Positions 1 to 64,000 of a DNA stretch of 64,000 bases are shown piece after piece; position 1 is the first letter of the stretch, and each line of letters starts with the position of its first letter. The DNA lies in assembly GCF_028583425.1 (NCBI RefSeq), contig NC_072791.1, positions 15,891,868 to 15,955,867 on the forward strand. The letters are read 5' to 3'. The position numbers were made by a program, and so were the translations under genes. The notes beneath the pieces are model-generated. The model saw nothing but the letters and a program-made list of their open reading frames with translations. It had not been told where the DNA came from and did not search any database. This DNA is from Eublepharis macularius. Its lineage: Eukaryota; Chordata; Lepidosauria; Squamata; Eublepharidae.

Positions 1-720
1 GAACGCTGCAGCTCATTTACTCGCAGGAGTAGTGTGTAGTCTTTCCATTGGCTTCCCATCGCTTACTGGGCTCAGTTCAAGGTCATGGCTATCATATTCA
101 AAGCCCTTCATGGGCTCGACTCCTTTTATCTGTGTGACCACCTCTCCCTTATGTTCCGCCACGGGAGCTTTGCTCACTGGGACAGGGCCTTCTGCAGATT
201 CCGCCCCACAGTTGGGCAAAATCAGCAGCTTCCTGCACACGTGCTTTCTCCGTGGTAGCCCCCACCTTATGGAATGGTCTGCCTGAGGGAACCAGGAAAG
301 CTCCCCCTCCCCTGGCTTTTTGCAAACTATGCAAAACTGAATTGTTCAGGGAGGGCTTTCTACCCAGATGACTGTGTTGCAAAAAGTCGCTCCGAGAGAT
401 GTGTTGGTAGGGACAGTGGCTGTATGCTACTTACTGTCTGCTGATGTAGATGAGCCTACAAAGAAGAATCCTCATTGCTAAATGTGCCATGTAAATTAGT
501 TATGCTTAGTTTTGAAAGATTTCATCTATGTATTGGCTTTATGCTTGTTTTTTTCAAATTTACTGCTACCATACCCGATTGTCTCTCTTTCACTGAATGT
601 CCTAACTGTTGTTCATTATCGTACTTTGCTCAGTGATTGTCCTAACGGTTGATTATATTGTATTTTCGTGTGTACTGTGTTACTTGCATTAGATTTCAGT
701 CAGAAAGGCGGACTATAAAT
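1..720 (+). mobile_element. L2/CR1-clade LINE 3' fragment
   Basis: Plus-strand translation, broken by stops, gives the C-terminal region of a LINE reverse transcriptase (HWLPIAYWAQFKV, then IIFKALHGLDS). It is followed by a 3' tail with GGCGGACTATAAATAATAGTAG at about 705-730. The same tail recurs at 47120-47150, 53685-53710 and 54770-54790. The 5' part is outside the window and the reading frame is decayed. Confidence 0.75.
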
Positions 721-781
721 AATAGTAGTAGTAATAACAATATACAGTCCAAAGTTTTTGTAAGGAATTTACTGACATAAG

Positions 782-1238
782 CAGGGCCGGCGTGCCCACT
801 GAGGCAGGTCCGTCCCCCGCCTCAAGTGCTGAGGTGCCAAAGGAGGTGCTGGAGGGGGCACTGGGGGCAGGGGGGCACACAGTGGAGCTGGCGTGCCTGG
901 CCTGTAGCTGCTGAGGCCTGCCAGCCCCGTGCTGCCACCGCCGCCGCCTCCAACACCCAGCCAGGTGCAGCAGCCGTGGGCCAGGCATGGTAGGTATCCA
1001 GGGTGGTGTGTGGAACCTCCCCAGCCACCCGCCGTGCCCTACTGGGAGCGCAGGCAGCCTCCGTGTGCCATCCCAGCTGCCCGCCGGCCAATGGGGCCAG
1101 CTTGCTGTGTGATGACATCACACGCAGTGACGTCATCATGTATTCCGGGGGACGTGCACGCATGCACTCCATGCATGTACTCCATGCGCGCACATGTAGG
1201 GGCAGCTGCGGGGGCCAGAAATCCTGGCGCCGCCCCTG
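782..1238. mobile_element. Non-autonomous hAT-type transposon, GC-rich
   Basis: Begins CAGGGCCGGCG and ends GGCGCCGCCCCTG (short imperfect terminal inverted repeats). It is flanked by a perfect 8-bp duplication GACATAAG at 774-781 and 1239-1246, the size made by hAT transposases. The 457-bp interior is GC-rich and contains a TGACGTCA palindrome near 1128. No transposase is encoded. Confidence 0.85.
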
Positions 1239-1246
1239 GACATAAG

Positions 1247-2067
1247 AGGTCGTGAGGGCCATCGGGTAAGGAACTTTTCAAAGGGGATTCGACGGATTTC
1301 TCCCTTATGAATTTATCAGCAACTGCTAGCCATGATAGGTCAGTGGAACCTTCATGTACAGAGGCAGTGTATCTCCAAATACCAGAAGCTAGATACAAAC
1401 CACATGGCATAGCTGTTGAATTCACCCCCTGCTTGCGGGCTTCCTGGAGGTATATCATGAACCACTGTCAGGCACAAGATGCTGGACTGGATGGGTCTTT
1501 GGTCTGGTCCAGCTGGGTCCCCTTATGTTTTTAATTGAAAAAATACCAAAGTTAAAATGACCAAAATTTCACGAGCCGGCATCAAAAGGCAATCTAGCAG
1601 AAACCATTTAACACTCAAAAGGAACAATGAGACATAACCAGCTGGGCTGGTTTATAAATACAGAAGCAGCATAGTAGAAACAGCAAAGCTGAAATAACAT
1701 TTTTGTTCCCTCCTAGAATGATCCTTTACATCTGTCTCTTATTATCCCACCCATTAGCCTTCCAGAAACTATCAGACAAGAGCAGGAAAGATGCCTGCTG
1801 AAGCAGGGAGCTTAACAGGGAGCCCAGCAAAAGAGACAAGCCACATATCCTAGCGGGCACTCAGGAGGACAGCCTCTTACTACTTAACAGTCTGTATCCC
1901 ACCAATTGGCCGAGCAAAACTTGAACCCTTCCTCTGGCCTAAGGAGACGGAACAGCCACTTAGTTGGAGAAAGGCTCCTTGGGCAACAAAAACATCCCCT
2001 TAGCAAATAGTGTTTTGCTATCTCGGTTAACACAAACGGGCCTTTTGTTACAATTTTGCTTCGCAGA
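1247..2067. other. Unassigned non-coding stretch
   Basis: About 1330-1510 resembles the 3' part of a common reptile SINE-like repeat (AGGCAGTGTATCTCCAAAT; a relative lies near 4180-4200). I see no exon or RNA gene in the rest. Confidence 0.4.
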
Positions 2068-2075
2068 CTCATGAG

Positions 2076-2335
2076 CAGGGCTTTTTTTCAGCTGGAATGT
2101 GGTGGAATGGAGTTCCGGAACCTCTTGAAAATGGTCACATGGCTGGTGGCCCCGCCCCCTGATCTCCAGACAGAGGGGAGTTGAGATTGACCTCCATGCC
2201 GCTGAGCGGCACGGAGGGCAATCTAAACCCCCCTCTGTCGGGAGATCAGGGGGCGGGGCCACCAGCCATGTGACCATTTTCTCTGGGGGCAACCCACTGA
2301 GTTCCACTACCTCTTTTCCCAGAAAAAAAGCCCTG
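2076..2335. mobile_element. hAT-type MITE, CAGGGCTTTTTTTC family, copy 1
   Basis: Terminal inverted repeats CAGGGCTTTTTTTC / GAAAAAAAGCCCTG. The interior is itself a large inverted repeat around the CAGACAGAGGGG / CCCCTCTGTC segments. The 8-bp duplication is CTCATGAG (2068-2075) and CTCATGGG (2336-2343), 7 of 8 identical. 260 bp, non-coding. Confidence 0.92.
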
Positions 2336-2343
2336 CTCATGGG

Positions 2344-3164
2344 TAATCAGGGAGTTGACTAAAGAATGGTCCTCCGTAAGTAGGATATTTTCTGTAATGC
2401 TTTAGAAATTTCTGTCCTCTGCCTTTGGACGGTGCCCTTGTGACAAGAGCTTTTGGGAAAAGCGAAAAAAATGATTTGTAGCAAGCTGTCAGTTTAGCTG
2501 CTCAGGAGGCAGCCTGAAGAAGGCGCTGGGAGCCTGATGCAAGATCAGCCATTATAGCCTGCTGTAGCGAATCTATTGCTACCAACATGACACAGACCTC
2601 CCAAGAATGTACCCCCTCAACATGCTAAAAACACCCTGCATGTGGAAAGCTAGTATGTCAGGAAGAAGGGTCCTGGCTTTTTCTTTTATGTTCTTTCAGT
2701 GCTACCTCTTGTCCAAAACTTTCTGCACTTGGAGACAGGTGTGGTTCTGATCCTTAATATGTTCCTTCTGTCTTCAGTGGTCTTCCCCTATAAATCACAA
2801 TCGCCATGACTGCTTTTGATTCTTTAAAAAAAAAATTGGATTTTTTAAAAAAGAAATTGTACGTAACTGAGCTTGCAGTCCTTTCTGTTGTCTTATGGTG
2901 GGAATACTTGTGATTTGGTTGGAAGGAGGATGGGAGGAGATTCCAGGGGGATTTTTAGGGGCAGCATTGGTATTCATTGCTCCATTGAAAAATGTAAGTA
3001 ATTCAAAAAACAGCAACGATTGCAGCCATACTTGTCTGAGCAAATAAAAAACTGAAACGCGTTTGTTGTCTTAATCTCTGAGCATGGTACTTCGCAGTTA
3101 CATTGCAGGGGGGTGTAAACATTAACCTTTTAAATGTATGTTTTTCCACTTTGGCTGTTTCCAG
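2344..3164. other. Intron or upstream sequence of the PPP1R36-like gene, nothing recognised
   Basis: Contains A/T runs near 2823-2855 but no exon I can defend. The preceding PPP1R36 exon must end with a single-nucleotide overhang, and no convincing donor with an open frame was found here. Confidence 0.4.
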
Positions 3165-3231
3165 ATGCTGCTATGTTTCTGGCACATGAGGATGACGCAC
3201 CTGACATCCCTTCCTTCTCAATAGTTTTGAG
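3165..3231 (+). CDS. PPP1R36: PPP1R36-like exon (first in window)
   Basis: Acceptor TTTCCAG before 3165, donor GTATGC after 3231. The frame starts with two bases completing an upstream codon, then reads [18 protein letters not shown] and IVL, leaving two bases (AG). These pair with the first base of the 13151 exon to give Arg. The other two frames contain stops. 67 nt. Confidence 0.78.
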
Positions 3232-6200
3232 GTATGCACTTTGGTATTTTTATTTTTCAACAGGGTGCCCATGTTTTATAACACCTTGTGAAATACATAG
3301 GAAACCCTAAAGTGCCGTAGTATCACCAGGGCTCTTTTTCAGCTGGAATGAGGTGGAATGGAGTTCCGGAACCTCTTGAAAATGGTCACATGGCTGGTGG
3401 CCCTAGACAGAGGGGCCACCACTGGAGCGGTGCGGAGGGTAATCTAAACTCCCCTCTGTCTGGAGATCAGGGGGTGGGGCCACCAGCCATGTGACCATTT
3501 TCGCCTAGGGTCATTTAAACTTTTAAAAACTCCCCCCTTGTTCCCGCTGGCCTAAAGTGACGTCATTGGCCCTGGGAGCATGCGTGCACTTTGTACGCGC
3601 GCATGTGGTACCAGGGGCACCACCTCCCACCAAGAGTTGCCCCCTGTGCTGGCAACCCACTGAGTTCCACCACCTCTTCCCAGAAAAAACATCCTGAGTA
3701 TCATCATCACCATCATCTGGCATGGACAATTTTTCTATATTTTAAAAATCTCATTATAGTTATGTGGCTCTCTCGATCTAATCTAATATCACAGCTATCC
3801 TCTTTCCTTGAATCTGCAGCCTATGTTATTTGACAACCCTCTTTGCCTCTGAGTATTGCGCCTCTCATCAGAGAACTGAAGCTGACCCTGCCCCCTGGCA
3901 AGCATATCACTACGAAAACACCCGTCACCCACCTTTCTCACATTACATCATTACACATTCATCTTTGGCATATTTTCTGTGTATGTATATGGCATTCTTT
4001 ATATGTATATAGGCACACTTTAAAGCCAACTGTAAGCACATTTTCAGGTGATACAATTTGCTGCTACAAGCGGCAGTGACAGCAACTCGCACAGATGATT
4101 TTTAAAAAGCCAATTAGATAAATTCATGGAAGATAGGTCTATCAGAGGATATTTGCTATGATGGCTAATTGGGAACCTCCATGTTCAGAGGCAGTGTACC
4201 TCGGTGTTCCAGTTTATAGGGCAAACAACAGGGGAAGGCTGTGAGTTCTACATCCTATCTGTAGACCTCCTGAGAGACAACCAGTAGAAAACAGCAGGGC
4301 TTTTTTTCTGGGAAAAGAGGTGGTGGAACTCAGTGGTAGAACTCAGGACCGCACAATGATGTCACTTTGGGTCAGCTGGAACAAGGGGGGAGTTTTTTAA
4401 AGTTTAAATCACCCTTGGCGAACATGGTCACATGACTGGTGGCAATCTAAACTTCCCTGTCTGGAGATCAGGGGGCGGGGCCACCAGCCATATGACCATT
4501 TTCAAGAGGTGCCGGAATTCCTTCCACCGCGTTCCAGCTGAAAAAAAGCCCTGGAAAACAGAATGCTGTACTAGATGGACTTTTGGTTTGATCTGACAGC
4601 TGAGCTGACTCCTTACATTTGCATGTCTTTTAATGGCCAGAATTCCAATTGCCAAACATAGGCAGAAGGAAATGTATTCCAACTGTGACTAAATTACTAA
4701 TAAAAACCAGGATCTCAAAGATGCTATCTTTGTCCATAACACTGTTGGCATTTAGCCCTGGTTTTGCTCCACAGCTCCTTGGTTCCTCCTCCTTCTGCCT
4801 TCTAAAATGCTCTTCAGGTTTGTGCCTTAAGTGACAACCAATAGCTGGGTTAGGGGCTGCCAGAGGAAGGGGAGGTCTTGGCAGAACGTTCACGGAGCGG
4901 CAGAATTGCTTGAGGCACACACAGGGAGCTCACTGGATCCCAGGCCAAACTACAGCAAATAAATCAACTTGTGAGATTAGTGCAAGTTATTTGTGTCAAT
5001 GATGGCAAAGAAGGCAGTAGGACTTTCCAACCATTAAGAGGGATCCTGAGCCACTCGCTGCTGCACAACATGTAGGGTTGAACAAGCAACAACCACCCCT
5101 GTCCTTAGAACAAATGCTCTGTTGTGATGTTTACCCATGTGGCATTGTGAGATTTTAAAATTTCGCTCTAGGTGTAAGCAGCTGGATGAATTCCTTATGG
5201 CTCTGCTATACTATATCAATTTTTTTTTGGAAAAACTCCAACTGGAGACCAAGCCCACATGTTTGGGGTAAGTAAATTGCCTTTTAGATACAGGGCCAAT
5301 GCACTCAAGGTTAAGCAAAAATGAAATTATAAGACGTGATGTATCATAAACGATATAGAAAATGGATCATAACAATAGAAGGCCAGGCAGCAAAAGCAAG
5401 ATAATATATCACAATACATATTACAATAAAAGGTAAAGGTAGTCCCCTGTGCAAGCACCGAGTCATTACTGACCCATGGGGGTACATCACATGATGACAG
5501 TTTCTTGGCAGACTTTTTACGGGGTGGTTTGCCATTGCCTTCCCCAGTCATCTACACTTTACCCCCAGGAAACTGGGCACTCATTTTACCGACCTCGGAA
5601 GGATGGCAGGCTGAGTCAACCTTGAGCTAGTTACTGTAACCCAGCTTCCGCCAGGATCGAACTCACGTGAGCAGAGCTTGGGCTGCAGTACTGCCGCTTA
5701 CCACTCTGCGCCACGGGGCTCCTAAATAGTACAATATCCCAATAAATAGTACAATAGACTATATATGGTGGGCTGTTGCTCAGTGGTAATGCATTTCCTT
5801 GGTCCCAGGTTCAACCCCAACGTCTCCAACGAAAAGATCAGGTAGCAGGTGACGTGAAAGACCTTTTCCTGGTGAGCAGCTGTCGGTTTGAGTAGAGAAC
5901 GGTCTGATGGACCAATGGTCTTCCCAGGCTTTTGAGATCACTTCTGGATCCTATATAACTTTCCTGATCAGAGAGAAACCACCTCGGGAAAAGCCCTTTG
6001 TAGCTTGAAATGCAGTGCTTGTTAAAATAATTTTTTTTAAAAAGTCTCCAAAAGCAACTTCATGCAGGATTGGTTAATTTCCCCTCTTGCAACGGCCAGC
6101 GGCTGGCAGAACACTTGCTTGGCTTGCAGAAGGCTCCAGGTTTAGTCCCCGCCACCTGTAGTTAAAAGGACCAGGTAGTAGGTGACGGTAAAGACCTCGG

Positions 6201-9200
6201 CCTGAGACCCTGGAGAGCTGCTGCCAGTCTGAGTAGACAACTGTTGGCCTTGATGGAACTATGGTCTGATTCAGTATAAGGCAGCCGCATGTCTGTTTGT
6301 AGGTTTTTGCCGTTGCGTTAGTGCAGCTCTCTTATTTCCAGGTTATGACAAAAGCTGTCCCTGGAAAGCTTTTGTTCCCCTTTTGGGCAAAGCCTTGTCT
6401 CCCCTCCCAGTATCCAGAACCAGTGTGGTGTAGTGGTTAGAGTGTCGGACTAAAATCTAGGAGGCCCAGGTTGGAATCCCCGAGCAGTGCTGTTCTGTTG
6501 GCGCCCTTTGTGCTTATGCCTGATGTATGTCCCTGTAGAAAGGATATAGATACTTAAAATAAACCAGTTTGCTTTGGCAGTTGACTAGATAGCCTGCAGG
6601 TCCCCCCAGAGCCAGCAGCACCCCCGGGTAATCACATGGTTGCCTGCTCTTAGATCTGGCCTTGGTACTAGCTGTGAGCAGGAAGTCCGTAGTTCAAATG
6701 TCAGGCTGGCCATATTCCACAGCAGTGCCGTTGGGGCTGAACTTCAGGTCAGAAATCTGGGGCCCTCGTTCATGGGGAGAGTCTGAATGTTTTATTTATT
6801 TATTTATATTTCAATTTATATACCGCCCATCCCTAGGGGCTCTGGGCGGTGAACAGTTAAAATCGATAAAAACAAGAACTAAAATCAATATACAAACAAT
6901 AAAACAAATTAACAAAGTGCAGTGGTGGGGAGAACCCTCCCCCACCCCAAAGGTGGGAGGCCGACATGGCACCGCCCCCTTCAATCACCAAACGCCTGGT
7001 GGAACAGCTCTGTCTTACAGGCCCGGCAGAACGATAATATGTCCCGCTGGGCCCGGGTCTCCATTGACAGAGCGTTCCACCAGGCTGGGGCCAGGACTGA
7101 AAAGGCCCTGGCCCTGGTTGAAGCGAGGCGGGCTTCCTTAGGGCCGGGGACCACAAGTAAATATTTATTCGCTGATCGAAGCGATCTCCGGGGAACGTAC
7201 AGGGAGAGGCGGTCCCGAAGATATGCCGGTCCCAACCCGCTCAGGGCTTTAAAGGTAAGAACCAACACTTTGAACCTGATTCGGAATTCAACCGGAAGCC
7301 ACTGCAGCTGGCGCAGGACAGGTGTGATGTGTGACTGGTAAGGTATACCAGTCAGGACCCGTGCCGCCGCATTCTGGACCAGTTGTAGTTTCCGGATCAG
7401 GCCCAGGGGTAGCCCAGCGTAGAGTGAGTTACAGTAATCTAGCCTGGAGGTGTTGGGTGTAGCTGGCAAGTGTCAGGCTATGGATGACAGGCTATGGCAG
7501 ATAGACCCCTGTGCCATTACAGCAAGAATCCAGGCTCTTGGTTAAAAGGTTTTATTCAGGAATCAGATCATTTCCACAGATATGTCCATAAGGTTACTCA
7601 GAAGCAAGGTAAGCATCTAAGCAGTAAGAACAGGTTGACAGGAATGGTAACGTGGGAAAACCCTTCCTCTTAACACCCGTGTTTACTCCTTCCCCCTCCC
7701 AACAGTAAAACAGGACTTTTGGCGCAAACTCATCCTGAGAGCGTCTCACATATTTGTACTATCAGGTCGAGACACTGAGAAAGCAAGAGATCAAAGCTGA
7801 GACATAGCAGTGCAGGGGAGTGAGCAATATACAAGGTCAGAAGCACTGAGAGTTTCTACAATTTGTTAGATAAGGCACCTGCAGCTTCAATAAGCCTGTG
7901 AAGGCAAAACAGTTAGGGCATAGGCAATATGACATCAAGTTATAGCATGAAACATTGGTTCAGAACAACAGGTCAGCATTAAGTAGTGGCATGGATGGGG
8001 CACAGACATGACAGCAAGCCATATTGAACACAGTGGGACTTAATCCTGAGATGCATAGAATCTAGTTACACTGTGTGTGTGACTTTTTCCATAGAGGTGG
8101 TGAGATGGAAAGAGATCAACTTGTCGCATACTTCTTTGGTGCTTCACATTTGAAGCATTGTCTCAAAGAGGCTCCCTGTGAAGCCAGAATCGAAAATTGC
8201 CCAACTGCACCACCCATAGCCTCACTAGGTAGTCTGTCTGTAGCAGTAGAAAAGAGCAAGAGTCCAGTAACACCTATAAGACTAACAAAAGTTGTGGGAG
8301 AGTGTGAGCTTTTGTGAGCCACAGCTCACTTCTTCAGATACAGCTAGAACACTGTCGGTATATCTTGGAGAGTGGAGTGATTTCAGATGCTGATTACCGA
8401 TGCTGATTTCTCCACACCTACTACCCCTCTGCATATCCCACCGAATCCGATCACGCCTGCCATTGTCATTCACTGGCCATTGTCATTCGGCATCCGAAAT
8501 CACTCTCCAAGATATACTGACAGTGTTCTAGCTGTATCTGAAGAAGTGAGCTATAGCTCATGAAAGCTCACACCCTACCACAAATGTTGTTATTCTTATA
8601 GGTGCTACTGGACTCTTGCTCTTTTCTAGGTGGCCATAAGCAAGCAGCGATCTCAAGTCTCGGCTCCTTGTCTGTGGATCGTAATTCTGACTCCCTTGTG
8701 GGGCAGTTGTAAGAACTACTGAGAGAACAATTGGATAGTGCTTTGAGCATTTAAGAACAGCACAATATATATGCTAAGTATTGTCAGCGTCAGCCATTTC
8801 ACTACCCGAGCTCACATGTCTCCTACAGAACCCCAAATCACAGGGGAGCATTTGGCTCCAAACCACCATGGCTCGTTTCTGTTCCATGCATGCCAAATAA
8901 GCCGTATTAATGCCAACCTGACTGCTTCCTGGTAGGAGCGTATAATGATGGTGCCTGCACTGCACATTTCATTCAGTCACAAAACCAATGTCAAAATTGG
9001 CAGGTGCCTTTATGCTTCAAATGTAACTTAAATTGCTGAGAATTTCCCCCAGCTGCTACCACTCCCCCCGCCCCTCCTTTCTGGTACCCTATTTTAAACC
9101 CAGTCTTTTGGGAATATCAGCATTAATGTTTCCCTCTCCCGTTGACCAATCTAGACACCAATCTAGACACATCTCAGCATGGTACACCCTGGCTCCTGGG

Positions 9201-12200
9201 TTCTGATCGAAGCATGCATCATCCCATTAAATTGGCTGAAATATTCATAACAGTCTGGATATTATGTAACCTCCTAGAATGAATATTACCAGGCAATTTA
9301 ATGGAGTGTTACAAGGCCATTTGGGACGTGCCACTCCATGCCTATGGTATTATTTTCTAATCTGATCTTGATGGGTTTTATATTACAGATATTACAGTAA
9401 TGGAAGAGGGAGGAGGGGTGATCTCATATGGTTCCCTCCCCCCATACACACAATACACTCCTTCAATTGGATGGCATTTTGTCCTCCCATCACTACCAAT
9501 GGGTCACCGCAGGCATAGAAGAGGAAAGTAGGAAAAGATCCACTTCTGCCACTGGAGTGTCTGTAGGATATAGCCTGGAGTTTCTGAAGTTTCTTTCTTT
9601 GATTTGAAGCAGTCATCTTCAAGGATCCAAGAACATGAGATATTGATCCTGACTCTGCCCTGGGAACTGTCAAACGGACAGGTATTAAGAGTTCTTGGAT
9701 AAAACTTAGATTGCCAGGTGTGCAGGGGGCTGATTTTGATTGGGATCACAGTGCATGGGCAGAAGTGGACTCAAACCTTTTCCTCCACCATTTCCTGACC
9801 TGAAATGGCCTCAGGGAGTTACTATTTGCCCCAATGGGGAAAGTTACATGCAATCCATTGGTATGCATATAGCCCCTCAACTGGGAAATAGCATCTCCCC
9901 AAGGCTGCTTGCCATGGGGGAGACTTAAGCCCCCCCCCCTCCATGCACTGTCGTCTAAATAATTTCCCCTGGGAACTCACAGAACCTGTCTGATTGACAG
10001 TCCGTGGCATGGATCACTCAAAAACAGTACCATTCGTGAAAATAATGTCCCTGGTCTTCTAACCATGGTTAGGATATCTAATCGGGTGCATGCTGGTGGC
10101 TCCCTCCCGCCTCCCTTTTTCCACACGAATGAATTCTCCCACCCCTTTTATAGTTTGCATTAACCCTGATGTGTCCTGACGTCTGCACTGATGCTAACCA
10201 TGGCTCATGCAAACCTGATTCTCTCACAACCAGGATTTCCTAAATCTCAATCCCTGGTTTCCAGTTAAGAGGGGACACCAGTTTATTATTGAGCACGGAG
10301 GAACATGCACTGCTAATCGAAATTATGGAAAGGCGGGAGAAGTTAGCGCTGGAAGGCGTAAGAGGAGGGAATGTGCCTGGCAGCCAAGAGCTGAGCAAGG
10401 GCACATTCTGGTGAAAACGGGTCACATTAGATGGGATTGTCCACGATCGGACCTCCTGCAGTTTTTCTGAGTAATAAAAGCAATGGAGGGGAGAGCCCAC
10501 ATCAGCATCACAAAGGGATGTGCATGAAAATCTGTTCCTGCTGCATCATTTTTCCAACTTCAATTCCTTTCCCATTGTGCTAATTGACCTGTGGTGGGGT
10601 AGATGATATGGACATTCAGGTACTTCACAACTGCTTTTATCATTTAAAAAAACCCCTTCAGCAGTCCTCCTGATTCCGGATTTCACATGAACACATTAAC
10701 CTGCTTCATATGGAATCAGACCTTTGGTTCGTCAAGGACAGTATTGTCTGCTCAGATTGGCAGCTGCTCTCCAGGGTCTCTGGTAGTCATTCACATCATC
10801 TGCTGCCTGGTCCTTTTAATTGGAGATGTCGGGGACTGATCCTGGGACCTTCTGCATGCCACGCAGATGCGGTACTCCTAAGCCCTAGCATCTCTCCTTA
10901 ATAGAGCACATGAAGCTGCTTTATTTTGAACCAGAACATCAGTCCGTCAAGGTAAGTATTGTCTGCTCAGACTAGCAGTGGCTGTCCAGGGTCTCAGCCA
11001 GAGGTCTTTCACATCACCTGGTCCTTTCAGCTGCAGGTGCTGAGGATTGAACCTGGGACCTTTAGCTTGCAAAGTGGATGCTCTATCACTGAACCACAGC
11101 CCCTCCCTTCAAAATCTTAATTGATTTGAGACTGATGGAAGATGAAGATCTTCAAGGTCTTAAAAATCCGTGATTACATTTGAGGATTTAGATGTTCCTC
11201 GTATCGTACATCGAGCATTTGCCGGATAAGGCAGTTCTGCAACCAGACGGGCCTCTTGCCAGGTCACGCCTAATTTTGCAAGCGGCGTTATGAACAAGCG
11301 CCTGTTGGTAACCGTCTGTCTTGGGCTAGCAGCAGCTTGCAAAGTTACGGGGTGGTGCTCTAGTCTACAGCAGGTCCTGTGCAGTTTCTGTTAACAGCCT
11401 TGCATCTAAAGGATTTGTGACAGTGGTTCCTTGTGTATGCTAAGATAAAAAAAGAGGCTGCATGTCATGTCTGAATCCGTATATACAGGGTGCCAGTATG
11501 GTGTAGTGGTTAGAGTGTTGGGCTAGAGACTGGGAGACCCTAGTTCAAGTCCCCACTGTGCCATGGAAGCTCAGCCGGGTGACCTTGGGCCAGTTATCTC
11601 CATTCTGTACCTGTGAAATAGGAACATGAATTTGAGCCAGAGCTCAGAGCTAATAAACCACATTCCCCTGGGGTTGGGAGGTGAGGCAACAGTTGAGATT
11701 CTGAGCTGCAACCATGGCTGAGACTTTGTCAAGCCCTTGCTCGAACACACAACAATCCTCGTCACCAAGTGCAGAGAGTGCCTTCCCAACATTAAGAGCA
11801 AATAGCCATGGTTGCATGTCATGACGTGACATTTGAGAGCTATTAGGGTGCAGTGGTTAAACTTTAGAGCTGGGAGACCCAGGTTCGAATCCCACTCGGT
11901 GACCTCAGGACAGCTACACTTTCACCTTTGCCTTCTTCACAGGGTTGTTGTGAAGGTAAAAAATGGGGAAGGAGAGCACCCTCATCTCCATGGAGTGGCA
12001 AGATAAAAATGTGCTTCATGGATTCGTATGTTCCATCTCGTAGATGATTCTGCCCCAACATTCACATCATGTGTTGTGTGTCCCAATGCAACCAGGGAAG
12101 ATGAGCTGCATGAAGTAGTGTGGTGGTTTTAACTCTTTCCCCTTGTGTTATTTTTCCACTAAAACTCTTTCCCACACATTATAGCATGTTCCCCGATGTA

Positions 12201-15200
12201 AGGGAAAGATTATTCCAAGGTAATAAAAACATCACCAAAAAGTCGAAGACAAAAAAGATAAAAAGGAGGGGAAAAGGAAAAAAAAAGAAATTAAGAATTG
12301 GAGATAATATGGCAACCCCTGCAACTTTCAGACTGGACTGTATTCTATGGCAGTCTATGATTTTTTCCTAATCCAGCCCTTCCTCCGGGATGGCACACAG
12401 AGTTCTCCCCTTCTTCATTTTGTCCTCACAGCAACCTTGTGTGGTATCTGATGAAGGGAGCTGAGATTCTAAAAAGCTCATACCTTGGAAATCTAGTTGG
12501 TCTTTAAGGTGCTATTGGTCCCGGATTTTGCCCTGTGAGGTAGTCTAGGTTGAGCTATCGTTCTGGCTGCAGGCCACCCACCAAGCTTTCATGGCAGAGC
12601 TGGGATTTGAACTTGGCTCTCCCCGATTCTGGTCTGGGATTCTAAATGTTATACCAAGCCCAAGTTGTACCTGTACACTACTTGTTATCCTGTTCTCTCT
12701 ACGCAAAGCCAAGAACTAAATTCCTGGCAGAGTTTCTAATGGGCCTAAACTTCTCTTCAAATTCTGAGAAGCTGCTTCTTCTCTCAAATACTGTCCCATT
12801 TGTTTCTTATAGAGTCTTTCTTTGCTTTAGCAGCCAAGAAAATTCAAGCTAGATCTGTCTCCAGTGAAAGTAATGTTTTTATCTGATTAGATTATTTTAA
12901 TCTGTTGGTATTTGTACATACGTTTATTTGTTGATTTGTATATATGATTCTCTTATATATGTTAGATTGTTTTACGTGTCTGGATTATAACCGCCTTTAG
13001 ACATAGACAAGAAACTTTACCTACCATACTTTCGGGTTTAACATTTAGAAATAAATATTTTTTGTTTAAAAACTAAGCTTCATTTAAAAAGTCATTTGGG
13101 CTAATCTTCCTGTGCCCGTTATCATTTACATTTTGTTGTGTACTTGACAGAAAACCCAGTGCCTTAGAAAAGAAAGAAAAGATGGAGAATCGAATCAAGC
13201 TGGAAGTGACTAAAAAACACTTTGCCCAAACGTACTGCTCCCTCATCCTGGGACTGGGAATGGCTGAGCAACATCACATGGCTTGTGGAAAGTAAGGAAG
13301 CGCCTGTGCCCGGAAAAATGTTTACTCTGATATAATTCAGAGATTGGCAGCACCATGGCCACCCCTTTAGTGGAGCAAATGTTTTAGGACTGAGGTCCCC
13401 AACCTTAAGAACAGCTCTGGAATTTTGAGAATAGGGACTGGGTACCTCCACAAAATGGCTGCCACAGGGGCTGGTCAGGGCCAATACCAAAATGGCTGCC
13501 CTGAAGAGTTGGGCCAATACTAAAATGGCTGCAATTGAAGCCAGAACCCATATAATGTTGCCAGCAAGCCTGGAGAAAAATGCCTCCTTAGTAGAGGCTT
13601 AATATGTGGAAAAGGTCAATTTTGGAGGTAACTAACATCACCTAGTAAATAACATCCCATTAAACCTGTATTTAAGAAATAAGAGGACTTTTTGATCGGC
13701 AACCCTAGGCTCATACCAAAATGGTTGCCTTTGGGGCCAATCATAGTGGCTGCCATGGAGTGCTGGGCCAGTCAGAAAATATTGGATAGTTGCAAGCAAA
13801 CATCCTCTTGTGATGAAGGCAGTCTCCTAGTTTCTTCTCAAACACATCCTGTTCTAGTGACGTGGAGGAAAGCCAGGACTTAATGCTTTGTTTTGGGAAA
13901 AGAGACGCTTTGGGGAAGAAGTAAATGGGTTCCAGGAAACCTACTGGCAGGCACTATGCATTAGGGATTGCTGCTTCAGGGAGTAAAGAAAGGAAGGTAA
14001 ACAGTGGTTTCTGGGCGGAGAGCCTATACCACAATGGCCAACACTATTCCAAAATCCTTGGCTGAAACATGAGGGAGGTTGCCAGGTATTGCTGTGATGA
14101 ATGGTCTGTGTGCCATCTTGCCCTGCGCTTCCCTCATTTCACAGCTCCTTGGCCCTGCTGTTTATCATTTCTTTTCATAATCCTGAATAAAAACGTCTGC
14201 CTAGCCACAAGCATCTGACGAAGTGGCCTTTAGTCCATGAAAGTGTGTACTGGAATAAAAAGGCGCCAGAGAATTCCTGTTTACACAGCCTGATTCTGTG
14301 CCTGGGCCAAATGAGTTGTGACAGTGTCCTTTTGGCTGCTATTTTAAAGATGCTGCGATGTAAGAACCAGGCACCTCCAAACTCCTGTTCTGTGTGCCAC
14401 ACCAGACCCCTTAGGCAGTAGGAAGATGCTGGTTCATTTAATTTACAAGACTCCAGACACAGGCTTAAATAAAATATCTTTTAGTTTATTGGGTACAGTT
14501 ACAGAAAGTGCAAAGCTCTCTGTTCAGGCAATAGACAAGAAAACAAATAACCTTTCTATTGCTAGCTAACAGCTATCTGCCTGTAAACACAGCTTGCTAC
14601 CTGTGCTTCTCTGATCTAGCTTCTTAGCTGGTATGTTCTCACCATTAGGTTCAGCAAAGGAGTCCATTTCCATGGAACTTACAGCCTGAACCAAAATGCA
14701 GTGACTTTGGACAGGGATACAAGGGTTGAATGACGCTCTTCCTTATCCTTACATTCAGGGACACAATCTTGATTGAGCCCTCAGCATCCCCCCCCCCCCC
14801 GCAAGCAGTGGCGTAGCGTAGCCCCAGGCAAGGCAAGTATCTTGGCTTTTCTTTTTTTATTTCCCTCTCGTGTGCGCTTTGCATGCGTGCGCTCTCAGGC
14901 CTGTGTTGATGATGTCACTTCTTGTGATGTCATCGCACAAGACTCCCCCCCCCCCCCGCAGCAGTTGCCTGCCCCACCGCAGCCAGCTGGGCCACGGCAG
15001 GAAGGCCAGCACAGCACCCAGCAAGCCAGCCGCCTCATCAGCATGCAGGCGGTCTCCCCAAGGGCGGAGTACAGTTTCCTCTACCGCAGCCACCTGTGCC
15101 GCCGCAGCCAGCTCAGCCTGCTGCAGGAAGGGTGGCTTGGCGCCCAGTGAGCTGGCCGCCCTGTCAGCTCGCAGGCGGTCAGGCAGCTTCCCCAATGGTG

Positions 15201-18200
15201 TGGTGCAGTCTCTTGTACCCCTACGAATTTTGCGCCCGGGGCAACCACCCCTCTGTCCCCCCACGCTGACTGCAAGTTTTATCAAGTGCCGAAACAGCTG
15301 CAACCCCACCCCCGGCACCTATTTTGGCACTTGAAATGACGCAAGGAGATCAAGAACACCATGCTGTGGGCCCTTGCAGCATTTTTGAATGACTTTAAAA
15401 TGGTGGTGGCAGTTTCATAAAAACAACAACATTCAATTTATATACCACCCTTCATGACAACTTAAGGCTCATTCAGAGCAGTTTATGAAGTATGTTGTTG
15501 TTATCCCCACAACAAATACCCTGTGAGGTGGGTGGGGCTGAGAGAGCTCTGAGAGAGCTGTGACTGACCCACGGTCACCCAGCTGGTTTCAAGTGGAGGA
15601 ATGAGGACTCAAACCCGGCTCTTCAGATTAGTGTCCCACGCTCTTAACCACTACACCAAACTGGCTAACTGGCCAAACTGGCAAACATGGCAGCCACAAG
15701 GACACCATCATGTCAAGTTTGGCCCTCTGAGCCAAGTCACTCACCAGGCCATTTGGGGAAGTGGATCGGTTGCCTGTGTAGGGAGCCGTAGGCACGGGAG
15801 TTTCCAAGGACCCCACTCACATCCTGCAAAGATCCTCCTTGGATCTGCCCCAAGTCCTCTCAATGAGAAGTGCGTTTGGTGCATGAGGGCCTGATTTGGA
15901 GCTGGACTGCAGTGCTTGGAGAGAGGAAATTTTCAACTTCCCCCCTGCACCATTTTCTTGAACTGAAATGGCCCCGGCAAGTTATTCTTTGCCCACTGGG
16001 AAAGTAGCACTTCCTTTTGTGGGTCTGTCTTGAATCTGCTGCCCCTCGGTTTCATCGGATGGCCCTGGGCTCTAGTATTAGGGGGGAGAGAGAAAAGTTT
16101 CAACTTTCTCTACACCATACTTTGCCCTGGAGCTGGTGGCAACAGCAAACAGCCTGTCTTTGTTTCGGGAAGCCGTGTGAGCGTCCCCCCTCCCTTTTTT
16201 CCCTGTTGACTTCAGGAAACTTGCAGGATTTGATGTTGCAAATCAGAGCTGTGTTTGTTGGTTATGCGACAGACCCTCCTAGTTCTATGGTTGCGCCAAC
16301 GTTTCGCATTCAGAAATCTCAGGTTCAGGCTCCAGCAACTTCACTTGACGGGAAATTGGGTAATAGGCACTGGGGAAAGTGTTTCATCTGCCATCCTCAC
16401 CTGTAAGGAGGACTCCAGGTGTCCACCTGTCAAAATGCCAGCTGCTGCGCACCTCTCCATTCCTCCCCGACCCGTAGGCTGCAGCTGCCAAAGTTCTCTA
16501 GTCTGTATTACTACGAAAAGCATGGAAGACCCATCTTATTTTGCCCCTGGACCTCTGTCCTAAAGATACAGAGAAGTGTAAAAACATTAAGATATTTTTC
16601 ATGTTACAGGTCCCTTGAATACTCTGGTCCGTATTATGCTTTGCTTGTGCGTTTCAGTTTCAGCCAAGTGTGCTTTGCCTTTGTTTAAATTAATTAAGGC
16701 TGAATTACTGTGCTTGCTTACTTAGGGGTAAACTCCTTTGAATGTAGAGACTTCTAAGTGAAAAAGCTAGCTAATCTGCAGACCAGCTGAGCTCTTGCTT
16801 TTATCCAGCAGCTAACTTCAGGCAAATTGTCGTCTTCTGTTTTCCATTTGCTAATAACGCTGGCAGGGAAATGTCAGGGAAGGTACTGACATTACAGTGC
16901 AACACTATAGATTGGTAGTCTTGAACTGCTTGGACTGGAGACCCATTTTTAAGCCCAGGGAGAAACATCAGAGAACTGGCCTAGAACACTGCAATCTTGT
17001 GCAGATTTACTCTGGTCTAAACCCATTTGTTTTATGGGGCTCTGTCATTCCTCAGGTGGGGTGAGCCACCTTACGCTGCCACCACTCTGGGATTTAGGGT
17101 CCCTTGGGAAGGCCCAGAGTACCTTCCCTACCCTTCTGACCTCCGTAGCTTGGCCAATAAACAGGCGTGAGGACCCGGCAGAGTAACAACAAACAAAAGG
17201 GTTTATTTACAAGGAGGTCAGTTAATATCAAACAAGAAGCAAGGTGCATTAGCAACAATAGATGGGTGAAAGCAACATAAACAAAAGGCCCTAGCACAAC
17301 TGAACTCCCTGTCCATCTGTCTGCCAGGCTTGTCTTTTTACCCTACCTGGATGAGGGCCTCTCCCCCTAGCAGAAACCTCCTCTGGCCTGCTCCCTGGGA
17401 GAAAGAATGTATGCTTTTCCCCTCTCAGACTTATATAGCACTAGCCCCGTGTTCTGATTGGCCAAAAAGGGCCCCAAAACGGCCCAGGGGCTCTTGGAAA
17501 TTGTAGGCAGGCCTATTCCCACTGCTAACAGGCTTCTGAGGCCTTGCTAGGTCTTCCTGGCACAGTCAGATCATGACAGGCTCAGATTGGAGTAACTCTG
17601 CATAGGCCTGGAATATCTGACCCATACTGAATAGACAGGTGGAGCACCCAGAGTGCTTCTTACAGAGGAGGATGAAAGAAAGGATCCGCGAGGGTACAAA
17701 AGAAGAGCCACCTGCCGCCTCATCTCTCAGTTCAGCAACAGAATGTTAGATTTATTGTGTGGTTCTGCTGTTTGTAACTTGACAAGTCTTCTACTTACAA
17801 TACAAAACCCACTTTTAATATTTTGCTACGTGTCTGTCTTTTCCCATCTTTCTCTCTAATCTCCTCCTCTTCTTGCCCTCAGCTTGTGAAAATGATTTAA
17901 TCATATGGCTTTTAGTTTGATTCCCTTTCTGGAACCGGGGTCAATTGAGGCAACGCTGGAATTAAAAAATAGGGTGAGAGATGTATACACTCTGCATGAT
18001 TGCTCTCTTTTGGCAAGTGCTATGTCGGCTGCTTGGCATGTAATGTTGAAGTTACCAGTGAGGATTTAAAAGCTATTTAGTTGATATTAGCAAGTTTATT
18101 CTGAGAAACGTTCTCCCCTTCTAAGGGTGCGGTGAGATCTACGCACTAATCCAGGTCACTGCATTCCACCCTTACCCGCACTACTCAAGATTGCATACCC

Positions 18201-21200
18201 ACTGTCTTTGCCACCCGTTTGACAGGCATAATTTCTTCTTTAAGAGGCAAAGAAGAAATAAACTTTCTGAGCAGGGATCTCCCTGGCTCTGTAGAGCAGG
18301 GAAATTGACAGAGCCTTCCGATCTCTTTTTAAACTCAGCTTCCCGGCTATCATTGCATCTCCCTTCAACGTGCTCCTCATGTAATTCGTCTCTTGTAGCT
18401 TGGCTCTGAGTTCTCTTCCAAATGAATAGGATACCATTTGTTGTTTTTTTTTAAAAAATTCTTTATTTATACAACTTCCCTCCCCCCCAACTTTACAAAT
18501 TAACAATAAAAAAAGTTATAAACTATTAATAAATCACAGAGATTTAACATGTCATGGAAAAAGGAATATATTACATTACATGAAGGCTAATATTATCCCC
18601 ACTACTCATAAAGTAACTTATCAAGTTCAACTAACAAAACTGTAGACAAATCTATCAGAGATATATGATTGTTTTGTATTGAAAAGGATACTATTTGTAA
18701 TGTACAAAGAGAGAATCACAGGAAAAGACCAATGCAATAGGAAAAGGAAATAGAAAAATTGCAGAGGATACCATTTGGGCAGGGAGAGTAAACTGAGGGC
18801 ACACCAACACAAAGATGGCTTGAGCTTTTAGATTAGATTAGATTAAAATAAAATTAAATTAAAATAAAATTTGAGAAAAATCTGAAATGTAGTTTTCTAC
18901 TTATTTCTGTTGTTTTCTGTTAACACATGAAAAAAGTTAAATACTGAGAACCTAACACAAGTGACAGAAAAGAGCAAGAGTCCAGTAGCACCTATAAGAC
19001 TAACAAGATTTGTGGTAGGGTATGAGCCTTTGTGAGGCACAGCTCCCTTCTTCAGGTACAGCTAGAATGTGAGTCCATCTGTCCTTATATCTTGGAGAGC
19101 GGAATTATTTCAGTTGCTGATTACCAATGCTGATTTCTCCACACCTCTGCATATCCCACCTAATCGCGCCTGCTATTGTCATTTGCCGGTTATTGTCATT
19201 TACCTGCGATTGTCATTCGGCATCTGAAATCACTCCACTCTCCAAGATATAAGGACAGATGGACTCACATTCTAGCTGTATCTGAAGAAGTGAGCTGTGG
19301 CTCACAAAAGCTCATACCCTACCACTAGTTGTGTTAGTCTTACAGGTTCTACTGGACTTTTGCTCTTTTCTACTGCTAGAGACAGACTAACACAGCTACC
19401 CATCTTGAGCTAACACAAGTAAAAGATTAATGGAGACCCCAGCATAATAATTAGGTAGGTTGCTCCCTCCCTCATTTAAAAATAACAAGGTGCCCTCAGC
19501 CTCCACGCTGGTTCACCCCTCCCCAAACATACTGCCTGTTTCATTGGAGGATGGAGAAGGTGTTGGAAGAGGAGGATCCAGCACTCACTCTCTCCTCAGG
19601 TTTCAGAGGGGGACAAACCAAAGAGTTAGAAAGATAGAGAGGCCAGGGCACTCTGTTTACTGTTTTCTGCTCTGACTGTCCTTTAATATGCAGATTGTTA
19701 TTCTCAGGATTTCCTCCTCCTGAGTTCCTCCCTCTCACTCCTTCTCTTCCTAGCTTTGTTCCAGGCAACACCTCCCTCCTTCTCCTCCCTTCATCTTAGC
19801 AGCATGGAGGCAGGCCTTGTCCTAGCATCCATGCCCATCCTTAGACTAGATAGGTAGTTAGGATCTGTCTTCCTTTCCTATCAGAGTATGGAGTTCCTAC
19901 AATAAAGAACTCTCATTTCGTTTCTAAATATAAAGCAAGTGTATGATTTATTATTTTTTCTCCTGCGCACACACCAGCCAGCAGAACGAGCTCACAATAA
20001 CCACCTATAATCACACTTCCTATGCCTAACAATAGACTCTGCTAACGGCCCAAACATGGAATCCTTTAATTAGGTTTCTGAGGCCTACATAACGATTTAT
20101 TTATCAGAAGGTACCTGAAGATGATAGAGGAATGGATGTGGGGAAATGGAAGCACAAAGTCTTATCTCACATAATACCTTCTTTTATTCCTCCCACATTT
20201 CTTATTTTGGTTTTGCAACAAAGATCCTATCCAGATCTCCTGGTTCAGACATGCCCTGGGCTGGGAGCTTGGTTTTCGTGCATACCTGTCAACTCTTTTC
20301 CCCACAGGGAGCCGAGCGAGACAGGAAACATCACTGTCAGAGCAGGCCTGGGGAAAGAATGGAGGACAATCGGGTCATGCTGTTGGGGCATGACCCGGAG
20401 GCCCCAAAAGACAGAGAACAGGGGATGTGGCTGGGGGAGAGAGATGCAAGCAGGGAGGGAACACCAGAGAGGAGAAGAGGATTCTGGGGAACGTCATGAA
20501 AAGGGACAGGTGAGATGACGGCTGGGATCCTCAGACTTTAACACCTGTGTAGAAGTGGGGATTTCATGTAGCTTTTCACAAACTGCCACTGGCGCACCTT
20601 GGTCTCTGCTTTCTGCTGGGAGCTGCTGTCCGGGGAGGGGGCAATAGTTCAGGTTCTGCGTGCCTGTATGAGCTCACGTGCCGTCCCTGGCGTTTCTAGT
20701 TAGAGGATGTCCAGTGGGAGAGCTGCCTGCACAGCCACTGCCACCCAAAGCAAGCGATGCTCCCAATAGGGATGGACTGGCCATAGAGCCTGCTGGGTCA
20801 CTGCCCTGCAGGGCTGCTGGCCGTCAAGAGGAAGTGGGGGCTGCCAGCCCCTTGAATCCTGCCCATGCTAGTTGATAAAGCATCTGCTTTATGGGATCCA
20901 GTTCTCTTCATCAAACACTGGGAGCTCTGTTGGACTCCGCTCTCTTACTGCAGAAAGAGGGGTCTGCAGTGGCCCAAAGTGCCTTTTTAAAAAACCAACT
21001 ACATCTTGCCAGTCAATTCCCCCCTCTTTGGAGACTTCCGATCTGGCCACATGGATCCATGCAATGCTAACCTCAAACCCTGACTACTGTAAAGTGATCT
21101 GTGTGGGGCTGCCCCCAGGAGATGATTTGGAAGTGGTGCAAAATGCAGCAGCCAGTCTTTTCTTGGGAGTGGCCTTGGGAATCGCATCGCACCTGTCTTG

Positions 21201-24200
21201 CAGTCTTTGCATTGGATGTCTCTCAGTTTCCTAGTCCAGTTCAAGGTGCTGCTGCTTACCTTTGAAGCCCTTCATGAGTTGGGGCTCACATACCTGAAGG
21301 ACCATCTCTCCCAATATAAACCCTTGTGGAACAACCTTCCAGAAGACGTTAAGAAGGCCCTGCATCCCTTGCCACTCCCTAAGGGAACTTCTTCAGAGAG
21401 CTGACTTTGGAGTCTCTTGATGTAGCCGGCTGGTTCTTAGTCAGGGGTCACTTACGGATGTTATTTATAAGGTTTCTGATGGCAGGTTTAATAGTCTGAT
21501 TGATGTTTTTAACTTCCTGTGATTTATATAGTTTTTATCTGTTACCCACCTTGTGGCCCCATTGCCTGGGAGATAGGCAGGCTTATAAACGTTCTAAATA
21601 AATAGAAACAGGTTCGGCTTGTTCCAGGGCTGTTCTAACTGCCCAGTCCACTCCTGACTCCACACAGGACTGGAATATGCTGCATTTAACTGCAAGGAAA
21701 AGAGGAGACGGCATCCTACACAGTGACCCTCCCTGGGCTGAGACCAAGGAAAAGACCGAGGAAGGACTGGGAGTCCTCTGGAATCTCAGCCACAGAGTCC
21801 TCTCTTACCTTCTGCCTCTGTGGCATACTGGGTCTCTGTACGGGTGGAGTTCCGTCACCCGTGGGCCCTTGGTTGGCTGCAGGTTTGGCAGTGTCATGGC
21901 AGCCCCCCTCACTATAGCTTGGGGCCATGTTGGTTGGGCAGAGAGGGGCACGCCGACCCCAGTTTCAATCCTAGGCTGAGCGTGCTTCCATTACCCAGCC
22001 CAAAGTGCCGCAGTGCAAGATCGAACATGAGCAAAATTGCTCAGCCACCCAACCGGAATGCCTTGCTTTGAAGAATGAACTCCGAGTGAATCTCTCTCTG
22101 CCACCCCCACCCCACACTTTGGCGATAAATAAGATTAACACCTTTTGTGCTTTTAACAGCTGCACATCAGGTAGAAATGTCAAAGAAGTGGCTTTCTCTG
22201 CAGTTGCATCGTAGTCCCTGGAAAAACAGCACCGGGTGCAATTCTGCCCGTTCCGCAGCTCGGAAGTGTGATCGAGGGGCAGCTGGGTGGCAGCTGCTGC
22301 TGCTGCTGAGTACTTCGCATCAGCAAATTCCTGCTGTTCTTTACGGGCTGCACCCTCTGCACTCCCTGAGGTTCCCAAAACTCTATTAGAAATCCACACA
22401 TGCCATCATCACCTCAATGTTTAACTAGGAAGATACCCAAAAAACTCCTCTTTAGCTTTTAAAGATTCAATACTTTTTTTTTAATCCACCCCCCTCTCCC
22501 CCAATAATAAGAGCTTGGTCAGAATAATCAAAGCGTGCTTCAGGAAGACAGAGGGTGAGCGCACCATTTGATGTTTGAAAAGTAGGTCCCAGGTTCAGTC
22601 CTCAGCACCACCATTTCAGAAGGATATGGACAAGCTGCAACGTGTCCAGAGGAGGGCAACAAAGATGGTGAGGGGTCTGGAGACCAAGTCCTATGAGGAA
22701 AGGTTGAAGGAGCTCAGTATGTTTTGCCTGGAGAGGAGGCGACTGAGAGGTGATATGATAGCCGTCTTGAAGGGCCGTCATATAGATGATGGCATGGAGT
22801 TGGTTCTGCTGCCCCAGAAGGTCAGACCAGAACCAACAGGTTGAAATTGTGAAAAGAGTTTCCAGCGAAACATTAGGAAGTACTTCCTGACAGAGCGGTC
22901 CCTCAGTGGAACAGGCTTCCTTGGGAGGTGGTGGGCTCTCCTTCTTTGGAGGTTTTTCAGCAGAGGCTAGATGGCCATCCGGCAGCAATGCTGATTCTGT
23001 GAACCCAGGCAGATCATGAGAGGGAGGGCAGGAAGGGTTAAATCAGTGCTTAGCTCTCGTGGCCCCTGCTTGTATGCTCAGGGTAATGCAGATCGCCACT
23101 TTGGAGTCAGGAAGCAATTTTTTCCAGGCCAGTTTGGCCGGGGATCCTGGAGGGTTTTTTTTGCCATCTTTTGAGCATGGAGCAGGGGTCACTTGGGGTG
23201 TGTGTGTGTGTGGGGGGGGGTATTTGTGAATTTCCTGTATTGTGTAGGGGGTCGAAGTAGTTGACTCTGGAGGTCCCTTCCAACCCTATGATTCAATTAT
23301 TCTGTGATCTCCAGTAGAAATGATTCGGTAGCCTAGTGTTAGCCTAGGATATCAGAGGGGTGGTGGTGCTTCTCCCATGTGTGTCTTCTTTTCGCTTAAG
23401 AATTGGGAGGATTCTCTAGCATAGGGAGTCTTTAAGTTGGTGGTCACTGTCATGGCTTCCAAATTTCAGGACTTGTTTCCTGTTCCAGTTATATGTTGAT
23501 CATATTTTTATCCTTTCCTTTCTCCAAAGTGCTGAAGGTTCATGTACACAGGCCACCCACTGTCATTTTATCCTCACAACAACCCTATGAGATAGGTGAG
23601 ACTGAGAGAAAGTAACTGGCCCAGAATCTCCCAGTGAGCTTCATGGCTGATTTGAACTTGCATCTCCCAGGTCCTCATCTGACATACTTACTTACTGCCA
23701 TGCCTCCTGGCGCCTCATGAGGGAATCATTCCCAACTGTGTACCAAACAGAGCTACTGGTCCACCATACAAACAAGGTTTCAGGATCTTGGCCCAATTTA
23801 AATGGGCAATAACATTTATATACTAATTAGCTTTTAGTGGCCACCATGCTCTGGTTGAAATGTTTTTTGGCTGTGGAATAATTCTGGACCATCTCACCCT
23901 TGTTTATGGTGGCTGTTTTTCTTGATTTTTTGTTTATTTTTGTTTCAATTGCCCATCCTTACTTTGAGACCTTTTGTTAATTAAAACTGAAACTCTCTAA
24001 ATAAATACATAAATATTCGGAAACAATGACCTATGTTCTAAAACAATGGTCTCTAACCCATGGGTTTAGAGTTGCCAACAACTCGTAGAAAAAATGTCCT
24101 TCAGCTTAATGTATGAAGTGGTCAAGTGATGAAGTTAAATAACATCTCCTGGTCAATAATACCCCATCAAACCAGTATTAAAGGCACAGGGCCCCTCCTC

Positions 24201-27200
24201 TTCCTGTCCCATGATACTAATGTCACATTACTTCCTGTCACATGCTTAGAGCTTTGGGAGTCCCGTGTTATCTCCTGGGAAATAAAGTTGGGCCCCAAGT
24301 CTGGAAAAACTGAAGGTTTGAAGCATACATGAAACTGCCACTGCCAGCTGGCCACATGGACAATATGGGTTGTATGAAGCGGCTGTCCATTCAGTAGCAG
24401 TGTTTGATCCTTCAGTGGCTGAGGCTGCAATGCTCACACGGGCATAAGCCCCCAGTGACAACAGTGAGGTTCACTTCTGTGTCAAGATGCACAGAATTGC
24501 ACCACGTGTATATGCATCATCGTTTATAACACTGTTGCTTAAATTCTAAGCTAGAAAGTTGTGTTTCTGCTTCGGTAACATAAAAGTAGGATCTGTTAAT
24601 AATCACTTTTTGACAAAATGGCTGCTCTAGCATCACCCTACGCTCATCACTTAGTGTAGTGAAGTTCCCTCTTTACAGCCTCTCTGGGAAAGTATATTTA
24701 TAATCGGGGTGGATCAAAGGTAGATTTTCTCATCCTTTCACTGCTCTAATGTATGTATGCAACACCAAGCTGCGTTGGGGATCACAGGGTATCAAATCGG
24801 AGCATAATCATTCCACATTATTTAATCCTTAAGTAAAGGGTGTGATCTTGTCCTCAAACAGCTCCTGGGTTGTTTTTTTTGGTCTCCTTTTTCTTGCACC
24901 CTGCCTCTTTTGTTAGTTGTACCACAAACCTTGAGGAAGCAATTGGGCGGGTCTGGCTTTGAGACAGGTTGCATAACTTTGAATTGTGCCAATTTCCTTC
25001 GGGGCATTTTTACATAAGGAAGGAAAATCGCATTGTGTTCTGGCAGCTGCGTACATGAAATGTACACAGGTTGCCAAATTTTGGACTGTGTAAAGGGAGA
25101 CCTCCCACAAACCAGGAAATTCGTGGTTCGGGGTGAGAGAGCAGCTGCAGTGTGGGAAGGCGCTGAGGTTGTCAACTGACCTGAATGGAAAAGCCTGTCT
25201 CGCTCCTATGCCTTTAACAGCTTGGGGTGCAGCAGGGGGATAAACATGATTGCCTGCTAATTCCACCTGCTTTATTTGAAAAATGTATTTACTTGAGAAA
25301 TTTCTTTTTTAAAAAACTTTTTCAATACTGTCCCCCTTCTATTTATTTTTCCCAAATTTATCTTCATAGAAATCAAATCCATTAATCAACAGTTCATTTT
25401 TTCTCATCTCATGCAGAAAGTCAATAAGGGGTTTCCAATTAACCATAAAGATAGACAATGTTTTATCTCTGATCAGAGCAGTAAGTTTAGCCATCTCCAC
25501 TAACTCCATCATTTTCACAATCTAGTCATCCATTGAAGGCAATACTGCACTTTTCCATTTTTGCGCATATAAAAGCCTAGCAGCTGTTGTCGTATAGAAA
25601 AATAGAATGTTTATTTTCCAACGGTTTGTCCATTAGTTCCAACAAAAAAGTTTCTGGTTTAAATTGTATATTGATCTTCAAAATTTTCTGTATTATCCTA
25701 TGAATTTGTGACCCAATTTTTTTTGCTTTAAGATGTGTCCACCAAAGTGATAAAATGTTCCTTCATATTGCTCTTATTTCCAGCATTTGTTTGACACCTT
25801 TACTCGTTTTTGCTAATTTATCAGGAGACGTATACCACCGATACATCATTTAATAAAAGTTTTCTTTAAGTCTGAAACGCCAAGTAAATCTGAGCCCCTT
25901 TACCCACATATTTTCCCACTGGCCTATTTGTATATTGTACCTAATTTTTATCATACAGTCTTTCACACATTCTTCTTCTGTTTTAAATTTCAACAAAATA
26001 TATTTTGGAAATAACATGTTCATTATTTGTATAAAGCTACTTGGGAAATTTCTATGCCACCAGGGGAGCTGCCGGAGATGGCTTACAAAATGAAACAGGT
26101 TGTTTCTAAAAGCCCAGCCAAAAAGGTAGTAGCACTAGAATGATTTCTGCCCCAAGAGGAAGCTCCCAGAGCCAAGCTACAAGCGATGAATTACACTTGC
26201 CTGGCAAGTGTAATTCATCACTTGTAGCCTGGCTCTCAGTGTACCACTTTGCCTGATCCAGGAACCAAATGTAACCCCAACCTATAGGACGGGACCCACT
26301 TTTAATGGTTGAACGTGTAAGCCAGTGTTTTCTCAGTCTCTCCTCCTGCTCTGACCTTCTTTTTCTCTTGGTGTAATCCAGTGGCAGGTTCAGGTGGCCT
26401 AGCATTAGAAAGAAGGAGCCGGGAGTGGCCGAGAAAGGGAGTGACTCAACAGTGGCAACTTTATGATTAAAAGGGAGGGCTGCCTCAGCCTTGCGAGATG
26501 TAACTAGGCCGCGTAGGACTTGTTCTTTGGTGGCTTTACACCGCGTCCCTTTCTGCTCACCAAAACAGCACAAGAATGTAGTCCATATGAGTAAGATGGC
26601 AGCTGGTGGAGTTTGATGCATAATACAAGCACGTAATCTTCTGAGTGGTGGCAGTGGGTGGGAGAGGGGGCTCCGCACTCCAAGCACATGCAGAGCATTA
26701 GACTGGCAGGGTGGGAGTGGACTGACTGTGCGGGGGGAGACAGAAGGCAAGTGTCATGTCTGAGCCCCATCCATGGCAATGTTCCATACTGAACCAACAT
26801 TTCATACTGTAACTTGATGTCTTATTGCCAATGCCATAACAGTTTTCTTCCAGGCTGCTCGCAGGTGCTTATCTAACAAACTACAGAAACCCATGACCTT
26901 GCTTACTCCTGTTCATTGCTATGTCTTGCTTTCCAGTGACTCAATGTGATAGTACAAATATGCGAGAGGTTCTCACATGGAATGCCTGCCAAAATTATGT
27001 TTATTATTGGGAGGCGGGGAGGAGCAAACGTATGTGTTAAGAAGAAAGATTTTTCAACAGATTCTCATTCCTGTCAATTCTTTGCTCACTGCTTAGATGC
27101 TTACCTTACTTCTGAGTAATTCTATGGACATACATATGGAATTGATTTGATTTCTGAATAAAACCATTTAACCAAGAGCCTGGACTTCTTGCTGCAATGG

Positions 27201-30200
27201 TACAGGGACCTGTCTGCCATATCCTGTCATCCATAGCCTGACAGCAACGGAGAGCTTTTGAGGGGGGGGAGGGGTCTCTGAACTTGCTTCTTCTCTGCCG
27301 AAAGACCTTGTCTCGTCATCCCACTGCTCTAGGTTTGCCATTGGCCAGATGGGAGCAGAGAAATCATACGGCTGGAAATGACGTCATGATGTTATGGGAC
27401 ATTGTTCCAACTCTGCATTTTCCTGTCTGTCATGGGAGTAGGGTTGCCAGTCTCCAAGGAGGGCCTGAAGATCTCCCAGAATTCTAACTGACCTCCAGAT
27501 TACAGAGATCCATTTCCCTGGAGAAAATGGCTGCTTTGGAGGGGGCCTCAATGGCATTATACCATGTTGAGGTCCCTCCCCTTCCCTCCCCAAATTGTGC
27601 CTTCCCCAGGCTCCACCCCCAAATCTCCAGGACTTTCCCAAACCAGAGTTGCAAAAACCCACGCCAGAGTGAGGTTGGGCAACAGGGGGCAAAAGCAGGT
27701 TTTACCATAGAGTTTCAAGTGAATGCTACAACATCTGGTGATGCAGTGATATCACTTCTGGTCATGTGGCTGGAAATGATGCCATGATGTCACAAGACAT
27801 TGTTACGTTAAGTGTCCACCCCTTAAAGTCTCCCTGGGGTTACCAACTGAAGACTGGCAACCTTACGCTGCTCTTCTCAGTTTGGGCGTGTGGCTGGCAA
27901 GGCTGGAGGCATGGTACCCTTGCCCTCTATGCAGAAACACTAACAATTCCTTCCCTAAAGCAGCAAAAAAGTTAGCTGTGCGCTAGAGGGGCTGGTGGTC
28001 CAGCTGCCCGCTGGTGGGGCTCTGAGACCTACTCGAAGTTTCTGGCCTAAGGTTTGAGGACCACTTAGAGCTTCTGTGGTACCTCCATATCGTTCCATTT
28101 GCTGCTGGGTTCAGCAAAAACAAAATGGGAGACAAAATAAGGAGAGGGGAGTATCCCTGAGCCCGAACTGAGCAAATGGGTAGGACCCCAGGTTTGATCT
28201 GAAGTATCTAATGCTTGCCTGGTAGAGTTATACGGCCTACTATAACAGGTCTTCGGTAGAGTTTTTGTATCCTGGGAGAGTTTTTGAGCCTGTATTGATT
28301 GTTTGTATCCTAAGCTGATTATTCATGGACTTACAACAAATCTGCATTGATTTTCCCATAACAAAATTGCATTCATTATTTTGCATTGTCTTGTATTGAG
28401 TATTTCATTTGAAGATTTATATTGGATCCTGAAGTTTAGTGGGCATATTCCTAGGAGATCACCCTTCCAGCTGCCTTTGAGAATGAGCAGTCTCCTCCTT
28501 CGTTGCTGGGTCACAGAGTTCTAAGCCTCCATGTTGCTCCTTCTTGGTAGCTGGCCATTCTGCAAACTGTCTCTTGCACTGTGGCCTTTGCGGTCTCACG
28601 GACGTTTTCCGCATTGGCTTGTCTCTTTGTGAGCTCTGCAGCTTGTTAAGAAGAGAAAACTATTAACTGGGGAGCCAGCAGTTCTGAAGCAAATGTCTTT
28701 GTTTAATTTTGGCACCGAAAGACACTTACCCTGTGGCGTTCATTGGAACACAACTGCCTTTTTAAATTTAATATCCCACCTTCCCCTTCTACTGATCTAG
28801 TATATTCTTCTCTCACCCTTCCTTCAAAGAGCTTAGAGTGGCATGTGTGGTCCTCCACGTACCATTTTATCCTCACAATAACCCTGCGAGGTACGTTAGG
28901 CTGAAGCCCCTTCTGCACCAGAGGCATAACTCCTCACTTTCCCTAAAGTCAAGCCAAAAAGCATGGAATTGGCTTCTATGTGGCCATTTGCACCTCTCTG
29001 AAACTCAATATTAAAATCTTTATTTTTGATACCCAGATATTTAGACCCCTATACAATATTCCCACCTGTGCCAAAGCAAAAAGAATAAAAAGAGAACTTT
29101 CCTCTGTGCTTTCAAACCAGCGATTCATCAATCCTGCGTTGGACTTTAAAAAATTTAAAAAGAGGAAAGAGGGGAGGGGGAAGAATGGAGAGGAGGGGAG
29201 AGGAAGTGGCTGGCTAGATGAGAGCAGCCGATCACGATGCAGTGGCTGGCAGGGGAAAGAGGGTGGAACACCAAAAATGGAATAAAGAGTATGCATGGGG
29301 AAACAGCCTACTGTAAAGCAGATTGTTTAAAAAAAGTTGGGGTGTAAGTGCTCTCAGGAAAGCTGGGGAAAAGCCGCATAGTGGCTGGAGTGACTCCTCC
29401 TGGTGGCAGATCTGGTGCAGATGGTTTTTAAAAAATGCTGCAGTATGGGAACTGAACTGGTGAAACTGATCCATGCAGACTCAGCTTGAGAGTGATGGCC
29501 TGGGCTTACCCATTGAATGTGGATTTGAACCTGGATCTCCCGGAGCTTCGTCTGGCACTCTAACCGCTGCAGCACATTGGCTCTTTCTTTCATCATGGAA
29601 CTCAAGGTGATAGAGATGAGTTCTGTGGTGATCTCCCGTCCAGGCACTGACCAGCCCCATGCCTGCTTAGCTTCTACTGCACGTCCTCCAGTGATACCCT
29701 GGGAATATTTAGGTTTGGTGGAAAGATGGGCTCACACCCTCAGTGGCCCTATTGCTGTGGTCTGGGACAAATCCTCTTCTAAATCCTCTGGGGTTTGAGG
29801 CAGGGCATGTCTCATTCTGCAGTATAATCCCTGCCGTTGTGCGGGAGGTTTTGGGGGAGTGTGGAGGACTGGCTCTCATGCAATGAGATTTTTCAGTTCT
29901 CTCTCTGATCCTTTCGTTCTCATCTTTTTCATTTTAGGAGGAAAACATCAGCAGCGCGGAAGGACAGGGACTTCTTTGAGGTAAGGAGGATGCCATGATC
30001 ACTGAGATTGGGGACGGGGGCTGTGGCTCAGTGGTAGAGCATCTGCCTGGCATGCAGAGGTTCCTCGGTTCAATCCCCAGCATTTCCAGTTCAAATTACC
30101 AGGCAGGAAGTGATGTAAGAGAATCCTGGAGAGCCACTACTGGGCTTGGTAGACAATAGTGACCGTGAAGGTCCAGTGTTCTGATTCGGTATGAGGCACC

Positions 30201-33200
30201 TTCATGTATGTAGGTTCAGATAGGTGTTGTGGAAACTGCACAACAGCGGATTGCTGTTTCTCAAAGCCATGGGAATGGGTGGAGGAGCTCATAGGTGTAG
30301 TGCGTGCCTTGTGCTGATAAGGGCTCACATTTAGTTTGCCTGGAGGAAAGTTTTAGGTAGGTCTGTAGTAGAACAACAGGATTTTTGTCCAGTGGCACCT
30401 TGGGGACCAACAAGATTTTCAGGGTAAAAGCTTTCGGGAGCTCGCATCAGACATGAGTAGGGGTGGATATTCCTGAAGAAGGGAGCTCTGACTCTCAGGG
30501 CCGTATTATTCATAAGGCACACTAGGCCGAAGCCTAGGGGCCCTGTAGGGACTAGCGGCCCGTCAATTTTTTTTTGCTGAGGCACACCCCCAAATAAATT
30601 ACAATTAATTGATTCTCTTACATAACTGCTCCCTTATTGAAGTGAAACAAATTGTCTCTTATATGAAAACAATTATCCATAAATTATATGTATTTTAATA
30701 AATAATTAAACAATTTATTCACTTACAAAAGCAGCGAATCAGGAATAATCACAGCCCAAATATGTGCATAGTAGCAGCTCGCTCACCGGCGTAAGCTTAA
30801 GCTTACGCCGGTGAGCGAGCTGCTACTATGCACATATTGCTTTTGTAACTGCTTTGAAGAAGGGGAAGCCGGAAACGGGACCTCTTGCTAGCTAACCCGT
30901 TGCAGTTACAGTTTCAATATCTATGTTTCAGTATTTGTAAACGACTCTGGCACTGACCAGTGTTTCTGGCAGTTTGAATGTATTTTGGTCTTGCAAGCGT
31001 CTCAGTTGTTGCATTTTGTGAAATCTTCTACGTTGTTGCAGGCTCTAATATCCCAGCTTATTTTGGGGTTATTTGTTGTACTCGCGCCTTTAAACTTGTG
31101 TTTTTGAAATTCCATGTAAGCTTTATAGCTTTTTTCACTGTTTCGTTTACACTCTGTGGATCCTGAAGTGAGCTGTGTGGAAGTTGCGGTTTCTCCCCCA
31201 TCCTCCTGGGTGGAGGGATACTCACTCTCCCAGCACTCTGAGCTTTTTGAGCCATTTGATCCCCTTAGAGTTTGATTCTTTATTATTTAAATAAATATTT
31301 TGTACTTTTGCATAAAATTAATTTGTATTCATATTTTGGAGTGAATTGTAATTTTGCATTAGTTAGTTGGTCACGGTTCTGTTCCTTTCCCTGCTTGTGT
31401 TGTTCGTGACTCTCTTTGCAGTTGGTGGTTTGCTGTGAGGTAGGTAAGGCTGAGCGTGTGCGACTGACCCAAGGTCACCCAAAAAGATTCCATATCAGAG
31501 CAGAGATTCGAACCTGGGCCTCCCAGATCCTAGTCTAACCAGGGCTTTTTTTCAGTGGGAACGCGGTGGAACGGAGTTCCGGAACTTCTTGAAAATGGTC
31601 ACCTGGCTGGTGGTCCCGCCCCCTGATCTCCAGACAGAGGGGAGTTGAGATTGCCCTCTGTGCTGCTGAGTGGTGCGGAGGGCAATCTAAACTCCCCTCT
31701 GTCTGGAGATCAGGGGGTGGGGCCACCAGCCATGTGACCATTTTCTCCGAGGGCAACCCACTGAGTTCAACCACCTCTTTTCCCAGAAAAAAAGCCCTGA
31801 GCCTAACACTCTAACAACTGCCCCATGCTGGTTGCGAAGGACTAGTTCTCTGACCAAGCCACCCAAGAGACTGAACATGTGGAGGACATGGATGCACCAC
31901 TGGGGTTTGGCTCGCTCCTGGCCATTGGTGGTGTGGGAGGCAATGTGTATCACTTTCCATGCTGCTTGCTAGCCAGATCTGAGTCTTGGCTGGCAATGGC
32001 ACTGGAGGAGCCAATGGGCATATCTTGCTTGGGGTGGCGAAATACCTTGAACTGGCCCTGTGAAAGTATCCATGATCTTCAGAGAACTTTTCCAGCTGCT
32101 TGCAGCTATCGCCTTTTACCTAAATAGCATGTCATTTTCACAAGTGATGTGTCATTTTTGGTCTGCTGCATTATTTTGGAGAGGGAAAGCGGCGTGGAAT
32201 AGATCTTGTCAGATCCGATATGCTAAGCAGGGTCAGTGCTTGGATGGGCGACCACCAAGGAAGACTCTGCAGAGGAAGGCACTGGCAAACCACCTCTGTG
32301 TCTCACTTGCCTTGACAGCCCCTGGCTGCGGTTGCCAATAAGTCAGCTGCAACTTGACATCACTTACACATGCACGGATTACTTTTAACTGCTGCAGTAC
32401 CACTGAACAAGAAGTGGAAGGACTGTGGCTCAGTGGTAGAACTTCTGCTTGATATACAGAAGGTCCCAGGTTCAATCCCCAGCATCTCCAGATCAGGTAG
32501 TAGGTGATGTGAAAGATCTCCGCCTGAGACCTTGCAACCAGTCTGAGTAGACAATACGGATCTGATTCAGTATTAGGCAGCTTCACGTGTTCAGGTGGCG
32601 CAGAGCCATTGCAAACTCAGCACACGAATCTTTCTTCCCCGTTAGGAATGCAGCACGGTCTCATCGAGTGAATCTCTTTCTGTCTCTCGTGCTACCTTTA
32701 GGGTTTGTACAACTTCAGTTCTTACGTGGCTTACGTGGCATTCAAACAGAAAAACCTCAAGGAGATCCAGCAAGAAGTTGGGCGCCTGCTCCGTACGAAC
32801 ATATTCAATTCTGCTCTGAGAGAGAAAGCCCGAGCCCAGCACATGATAAAAACAGATGTTACCAAGGAGCTGGAGAAGACCACTTTCCCCTATCGCAAGT
32901 ATGGCTTCGTTCCCTCTCTAACCTTCTCCCCAACTTGTATGGCTCATGGTTGAGTGGCCCTCAGAGCCTTCTCATCAGCTGCAGAACTTGCTTGCATCGC
33001 GTGTAAAGAGGTCTTTTACAAAATTATTACTTCCAAAAGTTCCATTGTCCTCTTGAAATGCTTCTAGTTTCAGATAGGTAGCCGTGTTGGTCTGCAGTAG
33101 AAGAACAAGATTCGGGTCTAGTAGGACCTTAAAGACCAACTGGTCGGTCTTTAAGGTGCCACTGGACCCAAATCTTGCTCTTGAAATGCTACTGCGATTT

Positions 33201-36200
33201 ATTATCCCATGGTTTCTATAAAACAACGTTTTCTTTAAAATGTCCCCTACGATTGAAGGCTTTGGAGGAGTAATTGGCTTTTAAATCTGATATTTAATTT
33301 GTGTATTTACTTCATTTATAGTTTGTCTTTCTCTCTGAGACTCAAGGCGGATTTGAACTAAAGATGGTGCCCTAGGAAAAGTATAATAACACAGCCCACA
33401 AAATTTGAGAACACCTTACTAATAATACTGACAGTAAAGTAGAAATTTCAAGATCAGAGAACAAAGCAATGGAATGGTTGTTGTGGGTTTTTTGGGCTGT
33501 ATTGCCGTGGTCTTGGCATTGTAGTTCCTGACGTTTCGCCAGCAGCTGTGGCTGGCATCTTCAGAGGTGTAGCTCCAAAAGATAGAGATCTCTCAGTGTC
33601 ACAGTGTCTCTCCCTGTGACACTGAGAGATCTCTATCTTTTGGTGCTACACCTCAGAAGATGCCAGCCACAGCTGCTGGTGAAACGTCAGGAACTACAAT
33701 GCCAAGACCACGGCAATACAGCCCGGAAAACCCACAACAACCATCGTTCTCCGGCCGTGAAAGCCTTCGACAATACAAAGCAATGGAACATTACATACAA
33801 TAAATAAAGTAATGCAGCTGGATTATAAAGTTTGGGAACAATGCAACCCCACCCCCAACATAGTATGTACAATGAAGACTACCCTAAATTCCCCTATCAC
33901 ATTGTGCATGTAAAGTGCCATCAAGTTGCATCCGACTTATGGTGACCAGGTAGGGTTTTCAAGACAAGAGATGAGTCGAGATGGTTTGCCATTGCCTGCC
34001 TCTGCATAGTGACTCTGGATTTCCTTGGTGGTCTCCCATCCAAGTACTAACCAAGGCTGACTCTGCTTAGCTTCTAAGATCTGACAAGTACAGGCCATTC
34101 AGATCAGGGGAGCTACCACCTTATTCACTTTATAAGAATGCCTCCGTGAACATTTCCGTTTTGCACGTTCTATGGAATGAGAGAAGTGTGGGAGCCTTTC
34201 TGCCCTCCTCAGGCTGGCCATTCTACCCAGCGGGAGCCACCACTGAGACTGTATGTGTATGGGGAGCTGTCAATCATACCCATTTGCAGGGTAGCACCTT
34301 CAGATGAGCGAAGCTGGCCCAGCAGAGCATAGTGGGAGAGGCAGTCCTGCAGACATGTGGGTCCAAAGCCATTCAGGCTTTGTAGGTGATAGCTAGAACT
34401 TTAAATTGAACCCAGAAACTAATTGCTAACCAATATAGTGACTGCAGAGAAGGTGTAATACACATATTTGGTAGTATGCAGACGAACAGTGCAATCCTAA
34501 GTAGAGTTACTCCAGTCTAAGCCCATTGATTGCAGTGGGTTTAGACAAGTGTAACTGCACTGTAAGTGGACTATGCTCATACTCATAATATGCGTACAAT
34601 ATTGTACAATATAGTTTCAGGTAGGTAGCCGTGTTGGTCTGCATTAGAACAGCAGGGTTTGAGTCCAGTGGCACCTTAGAGACAACAGGATTTTCAGGGT
34701 AGAAGCTCTCAAGAGTCAAATCTCCCTTCTTCAGAATGGATCTCTGTGCAGGGATTTAAAGAACATTCATAACAGGTTCTTCTTTACCTGTGTCCATTCT
34801 AGCTAGTCGAAGGCTGTATTAGACATCATTCTTGTCCTTCCCGTCATGTTTCAGGCAGTCTGTCAGGAAGTATATGTTTTTATCTGTATACTTGTTTGTT
34901 GAGACATCTTAGATTTACAATGAAGTTGGAAAATAGTTCCAGGGATGGCGAGGGATCATAGAACCATAGAGCTGGAAGGGGTCTTAGAGAGCATCTAGTC
35001 CAACCCCCTGCCCAGTACAGGATCAGCCTAAAGCATCCCCGACAAGTATTTGTCCAGCCTTAAAGACTGCCAATGAGGGGGAACTTGTTGAGGATGTCAC
35101 TAACCTTGACATGCTTGTCACAACTGACTTTTCCATGGTTCAAAGGGAACCATGGTGAAAACTGGCAGAACTGTTCCTCACTCCCCACCACCTCCAGAGC
35201 TTATCCCAGGAAACAAAAGGGCTGACTTGCCTTGTATTGTATTTGTACGGAAAGCAGTGGCGGAATGCTTCCGAGTTAGCCCCCACTGCTCCTAAAACAT
35301 TACACCTGTCTGCCTTTACTTTTAACATACTTCTCTTACTCCCTTTAAGGAGCACGGGTGTCAAGCAACCAGCCATAAGGAGTGTCTTGGACCAGCGCTC
35401 GCCGGTGCTGAGCACCTTGCTGCCCATGGCAAAAGACAGCGCTCAGTATCTTTTCCAAGACCATTACCTTCATCCCAGCAAAACTGCCCGCAGCTCGCAG
35501 CTCGATGACCTGCCAGAAATGTCTTCTGTCGTGTCAGAGTCCAAGTAAGGAGTACAGGCCCATTTCACACAATATGGGGCTGCTTAGTCATCAGCATTAG
35601 TCATCGTTATGGGGCAGCTTACATCAGTTCTCGTGGCCCTTCTTACATCAGTTCTCGTGGCCCAAGGTAATGCCAATCGCCACCTTGGGGTCAGGTAGCA
35701 GTTTTCCCCAGGGCTGTTTGGCTAGGGATCCAGGAGGTGTCTTGCTATCTTCTGAGCATGGAGCAGGGGTCACTGGGGCAGTTGGGTGGGGGGCGGTAGT
35801 TGTGAATTTCCTGCATTACGCAGGGGGTTGGACTAGATGACCCTAGAGGTCCCTTCCAACCCTATGATTCTAACGACCACCCAGTGTGCTCTTGACATTG
35901 ATCCCATGTGTGGGTTCTCTGACAAATGCACTTGTACACATTACATCTTACACATCTGCCTAAATGTGCAAAAAGCCTATTGGTTGATGCAGACTGCCTC
36001 TTGTAACATTCTTTATGAATAACTTTCCGGATCTAGAATGCAGTACAACGTAAGATGAACTTTTATTAACTATTTACATAACTTAGAGAGAGAACAAGTA
36101 ACTTGCTATCCCAGCCAGATCTCTCTGCCCATTTTAGCAAAACCCTCTGGGATGTGTAGAACCTGTTAAGCACCACCCACTTAAAGTCATGGTGTCCTCA

Positions 36201-39200
36201 CACCCCCTCATTCCTTCCCCAGCAATAGAAGCAAATTGCACATTTCCACTAGGAACACGTACACAAAGCTGCTTCATGTTGATTCAGACCCTTGATCTGT
36301 CAAGGTCAGAATCGTCTTCTCTGACTGGCAGCTCTCCAGGTTTTCAGGTAGAGGCCTTATTTCTTTACGGAGATAGATCAAGATGGCTAGCCATGTTAGT
36401 CTGTCTGTAGCAGTAGAAAAAAGCAAGAGTCCAGTAGCACCTATAAGACCAACAAAATTTGTGGTAGGGTATGAGCTTTCGTGAGTCACGGCTCACTTCT
36501 TCAGATACTAAAAGAAATGTTGTTATCTGAAGAAGTGAGCTGTGACTCATTAAAGCTCGTACCCTACCACAAATGTTGTTAGTCTTATAGATGCTACTGG
36601 AGTCTTGCTCTTTTTTATTTCTTTATGTTATTTATAGTCCGCCTTTCTCACTGAGACTCATGGCGGATTACACAATATGAAGCCCCTTCTGCGCTGGGGA
36701 CGTAACTCCTCACTTTCCCTGAAGTCAAGCCAAAAGGCATGGAATCAGCTTGTAGGTGGCCGTTCACACCTCTCATCGGAGCTGTGATGAATCGCTGGCA
36801 AAGCTCCGTTGCTGCCTCCTTCTCTGTTGCCCCCAAGCATCTGTTTCTCCATCATGGGATAAAAAGAGAACCTAAAACTCAATTATTTCTGATACCCAGA
36901 TATTTAGCCCCCTATAAAATATTCCCACCAGTGCCAAAGCGAAAAGAATAAAAAGAGAACTTCCTCCTGTCTGCTTTCAAACCAGCGATTCATCCATCCT
37001 GCGCTGGTCTTTAAAAAAAAATTTAAAAGAGGAAAGAGGGGAGGAGAGGAAGGGGAGAAGGAATGGTTGGCTAGATGGAAGTAGCCAATCACAAACAATG
37101 CAGGGGGCCGGCAGGGGGCAGGAGAGGGGGGGGAAGAGGGTGGAACACCAAACATGGAATTATCATTATCATTATCATCTCCCTGTATGCACCCTGTAGG
37201 GTGCTGGGATCAGTAGGTAAACACCTGCTGGTGGTCCCTGGCCCCAGGGAGGCTCAACTGGCCTTGAGCAGGGCCAGGGTGTTTTCGGTCCCAGCCCCGA
37301 TCTGGTAGAATTCTCTTTCGAGGGACACTCGGGCCCACCAAGATCTTACATCCTTTTGGCGGGCCTGCAAGACGGAGATCCTCCGTCAGGCATATGCCAG
37401 CATTAAATCCACCGAATGAGTCTCCCTGCCAGTCTCCTACTTGTGTGTGTGTGTGGGCTACTTGGCCATCTGCCCCCCACGCACGAGCAGCCACAGGATC
37501 CCAATCTACACCTCCACCTTCTTTCATATATGGTGAGCAGGTGAATTGCTGAAATGTTGTGTTTGTGAGATTTGTGATTTTATCGTTCACTCCTGTATAT
37601 TTTGCTGATTATTGTAACCCACCTTGAGCCCGCTTGCAGGGCGGGCGGGCTATAAATTAAATTAATAATAATAAAAGAAAGGAATAAAGAGTATGCATGG
37701 GGAAACAGCCTACCGCAAAGTGGATTTTTAAAAAAAGTTGGGGTATAAACGCTCCCAGGAAAGCTGGAGAAAAGCCGCATGGTGGCTGGAGTGACTCCTC
37801 ATGGCAGCAAATCTGGTGCAGACGGTCATGAAAAAGTGCTGCAGGATGGGAACTGAACCGGCTAAATAGACCCGTGCAGACTCAGCTTCAGTCAGTGCAG
37901 TGCAGTGCAGTGAATGTCCAAGACATTCAAATTGGCTATTTGCATATACATGCAAATTGGCAAAAATTTAAAACCAGCGGAAATCCAATACGGAGCTGAA
38001 GAAATGCTGAAACAGAGCATAAGCAATTCTATGATGGACATATTAAACGACACAGGAACTACTGAGTAGGATCATATTTATAACAAAAGTAGTGAAGTCT
38101 ATGGGCCGTCAATATTTACTGCAAGAGTAGTAAAACCTGTAGTCCCTCCCTATCCCTTTACTGATGGATCTGTTTGAGACAATTTCCTTACAGTTCAGCT
38201 CTCCTATCTGACAGTTTCTCTACACCTTACAAAGTCCCTAGGGATGCTCAAGTGCCCCTCATTTCACGTGTCCCCCCCTCCAATTTTCCACGCACTCGCT
38301 CACACAGTCACATTTCAATTTGTTCCTCATGAATACATTCATGCGTTGGATGTCAGTTCTTCCTCAACTTTTAAAAGTATCCCAGTTTCTGCCACCTCCC
38401 ACATCCATTAATTGAAATGCAGATCTTGACAGTTTCTCACACCTTAAAGAAATGCAAATTGGCAAGTCAAAGGAGCCTAGAGTACTTGTTCTCTCAGTTA
38501 AAACAGAGCTGAATTGGCACTTTGCCCTCCAGAGTCACTCGCAGATGCAGTCACCCAAAGAGAGCGCCCATGAAAGCAGCATTCACACATGCTAAGCAAG
38601 AACAGTCTGCATGTGAACTCAGGGCCGGATCGAGGGGGGGCAGGGGGGGAGTCTGCCCCCGGTGCCGCCAAGTAGGGGGCACCGGGCACAGCTGCCAGCT
38701 GCTGGGAGCGCATGGGTGGCAGCATGGGCGGCCTCCCAGCCCTGCAGACACGCCTGCCCTGCAGACAGGGGGTGGCCGGCTTGCTGTGCGCCCCCTGTCC
38801 TGCGGGTCAGGCAAAAGGCAGCGCAGGGGGCTGGGAAGCCACCCGCACTATTCACCTGCCCCACAGGACAGGGGGCGGCCCAGCCCCCCGTACTGCCTCT
38901 GCCAACTCCGTGGTGCACCGGAGCACCCAGCTTGCTGCGCAGGTGGCACGCTCCACCCTGCACAATGACGTCACGGAAGTGACATTATCATGCAGCACCG
39001 GGAAGGGGGCGGTTGCCCTGGGCACTGGCAACCCTAGATCCGGACCTGAACTGAGGACCACATACAAAATCCTGCAGTTGAGCATACCTGGGTCATTTGC
39101 AACGTGTAGAGAGAGTCAAGAGCTCTCTCGAATAGTTCAGTTTTGCTTCGTTTGCAGAAGGCCAGGAGAGTGTGAGCTTTCCTGACCTCCGCAGGTAGAC

Positions 39201-40083
39201 CATTTCATAAAGTGATGCTTTTCAGTGAGGTTCCGGGGATTGAACCTGGGACCTTCTGCCAATGCTCTGCCTCTGAGCTGTGACCGCACCCCATAGCATG
39301 AAGCTGCCTTCTACTGAGAGCCAAACTACAAGTGACGCCTTACACAGGTTGGACACTTGTCGGCTTCCCTCAAGTTTTGATGGGAAATGTAGGCGCCCTG
39401 GTTTTACAGCTTGGCTCTCCATTACAGCTGCAAGACCAGGATGCCTACATTTCCCATCAAAACTTGAGGGAAGCCGACTAGTGTCCAACCTGCGCAAGGT
39501 GTCACTTGTAGTTTGGCTCTCAGTCAGACCCTTGGACTGTCAAGGTCAGTATTGTCTACTCTGACTGGCAGCAGCTCTCTAGGGTCTCAAGCAGAGGTTG
39601 TTCCCTTTACTTCTTCCTGAGATCTCTGCCTGGACCTTGTAACCGGAGATGCCGGGGATTGAACCCGGGACCTGCGTGCAATGCAGATTCTCTCCCTCTG
39701 AGCCAGAGCTCCTCCCCTTTGTTTCTGTCATTCCCTCCCTCTTTTCCTTTGCTTGAAAGACCTCTTCTTTTGATCTCTTCATGCAATGACCGTGGGAAGA
39801 ATAGACATTCTCTGATGCTGAGGTCTCCTTCTCCCACAGGATCGGTATCATTGGAGCTCCACGCAACAAGTTTAGCCCTGACACGCTTCTGCCCATGGGG
39901 ACAGAGGAGGAGGAAGATGAGGAGGAAGTGGAGGATCAAGATAACCTCAGGACCAGCTCTGACTCACTCTTTGCCCAGGAGCTGCTCTCCAGCTTCAGGG
40001 ATGCCCAAGGCAGCGCCATCTATTCCTGCGAAGCTATTTCGAGGGCTACCACTGAAGGAGACTATGTTGAGAATCCCCAGTAG
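3165..40083 (+). CDS. PPP1R36: PPP1R36-like gene, last six coding exons (3'-complete, 5' end outside window)
   Basis: Six exons join in one reading frame: 3165-3231, 13151-13291, 29938-29980, 32702-32898, 35350-35544, 39840-40083. Every junction has AG acceptor and GT donor, and the split codons close correctly (AG+A, AA+G, none, AA+G, AA+G). The product is about 294 residues ending at TAG 40081-40083. I assign it to PPP1R36 from recalled family features: a conserved [15 protein letters not shown] block, a helical [18 protein letters not shown] block running into [12 protein letters not shown], then an [10 protein letters not shown] motif and an acidic tail. PPP1R36 is a protein phosphatase 1 regulatory (inhibitory) subunit, mostly testis-expressed in mammals. 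As I recall it is about 420 residues, so roughly 130 N-terminal residues lie upstream of the window. No PP1-docking RVxF motif is evident in the visible part. The gene structure is much firmer than the name. Confidence 0.72.
3327..3696. mobile_element. hAT-type MITE, CAGGGCTTTTTTTC family, copy 2 (long form)
   Basis: Duplication AGTATCAC (3319-3326) and AGTATCAT (3697-3704), 7 of 8 identical. At 370 bp it is longer than its relatives. About 3500-3650 is extra GC-rich sequence with a TGACGTCA motif and GCATGCGTGC / GCGCGCATGT. Traces of the same region survive in copies 3 and 6, so this may be the less-deleted ancestral form. Confidence 0.9.
4295..4553. mobile_element. hAT-type MITE, CAGGGCTTTTTTTC family, copy 3
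   Basis: Inverted orientation relative to copy 1. Perfect 8-bp duplication GAAAACAG at 4287-4294 and 4554-4561. 259 bp. Confidence 0.93.
4562..5427. other. Unassigned intronic stretch
   Basis: Non-coding sequence in the first visible intron. Apart from an A/T-rich tract around 5330-5430 that runs into the Sauria SINE tail I recognise nothing. Confidence 0.4.
5428..5722 (-). mobile_element. Sauria SINE (tRNA head, Bov-B-type tail)
   Basis: Read on the minus strand it begins GGAGCCCCGTGGCGCAGAGTGG (tRNA A-box region) with GTTCGATCC as B box, has an internal CCTTCCGAGGTCGGTAAAATG segment, and ends in GGGGACTACCTTTACCTTT, the CTACCTTT repeat typical of Sauria SINE and Bov-B 3' ends. This is the clearest taxonomic marker for a squamate in the window. 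Confidence 0.88.
5768..5930 (+). mobile_element. tRNA-derived SINE (GGCTCAGTGGTAGAGC type)
   Basis: Head GCTGTTGCTCAGTGGTAATGC (A box) and GGTTCAACCCC (B box), then the family body GACGTGAAAGACC and a 3' part GATGGACCAATGGTC. Diverged. Confidence 0.75.
6095..6302 (+). mobile_element. tRNA-derived SINE (GGCTCAGTGGTAGAGC type)
   Basis: Same family as the copy at 5768: CAGGTAGTAGGTGACGGTAAAGACC, CTGCCAGTCTGAGTAGACAA and the 3' end CAGTATAAGGCAGCC are all present, with a diverged head. Confidence 0.78.
6419..6565 (+). mobile_element. MIR-like tRNA-headed SINE, partial
   Basis: GTGTGGTGTAGTGGTTAGAGTG followed by a B-box-like GGTTGGAATCCCC. This head recurs many times in the window joined to a core GGGTGACCTTGGGCCAGT and a tail CACAGGGTTGTTGTG, resembling mammalian MIR (a CORE-SINE). 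Here the tail is truncated. Confidence 0.65.
6785..7465 (-). mobile_element. L2/CR1-clade LINE 3' end
   Basis: The minus strand encodes 162 uninterrupted residues (7469 to 6981) of the reverse transcriptase C-terminus: [42 protein letters not shown] and [20 protein letters not shown] 3' tail with GGGCGGTATATAAATTG and (AAATA)n follows at 6785-6850. This is the best preserved copy of the family here. A solo LTR interrupts it at 7471. Confidence 0.88.
7471..8013 (-). mobile_element. Solo LTR of an endogenous retroelement, family A
   Basis: 543 bp bounded by TG...CA (plus strand TGTCAGGCTATGG ... CACAGACATGACA), flanked by a perfect 5-bp duplication GCAAG at 7466-7470 and 8014-8018. Reverse-oriented polyadenylation signal at 7551-7556. 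It is the same family as the plus-strand LTR at 26752-27243. No internal region or second LTR is nearby, so it is a recombined solo LTR. It disrupts the LINE at 6785-7465. Confidence 0.85.
8233..8625. mobile_element. Fold-back retroposon F1
   Basis: Two inverted arms of about 130-150 nt. The left reads AGAGCAAGAGTCCAGTAACACC, the right ends GGTGCTACTGGACTCTTGCTC. They surround a ~100-nt loop with ATTGTCATTC repeats. Flanks CTAGGTAG (8225-8232) and CTAGGTGG (8626-8633) match 7 of 8. The loop is shared with F2 at 18963. A hammerhead-like core lies at 8538-8565. Confidence 0.8.
8538..8565 (+). ncRNA. Hammerhead-ribozyme-like core (possible relic)
   Basis: CTGAAGA, one extra base, a stem GTGAGC/GCTCAT closed by TATA, then GAAA. 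This matches the CUGANGA-stem II-GAAA part of a hammerhead, except for the unpaired base before stem II. No cleavage site or stem I/III was identified, so activity is not claimed. Confidence 0.35.
8634..10685. other. Unassigned intronic stretch
   Basis: No exon recognised. About 9760-9850 (CCATTTCCTGACCTGAAATGG and following) has a diverged relative at 15900-16015, so it is probably an old dispersed repeat. The rest holds only short poly-C and A/T runs. Confidence 0.4.
10686..10900 (-). mobile_element. tRNA-derived SINE (GGCTCAGTGGTAGAGC type)
   Basis: Minus-strand copy: 3' end ATATGGAATCAGACC at the left, body CAGATTGGCAGCTGCTCTCCAGGG, head region with GGGACTGATCCTGGGACC. Nearly full length but diverged; adjacent to a second copy in the same orientation. 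Confidence 0.75.
10905..11106 (-). mobile_element. tRNA-derived SINE (GGCTCAGTGGTAGAGC type)
   Basis: Minus strand: starts CACATGAAGCTGCTTTAT (SINE 3' end) and finishes GGATTGAACCTGGGACC and CTATCACTGAACCACAGCCCC (B and A boxes). Full length, head-to-tail with the preceding copy. Confidence 0.82.
11490..11640 (+). mobile_element. MIR-like SINE, 5' part
   Basis: GTATGGTGTAGTGGTTAGAGTG, CTAGTTCAAGTCCCC, then GGGTGACCTTGGGCCAGTTA: head plus core of the MIR-like family. The 3' tail is lost. Confidence 0.75.
11845..12045 (+). mobile_element. MIR-like SINE
   Basis: GGTGCAGTGGTTAAACTTTAG head, CAGGTTCGAATCCC B box, TTCACAGGGTTGTTGTGAAGG tail. Confidence 0.7.
12395..12660 (-). mobile_element. MIR-like SINE interrupted by a retroposon
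   Basis: Minus-strand MIR-like element: CCTCACAGCAACCTTGTG at the left, GGGATTTGAACTTGGCTC (B box) at the right. It is split at 12447-12530 by a short unit flanked by CCTTGTGTGGTA (12435-12446) and CCCTGTGAGGTA (12531-12542), a 10-of-12 duplication. Confidence 0.72.
12447..12530 (+). mobile_element. Short retroposon related to the fold-back arms, single arm
   Basis: CTGATGAAGGGAGCTGAG...AGCTCATACC...TCTTTAAGGTGCTATTGG is colinear with one arm of the fold-back elements (hammerhead-like region followed by GGTGCTACTGGACT). It is inserted in a MIR-like SINE with an imperfect ~12-bp duplication. It is not palindromic, so single-arm forms also transpose. Confidence 0.65.
13151..13291 (+). CDS. PPP1R36: PPP1R36-like exon (QHHMACGK block)
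   Basis: Acceptor CTTGACAG before 13151, donor GTAAGG after 13291. One base completes the upstream Arg codon, followed by 46 codons: a basic helix ([19 protein letters not shown]) then [17 protein letters not shown] and [10 protein letters not shown], leaving AA to complete a Lys codon with the exon at 29938. The LGLG-x-x-x-QHHMACG segment is the part I most firmly associate with PPP1R36. Confidence 0.85.
13388..13708. repeat. Dispersed repeats in intron
   Basis: 13388-13550 is a diverged GGTCCCCAACCTT...AAAATGGCTGCC repeat. 13556-13708 (GTTGCCAGCAAGCCTGGAG ... GATCGGCAACCCTA) has relatives at about 24063-24190 and 54420-54547 sharing TAAATAACAT and ATTAAA blocks. The latter has GTTGCC/GGCAAC ends like a MITE. 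Confidence 0.55.
14215..14242 (+). ncRNA. Hammerhead-ribozyme-like core (possible relic)
   Basis: CTGACGA, one base, a short stem GTGG/CCAT-like with loop, then GAAA, followed by GTGTGTACTGGAATAAAAAGG as in other Penelope-type tails. Same layout as the cores in the fold-back elements. No cleavage site identified. Confidence 0.3.
14400..14806. other. Unassigned, possibly LTR-derived
   Basis: Contains reverse-oriented TTTATT polyadenylation-like signals and a TTTAGTTTATTGGGTACAG stretch reminiscent of an LTR, but no boundaries or duplication were found. Ends at a poly-C tract (14788-14800). Confidence 0.25.
14807..15345. mobile_element. GC-rich MITE-like repeat
   Basis: Starts CAGTGGCGTAGCGTAGCCCC, a start typical of reptile hAT MITEs. 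It contains paired GATGTCA / TGATGTCATC elements (14909-14935), a poly-C run and a GC-rich interior. The right boundary is not resolved. Long ORFs through it on both strands reflect composition only. Confidence 0.5.
15427..15663 (-). mobile_element. MIR-like SINE
   Basis: Minus-strand full-length copy: tail CACCCTTCATGACAACTTAAGG, core CTGACCCACGGTCACCCAGCTGG, head CTCTTAACCACTACACCAAACTGG. A close relative is at 48575-48815. Confidence 0.82.
15664..17037. other. Unassigned intronic stretch
   Basis: 15900-16015 shares a diverged repeat with 9760-9850 (TTGAACTGAAATGGCC and TTTGCCCACTGGGAAAGT). Nothing else recognised. Open frames here lack splice-site support. Confidence 0.35.
17043..17578 (-). 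mobile_element. Solo LTR, family B
   Basis: 536 bp starting TGTCAT and ending ATGACA, with a perfect 5-bp duplication GGCTC at 17038-17042 and 17579-17583. On the minus strand it has a CCAAT box (GGCCAATCAG, about 17453-17462), a TATA box (GCTATATAAG, about 17427-17436) and a polyadenylation signal (17202-17207) in the order expected for an LTR. No internal retroviral sequence remains. Confidence 0.88.
17584..18951. other. Unassigned intronic stretch
   Basis: A/T-rich. About 18375-18410 (CTCTTGTAGCTTGGCTCTGAG) matches one terminus of the palindromic MITE at 39314-39523. An (AGATT/AAAATAA)n-like simple repeat occupies about 18828-18875. No exon seen. Confidence 0.4.
18963..19409. mobile_element. 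Fold-back retroposon F2
   Basis: Inverted arms (AGAGCAAGAGTCCAGTAGCACC ... GTTCTACTGGACTTTTGCTC) around a loop with ATTGTCATTT repeats, flanked by a perfect 11-bp duplication CTAACACAAGT at 18952-18962 and 19410-19420. The loop is homologous to that of F1, including CTGATTTCTCCACACC and TGCATATCCCACC. 447 bp. Confidence 0.9.
19421..20869. other. Unassigned intronic stretch
   Basis: Around 19890-19930 a CAATAAAGAACTCTCATTTCG segment resembles a polyadenylation region of an LTR or gene-derived repeat, but boundaries were not found. No exon supported. Confidence 0.3.
20870..21605 (+). mobile_element. L2/CR1-clade LINE 3' end, decayed
   Basis: Frame-broken reverse transcriptase C-terminus: [38 protein letters not shown] and YLKDHLSQY. 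The 3' tail is GATAGGCAGGCTTATAAACG and TAAATAAATA. More diverged than the 6785-7465 copy. Confidence 0.78.
21606..22555. other. Unassigned intronic stretch
   Basis: No repeat or exon recognised with confidence. Overlapping ORFs on both strands (for example around 21971-22399) have no splice signals and look like chance. Confidence 0.3.
22556..22612 (+). mobile_element. tRNA-derived SINE fragment
   Basis: Short fragment with TAGGTCCCAGGTTCAGTCCTCAG (B-box region) of the GGCTCAGTGGTAGAGC SINE family, joined to a CR1 fragment. Confidence 0.5.
22613..23310 (+). mobile_element. CR1 LINE 3' fragment
   Basis: Encodes [29 protein letters not shown] and [13 protein letters not shown], the hallmark C-terminal region of CR1 ORF2, then a 3' end with GGAGGTCCCTTCCAACCCTATGATTC, the CR1 terminus. 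A GT/G simple repeat lies near 23198-23222. Confidence 0.9.
23500..23712 (-). mobile_element. MIR-like SINE
   Basis: Minus strand: CCTCACAACAACCCTATGAG tail, GCCCAGAATCTCCCAGTGAG core, TTTGAACTTGCATCTCCC B box. Diverged head. Confidence 0.68.
23713..25270. other. Unassigned intronic stretch
   Basis: 24063-24190 belongs to the dispersed repeat seen at 13556-13708. Nothing else recognised. Confidence 0.35.
25275..26050 (-). mobile_element. L1 LINE 3' fragment
   Basis: The minus strand, frame broken by stops, reads [13 protein letters not shown], then [38 protein letters not shown] and YLYG, the end of L1 ORF2 of the squamate type (a WW-x-C-like block, here with Cys replaced by Thr). A/T-rich and decayed. 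Confidence 0.72.
26168..26236. mobile_element. Short palindromic MITE
   Basis: Near-perfect hairpin: AGAGCCAAGCTACAAGCGATG ... CATCACTTGTAGCCTGGCTCT, 69 bp. Termini match the larger palindromic MITE at 39314-39523 (GAGCCAAACTACAAGTGA). Confidence 0.75.
26752..27243 (+). mobile_element. Solo LTR of an endogenous retroelement, family A
   Basis: Starts TGTCATGTCTGAGCC, ends CCATAGCCTGACA. Flanks GCAAG (26747-26751) and GCAAC (27244-27248) differ at one base. Polyadenylation signal AATAAA at 27157-27162. Inverted relative to its relative at 7471-8013. Confidence 0.83.
27439..27870. mobile_element. AGGGTTGCC-type MITE, one copy plus a diverged neighbour
   Basis: 27439-27660 begins TAGGGTTGCCAG and carries GAGAAAATGGCTGC and CCAAATCTCCAGGA, the core of a family also seen at 42529, 43088, 44225, 53446 and 60796. 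27700-27870 is a second diverged piece ending GGCAACCTTA. Confidence 0.68.
27871..28744. other. Unassigned intronic stretch
   Basis: Nothing recognised on either strand. Confidence 0.35.
28745..28905 (-). mobile_element. MIR-like/L2-type 3' tail
   Basis: AATATCCCACCTTCCCCTTC and ATTTTATCCTCACAATAACCCTGCGAGGT: minus-strand tail and core of the MIR-like family, head missing. Confidence 0.6.
28906..29490. repeat. Unclassified ~580-bp interspersed repeat, copy 1
   Basis: Starts AAGCCCCTTCTGCACC and runs to GCAGACTCAGCTT. It matches 36683-37890 closely, for example AAACCAGCGATTCATC, AAGAGGAAAGAGGGGAGG, GAGTATGCATGGGGAAACAGCC and GCCGCAT-GTGGCTGGAGTGACTCC. No coding capacity. Class unknown. Confidence 0.75.
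29938..29980 (+). CDS. PPP1R36: PPP1R36-like micro-exon
   Basis: Only 43 nt. Acceptor TTCATTTTAG with a pyrimidine tract, donor GTAAGG. The first G completes the Lys codon begun at 13290-13291, then [14 protein letters not shown], ending on a codon boundary. DFFE runs directly into GLYNF of the next exon. Confidence 0.82.
30009..30215 (+). mobile_element. tRNA-derived SINE, nearly intact
   Basis: GGGGCTGTGGCTCAGTGGTAG (A box), GGTTCAATCCCCAGC (B box), and a 3' end GGCACCTTCATGTATGT. The most complete head of this family in the window. It lies 28 bp downstream of the PPP1R36 micro-exon donor. Confidence 0.85.
30346..30510 (+). mobile_element. Single-arm relative of the fold-back family
   Basis: TAGGTCTGTAGTAGAACAACAGG, GTCCAGTGGCACCTTGGGGACC and GGTAAAAGCTTTCGGGAGC: the sequence of an F7-type arm, including the TTTC (GAAA on the minus strand) of the hammerhead-like region. 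Followed at about 30497 by CAGGGCCGTATTATTC, one end of a different hAT-like MITE. Confidence 0.6.
30759..30838. repeat. 80-bp perfect palindrome, no spacer
   Basis: The 40-nt left arm 30759-30798 (ending GGCGTAAGCTT) is the exact reverse complement of 30799-30838. Symmetry resumes beyond it: TACAAAAGC at about 30723-30731 matches GCTTTTGTA at 30839-30847 after ~27 extra bases in the left arm. GAAGAAGGGGAAGCCGGAAAC follows at about 30855-30875, a Penelope/hammerhead-like context. Confidence 0.9.
30880..31424. other. Unassigned A/T-rich intronic stretch
   Basis: Nothing recognised. It may be the body of the element whose end forms the palindrome at 30759-30838. Confidence 0.3.
31425..31835 (-). 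mobile_element. MIR-like SINE split by a hAT MITE
   Basis: CTGACCCAAGGTCACCC and GATTCGAACCTGGGCCTCCC lie left of the insertion, and CTAACACTCTAACAACTGCC (head) lies right of 31807. The SINE is therefore older than the hAT insertion at 31540-31799. Confidence 0.78.
31540..31799. mobile_element. hAT-type MITE, CAGGGCTTTTTTTC family, copy 4
   Basis: Duplication AGTCTAAC (31532-31539) and AGCCTAAC (31800-31807), 7 of 8. 260 bp, same structure as copy 1, nested in a MIR-like SINE. Confidence 0.92.
32207..32350 (+). mobile_element. 5S-rRNA-derived SINE
   Basis: GATCCGATATGCTAAGCAGG and GTGCTTGGATGGGCGACCACC follow the internal control region of 5S rRNA (GGAAGCTAAGCAGGGTCGGG ... TACTTGGATGGGAGACC), then a non-5S body GGCACTGGCAAACCACCTCTG. 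The 5S head is truncated at the left. Confidence 0.82.
32415..32597 (+). mobile_element. tRNA-derived SINE
   Basis: GACTGTGGCTCAGTGGTAGAAC, CAGGTTCAATCCCCAGC and CAGTATTAGGCAGCTTCACGTG are all present. Ends 105 bp upstream of a PPP1R36 exon. Confidence 0.85.
32702..32898 (+). CDS. PPP1R36: PPP1R36-like exon ([14 protein letters not shown] block)
   Basis: Acceptor CTACCTTTAG, donor GTATGG. 65 codons in frame zero: an amphipathic helical block ([17 protein letters not shown]), then [20 protein letters not shown], ending FPYR plus AA. This is the longest well-folded-looking segment visible. Other frames are closed or continue into intron. Confidence 0.87.
33063..33177. mobile_element. Fold-back retroposon F7 (short)
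   Basis: Left arm GTAGAAGAACAAGATTCGGG ... CCTTAAAGACCAAC and right arm GGTCTTTAAGGTGCC ... AATCTTG are inverted and almost abut. Perfect 13-bp duplication CTCTTGAAATGCT at 33050-33062 and 33178-33190. 115 bp. Confidence 0.9.
33475..33774. mobile_element. Fold-back retroposon F8
   Basis: Arms of about 120-130 nt: left GTGGTCTTGGCATTGTAGTTCC ... AGAGATCTCTCAGTGTCAC, right the reverse complement with a few differences. Perfect 14-bp duplication ACAAAGCAATGGAA at 33461-33474 and 33775-33788. A different sequence family from F1-F7; a single-arm relative is at 48955-49105. The left arm keeps a hammerhead-like core on the minus strand (about 33534-33564). Confidence 0.92.
33900..34125 (-). mobile_element. 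5S-rRNA-derived SINE
   Basis: Minus strand: CCCATCCAAGTACTAACCAAGG and CTGCTTAGCTTCTAAGATCTGAC are the reverse complement of the 5S internal promoter region. Body GAGATGGTTTGCCATTGCCTGC. Longest copy. Confidence 0.85.
34612..34740 (+). mobile_element. Single-arm relative of the fold-back family
   Basis: TTTCAGGTAGGTAGCCGTGTTGGTC, GAGTCCAGTGGCACC and CTTCTTCAGAAT, colinear with the left arm of F7 and its missing inner part. Confidence 0.65.
34957..35085 (-). mobile_element. CR1 LINE 3' terminus
   Basis: ATCATAGAACCATAGAGCTGG and GTCCAACCCCCTGCCCA on the plus strand are the reverse complement of the CR1 3' end region. Confidence 0.75.
35350..35544 (+). CDS. PPP1R36: PPP1R36-like exon ([10 protein letters not shown] block)
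   Basis: Acceptor CCCTTTAAG, donor GTAAGG. G completes Lys, then [20 protein letters not shown] and [20 protein letters not shown], ending MSSVVSES plus AA. 195 nt, phase matched on both sides. The QRSPV-STLLP and YLFQ-HYLHP pieces fit my memory of PPP1R36 C-termini. Confidence 0.87.
35625..35872 (+). mobile_element. CR1 LINE 3' terminus
   Basis: GGGGTCAGGTAGCAGTTTTCCC, GGAGCAGGGGTCACTGGGGC and GAGGTCCCTTCCAACCCTATG, colinear with 23085-23300 of the other CR1 copy. Confidence 0.85.
36250..36356 (-). mobile_element. tRNA-derived SINE, 3' half
   Basis: AAAGCTGCTTCATGTTGATTC, AGACCCTTGATCTGTCAAGG and GACTGGCAGCTCTCCAGG. Cut off at the left by the fold-back element inserted at 36368. Confidence 0.75.
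36368..36614. mobile_element. Fold-back retroposon F3
   Basis: Complete left arm starting CGGAGATAGATCAAGATGGC, short loop, truncated right arm. Perfect 11-bp duplication TTATTTCTTTA at 36357-36367 and 36615-36625. An intact hammerhead-like core lies on the minus strand at 36477-36504. Confidence 0.92.
36477..36504 (-). ncRNA. Hammerhead-ribozyme-like core
   Basis: Minus strand CTGAAGA, A, stem GTGAG/CTCAC, GAAA, then GCTCATACC. Same arrangement as in F5 and F6. No cleavage strand found. Confidence 0.35.
36683..37890. repeat. Unclassified interspersed repeat, copy 2, split by a LINE
   Basis: 36683-37160 and 37678-37890 together match 28906-29490. The L2-like fragment 37161-37677 interrupts it. 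At the right border the unit runs into a (CAGTG)4 repeat at about 37895-37912. Confidence 0.75.
37161..37677 (+). mobile_element. L2/CR1-clade LINE 3' end, nested
   Basis: Encodes [23 protein letters not shown], the segment that follows the RT domain in the 6785 and 59525 copies, and has the tail CCACCTTGAGCCCGCTTGC ... CTATAAATTAAATTAATAATAATAA. Left junction ATTATCATTATCATTATCATC microsatellite. Confidence 0.78.
37990..38063. repeat. Short dispersed repeat shared with the BRF1 upstream region
   Basis: GAGCTGAAGAAATGCTGAAAC ... AAGCAATTCTA ... TATTAAACGACACAGGAAC matches 61031-61098. Confidence 0.65.
38064..38610. other. Unassigned intronic stretch
   Basis: Nothing recognised. Confidence 0.35.
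38611..39045. mobile_element. GC-rich hAT-like MITE
   Basis: Starts CAGGGCCGGATCGAGG near 38620 and ends CTAGATCCGGACCTG near 39048, imperfect terminal repeats. Interior of extreme GC content with ATGACGTCACGG near 38965. A clean duplication could not be assigned. The many long ORFs on both strands are compositional. Confidence 0.6.
39222..39292 (-). mobile_element. tRNA-derived SINE head fragment
   Basis: GGGGATTGAACCTGGGACC (B box) and CTCTGAGCTGTGACC (A box), joined to a second SINE copy. Confidence 0.6.
39296..39716 (-). mobile_element. tRNA-derived SINE split by a palindromic MITE
   Basis: 3' end CATGAAGCTGCCTTCTA before 39314, continuation TCAGACCCTTGGACTGTCAAGG after 39523, head GGGATTGAACCCGGGACC and CTCTGAGCCAGAGCTCC near 39655-39712. 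Confidence 0.82.
39314..39523. mobile_element. Palindromic MITE inside a SINE
   Basis: 210 bp with ~90-nt inverted arms: CTGAGAGCCAAACTACAAG ... GGCTTCCCTCAAGTTTTGATGG at the left, reverse complement at the right. The spacer contains a further TTGGCTCTCCA. Interrupts a SINE, giving clear boundaries. Superfamily not assigned. Confidence 0.85.
39840..40083 (+). CDS. PPP1R36: PPP1R36-like terminal exon
   Basis: Acceptor CTCCCACAG. G completes Lys, then [20 protein letters not shown], an acidic run [14 protein letters not shown], and [17 protein letters not shown] to a TAG stop at 40081-40083. An overlapping 182-residue frame (39659-40207) is a shadow. Confidence 0.85.
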
Positions 40084-40202
40084 GGTTTGGCTAGCATTAC
40101 GGCTAAGTTTTCCACACGCTACACACTTTTCGGAAGTTGTAGATGGTCGGATTTTAATCCCCTGTTCAAGAATGAAGGAAAGTTTAGCAAGCCCAACAGC
40201 TA

Positions 40203-40208
40203 AATAAA
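40203..40208 (+). terminator. Candidate polyadenylation signal of the PPP1R36-like gene
   Basis: AATAAA 120 bp after the stop codon; a second AATAAA is at 40573-40578. Either could end the 3' UTR. Confidence 0.45.
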
Positions 40209-40229
40209 TCTAAGTGATCATAAGAACAG

Positions 40230-42360
40230 ATTTCTGTTGCTAACCTGTACTGCCGTTATGCCTGTCAACTTTCCTTAGCTTCTAACCCTAGACAGAGAAT
40301 CCTGGGAATTGTAGTTTGTGTTGTATGTGCTGAAAAGAGACTCCCCCCGGCGTCCCTCACAGAATTTCCGTTCCTAGAGTTCCCTTGGGAGAGTGAAGTG
40401 CTGTTAATATAATTTAAATCTGCAGTATTTATGGATCTCATGAAGTTTTATTGGCTGGCTGATTTTTTAAAAAATGTAAACATTTTCTTCTGCATCTCGA
40501 AGGTCCCAAGTCAATGTACAAAGCATAAATGCACACACACAAAGACACAAACAGTTTACACCTCAAAATCAGAATAAAGGGGCCCTTCCTCCACTCTCAG
40601 CCTTCTGAGTGCCCCATCTGGTGTTAGACATTTGCTCAACTGCTGGTTTTTAAATTTTCAATGGGGTGCTTCTGTCTTTTGCTTCTTCCCAAGCCAAGGA
40701 CGCAACCTGACACTAGCGCCATTTTAAATCTGCATCCCTGCTCAGCGTCCCACCCAGGATACTTGCAAAACAAGATCCTCGTTCACCTCCTCGCTTCCTT
40801 CTATTTTTTTTTTAAATGTCCAGTCTGATGAACAGTTCTGGATAGCTCAAAAACATTGCTCACAATTTGGTATCATTTTGGTTGGTCCTAACAAAAAGGC
40901 ATTACGTGGCTTCTCATTTTGGATTTAAAATCAGCAGAAACGTATTTAATTAGTAAACAATTCCAGATCATTGTCCAGCAAGGTAGATTTTCTGAATGTG
41001 CCTAACATGGACAGCAGTAAAGGTGGAGCAAGGCAGGCCTCTCTAGGGAGGGAGAGTTCCTAAGCCACGGTGCCCCTGACAAGAAGGCCCTGTTTGAAGA
41101 TGCCTTCTTAGAGTTGTGTGTTATACTTCAAGGGGCTTTGCCTCATCACTTGGAACTCGTTGCTCTGCAGGTACGGTGTACCTTGTTGGTAGCATGCTGT
41201 GGGTGGTTAATCTGCAACCTCCAGTCTCTCTCCCCATCTTTATGATTCTATGAAATAACACCACATTCACTTGCAGGTCTGAAAACACTGGCTCAGCTTA
41301 TGGTTCATGTCATCAAACGATGGCCGTGTGCTCCCAGCAACGTAATTTGTTTCCTCTTGAAAAGGGTGGAACGAGGACAGAAAGTGGTGGGAAATGTTGC
41401 TTTCATAGCAAAGTCCAAAGCATTAGGGGAGGAACAAACTCCCAAACGGCACTGTACCCAACTTTGGAATATTTTGCTGGAAATGTCCTATTTCTTTCTC
41501 CCCAAATTCCAGTCATGAACCTAGGCACTTTTCTGCTGTCTTTCTTCCTGCGTTTGACAGTTTGCCTTTGCTTGTTTGCACGCAAGGCAGACCCCATTTG
41601 GAGCTTTCTCTTACCAGCCCAGCAGACGGGCCTGCGGTGTAGGAGCCATTCCAAATTCTTGTCAAGGAGGATTAAGTGCATACGAGGACACCGTCATTGG
41701 CTGGTTATCAAGATTCCCTGGCAGAAGGAAAGCTTTGTTGAATGGCAGGACGTTCTCTTGTTGGGCTCTCTCTGGGGGAGAGTTTTGTTGTACTCCCGAG
41801 CCCTCCCAGGGAAGTCATACTTGTAGAAACATGTAACTTGCCGCCAACTGGTTCCACATGAGGGTGAATCATCCTTCCAACAGGAGAAAGTGAGTCAGAA
41901 GGAAAGCTCTTTGCGGGAGCTCATTACATGCCCGTCTGCCTGCTCTTTTACCCAGGAGTGGAATCTCCACTCTTTTGATAATGACATGGTACAGATAGGA
42001 ATCGTTTTTAAAAAGGAGCCAGTCTCTCCCAACCCCACCCATGCCTTGCGGGCTTTGCTTGTCGTTTTGCACTCAAGTGTGGCTGATCCGGCTGAGAACA
42101 AATTGGAAAGGTGTAGAGTTTCTATGAACTGTCTTTTTACCAAGGCATCCGCCATCTTGCTACGGGTCTTCTGCTTTTTTAATCAACCCAATCACCTTGT
42201 AAAGACCAACAGATGTGACCCGCTTGGCCTTGGAATCACAAGCTGGTCTCTGCCTCTTGGCTTCAAATCACCAATTCTACTTTCAAACTGGTTTAATGGG
42301 AGGAACGGTCTGCCTCCTGTGAACCCGGTAGTTTTGGGGAAAGGCTGGGTTTTATGACCG
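40230..42360. other. Intergenic, mostly unassigned
   Basis: No repeat family recognised in about 2 kb, unusual for this window. Overlapping ORFs on both strands at 41300-42360 (up to 168 codons) have no splice or conservation support visible. Possibly 3' UTR or unique intergenic DNA. Confidence 0.35.
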
Positions 42361-42365
42361 CTCCT

Positions 42366-42528
42366 AGATGGCGGTTTGTATTTATCTAGTACATTTTATA
42401 TCCCTTCTTCCAAGGAGTTTGAACAGTGAGCATAATTCTACCTCCGTGTTGTCCTCACAACCACCCTGTAAGTTAGGTACAAGAGAGAGCTTGGCCCATT
42501 GTCACCCACTGATACTCGTAGGATTGCC
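42366..42528 (-). mobile_element. MIR-like SINE tail
   Basis: TTGTCCTCACAACCACCCTG and GGCCCATTGTCACCCACTG: tail and core on the minus strand. The head is replaced by a MITE. Confidence 0.6.
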
Positions 42529-42832
42529 AGCTTCTAGGTAAATAATAATAACTGCGCTTATATGCCACTCTTTAGACAGGTGAATGCCCCACTCAGAGCG
42601 GTGAACAAATCAGTGTTAATATTACTCCCACAATATAGCTGGGGGGGGGGGCTGGAGTTCTCCTGGAATTTTAACTCCTCTCCAGACTACAGAGACCAGT
42701 TTCCCTGTTAGATACGGAAGTCGTGCAGTGACATCATATCCCCGCTGAGCTGCCGCTCCTCCCCATACCCAGCGCTCCCGAGGCTCTGCCACCAAATCTC
42801 CAGGAATTTCCTAGGCCGGAGTTGGCAGCCTA
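42529..42832. mobile_element. AGGGTTGCC-type MITE with an internal insertion
   Basis: TAGGATTGCCAGC ... GTTGGCAGCCTA, flanks GATACTCG (42521-42528) and AATACTAG (42833-42840), 6 of 8. About 42542-42640 is an inserted LINE/SINE tail (TATGCCACTCTTTAGACAGG). Confidence 0.72.
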
Positions 42833-43087
42833 AATACTAGATGCTTGTGGTTGGGGACACTTGTAGGAAATTTCAGTTCATTCCGAAAATGAACAGGGCC
42901 AGTGTTGGAGGTTGGTACTGTAGGGCACCTTGCCGGTATTACCATGGAGAGTGCAGAGTGTCAGCTGACAGATGACGTCAGGTCGGTTTTCGCCTGGATG
43001 TGACATCGGCATGTAGCACAATGTTGTTTCGATGTCCACTGTTTCTCCTGTTGGATCCAGAGATGAGGCAGGTGAGAAGGAGCATTG

Positions 43088-43285
43088 TAGGGTTGCCAGC
43101 TCTAGGTTGGGACATTTCTGGAGATTTGTGTGGGGGGGGGGGAGTCTGAAGAGAGCGGGGTTTGGGGAGGGGCCTCAGTGGAGTATAATGCTATAGAGTC
43201 TGCTCTCCAAAACTGCCATTTTCTCCAGGGAACTGATGTCTGTGGCCTGGAGATCTCCAGCCACCACCTGAAGTTAAGAGCCCTA
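43088..43285. mobile_element. AGGGTTGCC-type MITE
   Basis: TAGGGTTGCCAGCTCTAGG ... AGAGCCCTA, flanks GAGCATTG and GGGCATAG, 6 of 8. Core GCCATTTTCTCCAGGGAACTG. Confidence 0.72.
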
Positions 43286-43299
43286 GGGCATAGGCTGGA

Positions 43300-43914
43300 G
43301 AATTCCTGCCTGAAGCAGGCATTTGGCACCCTGACTTGGAGAGCTGTGGCCCATCCTGCTTCTCTTCTTTCCAGCTGTTGATGGCTTGCCTGAGTTCTTC
43401 AAGCAAGGAAACAAGATGGCACATCTACCACCATTCACCTTGTCCTCTCTGCCTGTGGGAAGCAGTGGGGTCAGTGGGCCCGGAGGGAAAGGGGCCCACA
43501 GGGAGCATCTTGCCTGAGAGCTCTCCAAAACCTGACCCAGCCCTGCCTGGGCTCCCACCCATAAGAGCCCCCCCCCATCAGCCTCCCACACTCCCCTCTC
43601 GAGTTCACCCCAACTGCACAGAATTCCTCCTTTTTCTCTAGGCTGATTTCCCCTCTGTTCCTCTTCCCATTGGCCGCCAGATTTTCTTTCAAAACTTTGA
43701 GGAAGAATCCTAAGTGTTGCTACTAATGAAAAAGAGCTCCTTATTGTGGAGGGAGCCAAAAAGGATGAGTGTGATGAGACCTGGTGCTAAATTGGACCTG
43801 GTATGCTCAGAACTGGATCCTTTTTCATCAGCTCTGGACCGGGGCCGTTTAGGCTGCAGCCCTGTGCAAAATCATTTGGGTTTAAGCATGTGGAAACTCT
43901 ATGGTTAAAATTGC
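43300..43914. other. Unassigned intergenic stretch
   Basis: No repeat or exon recognised. Long ORFs in overlapping frames appear to be chance. Confidence 0.3.
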
Positions 43915-44100
43915 GGAGGCCCCGACCTGGATAGCCCAGGCAAGCCCAATCTTCTCAGATCTTGGAAGCTAAGCAGGGTCGGCCTTGGTCAGTAACTGGA
44001 TGGGAGTCCTCTAAGGAAGACCAGGGTTGCTACGGAGAAGCAGGCAATGGCAAACCACCTCTGTGGCTATGACTTGATGGTGCTCTCCACCATTAAAATT
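43915..44100 (+). mobile_element. 5S-rRNA-derived SINE
   Basis: CAGATCTTGGAAGCTAAGCAGG and ACTGGATGGGAGTCCTC match the 5S internal promoter, followed by GGCAATGGCAAACCACCTC. Best match to 5S in the window. Confidence 0.87.
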
Positions 44101-44149
44101 GCGGAGAGATAAAAATGGTATTATATGGAGGACCAATACAAGTAGCTCT

Positions 44150-44200
44150 GCATGGTGTGTGTGTGTGTGTGCGTGCACGCACATGCGCGCGCATGCAAGC
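44150..44200. repeat. Alternating purine-pyrimidine tract
   Basis: (GT)n running into GCGTGCACGCACATGCGCGC and GCATGCAAGC, about 45 bases of mostly alternating purine-pyrimidine, a Z-DNA-prone sequence. Confidence 0.75.
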
Positions 44201-44224
44201 ACCATGCCAGCTGAGCCATTCAAG

Positions 44225-44443
44225 TAGGATTGCCAACTCTGCATTGGGAAATTCTTGGAGATTTGGGTACAGATCCTGGGAAGGTAGAGTTTGTGGGATG
44301 GGAGGTAGTTCAGCAGGGATGTGATGCCATAGAGTCCCCCCTCCAGAGCTGCCATTTTCTCTAGCTGAGCTGATCCATGTAGTCTGGAGACGTGTTGAAA
44401 CTGTGGGAGACCTCCAAGCCCCTCCTGGAAGTTGGCAACCCTA
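44225..44443. mobile_element. AGGGTTGCC-type MITE
   Basis: TAGGATTGCCAACTC ... GTTGGCAACCCTA, flanks CATTCAAG (44217-44224) and TGTTCAAG (44444-44451), 6 of 8. 219 bp. Confidence 0.8.
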
Positions 44444-44734
44444 TGTTCAAGCCGCCTGCCTCGGGCTCCCTGGAATCTCACCCGCAGGACAATGAAGGGA
44501 GCTTTTGAACAGATTGCTACATCCCTTCAGCCTGCAAGCGGAGATTCACAAAGGATCGTGTTTTAGAAGGCTTCCGTGTATTGAAAAGTTCCCTGCAACA
44601 TGAGCCTGACGTAAAGAAAGGAGGTAGAGCTGCTCCCCTGCGGTGCTAGGTTTAAACTTGCATGGAGCTTTTTAGGCAAAGGAACACCACCACCCACAGT
44701 CTGAAGATAATTCCAGGGGAGCAGCTATGGAATC

Positions 44735-44940
44735 AGTTGCAGCAAAAATCTGGAGGCACATCAGTCTTGCAAACTATTTCAGCATAAGCGTAAGTCAGAG
44801 CTCACTTCATCAGACACAGGGAGTGCACATCCACGGGATGTCTAGTCATACTTAAAGTTACATTCTGAGGGTTAGCTGTGTTAAATCGGTTGCAAAAAAA
44901 CTGAACAGCAGTTCAGTGGCACATTAAAGGCTAACAGTCC
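44735..44940. repeat. Diverged relatives of the fold-back arm family
   Basis: TTGCAGCAAAAATCTGGAGGCAC, AGAGCTCACTTCATCAGAC, and AACAGCAGTTCAGTGGCAC: two degraded single-arm copies. Confidence 0.5.
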
Positions 44941-44989
44941 CTCTGGGATTATTATGAGAAGCTATATGGAAATTTGGTGGAGACTGCTG

Positions 44990-45365
44990 TCACGTTATAT
45001 CTGACTTATGGCGATCCCAGGTGGCGTTTTCGTGGCAAGAGACTAACAGAGTCAGTAGAAAAGAGCAAGAGTCCAGTAGCACCTATAAGACTAACAACAT
45101 TTGTGCTAGGGTATGCGCTTTTGTGAGTCACAGCTAAAGAAGTGAGCTATGACTCATGAAAGCTCATTTCTTCTTTTCTACTGCTACAGAAAGGCTAACA
45201 GGGCTATCCATCTTGATCTAACAGAGGCCGTTTGTTATTGCCTGCCTCTGCAGCCCTGGTCTTCACTGGAGGTCTCCCATGCCAATTACTAACCAAGACC
45301 AACCCTGCTTAGCTTCTGAGAGCTGACAAGGATCAGGCTCACCTGGGCTATCCAGGTCAGGGTGT
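44990..45365 (-). mobile_element. 5S-rRNA-derived SINE split by a fold-back retroposon
   Basis: Left part TATCTGACTTATGGCGATCCC, right part GTCTCCCATGCCAATTACTAACC and CCTGCTTAGCTTCTGAGAGC. The gap is filled by F4 with its duplication CTAACAGAG. Confidence 0.85.
45052..45217. mobile_element. Fold-back retroposon F4, nested
   Basis: AGAGCAAGAGTCCAGTAGCACC on the left arm, with a deleted right arm ending GCTACAGAAAGGCTAACAGGGC. Perfect 9-bp duplication CTAACAGAG at 45043-45051 and 45218-45226 inside a 5S SINE, so the boundaries are secure. Confidence 0.9.
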
Positions 45366-45429
45366 ATGGAAATTTAGCTGTATGGAAATTCTTCAGATTC
45401 ATCAAATATCTAAACGCTCCCCTCCGGGA

Positions 45430-46560
45430 GTGAATAAGAACTTGGGTTTTCTCTTTCACAACAGGTGCAAACAGGCAGATCATGCCATCCTGTTGAAGCA
45501 TTTGGAGGCAGAAATAGGTATTGGGATGGGCCCTGGACTGGTTTAAATCATTCCTCATGGAACAGACTCAGGGTTGCTGTTGGAGACCAGCTGCCTTTAT
45601 TGAGGGAATTATCTTCCAGGGCTCCATTGGGTGCAATCTTTCTCCCCATGTTATTCAACCATGACGTAAAGCCTTTAGGAGACATCATTTTTAGCTATGG
45701 AATGGGATGTTATCAATATGTGGATGATACCCGTTTCTTGCTCTCCAAATCCCCTGGTCTTGCAGAAGAGATCTTGACCTGCTGCCTGACTGCTGTGGTC
45801 AAATGGCTGAAAGTGAACAAATTGAAACTGAACCCAGACAAGATGGAAACGATGCTGGCTAGGAAGGGGGAGATCTTGAAGGACGTTGTGCTCCCCACCT
45901 CCAATGGGGTTCAGTTGATCCTTGCAGACTAGGTTAAGAAGAGCCTAGAAGTTGTACTGGATCCAGCATTGCCGCTAGAGAAGCAAGTGAATGCAGTCGC
46001 TAAAAAAGCCTTCTTCCAGCTCAGTCTATCCTGAAAGATGGCCCCTTTCCATCTGTCACATTGTCCCCCTGGATCCACGCCATGGTAACATCGAGACTAG
46101 ACTACTGCAAGGCACTCTACGTAGGTCTCCCAAGCCAACTTGGAGACTCCAGCTGGTGAACGCCACCGCTCAATTATTATCAGGTGCTAGACAGAGCGTG
46201 CATATTACTCCCATTGGCTACTCATCAACCTCAATTCAAGATTTTGACTATCACATACAAAGCCCTTCAGGCCTTGGCTCCTCAGATCTGTGGGACCGCC
46301 TGCTCCATACGCTCCACCACCGCAACTTTGCTCATCTGAACAGGATCCTCTGCAGGTGCCATCCTGCAAATGGGCAAAATCAACAACTGCCCATACATGT
46401 GCATTCTCCGTTGCGGTGCCCACCTTACGGAATCACCTGCCTGGTGAGGTTAGGAGGGATCACACCTTCCTGGCCTTCCACAAACTGTACAAAACTGAAT
46501 GATTCAGGAACACTTTTTACAAAGGTAGGAGGCCTGAACTGTAAGTAAATGGTTCAAAGA
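45430..46560 (+). mobile_element. L2/CR1-clade LINE, reverse transcriptase region, decayed
   Basis: About 155 codons (45465-45932) include the catalytic YVDDT block at about 45714-45732 and KWLKVNKLKLNPDKMETMLA. After frameshifts come DPALPLEKQVN and the C-terminal region through 46510. Longest LINE coding piece here, but inactive because of stops. Confidence 0.88.
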
Positions 46561-46579
46561 GATAACATAACAACCCCCA

Positions 46580-46735
46580 CCACCTCCACAGCAGTGTGCT
46601 TATATACCACCCTTCTGGACAGATTCATGCCCACTCAAGAGTGGTGAACAAAGTCAATGTTATTGTTATCCCCACACTGCAGCTGGAGAGCTGGGGCTGA
46701 AAGGAGGCAGGAGCGGAATTTGAACCATTAGGGAC
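46580..46735 (-). mobile_element. MIR-like or L2 tail
   Basis: TATATACCACCCTTCTGGACAG and CAAAGTCAATGTTATTGTTATCCCC, similar to 48590-48670. Confidence 0.55.
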
Positions 46736-46974
46736 TGTGGATTGCACTACTGTGTACTGTCTATTGTAGTGCATTCCTACTGGGTAATTTCTGAGTTCAT
46801 TGTCATGTCTTCTGTGCAGTCCCACATGGGAACTGCACATGTACAGGTCAGCTGCAGACACTCCAAAGCTCCTAAAGGTACAAGATGCTCGCCTCACCTT
46901 TTCGTGTGCTTTTCTCCCTGGCTCGATGAACAACAGCGACAGGTGGGTTTGATTACTTATATTAGTCTCAGCAT

Positions 46975-47150
46975 TGTTTTCAACTCTGTATTGGATTCCT
47001 GCTTGTTCCCAATTTCTTCTGATTTGCATTTGTGTACCCTAGTGCATCGTTTATTGAACGTCACAGCTGTTGACTGTATCGTCTTACACTGTATGATCCA
47101 CCCTGAGTCCCAGTAAGCAAGGCGGACTATAAATAATGCAAATAAATAAT
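46975..47150 (+). mobile_element. L2-like LINE 3' tail
   Basis: TGATCCACCCTGAGTCCCAG ... GGCGGACTATAAATAATGC and AAATAAATAA, as at 680-730. Confidence 0.65.
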
Positions 47151-47443
47151 AACTCAGCATGGCCCACCCTGTACAAGTGCTGATTGGTCCTGCTTTTCAT
47201 GTCTCATGCGGCATTTTCCTTAATTAGATCTAATTTTACATCCTTCCTACTCTGCCTAGCTCACTGTAGTGAGTGGGAGTGGTCCTCAATCATGTTACAT
47301 AGAGCCAATTTTTCTTTGACTGCCCTCTCTAACTAACATTTCCCTCCTCCTGCATTTCTCTTGCTCTTTAGCATAAAATGTATCTGCCTTATGGATATAT
47401 GCTTCATGTATGTGGGCTCCCAAAAGCCTAGGCTGGAATAAAG

Positions 47444-47570
47444 GGGAGGGGCTGTGGCTTAGGGGATGGAGGCGATGTGAAAGACCTCCGGTTGAGACCC
47501 CGAAGAGCCGCTGCCAGTCTGAGTGGACAGAACCAACCTTGATGAACTTATGGTCTGATTCAGTAAAGGA
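47444..47570 (+). mobile_element. tRNA-derived SINE with internal deletion
   Basis: GGGGCTGTGGCTTAGGGG joins directly to GATGTGAAAGACCTCCGG. The B-box region is missing. Confidence 0.75.
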
Positions 47571-47700
47571 AAAGCAACAATTGTGAAAGCTTAGTAGGAT
47601 GTCTAAATCAACGCCAATTAAACTTCACTACAAAAGTGTGTCTATTTTATGGGTACAAGTCCTATGTCCAAAATACACATTTGTGAAAACACATTCTAAG

Positions 47701-48055
47701 TAGAGATGGGCACGAACCAAAATACGAACCAAAAATCATGACGAACCATTTCTGATGAACCGCCACGAACTTTAGGCTGGTTCTTTTGGCTCGTTTATTT
47801 GGTTCGTCATTGCAGACAGCCAGGTGCCAATCAATCAGTTTCCTTGGCAACAGGGGATGGACTTCCTGCCGACCTTCTGCTGACCCAGAAATGACCTTCT
47901 GCTGGCCCAGAATTGATGATTTTCTGACCTGGATGTGGCATTTTCATGAACCAAACCAGGGGCAGGTTCGTGAAAGTTCGTGGTTCATGGTTCATGAAAT
48001 TTGACGAACCATGAACCACATGGTTCATTTTTCCCCCAGTTCATGCCCATCTCTA
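47701..48055. mobile_element. hAT-type MITE, TAGAGATGGGCA family
   Basis: Terminal repeats TAGAGATGGGCACGAAC / GTTCATGCCCATCTCTA, perfect 8-bp duplication ATTCTAAG at 47693-47700 and 48056-48063. Interior rich in repeated GAACCA / TGGTTC motifs in both orientations. 355 bp. Confidence 0.93.
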
Positions 48056-48063
48056 ATTCTAAG

Positions 48064-48574
48064 TCAACCTCCAAATCAGTGTGCAACTCACTTTACAATG
48101 AATCCCTCTGTAACAATAAAGTGCTAGTGCTTGACATACAATACATACGTTTCATAAATACAGTTCATAAATATATCAATATATAATTCAATATTGCACT
48201 AGTCCATACACTTTTACAGTATCAAGATCCAGAACAGCATGCTAGGAAATATACCTGTTCAGAAATCTGTATTTCACTCAAAATCTTCAGAGGATCACAT
48301 CAAAGTCCAGTTTCAGGTCCAAAGCTGCTGTTTTATATTTATGCTGTTTATTTATTTCTTTGTAGAGCCCAAAACTCACTCAGCTGTGACTGGCTAACGG
48401 GTCGTCCAGGGCATTTGTCCCATTTCATTGCTTTTTTCAAAGCAGTCACGATATGAAATAATATCCATATAGCTCAAACTCCTAGAGAAACATTGTTGCA
48501 AAGCTCCTGCATGAGGCTATCAAAGAAGCTGATTTAGTATAAGGCAGCAGCTTCGTGTGTGTTCAGATTTTGTT
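48064..48574. other. Unassigned A/T-rich intergenic stretch
   Basis: Only a SINE 3' end (TAGTATAAGGCAGCAGCTTCG, about 48536-48560) is recognised. Confidence 0.4.
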
Positions 48575-48815
48575 ATAGTAACATTCGATTTATATACAGC
48601 CCTTCAGGACAACTTAACACCCACTTAGAGCAGTTTACAAATTAAATGTCATTATTATCCCCACAACAAAACACCCTGTGAGGTGGGTGGGGCTGAGAGA
48701 GCTCTGAGAGAGCTGTGACTGACCCAAGGTCACCCAGCTGGCTTCGAGCAGAGGAGTGGGGAATCAAACCCAGTTCTCCAGATTAGAAATCTGTGCTCCT
48801 AGCATATCAACCACC
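48575..48815 (-). mobile_element. MIR-like SINE
   Basis: TATACAGCCCTTCAGGACAAC, CTGACCCAAGGTCACCCAGC, GAATCAAACCCAGTTCTCC. Close to the copy at 15427. Confidence 0.8.
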
Positions 48816-48954
48816 AATCCATATGCAAAAGAACCTCCTCAGGATACAGTGAAGCTTCCCCCCATTGGCATGCCAAAACCTGGGAACCTTACAGGATGTC
48901 TCAGCCCAAACCCACCTTCCTGAGTAGATATAAATCACCTGCTAACATCTTCTC

Positions 48955-49105
48955 CACACATTGACACTGAGTGGTTTCTGTCTTTCGGTACTACACCTCT
49001 GAAGATGCCAGCCACAGCTGCTGGCGAAACGTCAGGAACTACAATGCCAAGACCATGTACAACAACTAATGTCCTCTGGCCGTGAAAGCCTTCGACAATA
49101 TATCC
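48955..49105 (+). mobile_element. Single-arm relative of fold-back F8
   Basis: ATTGACACTGAG ... CACCTCTGAAGATGCCAGCC ... CGTCAGGAACTACAATGCC ... GTGAAAGCCTTCGACAATA, colinear with the right arm of F8, without an inverted partner. Carries a hammerhead-like core at 48999-49029 (CTGAAGA, T, GCCAGC/GCTGGC stem, GAAA). Confidence 0.82.
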
Positions 49106-49344
49106 TGCGCTCCTAACCACTACACCAAACTGGCTGTTAGTCTTGAATGTGCCACTGGATTCGTCTTGTTTTGCAGTTTGCAGCCTACCTCACTCTCCTG
49201 TATGTGTGATAAATCCGGGGTGGGTTCTGTGGAAGGGGTAGCAATTGGGGCTTGGCTTGCCCGGCAGCACTGTGGAAGGTTTGCACATGCTCAACAGCCC
49301 CACCTGCTGGCCAGCATCGTGCAGGTGCTTTTGGAGAGTAGCTG

Positions 49345-49488
49345 TAGCCGGGATGGAACATGCAGAAGGTCCCAGGTTCGTTCCCTTTCATCTCTCGTTA
49401 GAAGGTGCATGTAGTAAATGATGTGAAAGATTTATGTTTGAGACTCCGGAGAGAGAAATGGACCTTAATAGAATGATGATCTGGCTTA
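49345..49488 (+). mobile_element. tRNA-derived SINE, partial
   Basis: ACATGCAGAAGGTCCCAGG, GTAAATGATGTGAAAGA and GAATGATGATCTGGCTTAA. Interrupted at the right by an AGGGTTGCC-type MITE. Confidence 0.65.
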
Positions 49489-49690
49489 AGGTTGCCAGTT
49501 TTGCGTAAGGAAATTCTTGGAGATTTGCAGGCAAATCCCGGGGAGGGCAGGGTTTGTGGAGAACACGGACCTCAGCAGGGTGTAATACCATAGAGTCTGT
49601 TCTCAAAAGCAGCCATTTTCTCCAGGGGACTGACCTCTGTAGTTTGGAGATCAGTTGTAATTCAGAAGATCAATCCCCATGGCACAGCTG
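49489..49690. mobile_element. AGGGTTGCC-type MITE, partial
   Basis: AAGGTTGCCAGTTTTGCG ... AGCAGCCATTTTCTCCAGGGG ... GGAGATCAGTTGTAATTC. Right end lost. Confidence 0.65.
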
Positions 49691-49712
49691 GGATTCAAAC
49701 TCTGGTCTCCTG

Positions 49713-49914
49713 GCCGTAGATCCAGAGCGCCGTGTTAGTCTGTAGTAGCAAAATCGAAAAGTGTCCAGTAGCACCTTTAAGACTAACCAACTTTACTGTA
49801 GCCTAAGCTTTCGAGAATCACAGTTCTCTTCGTCAGATGCAAGAGAACTGTGATTCTCGAAAGCTTATACTACAGTAAAGTGGGTTAGTCTTAAAGGTGC
49901 TAACTGGACTGTTT
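49713..49914. mobile_element. Fold-back retroposon F5
   Basis: Left arm complete (GATCCAGAGCGCCGTGTTAG), loop of a few bases, right arm truncated. Perfect 12-bp duplication TCTGGTCTCCTG at 49701-49712 and 49915-49926. Hammerhead-like core on the minus strand at 49809-49836 (CTGACGA, A, GAGAA/TTCTC, GAAA). Confidence 0.93.
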
Positions 49915-50216
49915 TCTGGTCTCCTGATGGCTCTCACATTGCTAGGGCTGCTGTTACAGAAAAATTCATCAAAAATATAATCACATTCATGTAACCTAAG
50001 CCAAGAATGGTCTTGCTGCTAGGCAAAAGAAGACGTACCTCCTTTGCAAAGCATGCTTGAGATCCTGGCGGACGTGGGAACGTCTTCTGATGGAATCTTA
50101 GACATCCGACAGGGCCTCTGTGATTCATCAGAAACATCGCCGGCATTCCAGGCACCGCAGACTTCTGGCAAGTTAAAACTCAAGTTAAAACCCAAGTTGC
50201 AGTGGACTCTTAGGCC

Positions 50217-50459
50217 CAGGGCTTTTTTTCAGCTGGAACACAGTGGAACGGAGTTCCGGAACCACTTGAAAATGGTCACATGGCTGGTGGCCCCACCCCC
50301 TGATCTCCAGGCAGAGGGGAGTTGAGATTGCCTTCCGGAGGGCAATCTGAACTCCCCTCTGTCTAGAGATCAGAGGGCGGGGCCACCAGCTATGTGACCA
50401 TTTTCTCCAAAGGCAACCCACTGAGTTCTACCACCTCTTTTCCCAGAAAAAAAGCCCTG
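50217..50459. mobile_element. hAT-type MITE, CAGGGCTTTTTTTC family, copy 5
   Basis: Perfect 8-bp duplication CTTAGGCC at 50209-50216 and 50460-50467. 243 bp, with a small deletion at the internal dyad. Confidence 0.94.
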
Positions 50460-50469
50460 CTTAGGCCCA

Positions 50470-52640
50470 AATAGAGCTTTTCTCTGAATCGAGCACGCTT
50501 TCCAGCATCAGAGCTTACCAGTGGGGAAAACTGCCTGATGGGGCCAGGATTTGAGGTAGTAATCTGCAGGCGTGTGAAGGGTTCTACACACAGACCCGTC
50601 TCCCTCTTCCTCTGTTAGTGGAGCCGCTCAACGTTAAAACATGAATCTGCTGCTACCGTGTCTCCTTTGGAGCTTGGATTGTGAAAGTCTAAAAATTGCC
50701 CACCTCAGAGAAGCCCACTCCCAGTATTTTTACATGCACATGTCATTGTTCTAAATATGCCCCCTTGTTGAAAGGAGACAAGCTTAGAACAGGGACTCAT
50801 GCAAGCACACAACACGCAGACTCCTTTGAGGGTGGGCAATTGTGCCTTGGTATTGGGAGTGCTTGAATGCTCAATGTACAAATGGGACAGAATTACTACC
50901 TCCACTGGAGATTGTTTGGAAGGAAGTAGGACCAGGGTATCATGCAGAGACATAGTGGAAGCTTCCTTCATGTATAATTGGGCATAATTAAAGAAGCCTT
51001 TAAAATGATATAACAAATGGATTGCTCAGGACATACTAGAAATTATTGCCAGCTTCCTTTGGAGGAGAGAGAAACGGAGCCCACTGGAGGCTTACGGATT
51101 CCTGTTCATATAACATACTAATTAACATACTAGAATCACAGCAACATCAGTGCAGCAGGTCCCAAATTTCAATGCACAGTAGAAGCCAAACACTTCAGGC
51201 AATCTTTCAAAAAGCGGCTGAAAAGCAAAGGGACAGAAGAACCCTAAAGCTCCGAACCAGCTTTGATCATGTGCAATAAGCAAGCGGCTGGCTGGGGCTG
51301 CGTATTCCAACCTTTACCAAAAGATGCATCCAGTCCTTTCACTGGGTGCCCTGATGAGCATTGCAATGGGCGTAGCAATGCACTTGTGCACAGTGTGTAT
51401 TGTCAGTACATGTGCAAACATGCAGCTCCACTTTGCAGGACTGGAGTACAAGAGTATGAACAGATTATAAAGAGCAGCTCTACTGAATCAAAAATCTGTT
51501 TAGTCCAGCATTCTGTCTCCAACAGTGGACAGCTTGATGCTCCCAGAAGGCTTACAAGCGGGGCATGGGGGGCCAAGGCATCCCCTTACTGGTACCCCCC
51601 AACACTGGTATTCAGAGAATCACTGCCACTGAATAAGGAGGCTCCATTCGAGCATCGTGGCTAATAGCAAAAGGGCAGCTGGTTATTCTGTTGTAGCAAA
51701 ATAAAACAGCCGTCTGGGAGCACCTTAAAGACTAACATCGATTTCAGCATGAGCACATACAAAGAGGAAATTGTTTTGGAAATTCTTATTGGTGAAGATT
51801 ACAGAAGGGGGGGAGGTGAGGCAGAGAAAAGCTAGGTGTGAATCCTATCACAAATCTTTCCAGTGTGGTTCAGGGCTAATAGCCATTGATGTGCCTATCC
51901 CCCATGAACTTGGCTATTCCCCCTCTAAAGCCAAGTAAACGAGTGGCATCACTACATCCTGCAGCAGTGAGTCCCACAAGTTAACAGACGCTTTGAGCGA
52001 AGGAGCGCTTCTGTCTCCTGCGTGTAATAGGAGTAGTGAACTGTGTCTGCTTTAAATACATCAGTGGGTTTACAATATTTTGCAATAGCTTTGTCTTGCA
52101 GTGGCTATAACTTGGGCCCCTGAGAAAAGGATGAATGATAAGAACAACCCAGGGTTGCTTCACTTTTCATGGGACATGCTTCTGCAGTTTCCCTATCCCT
52201 TTTATGTCCATGAAAGAAAGATATTTCTGAATGGCGAGCTGCTCTTAAACACACAGGAGCTTGGTGAACAAAAGGTAGCAACCATACCAGCATCAAGGCA
52301 GCTAACTAGTATAGCATGCGCCACTTGGAGACAGCATATAAGAACTTTAAAAAGATGTTTTTAACAGGACTTCCTAGTTGGTAAGAGAAAGGTTTTGGTG
52401 CCCTCTGCTGCTTGTTTGATGTTACTACAGGGGAAGGTGGGAGGACCATTGTCTGTATAGCCGATGGTTTGTTATTAGGCCAGGATGATTGGACTTTAAT
52501 CAACAGGAGCAAACGGCAGAAGTTCTCTTCAAAGCAAGCAAGAAACGGCAGTTACAATCCTAAAGAACCCCAAATACTAAAATGCACACGCACAAGCAAC
52601 CCCACCTATCTCCTTCTTTTTAATACGAACATTTACAATT
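50470..52640. other. Intergenic, mostly unassigned
   Basis: About 51690-51770 (TGTAGCAAAATAAAACAGCC and GGGAGCACCTTAAAGACTAAC) is a diverged single-arm relative of the fold-back family. No gene recognised in the remainder. Confidence 0.4.
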
Positions 52641-52649
52641 CTATTCCTG

Positions 52650-52860
52650 AACCCATGAAGCTGCCTTTATACTGAAGCAGACCCTTGGTTTGTCAGTCAG
52701 GCTCAGTATTATCTACTCAGACTGGCAGCAGCTCTCCGTGGTTTCAGCAGGAGGTCTTTCACATCACCTCCTGCCACATCCTTTCACTCAAGAGGGCTGG
52801 GGATCGAACCTGGGACCTTCTTCATGCTAAGCAGATGCTCTATCAGTTGAGCCACGGCCC
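52650..52860 (-). mobile_element. tRNA-derived SINE
   Basis: CCATGAAGCTGCCTTTATAC, CAGACTGGCAGCAGCTCTCC, GGGGATCGAACCTGGGACC, CTATCAGTTGAGCCACGGCCC: full length, minus strand. Confidence 0.87.
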
Positions 52861-52974
52861 TTTAAGATGTCGACAGAACAGCATATAAACGTGAACAATT
52901 ATGCCCCAAGTTTTCAGGATGTTTGTGAAAGTCTGCCAGGAGACTGAAGAAGAGCGGCCCCTTAAAACAGGAAA

Positions 52975-53028
52975 ACTACTACTGCCCACTACTACTACAT
53001 CCCACTACTACTACATCCCACTACTGCC
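52975..53028. repeat. Short tandem repeat
   Basis: About three imperfect units of CCCACTACTACTACAT, with internal CTA triplets. Confidence 0.75.
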
Positions 53029-53264
53029 ATGAGCTCAGTAAGTGGCCTTGAGTCAGCCCCTCCTCTCAACCCCAGCTCCCCAGCTGTTTTGTGGATATAA
53101 TAGTAAGACTAACTTGTTTTTTAAAACAAATTATTAATAAATTACACATTACAAACAGGAAATGGTAAACTCGCCTAAAGTCATCAGGTTGGGCGATGTC
53201 CTCAAATGAGACCTGAATTCAGATTGAAATGGGACTAGATAATCTGTCTCCTCCTAATTTCTTA

Positions 53265-53715
53265 CACTTTAATTCAGAAAACTTTCATCTCTGTGTTTGG
53301 CTTTATGCTAGTTTTCAACTTTGCAGCTATCGTACCCGATTGTATCTTTCACTGAATGTCCCAACTATCGATCATATTATATTTTTGCTCCCTGAATGTC
53401 CTAGCTATTGATTATAGTGTATTCACTTGCAGTATGTATTCTGCCTAGGGTTGCCAGCTTCCAGGTAGTGGCTGGAGATCTCCCAGAATTACAACTGGTC
53501 TCCAGGCCACAGAGATCAGTTCAACTGGAGAAAGTGGCTAATTTGGGGGGTGTACTCAATGGAGTTATGCCATGCCAAGGTCCTTTCCCTCCTCAAAACC
53601 CACTTTCTCCAGGTTTCATGCCCCAGATCTCCAGGAATTTCCCAACTTGGAGCTGGCAACCTTAATTCCGCTTTGGATCTCAGTGAGAAAGGTGGATTAT
53701 AAATAAACAACATAA
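53265..53715 (+). mobile_element. L2-like LINE 3' tail split by a MITE
   Basis: GTACCCGATTGTATCTTTCAC ... TGAATGTCCTAGCTATTG, then after the MITE CAGTGAGAAAGGTGGATTATAAATAAAC. Matches 560-720 of the first LINE. Confidence 0.78.
53446..53664. mobile_element. AGGGTTGCC-type MITE nested in a LINE tail
   Basis: TAGGGTTGCCAGCTTCC ... GAGCTGGCAACCTTA, flanks ATTCTGCC (53438-53445) and ATTCCGCT (53665-53672), 6 of 8. Boundaries confirmed by continuity of the LINE. Confidence 0.83.
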
Positions 53716-53719
53716 TGTA

Positions 53720-55826
53720 ACGTATTCCGATTACAGACCTGAGTGTCTTGCTGTAAATGGCAGTGGGGCCCTCAAGTGGGAGTTCTGTGGTTCTACTACT
53801 GGTTATTCCTCCTGGCAAAAGTGAGTGAGCCCCAGATAAGCTTTGTTTTTGTGGATCTAGCACTATATTGAGCCCTCAAATGTGATTCGGTGGTTTCCTA
53901 AATGGTTTCCTTTCTGTCATGAAAGTGGGCTGCCGAACGAACGGCTCCATCTAAAGAAATAGTGTCACTCGGGGTTGGATGAGTGTTATTCACCCTATTT
54001 GCATTTTAAGTACCCCTCTGGACAGAAGAGGCGCAATTTAATGGACGTTTGGAGCAAGAGAGGCAATTTGCAATTAGAGGAATGGCTTAGACTAAGTGAC
54101 ACAAGGGGGAATAATTGGCTGAGAGCACTTCAGGACTGATTTGCGGCAGTGATGTTGCTGGTATGTTTTTTGCCACCGCTGAGCGTGACCATCTGTTTTA
54201 GACTTAAAAGAAATGCTGCAAAGCATCTTCCCTGGGATCAATCCTGCAAGCCTCATCCTACCTTTATCTAACCTATGAACTAGCAAATATTTTAATTTCT
54301 CACTTTTTTCTCAGTACACATTAATGGGGCAGAAAGTAAACACACACCACGCACGGTAAATAATGAAAGGTTCTTATAGGTCTTATTATTTACAATATTT
54401 GTATCCCACATTTTTTAATATTTGGACATGGGAAATCCAAGCGTCATATGGCATGGAGATGAATAAAATCCCCTGGTAAATAACATTCTCATTAAATATC
54501 TGTTAAAGGGTCAGGGGATTTTTCTTGGGCTATTTGATAACCTTAGGTACGGCCGCTCCAGGTTTAATTCACTGCTTTGTCCACTGCACCAAATAATTTT
54601 AAAAATTCCTATTCCAAAAGTATTATCTGTTCCATAAAATTAATTTTAGAAAATAAGCATGCATTTGTTAAATAAGTAGGATCCTACTATCTACTTTTTA
54701 GCATTATTTAATAATCATGTTAATACAGTTGAAATTGTATTGCCATCTGCCTTGAGATCGAATGAGAAAGGAGGACTATAAATAACAAACATAAATAAAA
54801 TAAGTATTATTTGGGAGTACTGATAGTTTCCTTCAAGGCACTACAGGATTATGTCAAGCCCCAGCCACGGCATTCTATCATGAGTGAATATATTGCTACT
54901 ACTGAATGAAATTGGATCTGTATTGTTTGCTATGACACATTTATACTTTCGCAGATGGTTGCTGAAGTTTTGTCATTTGTCTTACGGTATTGTTTTATTC
55001 CGCTATAATTTTGGAGATGTGGTGCTTTTTAGGATGATTTATCTTTATATGCGTAGTTGTAGGTAAGTTGATACTGTACTGTATTAGAGTATATTATTTT
55101 ATAGGATTGTTAGCTGTCTTGAATATGTTTTATGGGAAGGTAGAATAAAAACATCTATAAAAATAAAAGGATCCACAGGTCTGTCCATCCATCCACCCAT
55201 CTGTGGCCGGCATAAATTATTTTTTAAAAGCTAGGAGCCTCAAAATTGGCCACTAGCTTTAGGAAGAGGATGGGACCTGTGATGCCAAAACTGAAGGGAA
55301 TTGGAATATACTGACCCAGATAATCTCCAGAATCTGTCCCCCAGTGCTATATGCACTGGAAGCTAAGGTTCTCTGTTTTTGGCAGGAACACCTAATCAGA
55401 AATAAAGCTAGGGGGTTTGAAAATTGGCAACCAACCTCAGGATAATTATGGGACTTGAAGAGCCAAAAATTAAGGGAATCAGAACAATCTTGGCTCAGAG
55501 TGGTTCCAGAACATTTCTGTGCTATTTGTAGTGGAAGCAAAGGTTTACTCACGGGAAGCCAGGAAGGTGGATGCAGCACAGACATGGAGGGTGGAAAACT
55601 TCCCTTCGTGACAAAACGAAGGAGGGTATAACAACTTCCCTTCTCTGACAATAAAACATTGGATGAATGAAAGGGAAATAGGTTTAACAGCTGCTTCATT
55701 CTGATGTTCGCAAGATGGGTTGCTTGCTCAATTAAGTTCTTCCAGTACATCTTTGAACAGTTAAGTTTCTATAGTTGGACAGATGCCCAGAATAAACTTT
55801 TGCAATATGAAGAACAAAGTGATCTC
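53720..55826. other. Intergenic, mostly unassigned
   Basis: 54420-54547 is the dispersed repeat also at 13556 and 24063. 54740-54800 is another L2-like tail (AGGAGGACTATAAATAAC). The remainder is A/T-rich and unrecognised. Confidence 0.4.
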
Positions 55827-55839
55827 TGATTTGCAACAT

Positions 55840-56274
55840 CAGAAAGAGTCCAGTAGCACCTTTAAGACTAACCAATTTTATTGTAGCATAAGCTTTCGAG
55901 AATCAAGTTCTCTTCATCAGATGCATGATACAAACTGGTCAAATACAGAAGAGGAGGGTGGAGATGGGAGAGAAGGGGACATATATCAGAAGGGGACGGG
56001 ATGCAATTAGCGGGGAGACAACCAAAACATTCCTTTGCTAGTAAATGTTTTGGTTGTCTCCCCGCTAATTGCATCCTGTCCCCTTCTGATATATGTCCCC
56101 TTCTCTCCCATCTCCACCCTCCTCTTCTGTATTTGACCAGTTTGTATCATGCATCTGACGAAGAGAACTTGATTCTCGAAAGCTTATGCTACAATAAAAT
56201 TGGTTAGTCTTAAAGGTGCTACTGGACTCTTTCTGATTTTGCTACTACAGACTAACACGGCTAACTCCTCTGGA
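55840..56274. mobile_element. Fold-back retroposon F6, longest and best preserved
   Basis: Arms of about 190 nt with very few differences, meeting near 56030 (GGGGAGACAACCAAAACATT / AATGTTTTGGTTGTCTCCCC, with a few bases between). Perfect 13-bp duplication TGATTTGCAACAT at 55827-55839 and 56275-56287. The right arm extends about 40 nt further, ending GACTAACACGGCTAACTCC. Two hammerhead-like cores, one per arm. Confidence 0.95.
55894..55920 (-). ncRNA. Hammerhead-ribozyme-like core with canonical CTGATGA
   Basis: Minus strand CTGATGA, A, stem GAGAA/TTCTC with loop CTTGA, GAAA, GCTTATGC. This arm has the canonical U at position 7; the opposite arm (56155-56181, plus strand) has C there. Cleavage strand not identified. 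Confidence 0.4.
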
Positions 56275-56584
56275 TGATTTGCAACATGTACTGCATGAGA
56301 GAAGTCAATCTCAGAAACTCATCTCAGGCCATCAGAAGTGGCAAATCGATGGGTTCTTGTATGGTCATATGGGTTTCACATCACTGAACTTATATTAGAC
56401 AGCCACATCCAAAGACCCCTGAAGCTCTCACACTTCAATTGCGTGAGACTATCTAATCTTTCAGAAAGTGCTCTGGTGAGATTCTTAAAATTATATTTTA
56501 TCTTTTAGATCTAAGATATGTCAGAAAAGGAATTATGACACGTATGCTTACCTGTTTCTGTTATCTTTTACATATGGTAGTATA

Positions 56585-56824
56585 TAGGGCTTTTTTTCTG
56601 GGAAAAGAGGTAGTGGAACTCAGGACCGCATGGAGTTTTTTAAAGGTTAAATTGCCCTCGGTGAAAATGGTCACATGGCCGGTGGCCCCGCCCCCTGATC
56701 TCCAGACAGAGGGGAGGGCAATCTAAACTCCCCTCTGTCTGGAGATCAGGGGGTGGGGCCACTGGCCATATGACCATTTTCAAGAGCTCCGTTCCACCGC
56801 GTTCCTGCTGAAAAAAAAGCCCTG
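56585..56824. mobile_element. hAT-type MITE, CAGGGCTTTTTTTC family, copy 6
   Basis: First base mutated (TAGGGC). Perfect 8-bp duplication GTAGTATA at 56577-56584 and 56825-56832. 240 bp, with an internal deletion. Confidence 0.93.
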
Positions 56825-57049
56825 GTAGTATAATTTGTGTATCTATGAGTTGTATATATTTGAATGTTTCAAGATAGATTAGACTGATTTTAAATAAAAT
56901 TCTTAAAGACAACATTGAGTGATTATTGGCTGGAAACATGGTTCTCACTTTATACCTGGAATTAAAAAAAACTTCTGGCCCTTCCCAGTCAGAAGGTTGT
57001 TAACCTGTAAGAAAGAAGCTGCAGGACAGAACAGCTATCTTAAATACAG

Positions 57050-57544
57050 CTCTGTGGTTTAGTGGTTAGAGGTTTGCTTTAAAGTAGATAGAGAGACACT
57101 TACGTTTCCACGTGTCTAAAAACGATTGCTCCCCCTGTAGTCGGGATGTTACTCTGTAAAACCTGACCAATCAGAACCACTGTGCTGTAGTGGTTAGAGT
57201 AAGGACAACAAAAACCAGAGAAAAATACGACCCTGCAGACAAAGGATAACCAGAGAGGCTGGAACAGAAAAAGTGAATTAAAAATAGCCACTAATGTAAT
57301 ACACATGGATAAAAAAATGGATATAATTAAATCAAACAAAATGAAGTACAAAAATATGATTAAAACCAGCAACACTGTGGTTCAACATATAAGTACCATA
57401 CCCCAGGTATATACACACATATAACTTACAAATATACAGCTATGTTAGTACATTTTATCTGTCTATAGAACCAGAACCAGATGCGTTTTGGCCCAAGGGC
57501 CTGTCTCAGTGGTATATATTCATACATTAATATAACTAATAAAT
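57050..57544. other. Unassigned, with a possible element end
   Basis: Contains AACCAGATGCGTTTTGGCCC near 57475 and GGGCCTGTCTCAGTGG near 57497, reminiscent of a Penelope-type terminus, and two GTAGTGGTTAGAG SINE-head traces (57058-57070 and 57188-57200). Confidence 0.35.
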
Positions 57545-57780
57545 CCAAAATACCTGACCCCACACAGTGGTTAGACTGTCTCACTAGGATATACGAGACC
57601 CCACTCATATTCTCCCTCTGCCATGGAAGCTCAGTGGGTGACCTTGAGAAAGTTACACACTCTCACCCTAACCTACCTCACAGGGTGGTTGTGGTGAAGA
57701 TGAAATGAAGAAGAGGAGAATGATGTGAGCTGCTTTGGGTCCCCACTGGGGACAAAGGCAGCAGCGATCGGAAGGGCAGA
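57545..57780 (+). mobile_element. MIR-like SINE
   Basis: CAGTGGTTAGACTGTCTCAC head, GGGTGACCTTGAGAAAGTTAC core, CCTCACAGGGTGGTTGTGG and GCTGCTTTGGGTCCCC tail. Confidence 0.8.
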
Positions 57781-57844
57781 AAATATCCCATCCTTAACAA
57801 AGGTTTTTTTAAAAGAAATTTCCTGAGCTATCGGAGCAAATGTG

Positions 57845-58055
57845 ATACAATGTGATGTTGTGGTCAAAATGTCTGACTAGGCTCTAGGAAACCCGGGTTT
57901 GAATTTCACCTCTGCCAAGGAAACTCGCTGGGTGACCTTGATCTGGTCACACACATTCATACAAATGTACAACACAGGGTTGTCGCGTGGATAAAATGTA
58001 GGAGAGGAGAATAATGTAAATGGCTTCAGGTCCCCTCTGGAGAGAAAGGAAAAGT
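57845..58055 (+). mobile_element. MIR-like SINE
   Basis: GTTGTGGTCAAAATGTCTGAC head, GGGTTTGAATTTCACC B box, GGGTGACCTTGATCTGGTCAC core, TTCAGGTCCCCTCTGGAGAG tail. Confidence 0.78.
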
Positions 58056-58059
58056 ATGA

Positions 58060-59524
58060 TATTTGTTATAAATCTAATTATGCTTACAGTTCACCGAGAA
58101 AGGATGACCACTGTTTGCTGTTGCTTCATGAGGAATAAGTGCAACTCTTTTGGCTAGAAGCAGAACGGCTTGTTCAGTATTCAAACTACAGTTAAACATT
58201 GTGAGTCAAGTAAGCAGAGGTGGCCCGCTAGTTTTAAGTAAAAGAAACAAATAAATACTCTGTGTCATGTTGAATTTGGCAGGAGCATCGGACATCAGAT
58301 AGGGCCTGTCACATTGCCGATGCAAAATGACACAACCTTTTATTCATGTGGCATGCCTGTTTTGTGAGATCAGATTTTTGGGTTATTGTTGTTTTATTTT
58401 TATTATTTTATGTTGCTATTATTTTAAGTGCTTTTCAACAGCACTCCATTGTGCCGTTTCAATATAAAAGCTATCACCGAGGCTGATGGTGCTTCTTGTG
58501 TTCTGCAGTCCTCAGAACTAACAACCATGGACAACCATTTTGTGCAGCTTTTCCTGGAGATTCTTTACACGTGCAAAGGTACCTGCTCCGTCTGGCGTTT
58601 CTGTCCTTCCTCTTTTTCCTCCTTGCAGGGCTTTGCCAATTTCTCTGTTCTTCCTATAAAGGAACAATAGCAATTTCACAGTGGCTTCTTTTCCGCTGAG
58701 AGCAGAAATGAAATTGACAACTCATTCGCAGTGCTGAGAAAAGCTTTCTGGGGTTAAAAGGCATTGAACTGAAAGGCAGACATCTCCCCCCCTCCCCTAG
58801 TCAACAATATAATATAATGTTTCAGAGTGTATCATAGAAACCCTTTTAGCAACTTGGTAAAGTAGGCCACAATAGCCATCTCCATGCTGTGATGAAGATG
58901 GGCTTGTCCATTGGCACCTACTGAGATTTGAACTGGGCATTGCCTGAAGCAGGTCTAACTAAGTGGGCCTGACTGCCTGAACTACATGATATGTTTTTTG
59001 GCTTTCCTCACAGCTACAGAGCAACTGCAGGGAATGTCATTTTAAAAAATTGCCAGGAGCTCGATTCAGCTCGGAACTGCAATACAGGGTTAAAAAGGGA
59101 CTCCATTTTCCTGAGCTGAAAAGGCCCCAGCAGGCGCTTATGCACAACTGGGCTTCTGCCAGTTTTTAAAAGAATTCTCCACAACTGCTGTGTGGCTGCA
59201 GGGAAAGTGAGTTGGATCTGGGTCCCAACTTCCCCCCAAATGTATTGCGTCATTTTGCCCCACTGTTCCCAGACTCGTTCCTTGGTTTTGTTAAGGAGAC
59301 ATATGCTGCGGGTTCCCTGATGAAACTTAAGGGTTCCCAGGCATGGAGCCAGGAACTTAAGACATTTCAGTAAACAATTTAACAGGGTATATACATGCAA
59401 ACTGGCAAAGATGTTAAAACAAGCAGCAATTTCCTCTCAGTGCTTGGCTTTATGCTTATTTTCCAATTTTCTGCTCCCATACTCTATTGTATTTACTTAT
59501 TGAATGTCCTAAGTGTTGGTCATT
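58060..59524. other. Intergenic, mostly unassigned
   Basis: Contains an exon-like 70-nt segment at 58509-58578 (discussed in findings). About 59040-59230 may be a diverged copy of the repeat at 9760 and 15900. No gene assigned. Confidence 0.35.
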
Positions 59525-60005
59525 ACGGCATTTTGCTTATTTATTTGTTTCAAATTTCTATTCCGCCCTCCACACGAGCGGGCTCAGGGCAGATAACGTT
59601 AAAATACAAAAATAATTCATCTACATTAAAACAGCAGTGTATTTCTATTCATACACATTTAAAACAGGATGGTGGACAGCCTTCACAGGGAGGGTTAAGA
59701 TTTTATACATCCCTTTTTTCAGGCCCAGCCTCAGCCATATGCCTGGAGGAACAACTGTTTTGCAGGCCCGGCGGAAGGATAATAGGTCCTGCCAGGCCCT
59801 GATCTCAGCAGACAGAATGTTCCACCAGGTGGGAGCCAGGACCGAAAAGGCCCTGGCTCTAGTCGAGGCTAGGCGTGCCTCCTTGGGGCCAGGGACCACC
59901 AACAGCTGTTTGTCCCCTGATCGGAGAGTCCTCCGGTGAATATATTGGGAGAGATGGTCCCGTAGATACGCTGGTCCCAGTCCGCACAGGGCCTTATATG
60001 TCCTA
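59525..60005 (-). mobile_element. L2/CR1-clade LINE 3' end
   Basis: Minus strand encodes [20 protein letters not shown] and LAPTWWNILSAEIRAWQ, homologous to the 6785-7465 copy. Tail CGGAATAGAAATTTGAAAC near 59540-59565. Confidence 0.82.
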
Positions 60006-60171
60006 GCTGTAAATTATGTTGTATTTCACTTGCATGGAATCGTCTGCCTTGGGTCTCAATGAGAAAGAATCTTGGAGTCTTTACCTCCTGTTCCCCCCAC
60101 CCTTTATTGGCTCTATTTGTGGGACCTCTTAATTGTAATGATCTTTTTTATGTTTTAATATATATTTGGAG

Positions 60172-60345
60172 GAAAGGTGGCATGGTATATCCTGATCTTA
60201 GCTGCTAAGCAGGGTCAGTACTTGGATAGGCGACCACCAAGGAAGGTTCTGCGAAGGCAACAGTCAAACCACCTCTGCTTCTCATTTGCCTCGAGCCCCT
60301 TGTTGGGGTCCACCGTAAGTCACTTGAGTCTCAATCGCACTTTAT
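60172..60345 (+). mobile_element. 5S-rRNA-derived SINE
   Basis: CTTAGCTGCTAAGCAGGGTC and AGTACTTGGATAGGCGACC with the family body TCAAACCACCTCTGCTTC. Confidence 0.83.
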
Positions 60346-60594
60346 ATACACATTTTCAGTACAATTCTACAGTTACTCTGGCCTAAACCCATTGATTTCA
60401 ATGGGTTTAGACTGGAGTAACTCTGCATAGAATTGCGCTAATAATATTTATTGTTTTTCATTGCTTTTAAGGCTTTTAACCAACATCAAGGGAGAGGCAG
60501 TATAAAAATCTAATAAATAGGGATAATAACAACAATAACAATAATCCAATACCCACCTTACAGGGTAATTGTCGTAAGGATAACAATAACACAC

Positions 60595-60755
60595 TTTGTA
60601 AACAGAGATCAGTTCCCCTGGAGAAAATAGCCCCTTTGGAGGATAGATTCTATGGCATTATACCATTTTGCAGCCCCTCCCATACCCAACCTGACCTATC
60701 CAGGCTTCACCCAAAAAATCTCCAGGAAATTCCCAACCCGGACCAGGCAACCCTA
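60595..60755. mobile_element. AGGGTTGCC-type MITE, partial
   Basis: AACAGAGATCAGTTCCCCTGG ... CAATAGATTC-like core to CCAGGCAACCCTA. Left end missing. Confidence 0.65.
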
Positions 60756-60795
60756 CAGTGGTGAACAAGTTTCCCCGCAAATTATCCCCGCAAAT

Positions 60796-61013
60796 TAGGG
60801 TCGCCAGCTCCAAGTTGAGAAATGCCTGGAGATTTGTGGGGTGAAGCCTGGGGAAGGCAGGGTTTGAGGGAAGAAAAGGATCTTAGCATGCTATAATTTC
60901 AGAGTCCACCCTCCAAAGCAGCCATTTTCTCCAGGGGGACTGATCTCTGTGGCCTGGAGCTCAGTTGTAATTCCGGGAGATCTCCAGCCACCACCCGGAG
61001 GCTGGCAACCCTA
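60796..61013. mobile_element. AGGGTTGCC-type MITE next to the BRF1 promoter
   Basis: TAGGGTCGCCAGCTCC ... GGCTGGCAACCCTA, 218 bp, both ends intact. Flanking 8-mers do not match, so its duplication may have been lost by rearrangement. Confidence 0.75.
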
Positions 61014-61030
61014 GAAGCCGCTACTACTAC

Positions 61031-61098
61031 TGAGCTGAGGAAATGCTGAAACAAAGCCCAAGCAATCCTAAGCCTGGCTTATTAAACAATATAGGAAC
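61031..61098. repeat. Short dispersed repeat at the CpG island border
   Basis: GAGCTGAGGAAATGCTGAAAC ... AAGCAATCCTA ... TATTAAACAATATAGGAACGAC matches 37990-38063. Confidence 0.65.
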
Positions 61099-61139
61099 GA
61101 CCCAGCGGGGCGACAAAACCTCCCTCACACCCCCCTTCA

Positions 61140-61600
61140 GATACTTGTGGGAAGTGGGGCGGAACCGGAGCGTTTCCTGAGGGGAGGCGCCCGCCTCAGC
61201 GGCCCTTTCCCCGCCCCGCCGCTGACTGGAGGCCGCGGCCTCAGGCCCCGGCAGGCCTCGCGAGAAGGGGCGGCGTCTGAGGCGGGCCACGGCTCCTCCT
61301 CCGCCCGGCGAGGCCTGTGGAGAGGGACGGCGAGGCAGGCGAGGCGAGAGCCGGGCTCGCCGGGCCAAGATGCCGGGCGGCGGGCGGGTGTGCGCCGCGT
61401 GCGGCGGCGCCGAGATCGAGGTGGACGCGGCGCGGGGCGACGCGGTGTGCACGGGCTGCGGCTCCGTCCTGGAGGACAACATCATCGTCTCGGAGGTGCA
61501 GTTCGTGGAGAACAGCGGCGGGGGGTCCTCGGCCGTCGGGCAGTTCGTCTCCCTCGACGGTGAGAGGGCCGAAGCGGTGGGGGGGGGGGCTAATCATAAT
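61140..61600 (+). promoter_or_regulatory. BRF1: CpG island with the BRF1 promoter
   Basis: Very GC-rich, CpG-dense segment beginning around GGGGCGGAACCGG (61156) and including the whole of BRF1 exon 1, bordered by A/T-rich repeat DNA on the left and a MIR-like SINE on the right. No TATA box is visible, as usual for a housekeeping promoter. The transcription start cannot be placed exactly. Confidence 0.8.
61370..61559 (+). CDS. BRF1: BRF1 exon 1 (TFIIIB 90-kDa subunit), 5' coding part
   Basis: BRF1 is the TFIIB-related subunit of TFIIIB. It binds TBP and RNA polymerase III and opens promoters of tRNA and 5S genes in the nucleus. 63 codons plus one base precede the donor GTGAGA (61560). A zinc ribbon is visible: Cys8, Cys11, Cys27 and Cys30 (VCAACGG ... 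VCTGCGS), followed by the highly conserved [14 protein letters not shown] and [16 protein letters not shown]. The start ATG has A at -3 (GCCAAGATGC) and fits the family, though the first residues (MPGGGRVC) differ from the human MTGRVC as I recall it. A phase-1 intron after VSLD-G fits. Later exons (cyclin folds, BRF homology region) are beyond the window. Apparent coding beyond 61559 is intron. Confidence 0.96.
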
Positions 61601-61685
61601 GAATACTACCGGGCTCTGCCGAGGTCGCGGCCATGGTGGGAAAGGCTGTTTCTTGGATGCATGGAAAACCGCAACCCTCCTCCTA

Positions 61686-61850
61686 AGGCAAGGAAAGGCG
61701 TTTCTGTCTCCTGTCGCCCTCACAACAACCCTGTGAGGTGGAGGAGGCTGAGGGGGAAGGGGTGTGGCTGACAGTCGCCCAGGGGGGTTGAACCCGGGCC
61801 TCCAGGATCCTAGGCCAGAGTGTGAACCACTGGGCCGTACTAATCCTGTG
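61686..61850 (-). mobile_element. MIR-like SINE in BRF1 intron 1
   Basis: CCTCACAACAACCCTGTGAGG tail, CTGACAGTCGCCCAGG core, GGGTTGAACCCGGGCCTCC B box, GTGTGAACCACTGGGCC head. Confidence 0.85.
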
Positions 61851-62115
61851 TGGGTGCAACGGAACCTCCCTGGCTGCTGTAGTACATATTCTGTATAGTT
61901 GCAGTAGAACCTTCCTGGCTCCTGCATCACACATGCTGTATGGATGCAACAGAGCTTCCCTGGCTGCTGTAGTATGCATTCTGTATGGGTGCAATGGGAC
62001 CTCTCTGGCTGCTGGATCACATATTCTATATGGTTTGCAATAGGTCCTCCCTGGCAGTTACAGCACTCATTCTATATGGTTTGCAATGGGACCTCCTTGG
62101 CTGCTGCATCACACA
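61850..62115 (+). repeat. Minisatellite, about six ~42-bp units, BRF1 intron 1
   Basis: Unit resembles TGTATGGGTGCAACGGGACC plus TCCCTGGCTGCTGTAGTACACATTC. Units start near 61850, 61893, 61937, 61981, 62025 and 62068. The last two carry TATGGTTTGCAATRGG instead. Open in several frames but clearly a tandem repeat, not an exon. Confidence 0.88.
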
Positions 62116-62515
62116 TTCTGTGCCAGGCTCTTGGTCTGTCAAGGTCAGTTTTGACTCCTCTAATTGGCAGCAGCTCTCCAGGGTCTCAAGTGGAGGTCTG
62201 CCTGATTCTTTTGACTGGAGCTGCTGAGGGTTGAACCTATGACTTTCTGCATGCCAAGCAGATGATCTACCAGTGAGCCACAGCCCCTTCATAGCTGCTT
62301 TCTACTGAGCCCAACCGTTGGTCTATCATGGTGTTTCCCAACCAGGGGTTCCTTGAGGTTCCACAGAACATCACCAGGTTCTGTGAGAAATCATGGAAAG
62401 AATGAATGAATCAGTATATAAAAGGCAGGTCTCTCATATCACCTACTACCCAATCCTTTTAACTGGAGATGACAGGGATTGAACTTCTTGCTCTGCCACT
62501 GAGCCATGCCGTTTA
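62116..62515 (-). mobile_element. Two tRNA-derived SINEs in tandem, the second interrupted
   Basis: 62116-62287 is a full minus-strand copy (GCTCTTGGTCTGTCAAGGTC to CCAGTGAGCCACAGCCCC). 62288-62330 and about 62415-62515 are a second copy, split by a GTTTCCCAACCAGGGGTTCC repeat, a common hAT-like vertebrate MITE. Confidence 0.75.
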
Positions 62516-63054
62516 CTCTTGTTTACCCTCTACTGGCGTTGTGGGCTACGAGATAGTAAAAGAAGAGAGGCTGCCTTGTGCATTGGGGATGAGGGACAAG
62601 ATAGTGGTTGGCTGTGGATTTGTGCATGTGTATTAGATGTTGCTCTGGGGGTAGCTGGGACAGCAACACAATGCTGCAGATTTTCTGGGCAAATCCCCTA
62701 GGTTGTGCAGTGGAGTGGGCACCAAGAGTGTAAGGTATTAGGATTATATTTGTTTCCCATCCTGGATGTGCGTGGTGAGATGTTCTCTCCCCCCCCCCCA
62801 TCTCTGATCCTCACAACAGTCTTGTGAGGTTAGACTGGGGGGAAAGAGCGCAACGTCAGCCACCAAGACAATACGAAACCCATGAAATGCAGTAGTCAGT
62901 TAAAAACAGTAAAATCAATATATGCCATAGAAATCAATAAAAATTAGCGCAAAATCCTATATTTTACTAGTGCCACTCACCTGACATTCCATTTCCTTTC
63001 TTCCAGAAAAGGCAGCTGTTCAAAATTACCTGGAATGCCTCCAGGGAAGCTGCT
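62516..63054. other. BRF1 intron 1, unassigned
   Basis: A MIR-like tail (ATCCTCACAACAGTCTTGTGAGG) lies near 62808-62830 after a poly-C run. No second BRF1 exon recognised. Confidence 0.4.
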
Positions 63055-63550
63055 TGTTGTTGTTGTTGTTGTTATTATTGTTGTTGTTAGTCCGCCCTCC
63101 TCACTGAAATCCAAGTTGGATTACACAATACAAATGAAAATACAATATAATCAACAGCCAGGGCATTCACTGAGCAGAGTACAATAATAAACAGTTAGGA
63201 CATTCAGAAACTGATACAATAGGGTATGGTAGCAGGAAATTTGAAAACAAGCATAAAGCCAAAGGACAGAGATCAAATCTTTCTAAACCAAGCATAACTA
63301 ATTTACATGGTATGTTTAGCAATGTGGAAACTCCCTAGTAGGCGCTTATTTGTCTCAAATTCAGCAAGAGGGAGTTCCAAGTCTGAGGACAGTAGTCGAA
63401 AAAGACCCCCCCCCCGCCCCCCCGGGTGGCCACTAGCCAGAGCTCTATTAGGGTTCATTTCTGGAGGAAGGCTCCGTGGGCTGACCTCGGGTCTGAGGTA
63501 TTCTGGCCCTAAGCCATTTAGGGCTTTAAAGGTCAAAATCGGCACCTTGT
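63055..63550 (-). mobile_element. L2/CR1-clade LINE 3' end with (TTG)n
   Basis: Minus strand gives ILTFKALNGLGPEYL near 63545-63500. The tail TCCGCCCTCCTCACTGAAATCC follows a TTG/TTA microsatellite (63055-63089). A poly-C run at 63408-63421 interrupts it. Confidence 0.78.
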
Positions 63551-63574
63551 CTTAAGCCTGGAAACCGATTTCCT

Positions 63575-64000
63575 TCCTTCCTTTACAGTCCATCTTTCTT
63601 GTTGAAACTCAAGATGAATCATGCAAATGAAAACAGTGCAATAGAAACAGCACAATGCGCTCAGTAAAACGATGCAGAAAAAATGGATTACAAAATTGGG
63701 AAATGCACTAGAAAACTGTATAGTACGTATAATACAGTATAATATATAGAATGAATGAATAATGCATTGAAGACTGCTTAAAATTCCATTGGCGATAAAT
63801 ACAGTCCTGTTCTGTTTAGAAAAATGCCCTCCTGAACAATTCTGTTTTACACGAGCTGTGACAGAAACACGGATGCCTTCTTGACCTTATCAGGTAGGCT
63901 GTCCCACCAGGTGGGTGCCACAACTGAAAAAGCACAGCTACCTGGCTTAATACAGTCACTCCAGGGGGTGCCCACAAGGACCCTAGTTGCTGCATTTTGA
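63575..64000 (-). mobile_element. L2/CR1-clade LINE 3' end, runs off the window
   Basis: TTGTTGAAACTCAAGATGAATC tail and GTCCCACCAGGTGGGTGCC (compare GTTCCACCAGGTGGGAGCC at 59819-59837), minus-strand orientation. Confidence 0.7.

Follow-up and report, generated by a model that had tools for sequence, protein, structure and literature searches.

Fold-back repeats in Eublepharis macularius resemble paired 3' ends of Penelope-like elements carrying a single 3' tail

The fold-backs F1–F8, which lie in a 64,000-nt window of the Eublepharis macularius genome (the whole stretch of DNA analysed), are probably insertions of Penelope-like elements (PLEs), a group treated as a third class of eukaryotic retroelements: they would be 5'-truncated 3' ends, mostly solo pLTRs, inserted by two-ended target-primed reverse transcription. 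All eight structures, proposed in a sequence-only reading of this DNA, exist at the positions given below, and an unguided scan, which returned 17 inverted repeats of at least 40 nt in the window, recovered seven of them, F4 being missing. Every structure is head-to-head, i.e. has its 3' ends outward (8/8). An additional 3' tail of ~30–40 nt, which the sequence-only reading had not mentioned, is present on only one of the two arms in each case (8/8, that of F1 being only partial).

8225–8232, F1 left target duplication CTAGGTAG; right copy CTAGGTGG at 8626–8633, 7/8 match
8233–8390, minus strand, F1 left arm, 3' end outward, partial tail
8393–8625, plus strand, F1 right arm, without tail; 5' end ~97 nt beyond that of the left arm
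18952–18962, F2 left target duplication; right copy at 19410–19420, 11/11
18963–19117, minus strand, F2 left arm, without tail
19120–19409, plus strand, F2 right arm, full tail; longer arm; same junction point as F1
33050–33062 and 33178–33190, F7 target duplications, 13 exact
33063–33142, minus strand, F7 left arm, with tail; same superfamily as F1–F6
33143–33177, plus strand, F7 right arm, without tail
33461–33474 and 33775–33788, F8 target duplications, 14 exact
33475–33604, minus strand, F8 left arm, without tail
33614–33774, plus strand, F8 right arm, with tail; separate family
36357–36367 and 36615–36625, F3 target duplications, 11 exact
36368–36507, minus strand, F3 left arm, with tail; locus L056 of the genome sample
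36524–36614, plus strand, F3 right arm, without tail; 16-nt spacer at 36508–36523
45043–45051 and 45218–45226, F4 target duplications, 9 exact
45052–45134, minus strand, F4 left arm, without tail
45135–45217, plus strand, F4 right arm, with tail; ~45 nt deleted internally
49701–49712 and 49915–49926, F5 target duplications, 12 exact
49713–49830, minus strand, F5 left arm, with tail
49841–49914, plus strand, F5 right arm, without tail; 10-nt spacer
55827–55839 and 56275–56287, F6 target duplications, 13 exact
55840–56031, minus strand, F6 left arm, without tail
56044–56274, plus strand, F6 right arm, with tail; 12-nt spacer
30357–30497, ninth pair, degenerate, head-to-head, right side interrupted; no target duplication found at its bounds
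12406–12529, 34617–34758, 44781–44939, 48962–49099, 49119–49187 and 51674–51754, single or fragmentary copies
14207–14257, possible further single or fragmentary copy

The target duplications claimed for all eight structures are exact over 9–14 bp in seven cases; at the bounds of F1 the longest exact repeat is 6, and 7/8 positions match if one mismatch is allowed. Among 20,000 random flank pairs from the window, matches of at least 9 occurred in 0.25% and matches of at least 11 in 0.015%, so that seven of the eight duplications are far beyond chance and that of F1, taken on its own, is not. The idea of retroposition, with both arms lying inside the target duplications, is upheld. Other hairpin families of the window look MITE-like.

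We then turned to the host genome (2.24 Gb) and took the 40 best-scoring copies each for an F3-arm and an F8-arm query and 38 copies for an F1 query; the samples thus consist of best-scoring matches to three queries, not of random copies. Head-to-head pairs accounted for 23/40, 31/40 and 13/38 copies, respectively. By our own arithmetic, random nesting of the 5407 candidates predicts that ~0.01 in 40 copies adjoin another within 60 nt; 5407 is a lower bound on the number of copies, and even if it were a hundred times too low, only ~1 in 40 would be expected. The refuting condition named in the sequence-only reading, that inverted pairs be no commoner than chance nesting, thus did not hold for the F3-arm and F8-arm samples, and its suggestion that inversion is a property of the mechanism is borne out. 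An exact target duplication of at least 10 was found at 5/40 F3-arm and 23/40 F8-arm loci, as against 0/1560 and 1/1560 cross-locus control pairs; in the F3 sample, only 11/23 pairs had an exact duplication of at least 7.

The arms had been described as three unrelated sequences, which proved incorrect: those of F1–F4, F5–F6 and F7 are mutually alignable, with ~70–86% identity between groups, and F8 is the only separate family. The suspected kinship to PLEs, by contrast, is sustained, as the arms look like PLE 3' ends. Indeed, the 3' tail is optional, with two main 3' end points in the F3-type and F8 families plus some partial ends, pLTR copies are inverted or in tandem (the latter in L077 and L069), and the target duplications of the F3-arm and F8-arm sets are short and of variable length. 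F1–F4 are 5'-truncated ends of a longer element, not a separate hairpin family. An ORF end, ...KLKTMHPPGLNRDLGFLSHYQC, can be read upstream of long copies. The encoding element is weakly identified, by a predicted GIY-YIG domain in the ORF piece of L054 (Pfam, E 0.0099, below the curated cut-off); no Pfam match was obtained for the other five of the six ORF pieces upstream of long copies, and a PDB search with the L053 piece gave no match.

A putative hammerhead-like motif (core, stems I and II and an extra base before stem II) was recognized seven times in the window, six of them within these copies, and three times in 30 shuffles. A canonical type I hammerhead could be drawn only as a poorer alternative reading of the two F8-type motifs, and Rfam yielded no hammerhead at E 10 in 33000–36700 and none at the gathering score across the window. 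Rfam microRNA matches on the hairpins, below cut-off, were regarded as chance, and a tail–pLTR stem, GTTAGTCT/AGACTAAC, seen in several copies was set aside, its covariation being no higher than in shuffles. A search for the pLTR motif in bacterial and viral contigs found nothing.

The distribution of the tail follows a rule: none of the pairs had two tails (0/23 for the F3 arm, 0/31 for the F8 arm and 0/13 for the F1 query). In the F3 set, 20 of the 23 junction pairs had exactly one full tail (the other arm being partially tailed in four of these 20), a figure that rises to 22/23 if the outermost arm is used for L062 and L069. In the F8-arm set, where seven of the 31 pairs were seen whole at one end only, exactly one full tail was found in 26, with the remaining five running past one edge of the stretch examined, and in 24/24 of the pairs complete on both sides. 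The older F1 set had exactly one full tail in only 6/13 pairs and no tail in the other seven. One tail-to-tail contact was seen, within L088. Given that tails are present on 11/16, 12/25 and 4/9 single copies, a free choice for each arm would produce two tails in roughly a quarter of the pairs at least. The tail rule thus indicates that paired arms end at two different reverse-transcription start sites. We tentatively suggest that PLE enzymes may be obliged to share out the work at a two-strand break, the distal site always being used by one subunit and the proximal site by its partner; every two-sided insertion would then be head-to-head with exactly one tail, and the hairpins would be the normal short product, not an accident.

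The 5' ends of paired arms, on the other hand, are not significantly correlated (rho 0.33, p 0.16, n = 20), which overturned an impression of concordance gained from the window (five loci with hand-read positions, 3/120 permutations as low). Either arm can be the longer one: the untailed arm by at least 20 nt in L057 (where it is partly tailed), L065 and L072, and also in L062 (by its outer arms), L031 and F1; the tailed arm in L061, L066, L070, L073, L086 and L088. This is not expected if one arm is copied from the other. Arms are hardly more similar within a pair (identity 0.911) than between loci (0.905; 570 of 5000 re-pairings were as high), so that one template RNA is indistinguishable from two. 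A point against the two-ended model is that L110 and L115 may owe their short tailed arms to deletion. An apparent hairpin-specific centre in F1 and F2 was discarded, the 'centre' being, in genome copies, the 5' extension of the longer arm.

In the two-ended mechanism that we consider probable, the endonuclease would nick both target strands in a staggered manner, the stagger becoming the ~7–16 bp duplication, and each 3'-OH would prime a separate cDNA on element RNA. The cDNA initiated at the distal start site would give the tailed arm and that initiated at the proximal site, ~30–40 nt inside, the arm without a tail; synthesis of each would break off on its own, in many cases close to the hammerhead-like motif. 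Joining of the 3' ends of both cDNAs, sometimes via short-palindrome pairing, and fill-in would then yield a head-to-head pair. The copies themselves show the build of the structures, their excess over nesting, the lack of two-tail pairs, 5' ends that vary independently with either arm longer, and the target duplications; that priming happens twice, that an enzyme dimer takes part and that the cDNAs are linked in this way is what we infer. LINE-type twin priming was dismissed, both arms repeating the same 3' region instead of representing one template in two pieces.

Self-priming (snap-back), in which the end of the first strand folds at a palindrome and copies itself into the second arm, has been proposed for rotifer PLEs from head-to-head junctions at palindromes, as set out in PMC3846280. 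Several F8-family junctions likewise lie at palindromes (CTTC/GAAG and GTGTC/GACAC), and the short turn-backs of L109 and L107 (9 and ~18 nt) resemble snap-back or template switching and count against the two-ended model. However, snap-back should place the second arm inside the first and render the longer arm consistently tailed or consistently untailed, whereas both orders are found, and it gives no reason for the second arm to end at the no-tail start site. A weak further argument comes from spacers of 0–2 nt, which are too short to form a normal loop: they occur at 11 of the 55 junctions listed, eight of the 11 being one common F8-family junction (L096–L103). We therefore hold snap-back to be unlikely. 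Another possibility is that ready-made hairpins retropose, as the sequence-only reading had suggested; the fold-back would then be transcribed and the hairpin RNA copied as a unit. Part of the data agrees with this: F1 and F2 have a common junction, several genome loci match most of F1's length, up to nine young F8-family copies (L096–L104) have nearly one junction (7 exact and 2 variants), and L109 resembles a 5'-truncated copy of a hairpin of that type. The tail rule and most junctions nevertheless speak against it, since, apart from F1 and F2, the inverted F1-set loci (eight inspected) are joined at other points, and junctions in the F3 set are mostly unlike one another. Even the common F8-family junction has a recurrent 5' end that is also found in arms with other partners (L107, L108, L113, L114 and L115), and at the centre of L096–L102, oriented so that the tailed arm lies to the right, five copies have A and two have T, which implies at least two origins. 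Taken with the independent truncation of the arms and the fact that either may be longer, the mostly differing junctions of the F1 and F3 samples argue that the hairpin mostly formed at insertion, and we find the copying of ready-made hairpins quite improbable.

Independent insertion of single copies, one nested beside another, could draw on the existence of single copies and of the tandem array L077, but one duplication encloses both arms, their order is head-to-head and chance adjacency is, as calculated above, negligible, all of which makes it very improbable. Fold-back DNA transposons (MITEs) with terminal inverted repeats would also appear as short palindromic repeats with direct duplications, as do other hairpin families of the window; yet the identical terminal inverted repeat expected at both ends is absent, the tail being at one end only, the duplications vary in length, the truncation points of the arms differ, and single arms occur with duplications of their own (11 in L078, 9 in L095, 16 in L119 and 13 in L120). 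This reading is scarcely credible.

The final steps of PLE insertion are viewed differently in two papers, self-priming having been deduced from inverted copies in the account of PMC3846280 and two-strand extension observed in vitro in that of PMC11167929, where no decision is made on what follows. The end rules reported above, namely that two tails never occur together, that either arm can extend further and that head-to-head solo pLTRs abound, allow genome data to decide between both views. Since the class itself is already known, the constraint on the insertion mechanism is the useful part; repeat annotators, for their part, are cautioned not to class such hairpins as MITEs or separate families.

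Among known systems, the metazoan retrozymes, as described in PMC7229834 and PMC7761336, are also small and have tandem copies (compare L077); they contain a type I hammerhead, with which the putative hammerhead-like motif may be compared. What characterizes them in those papers is circular RNA and tandem repetition; inverted pairs are not part of the description. For PLEs, inverted pLTR pairs that have one tail and lie within a target duplication are already published. In the account given in PMC3846280, the EN-containing PLEs of Adineta vaga have inverted, mostly head-to-head pLTRs, 8–10 bp target duplications and palindromes at the inverted junction, but also an ORF or captured DNA between the pLTRs and a low copy number, whereas the Eublepharis macularius copies are mostly solo pLTR pairs, which could be counted, and their 5' ends argue against self-priming as the sole route. 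PAc, a Poseidon element of Anolis carolinensis, is comparable in its features as described in PMC11167929: two adjacent start sites that define the tail, a hammerhead motif at the pLTR, which the putative motif of the present copies may match, and cutting and extension of both strands in vitro. The double extension is not tied there to inverted genomic copies, the terms 'head-to-head' and 'target site duplication' being absent from the main text. According to the same source, the Anolis protein cuts and extends both target strands in vitro, with initiation at two neighbouring sites that delimit the tail seen in the genome, which provides independent biochemical support for the two-ended model.

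All eight fold-backs proposed in the sequence-only reading were confirmed when each was read with its flanks. They are listed here with the target duplication that encloses each pair of arms:

F1, 8233-8625: 8 bp with one mismatch, 6 exact bases
F2, 18963-19409: 11 bp, exact
F3, 36368-36614: 11 bp, exact
F4, 45052-45217: 9 bp, exact
F5, 49713-49914: 12 bp, exact
F6, 55840-56274: 13 bp, exact
F7, 33063-33177: 13 bp, exact
F8, 33475-33774: 14 bp, exact

Among 20,000 random flank pairs drawn from the window as a chance control, a match of at least 9 occurred in 0.25%. An unguided search of the window for inverted repeats with arms of at least 40 nt returned 17, including seven of the eight fold-backs (F4 was missed). 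The same reading had distinguished three unrelated arm sequences (F1-F6, F7 and F8); comparing the arms with the window sequence by BLAST reduces these to two groups, with F1-F4, F5-F6 and F7 forming one superfamily and F8 another. In the sense direction, the arms end near one of two points: just past ...CTCTTTT (or the family equivalent), or approximately 30-40 nt further, the additional piece being the tail. All eight window pairs are head-to-head, i.e. with their 3' ends outward, and all eight combine one tailed and one untailed arm, the tail of F1 being partial.

The host assembly (2.24 Gb, 72 contigs, with the window on contig C2) was then searched with three queries: F1, the F3 arm and the F8 arm. 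The F1 query gave at least 5407 candidates, of which the best 40 were scored, and 38 stretches outside the window were fetched. In these stretches the F1-F4 arms prove to be part of a longer element, in which an ORF end, ...KLKTMHPPGLNRDLGFLSHYQC, lies upstream of the 3' part. We take this end to resemble the terminus of a Penelope GIY-YIG protein. A Pfam GIY-YIG match was obtained for one of six ORF-end pieces (E 0.0099, below the cut-off), and the one piece compared with the PDB gave no match. As judged from the genome copies, what looks like the centre of F1 and F2 is the 5' portion of whichever arm is longer; these two fold-backs have one junction in common, from which the eight other inverted loci inspected in the F1 set differ.

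The 93-nt F3-arm query yielded at least 1274 candidates, the best 40 of which (F3 itself included) were all classified: 23 contain a head-to-head junction (24 at a looser threshold, which adds L079), 16 are single copies and one, L077, is a tandem array. Likewise, the best 40 of at least 139 candidates for the 105-nt F8-arm query, F8 included, comprise 31 head-to-head pairs and nine single copies, L109 being counted as single despite a 9-nt turn-back. By contrast, nesting by chance, computed arithmetically for neighbours within 60 nt with the lower bound of 5407 candidates as copy number, predicts about 0.01 pairs per 40, so that the tabulation bears out the excess of inverted pairs over random nesting; these samples are top-scoring, nonrandom matches and represent families other than F5/F6 and F7. 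A single tail-to-tail contact was seen in the F3 set, inside L088. The array in L077 (positions 1268-1796) consists of five units of the Penelope-like element (PLE) repeat, or pLTR, of about 98 nt each, with a tail on the 3'-most unit only; a separate head-to-head pair lies about 440 nt away.

The pairs of these two sets follow a tail rule. In the F3 set, exactly one full tail was found at 20/23 junctions (the other arm being untailed in 16 and partially tailed in four) and none at three, or exactly one tail in 22/23 if the outermost arm is used in L062 and L069; the single copies were tailed (11), untailed (2) or partial (3). In the F8 set, 26/31 pairs carry exactly one tail and five none, all five being cut by the edge of the fetched stretch; L117 and L125 are cut on the untailed side as well, which leaves 24 pairs complete on both sides, every one with a single tail (checked by eye for L111, in which an insert divides the untailed arm, and for L131, which together with its duplication extends to the edge of its stretch). 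No pair in either set has two tails. A free choice of tail by each arm at the single-copy rate (27/50 tailed) predicts two tails in about 29% of pairs, compared with 0/47 in the F3 set and the complete F8 set. The 38 loci of the F1-query set comprise 13 head-to-head pairs and 25 single copies (12 tailed, 10 untailed and three partial, L020 being the reference itself); one tail was found in 6/13 pairs, none in 7/13 and two in 0/13, part of these pairs being loose groupings of old fragments.

Target duplications are also found genome-wide. An exact outer-end match of at least 10 occurred at 5/40 F3-arm loci versus 0/1560 cross-locus pairs, and at 23/40 F8-arm loci versus 1/1560. Thirteen F8-type pairs (L096-L108), picked since the search output showed both arms, all have an exact duplication of 12-15 bp. 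In the older F3 sample a duplication of at least 7 was found in only 11/23 pairs, a low rate that may reflect decay and uncertain ends.

How are the pairs made? The tail rule, the 5' ends of the arms and the activity of an Anolis PLE protein, which acts on both strands, cutting as well as extending them, and initiates at two neighbouring sites that bound the tail (PMC11167929), lead us to favour two-ended target-primed reverse transcription followed by joining of the ends, a reading we hold to be moderately probable. Each of the two cut target ends would prime its own cDNA, an enzyme dimer would perform this two-ended priming, and the two cDNAs would then be joined at their ends. Self-priming, in which the cDNA snaps back to make the second arm, appears unlikely: a copied arm could not reach beyond the arm that served as its template, and both length orders occur, which speaks against copying. 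Indeed, the untailed arm is longer at its 5' end in L057 (36 nt; arm partly tailed), L065 (23 nt), L072 (70 nt), L062 (outer arms), L031 and F1, and the tailed arm in L061, L066, L070, L073, L086 and L088; the 5' ends of paired arms in the F3 sample show no significant correlation (rho 0.33, p 0.16, n=20). Junctions in this sample display overlap or short filler. A weaker point is the spacer of 0-2 nt seen in 11/55 listed junctions (undefinable in 13/55), which could hardly arise from an intramolecular loop; eight of those 11, however, are one shared F8-family junction. Pulling the other way, paired arms of the F3 sample have a slight excess of rare variants in common (4 versus 1.3 expected; 60/2000 as high); their identity is barely higher within pairs (0.911) than between pairs (0.905), a value as high being reached in 570/5000 re-pairings.

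Alternatively, a ready-made hairpin may have been copied as a unit, as L096-L104 have nearly one junction in common and F1 and F2 another. However, in L108, L113, L114 and L115 untailed arms starting at or near the shared-junction base are joined to arms of quite another kind, and the centre base varies among L096-L102, five having A and two T when the tailed arm is placed to the right. For these reasons we think that recurrence of the same cDNA end accounts for the shared junctions at least as well. Three F8-family loci have further structures. L109 (9 nt) and L107 (about 18 nt) have turn-backs at a CTTC/GAAG palindrome, which weigh against the two-ended model; in L111 the head-to-head pair carries an insert of about 140 nt and is accompanied by another short inverted piece. 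All three loci suggest that a cDNA end switched template.

Six motifs in fold-back-family copies are built from CTGANGA, stem II, GAA and stem I, a hammerhead-like core that has an additional base ahead of stem II; seven such motifs occur in the whole window, versus three in total in 30 shuffled windows. The canonical hammerhead form is only a poorer second reading limited to the two F8-type motifs, and Rfam, applied to one part of the window, recognised no hammerhead with E values up to 10, so we grade the motif as hammerhead-like only. Arm 5' ends cluster beside it in both families (L056-L095 and L096-L134), a pile-up that is inflated in the F3 set by a query starting at the motif and that we treat as a lead only.

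Other features of the window are as follows:

2127-2281, 31591-31745, 50268-50405, 56662-56782: G+C-rich short palindromes, four copies, spacers of 0-19 nt
near 3337-3687 and 4304-4543: fragments of this G+C-rich family
30759-30838: perfect 80-bp palindrome (40/40) without spacer, single copy in the window
39313-39524: inverted repeat, 99-nt arms, 92% complementary, present once in the window
61226-61768: ORF that contains a zinc ribbon of the TFIIB type and matches the 70 kDa subunit of yeast TFIIIB best in the PDB
45438-45929: ORF with an RVT_1 match (reverse transcriptase; E 2.7e-6, narrowly short of the curated cut-off)
30017-30088, 62216-62287: two tRNA-like stretches, above Rfam cut-offs
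34004-34120: 5S-rRNA-like stretch, above Rfam cut-off

The G+C-rich palindromes, unrelated to F1-F8, are MITE-like; their window copies lack a clear target duplication where the arms end. The zinc-ribbon ORF is, from its sequence, the probable first exon of an animal-type gene that we read as BRF1. The RVT_1 ORF is probably a LINE fragment, and the tRNA-like and 5S-rRNA-like stretches are possibly SINE heads.

In the titles and opening abstract lines of the open-licence papers listed by our searches, we found no vertebrate count of such pairs and no link from a tail rule to both-strand extension, which is weak evidence of absence. Arkhipova and colleagues (PMC3846280) describe inverted pLTRs with target duplications, one pLTR optionally bearing a tail; the commonest order is head-to-head and the junctions are palindromic, from which self-priming was inferred. 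A curation guide (PMC8969392) counts inverted pLTRs and 3' extensions among PLE peculiarities. The present fold-backs resemble the PLEs of PMC3846280 in their inverted pLTRs, target duplication and one tail. Inverted PLE pLTR pairs are already known as a kind; the mechanistic constraint found here is testable.
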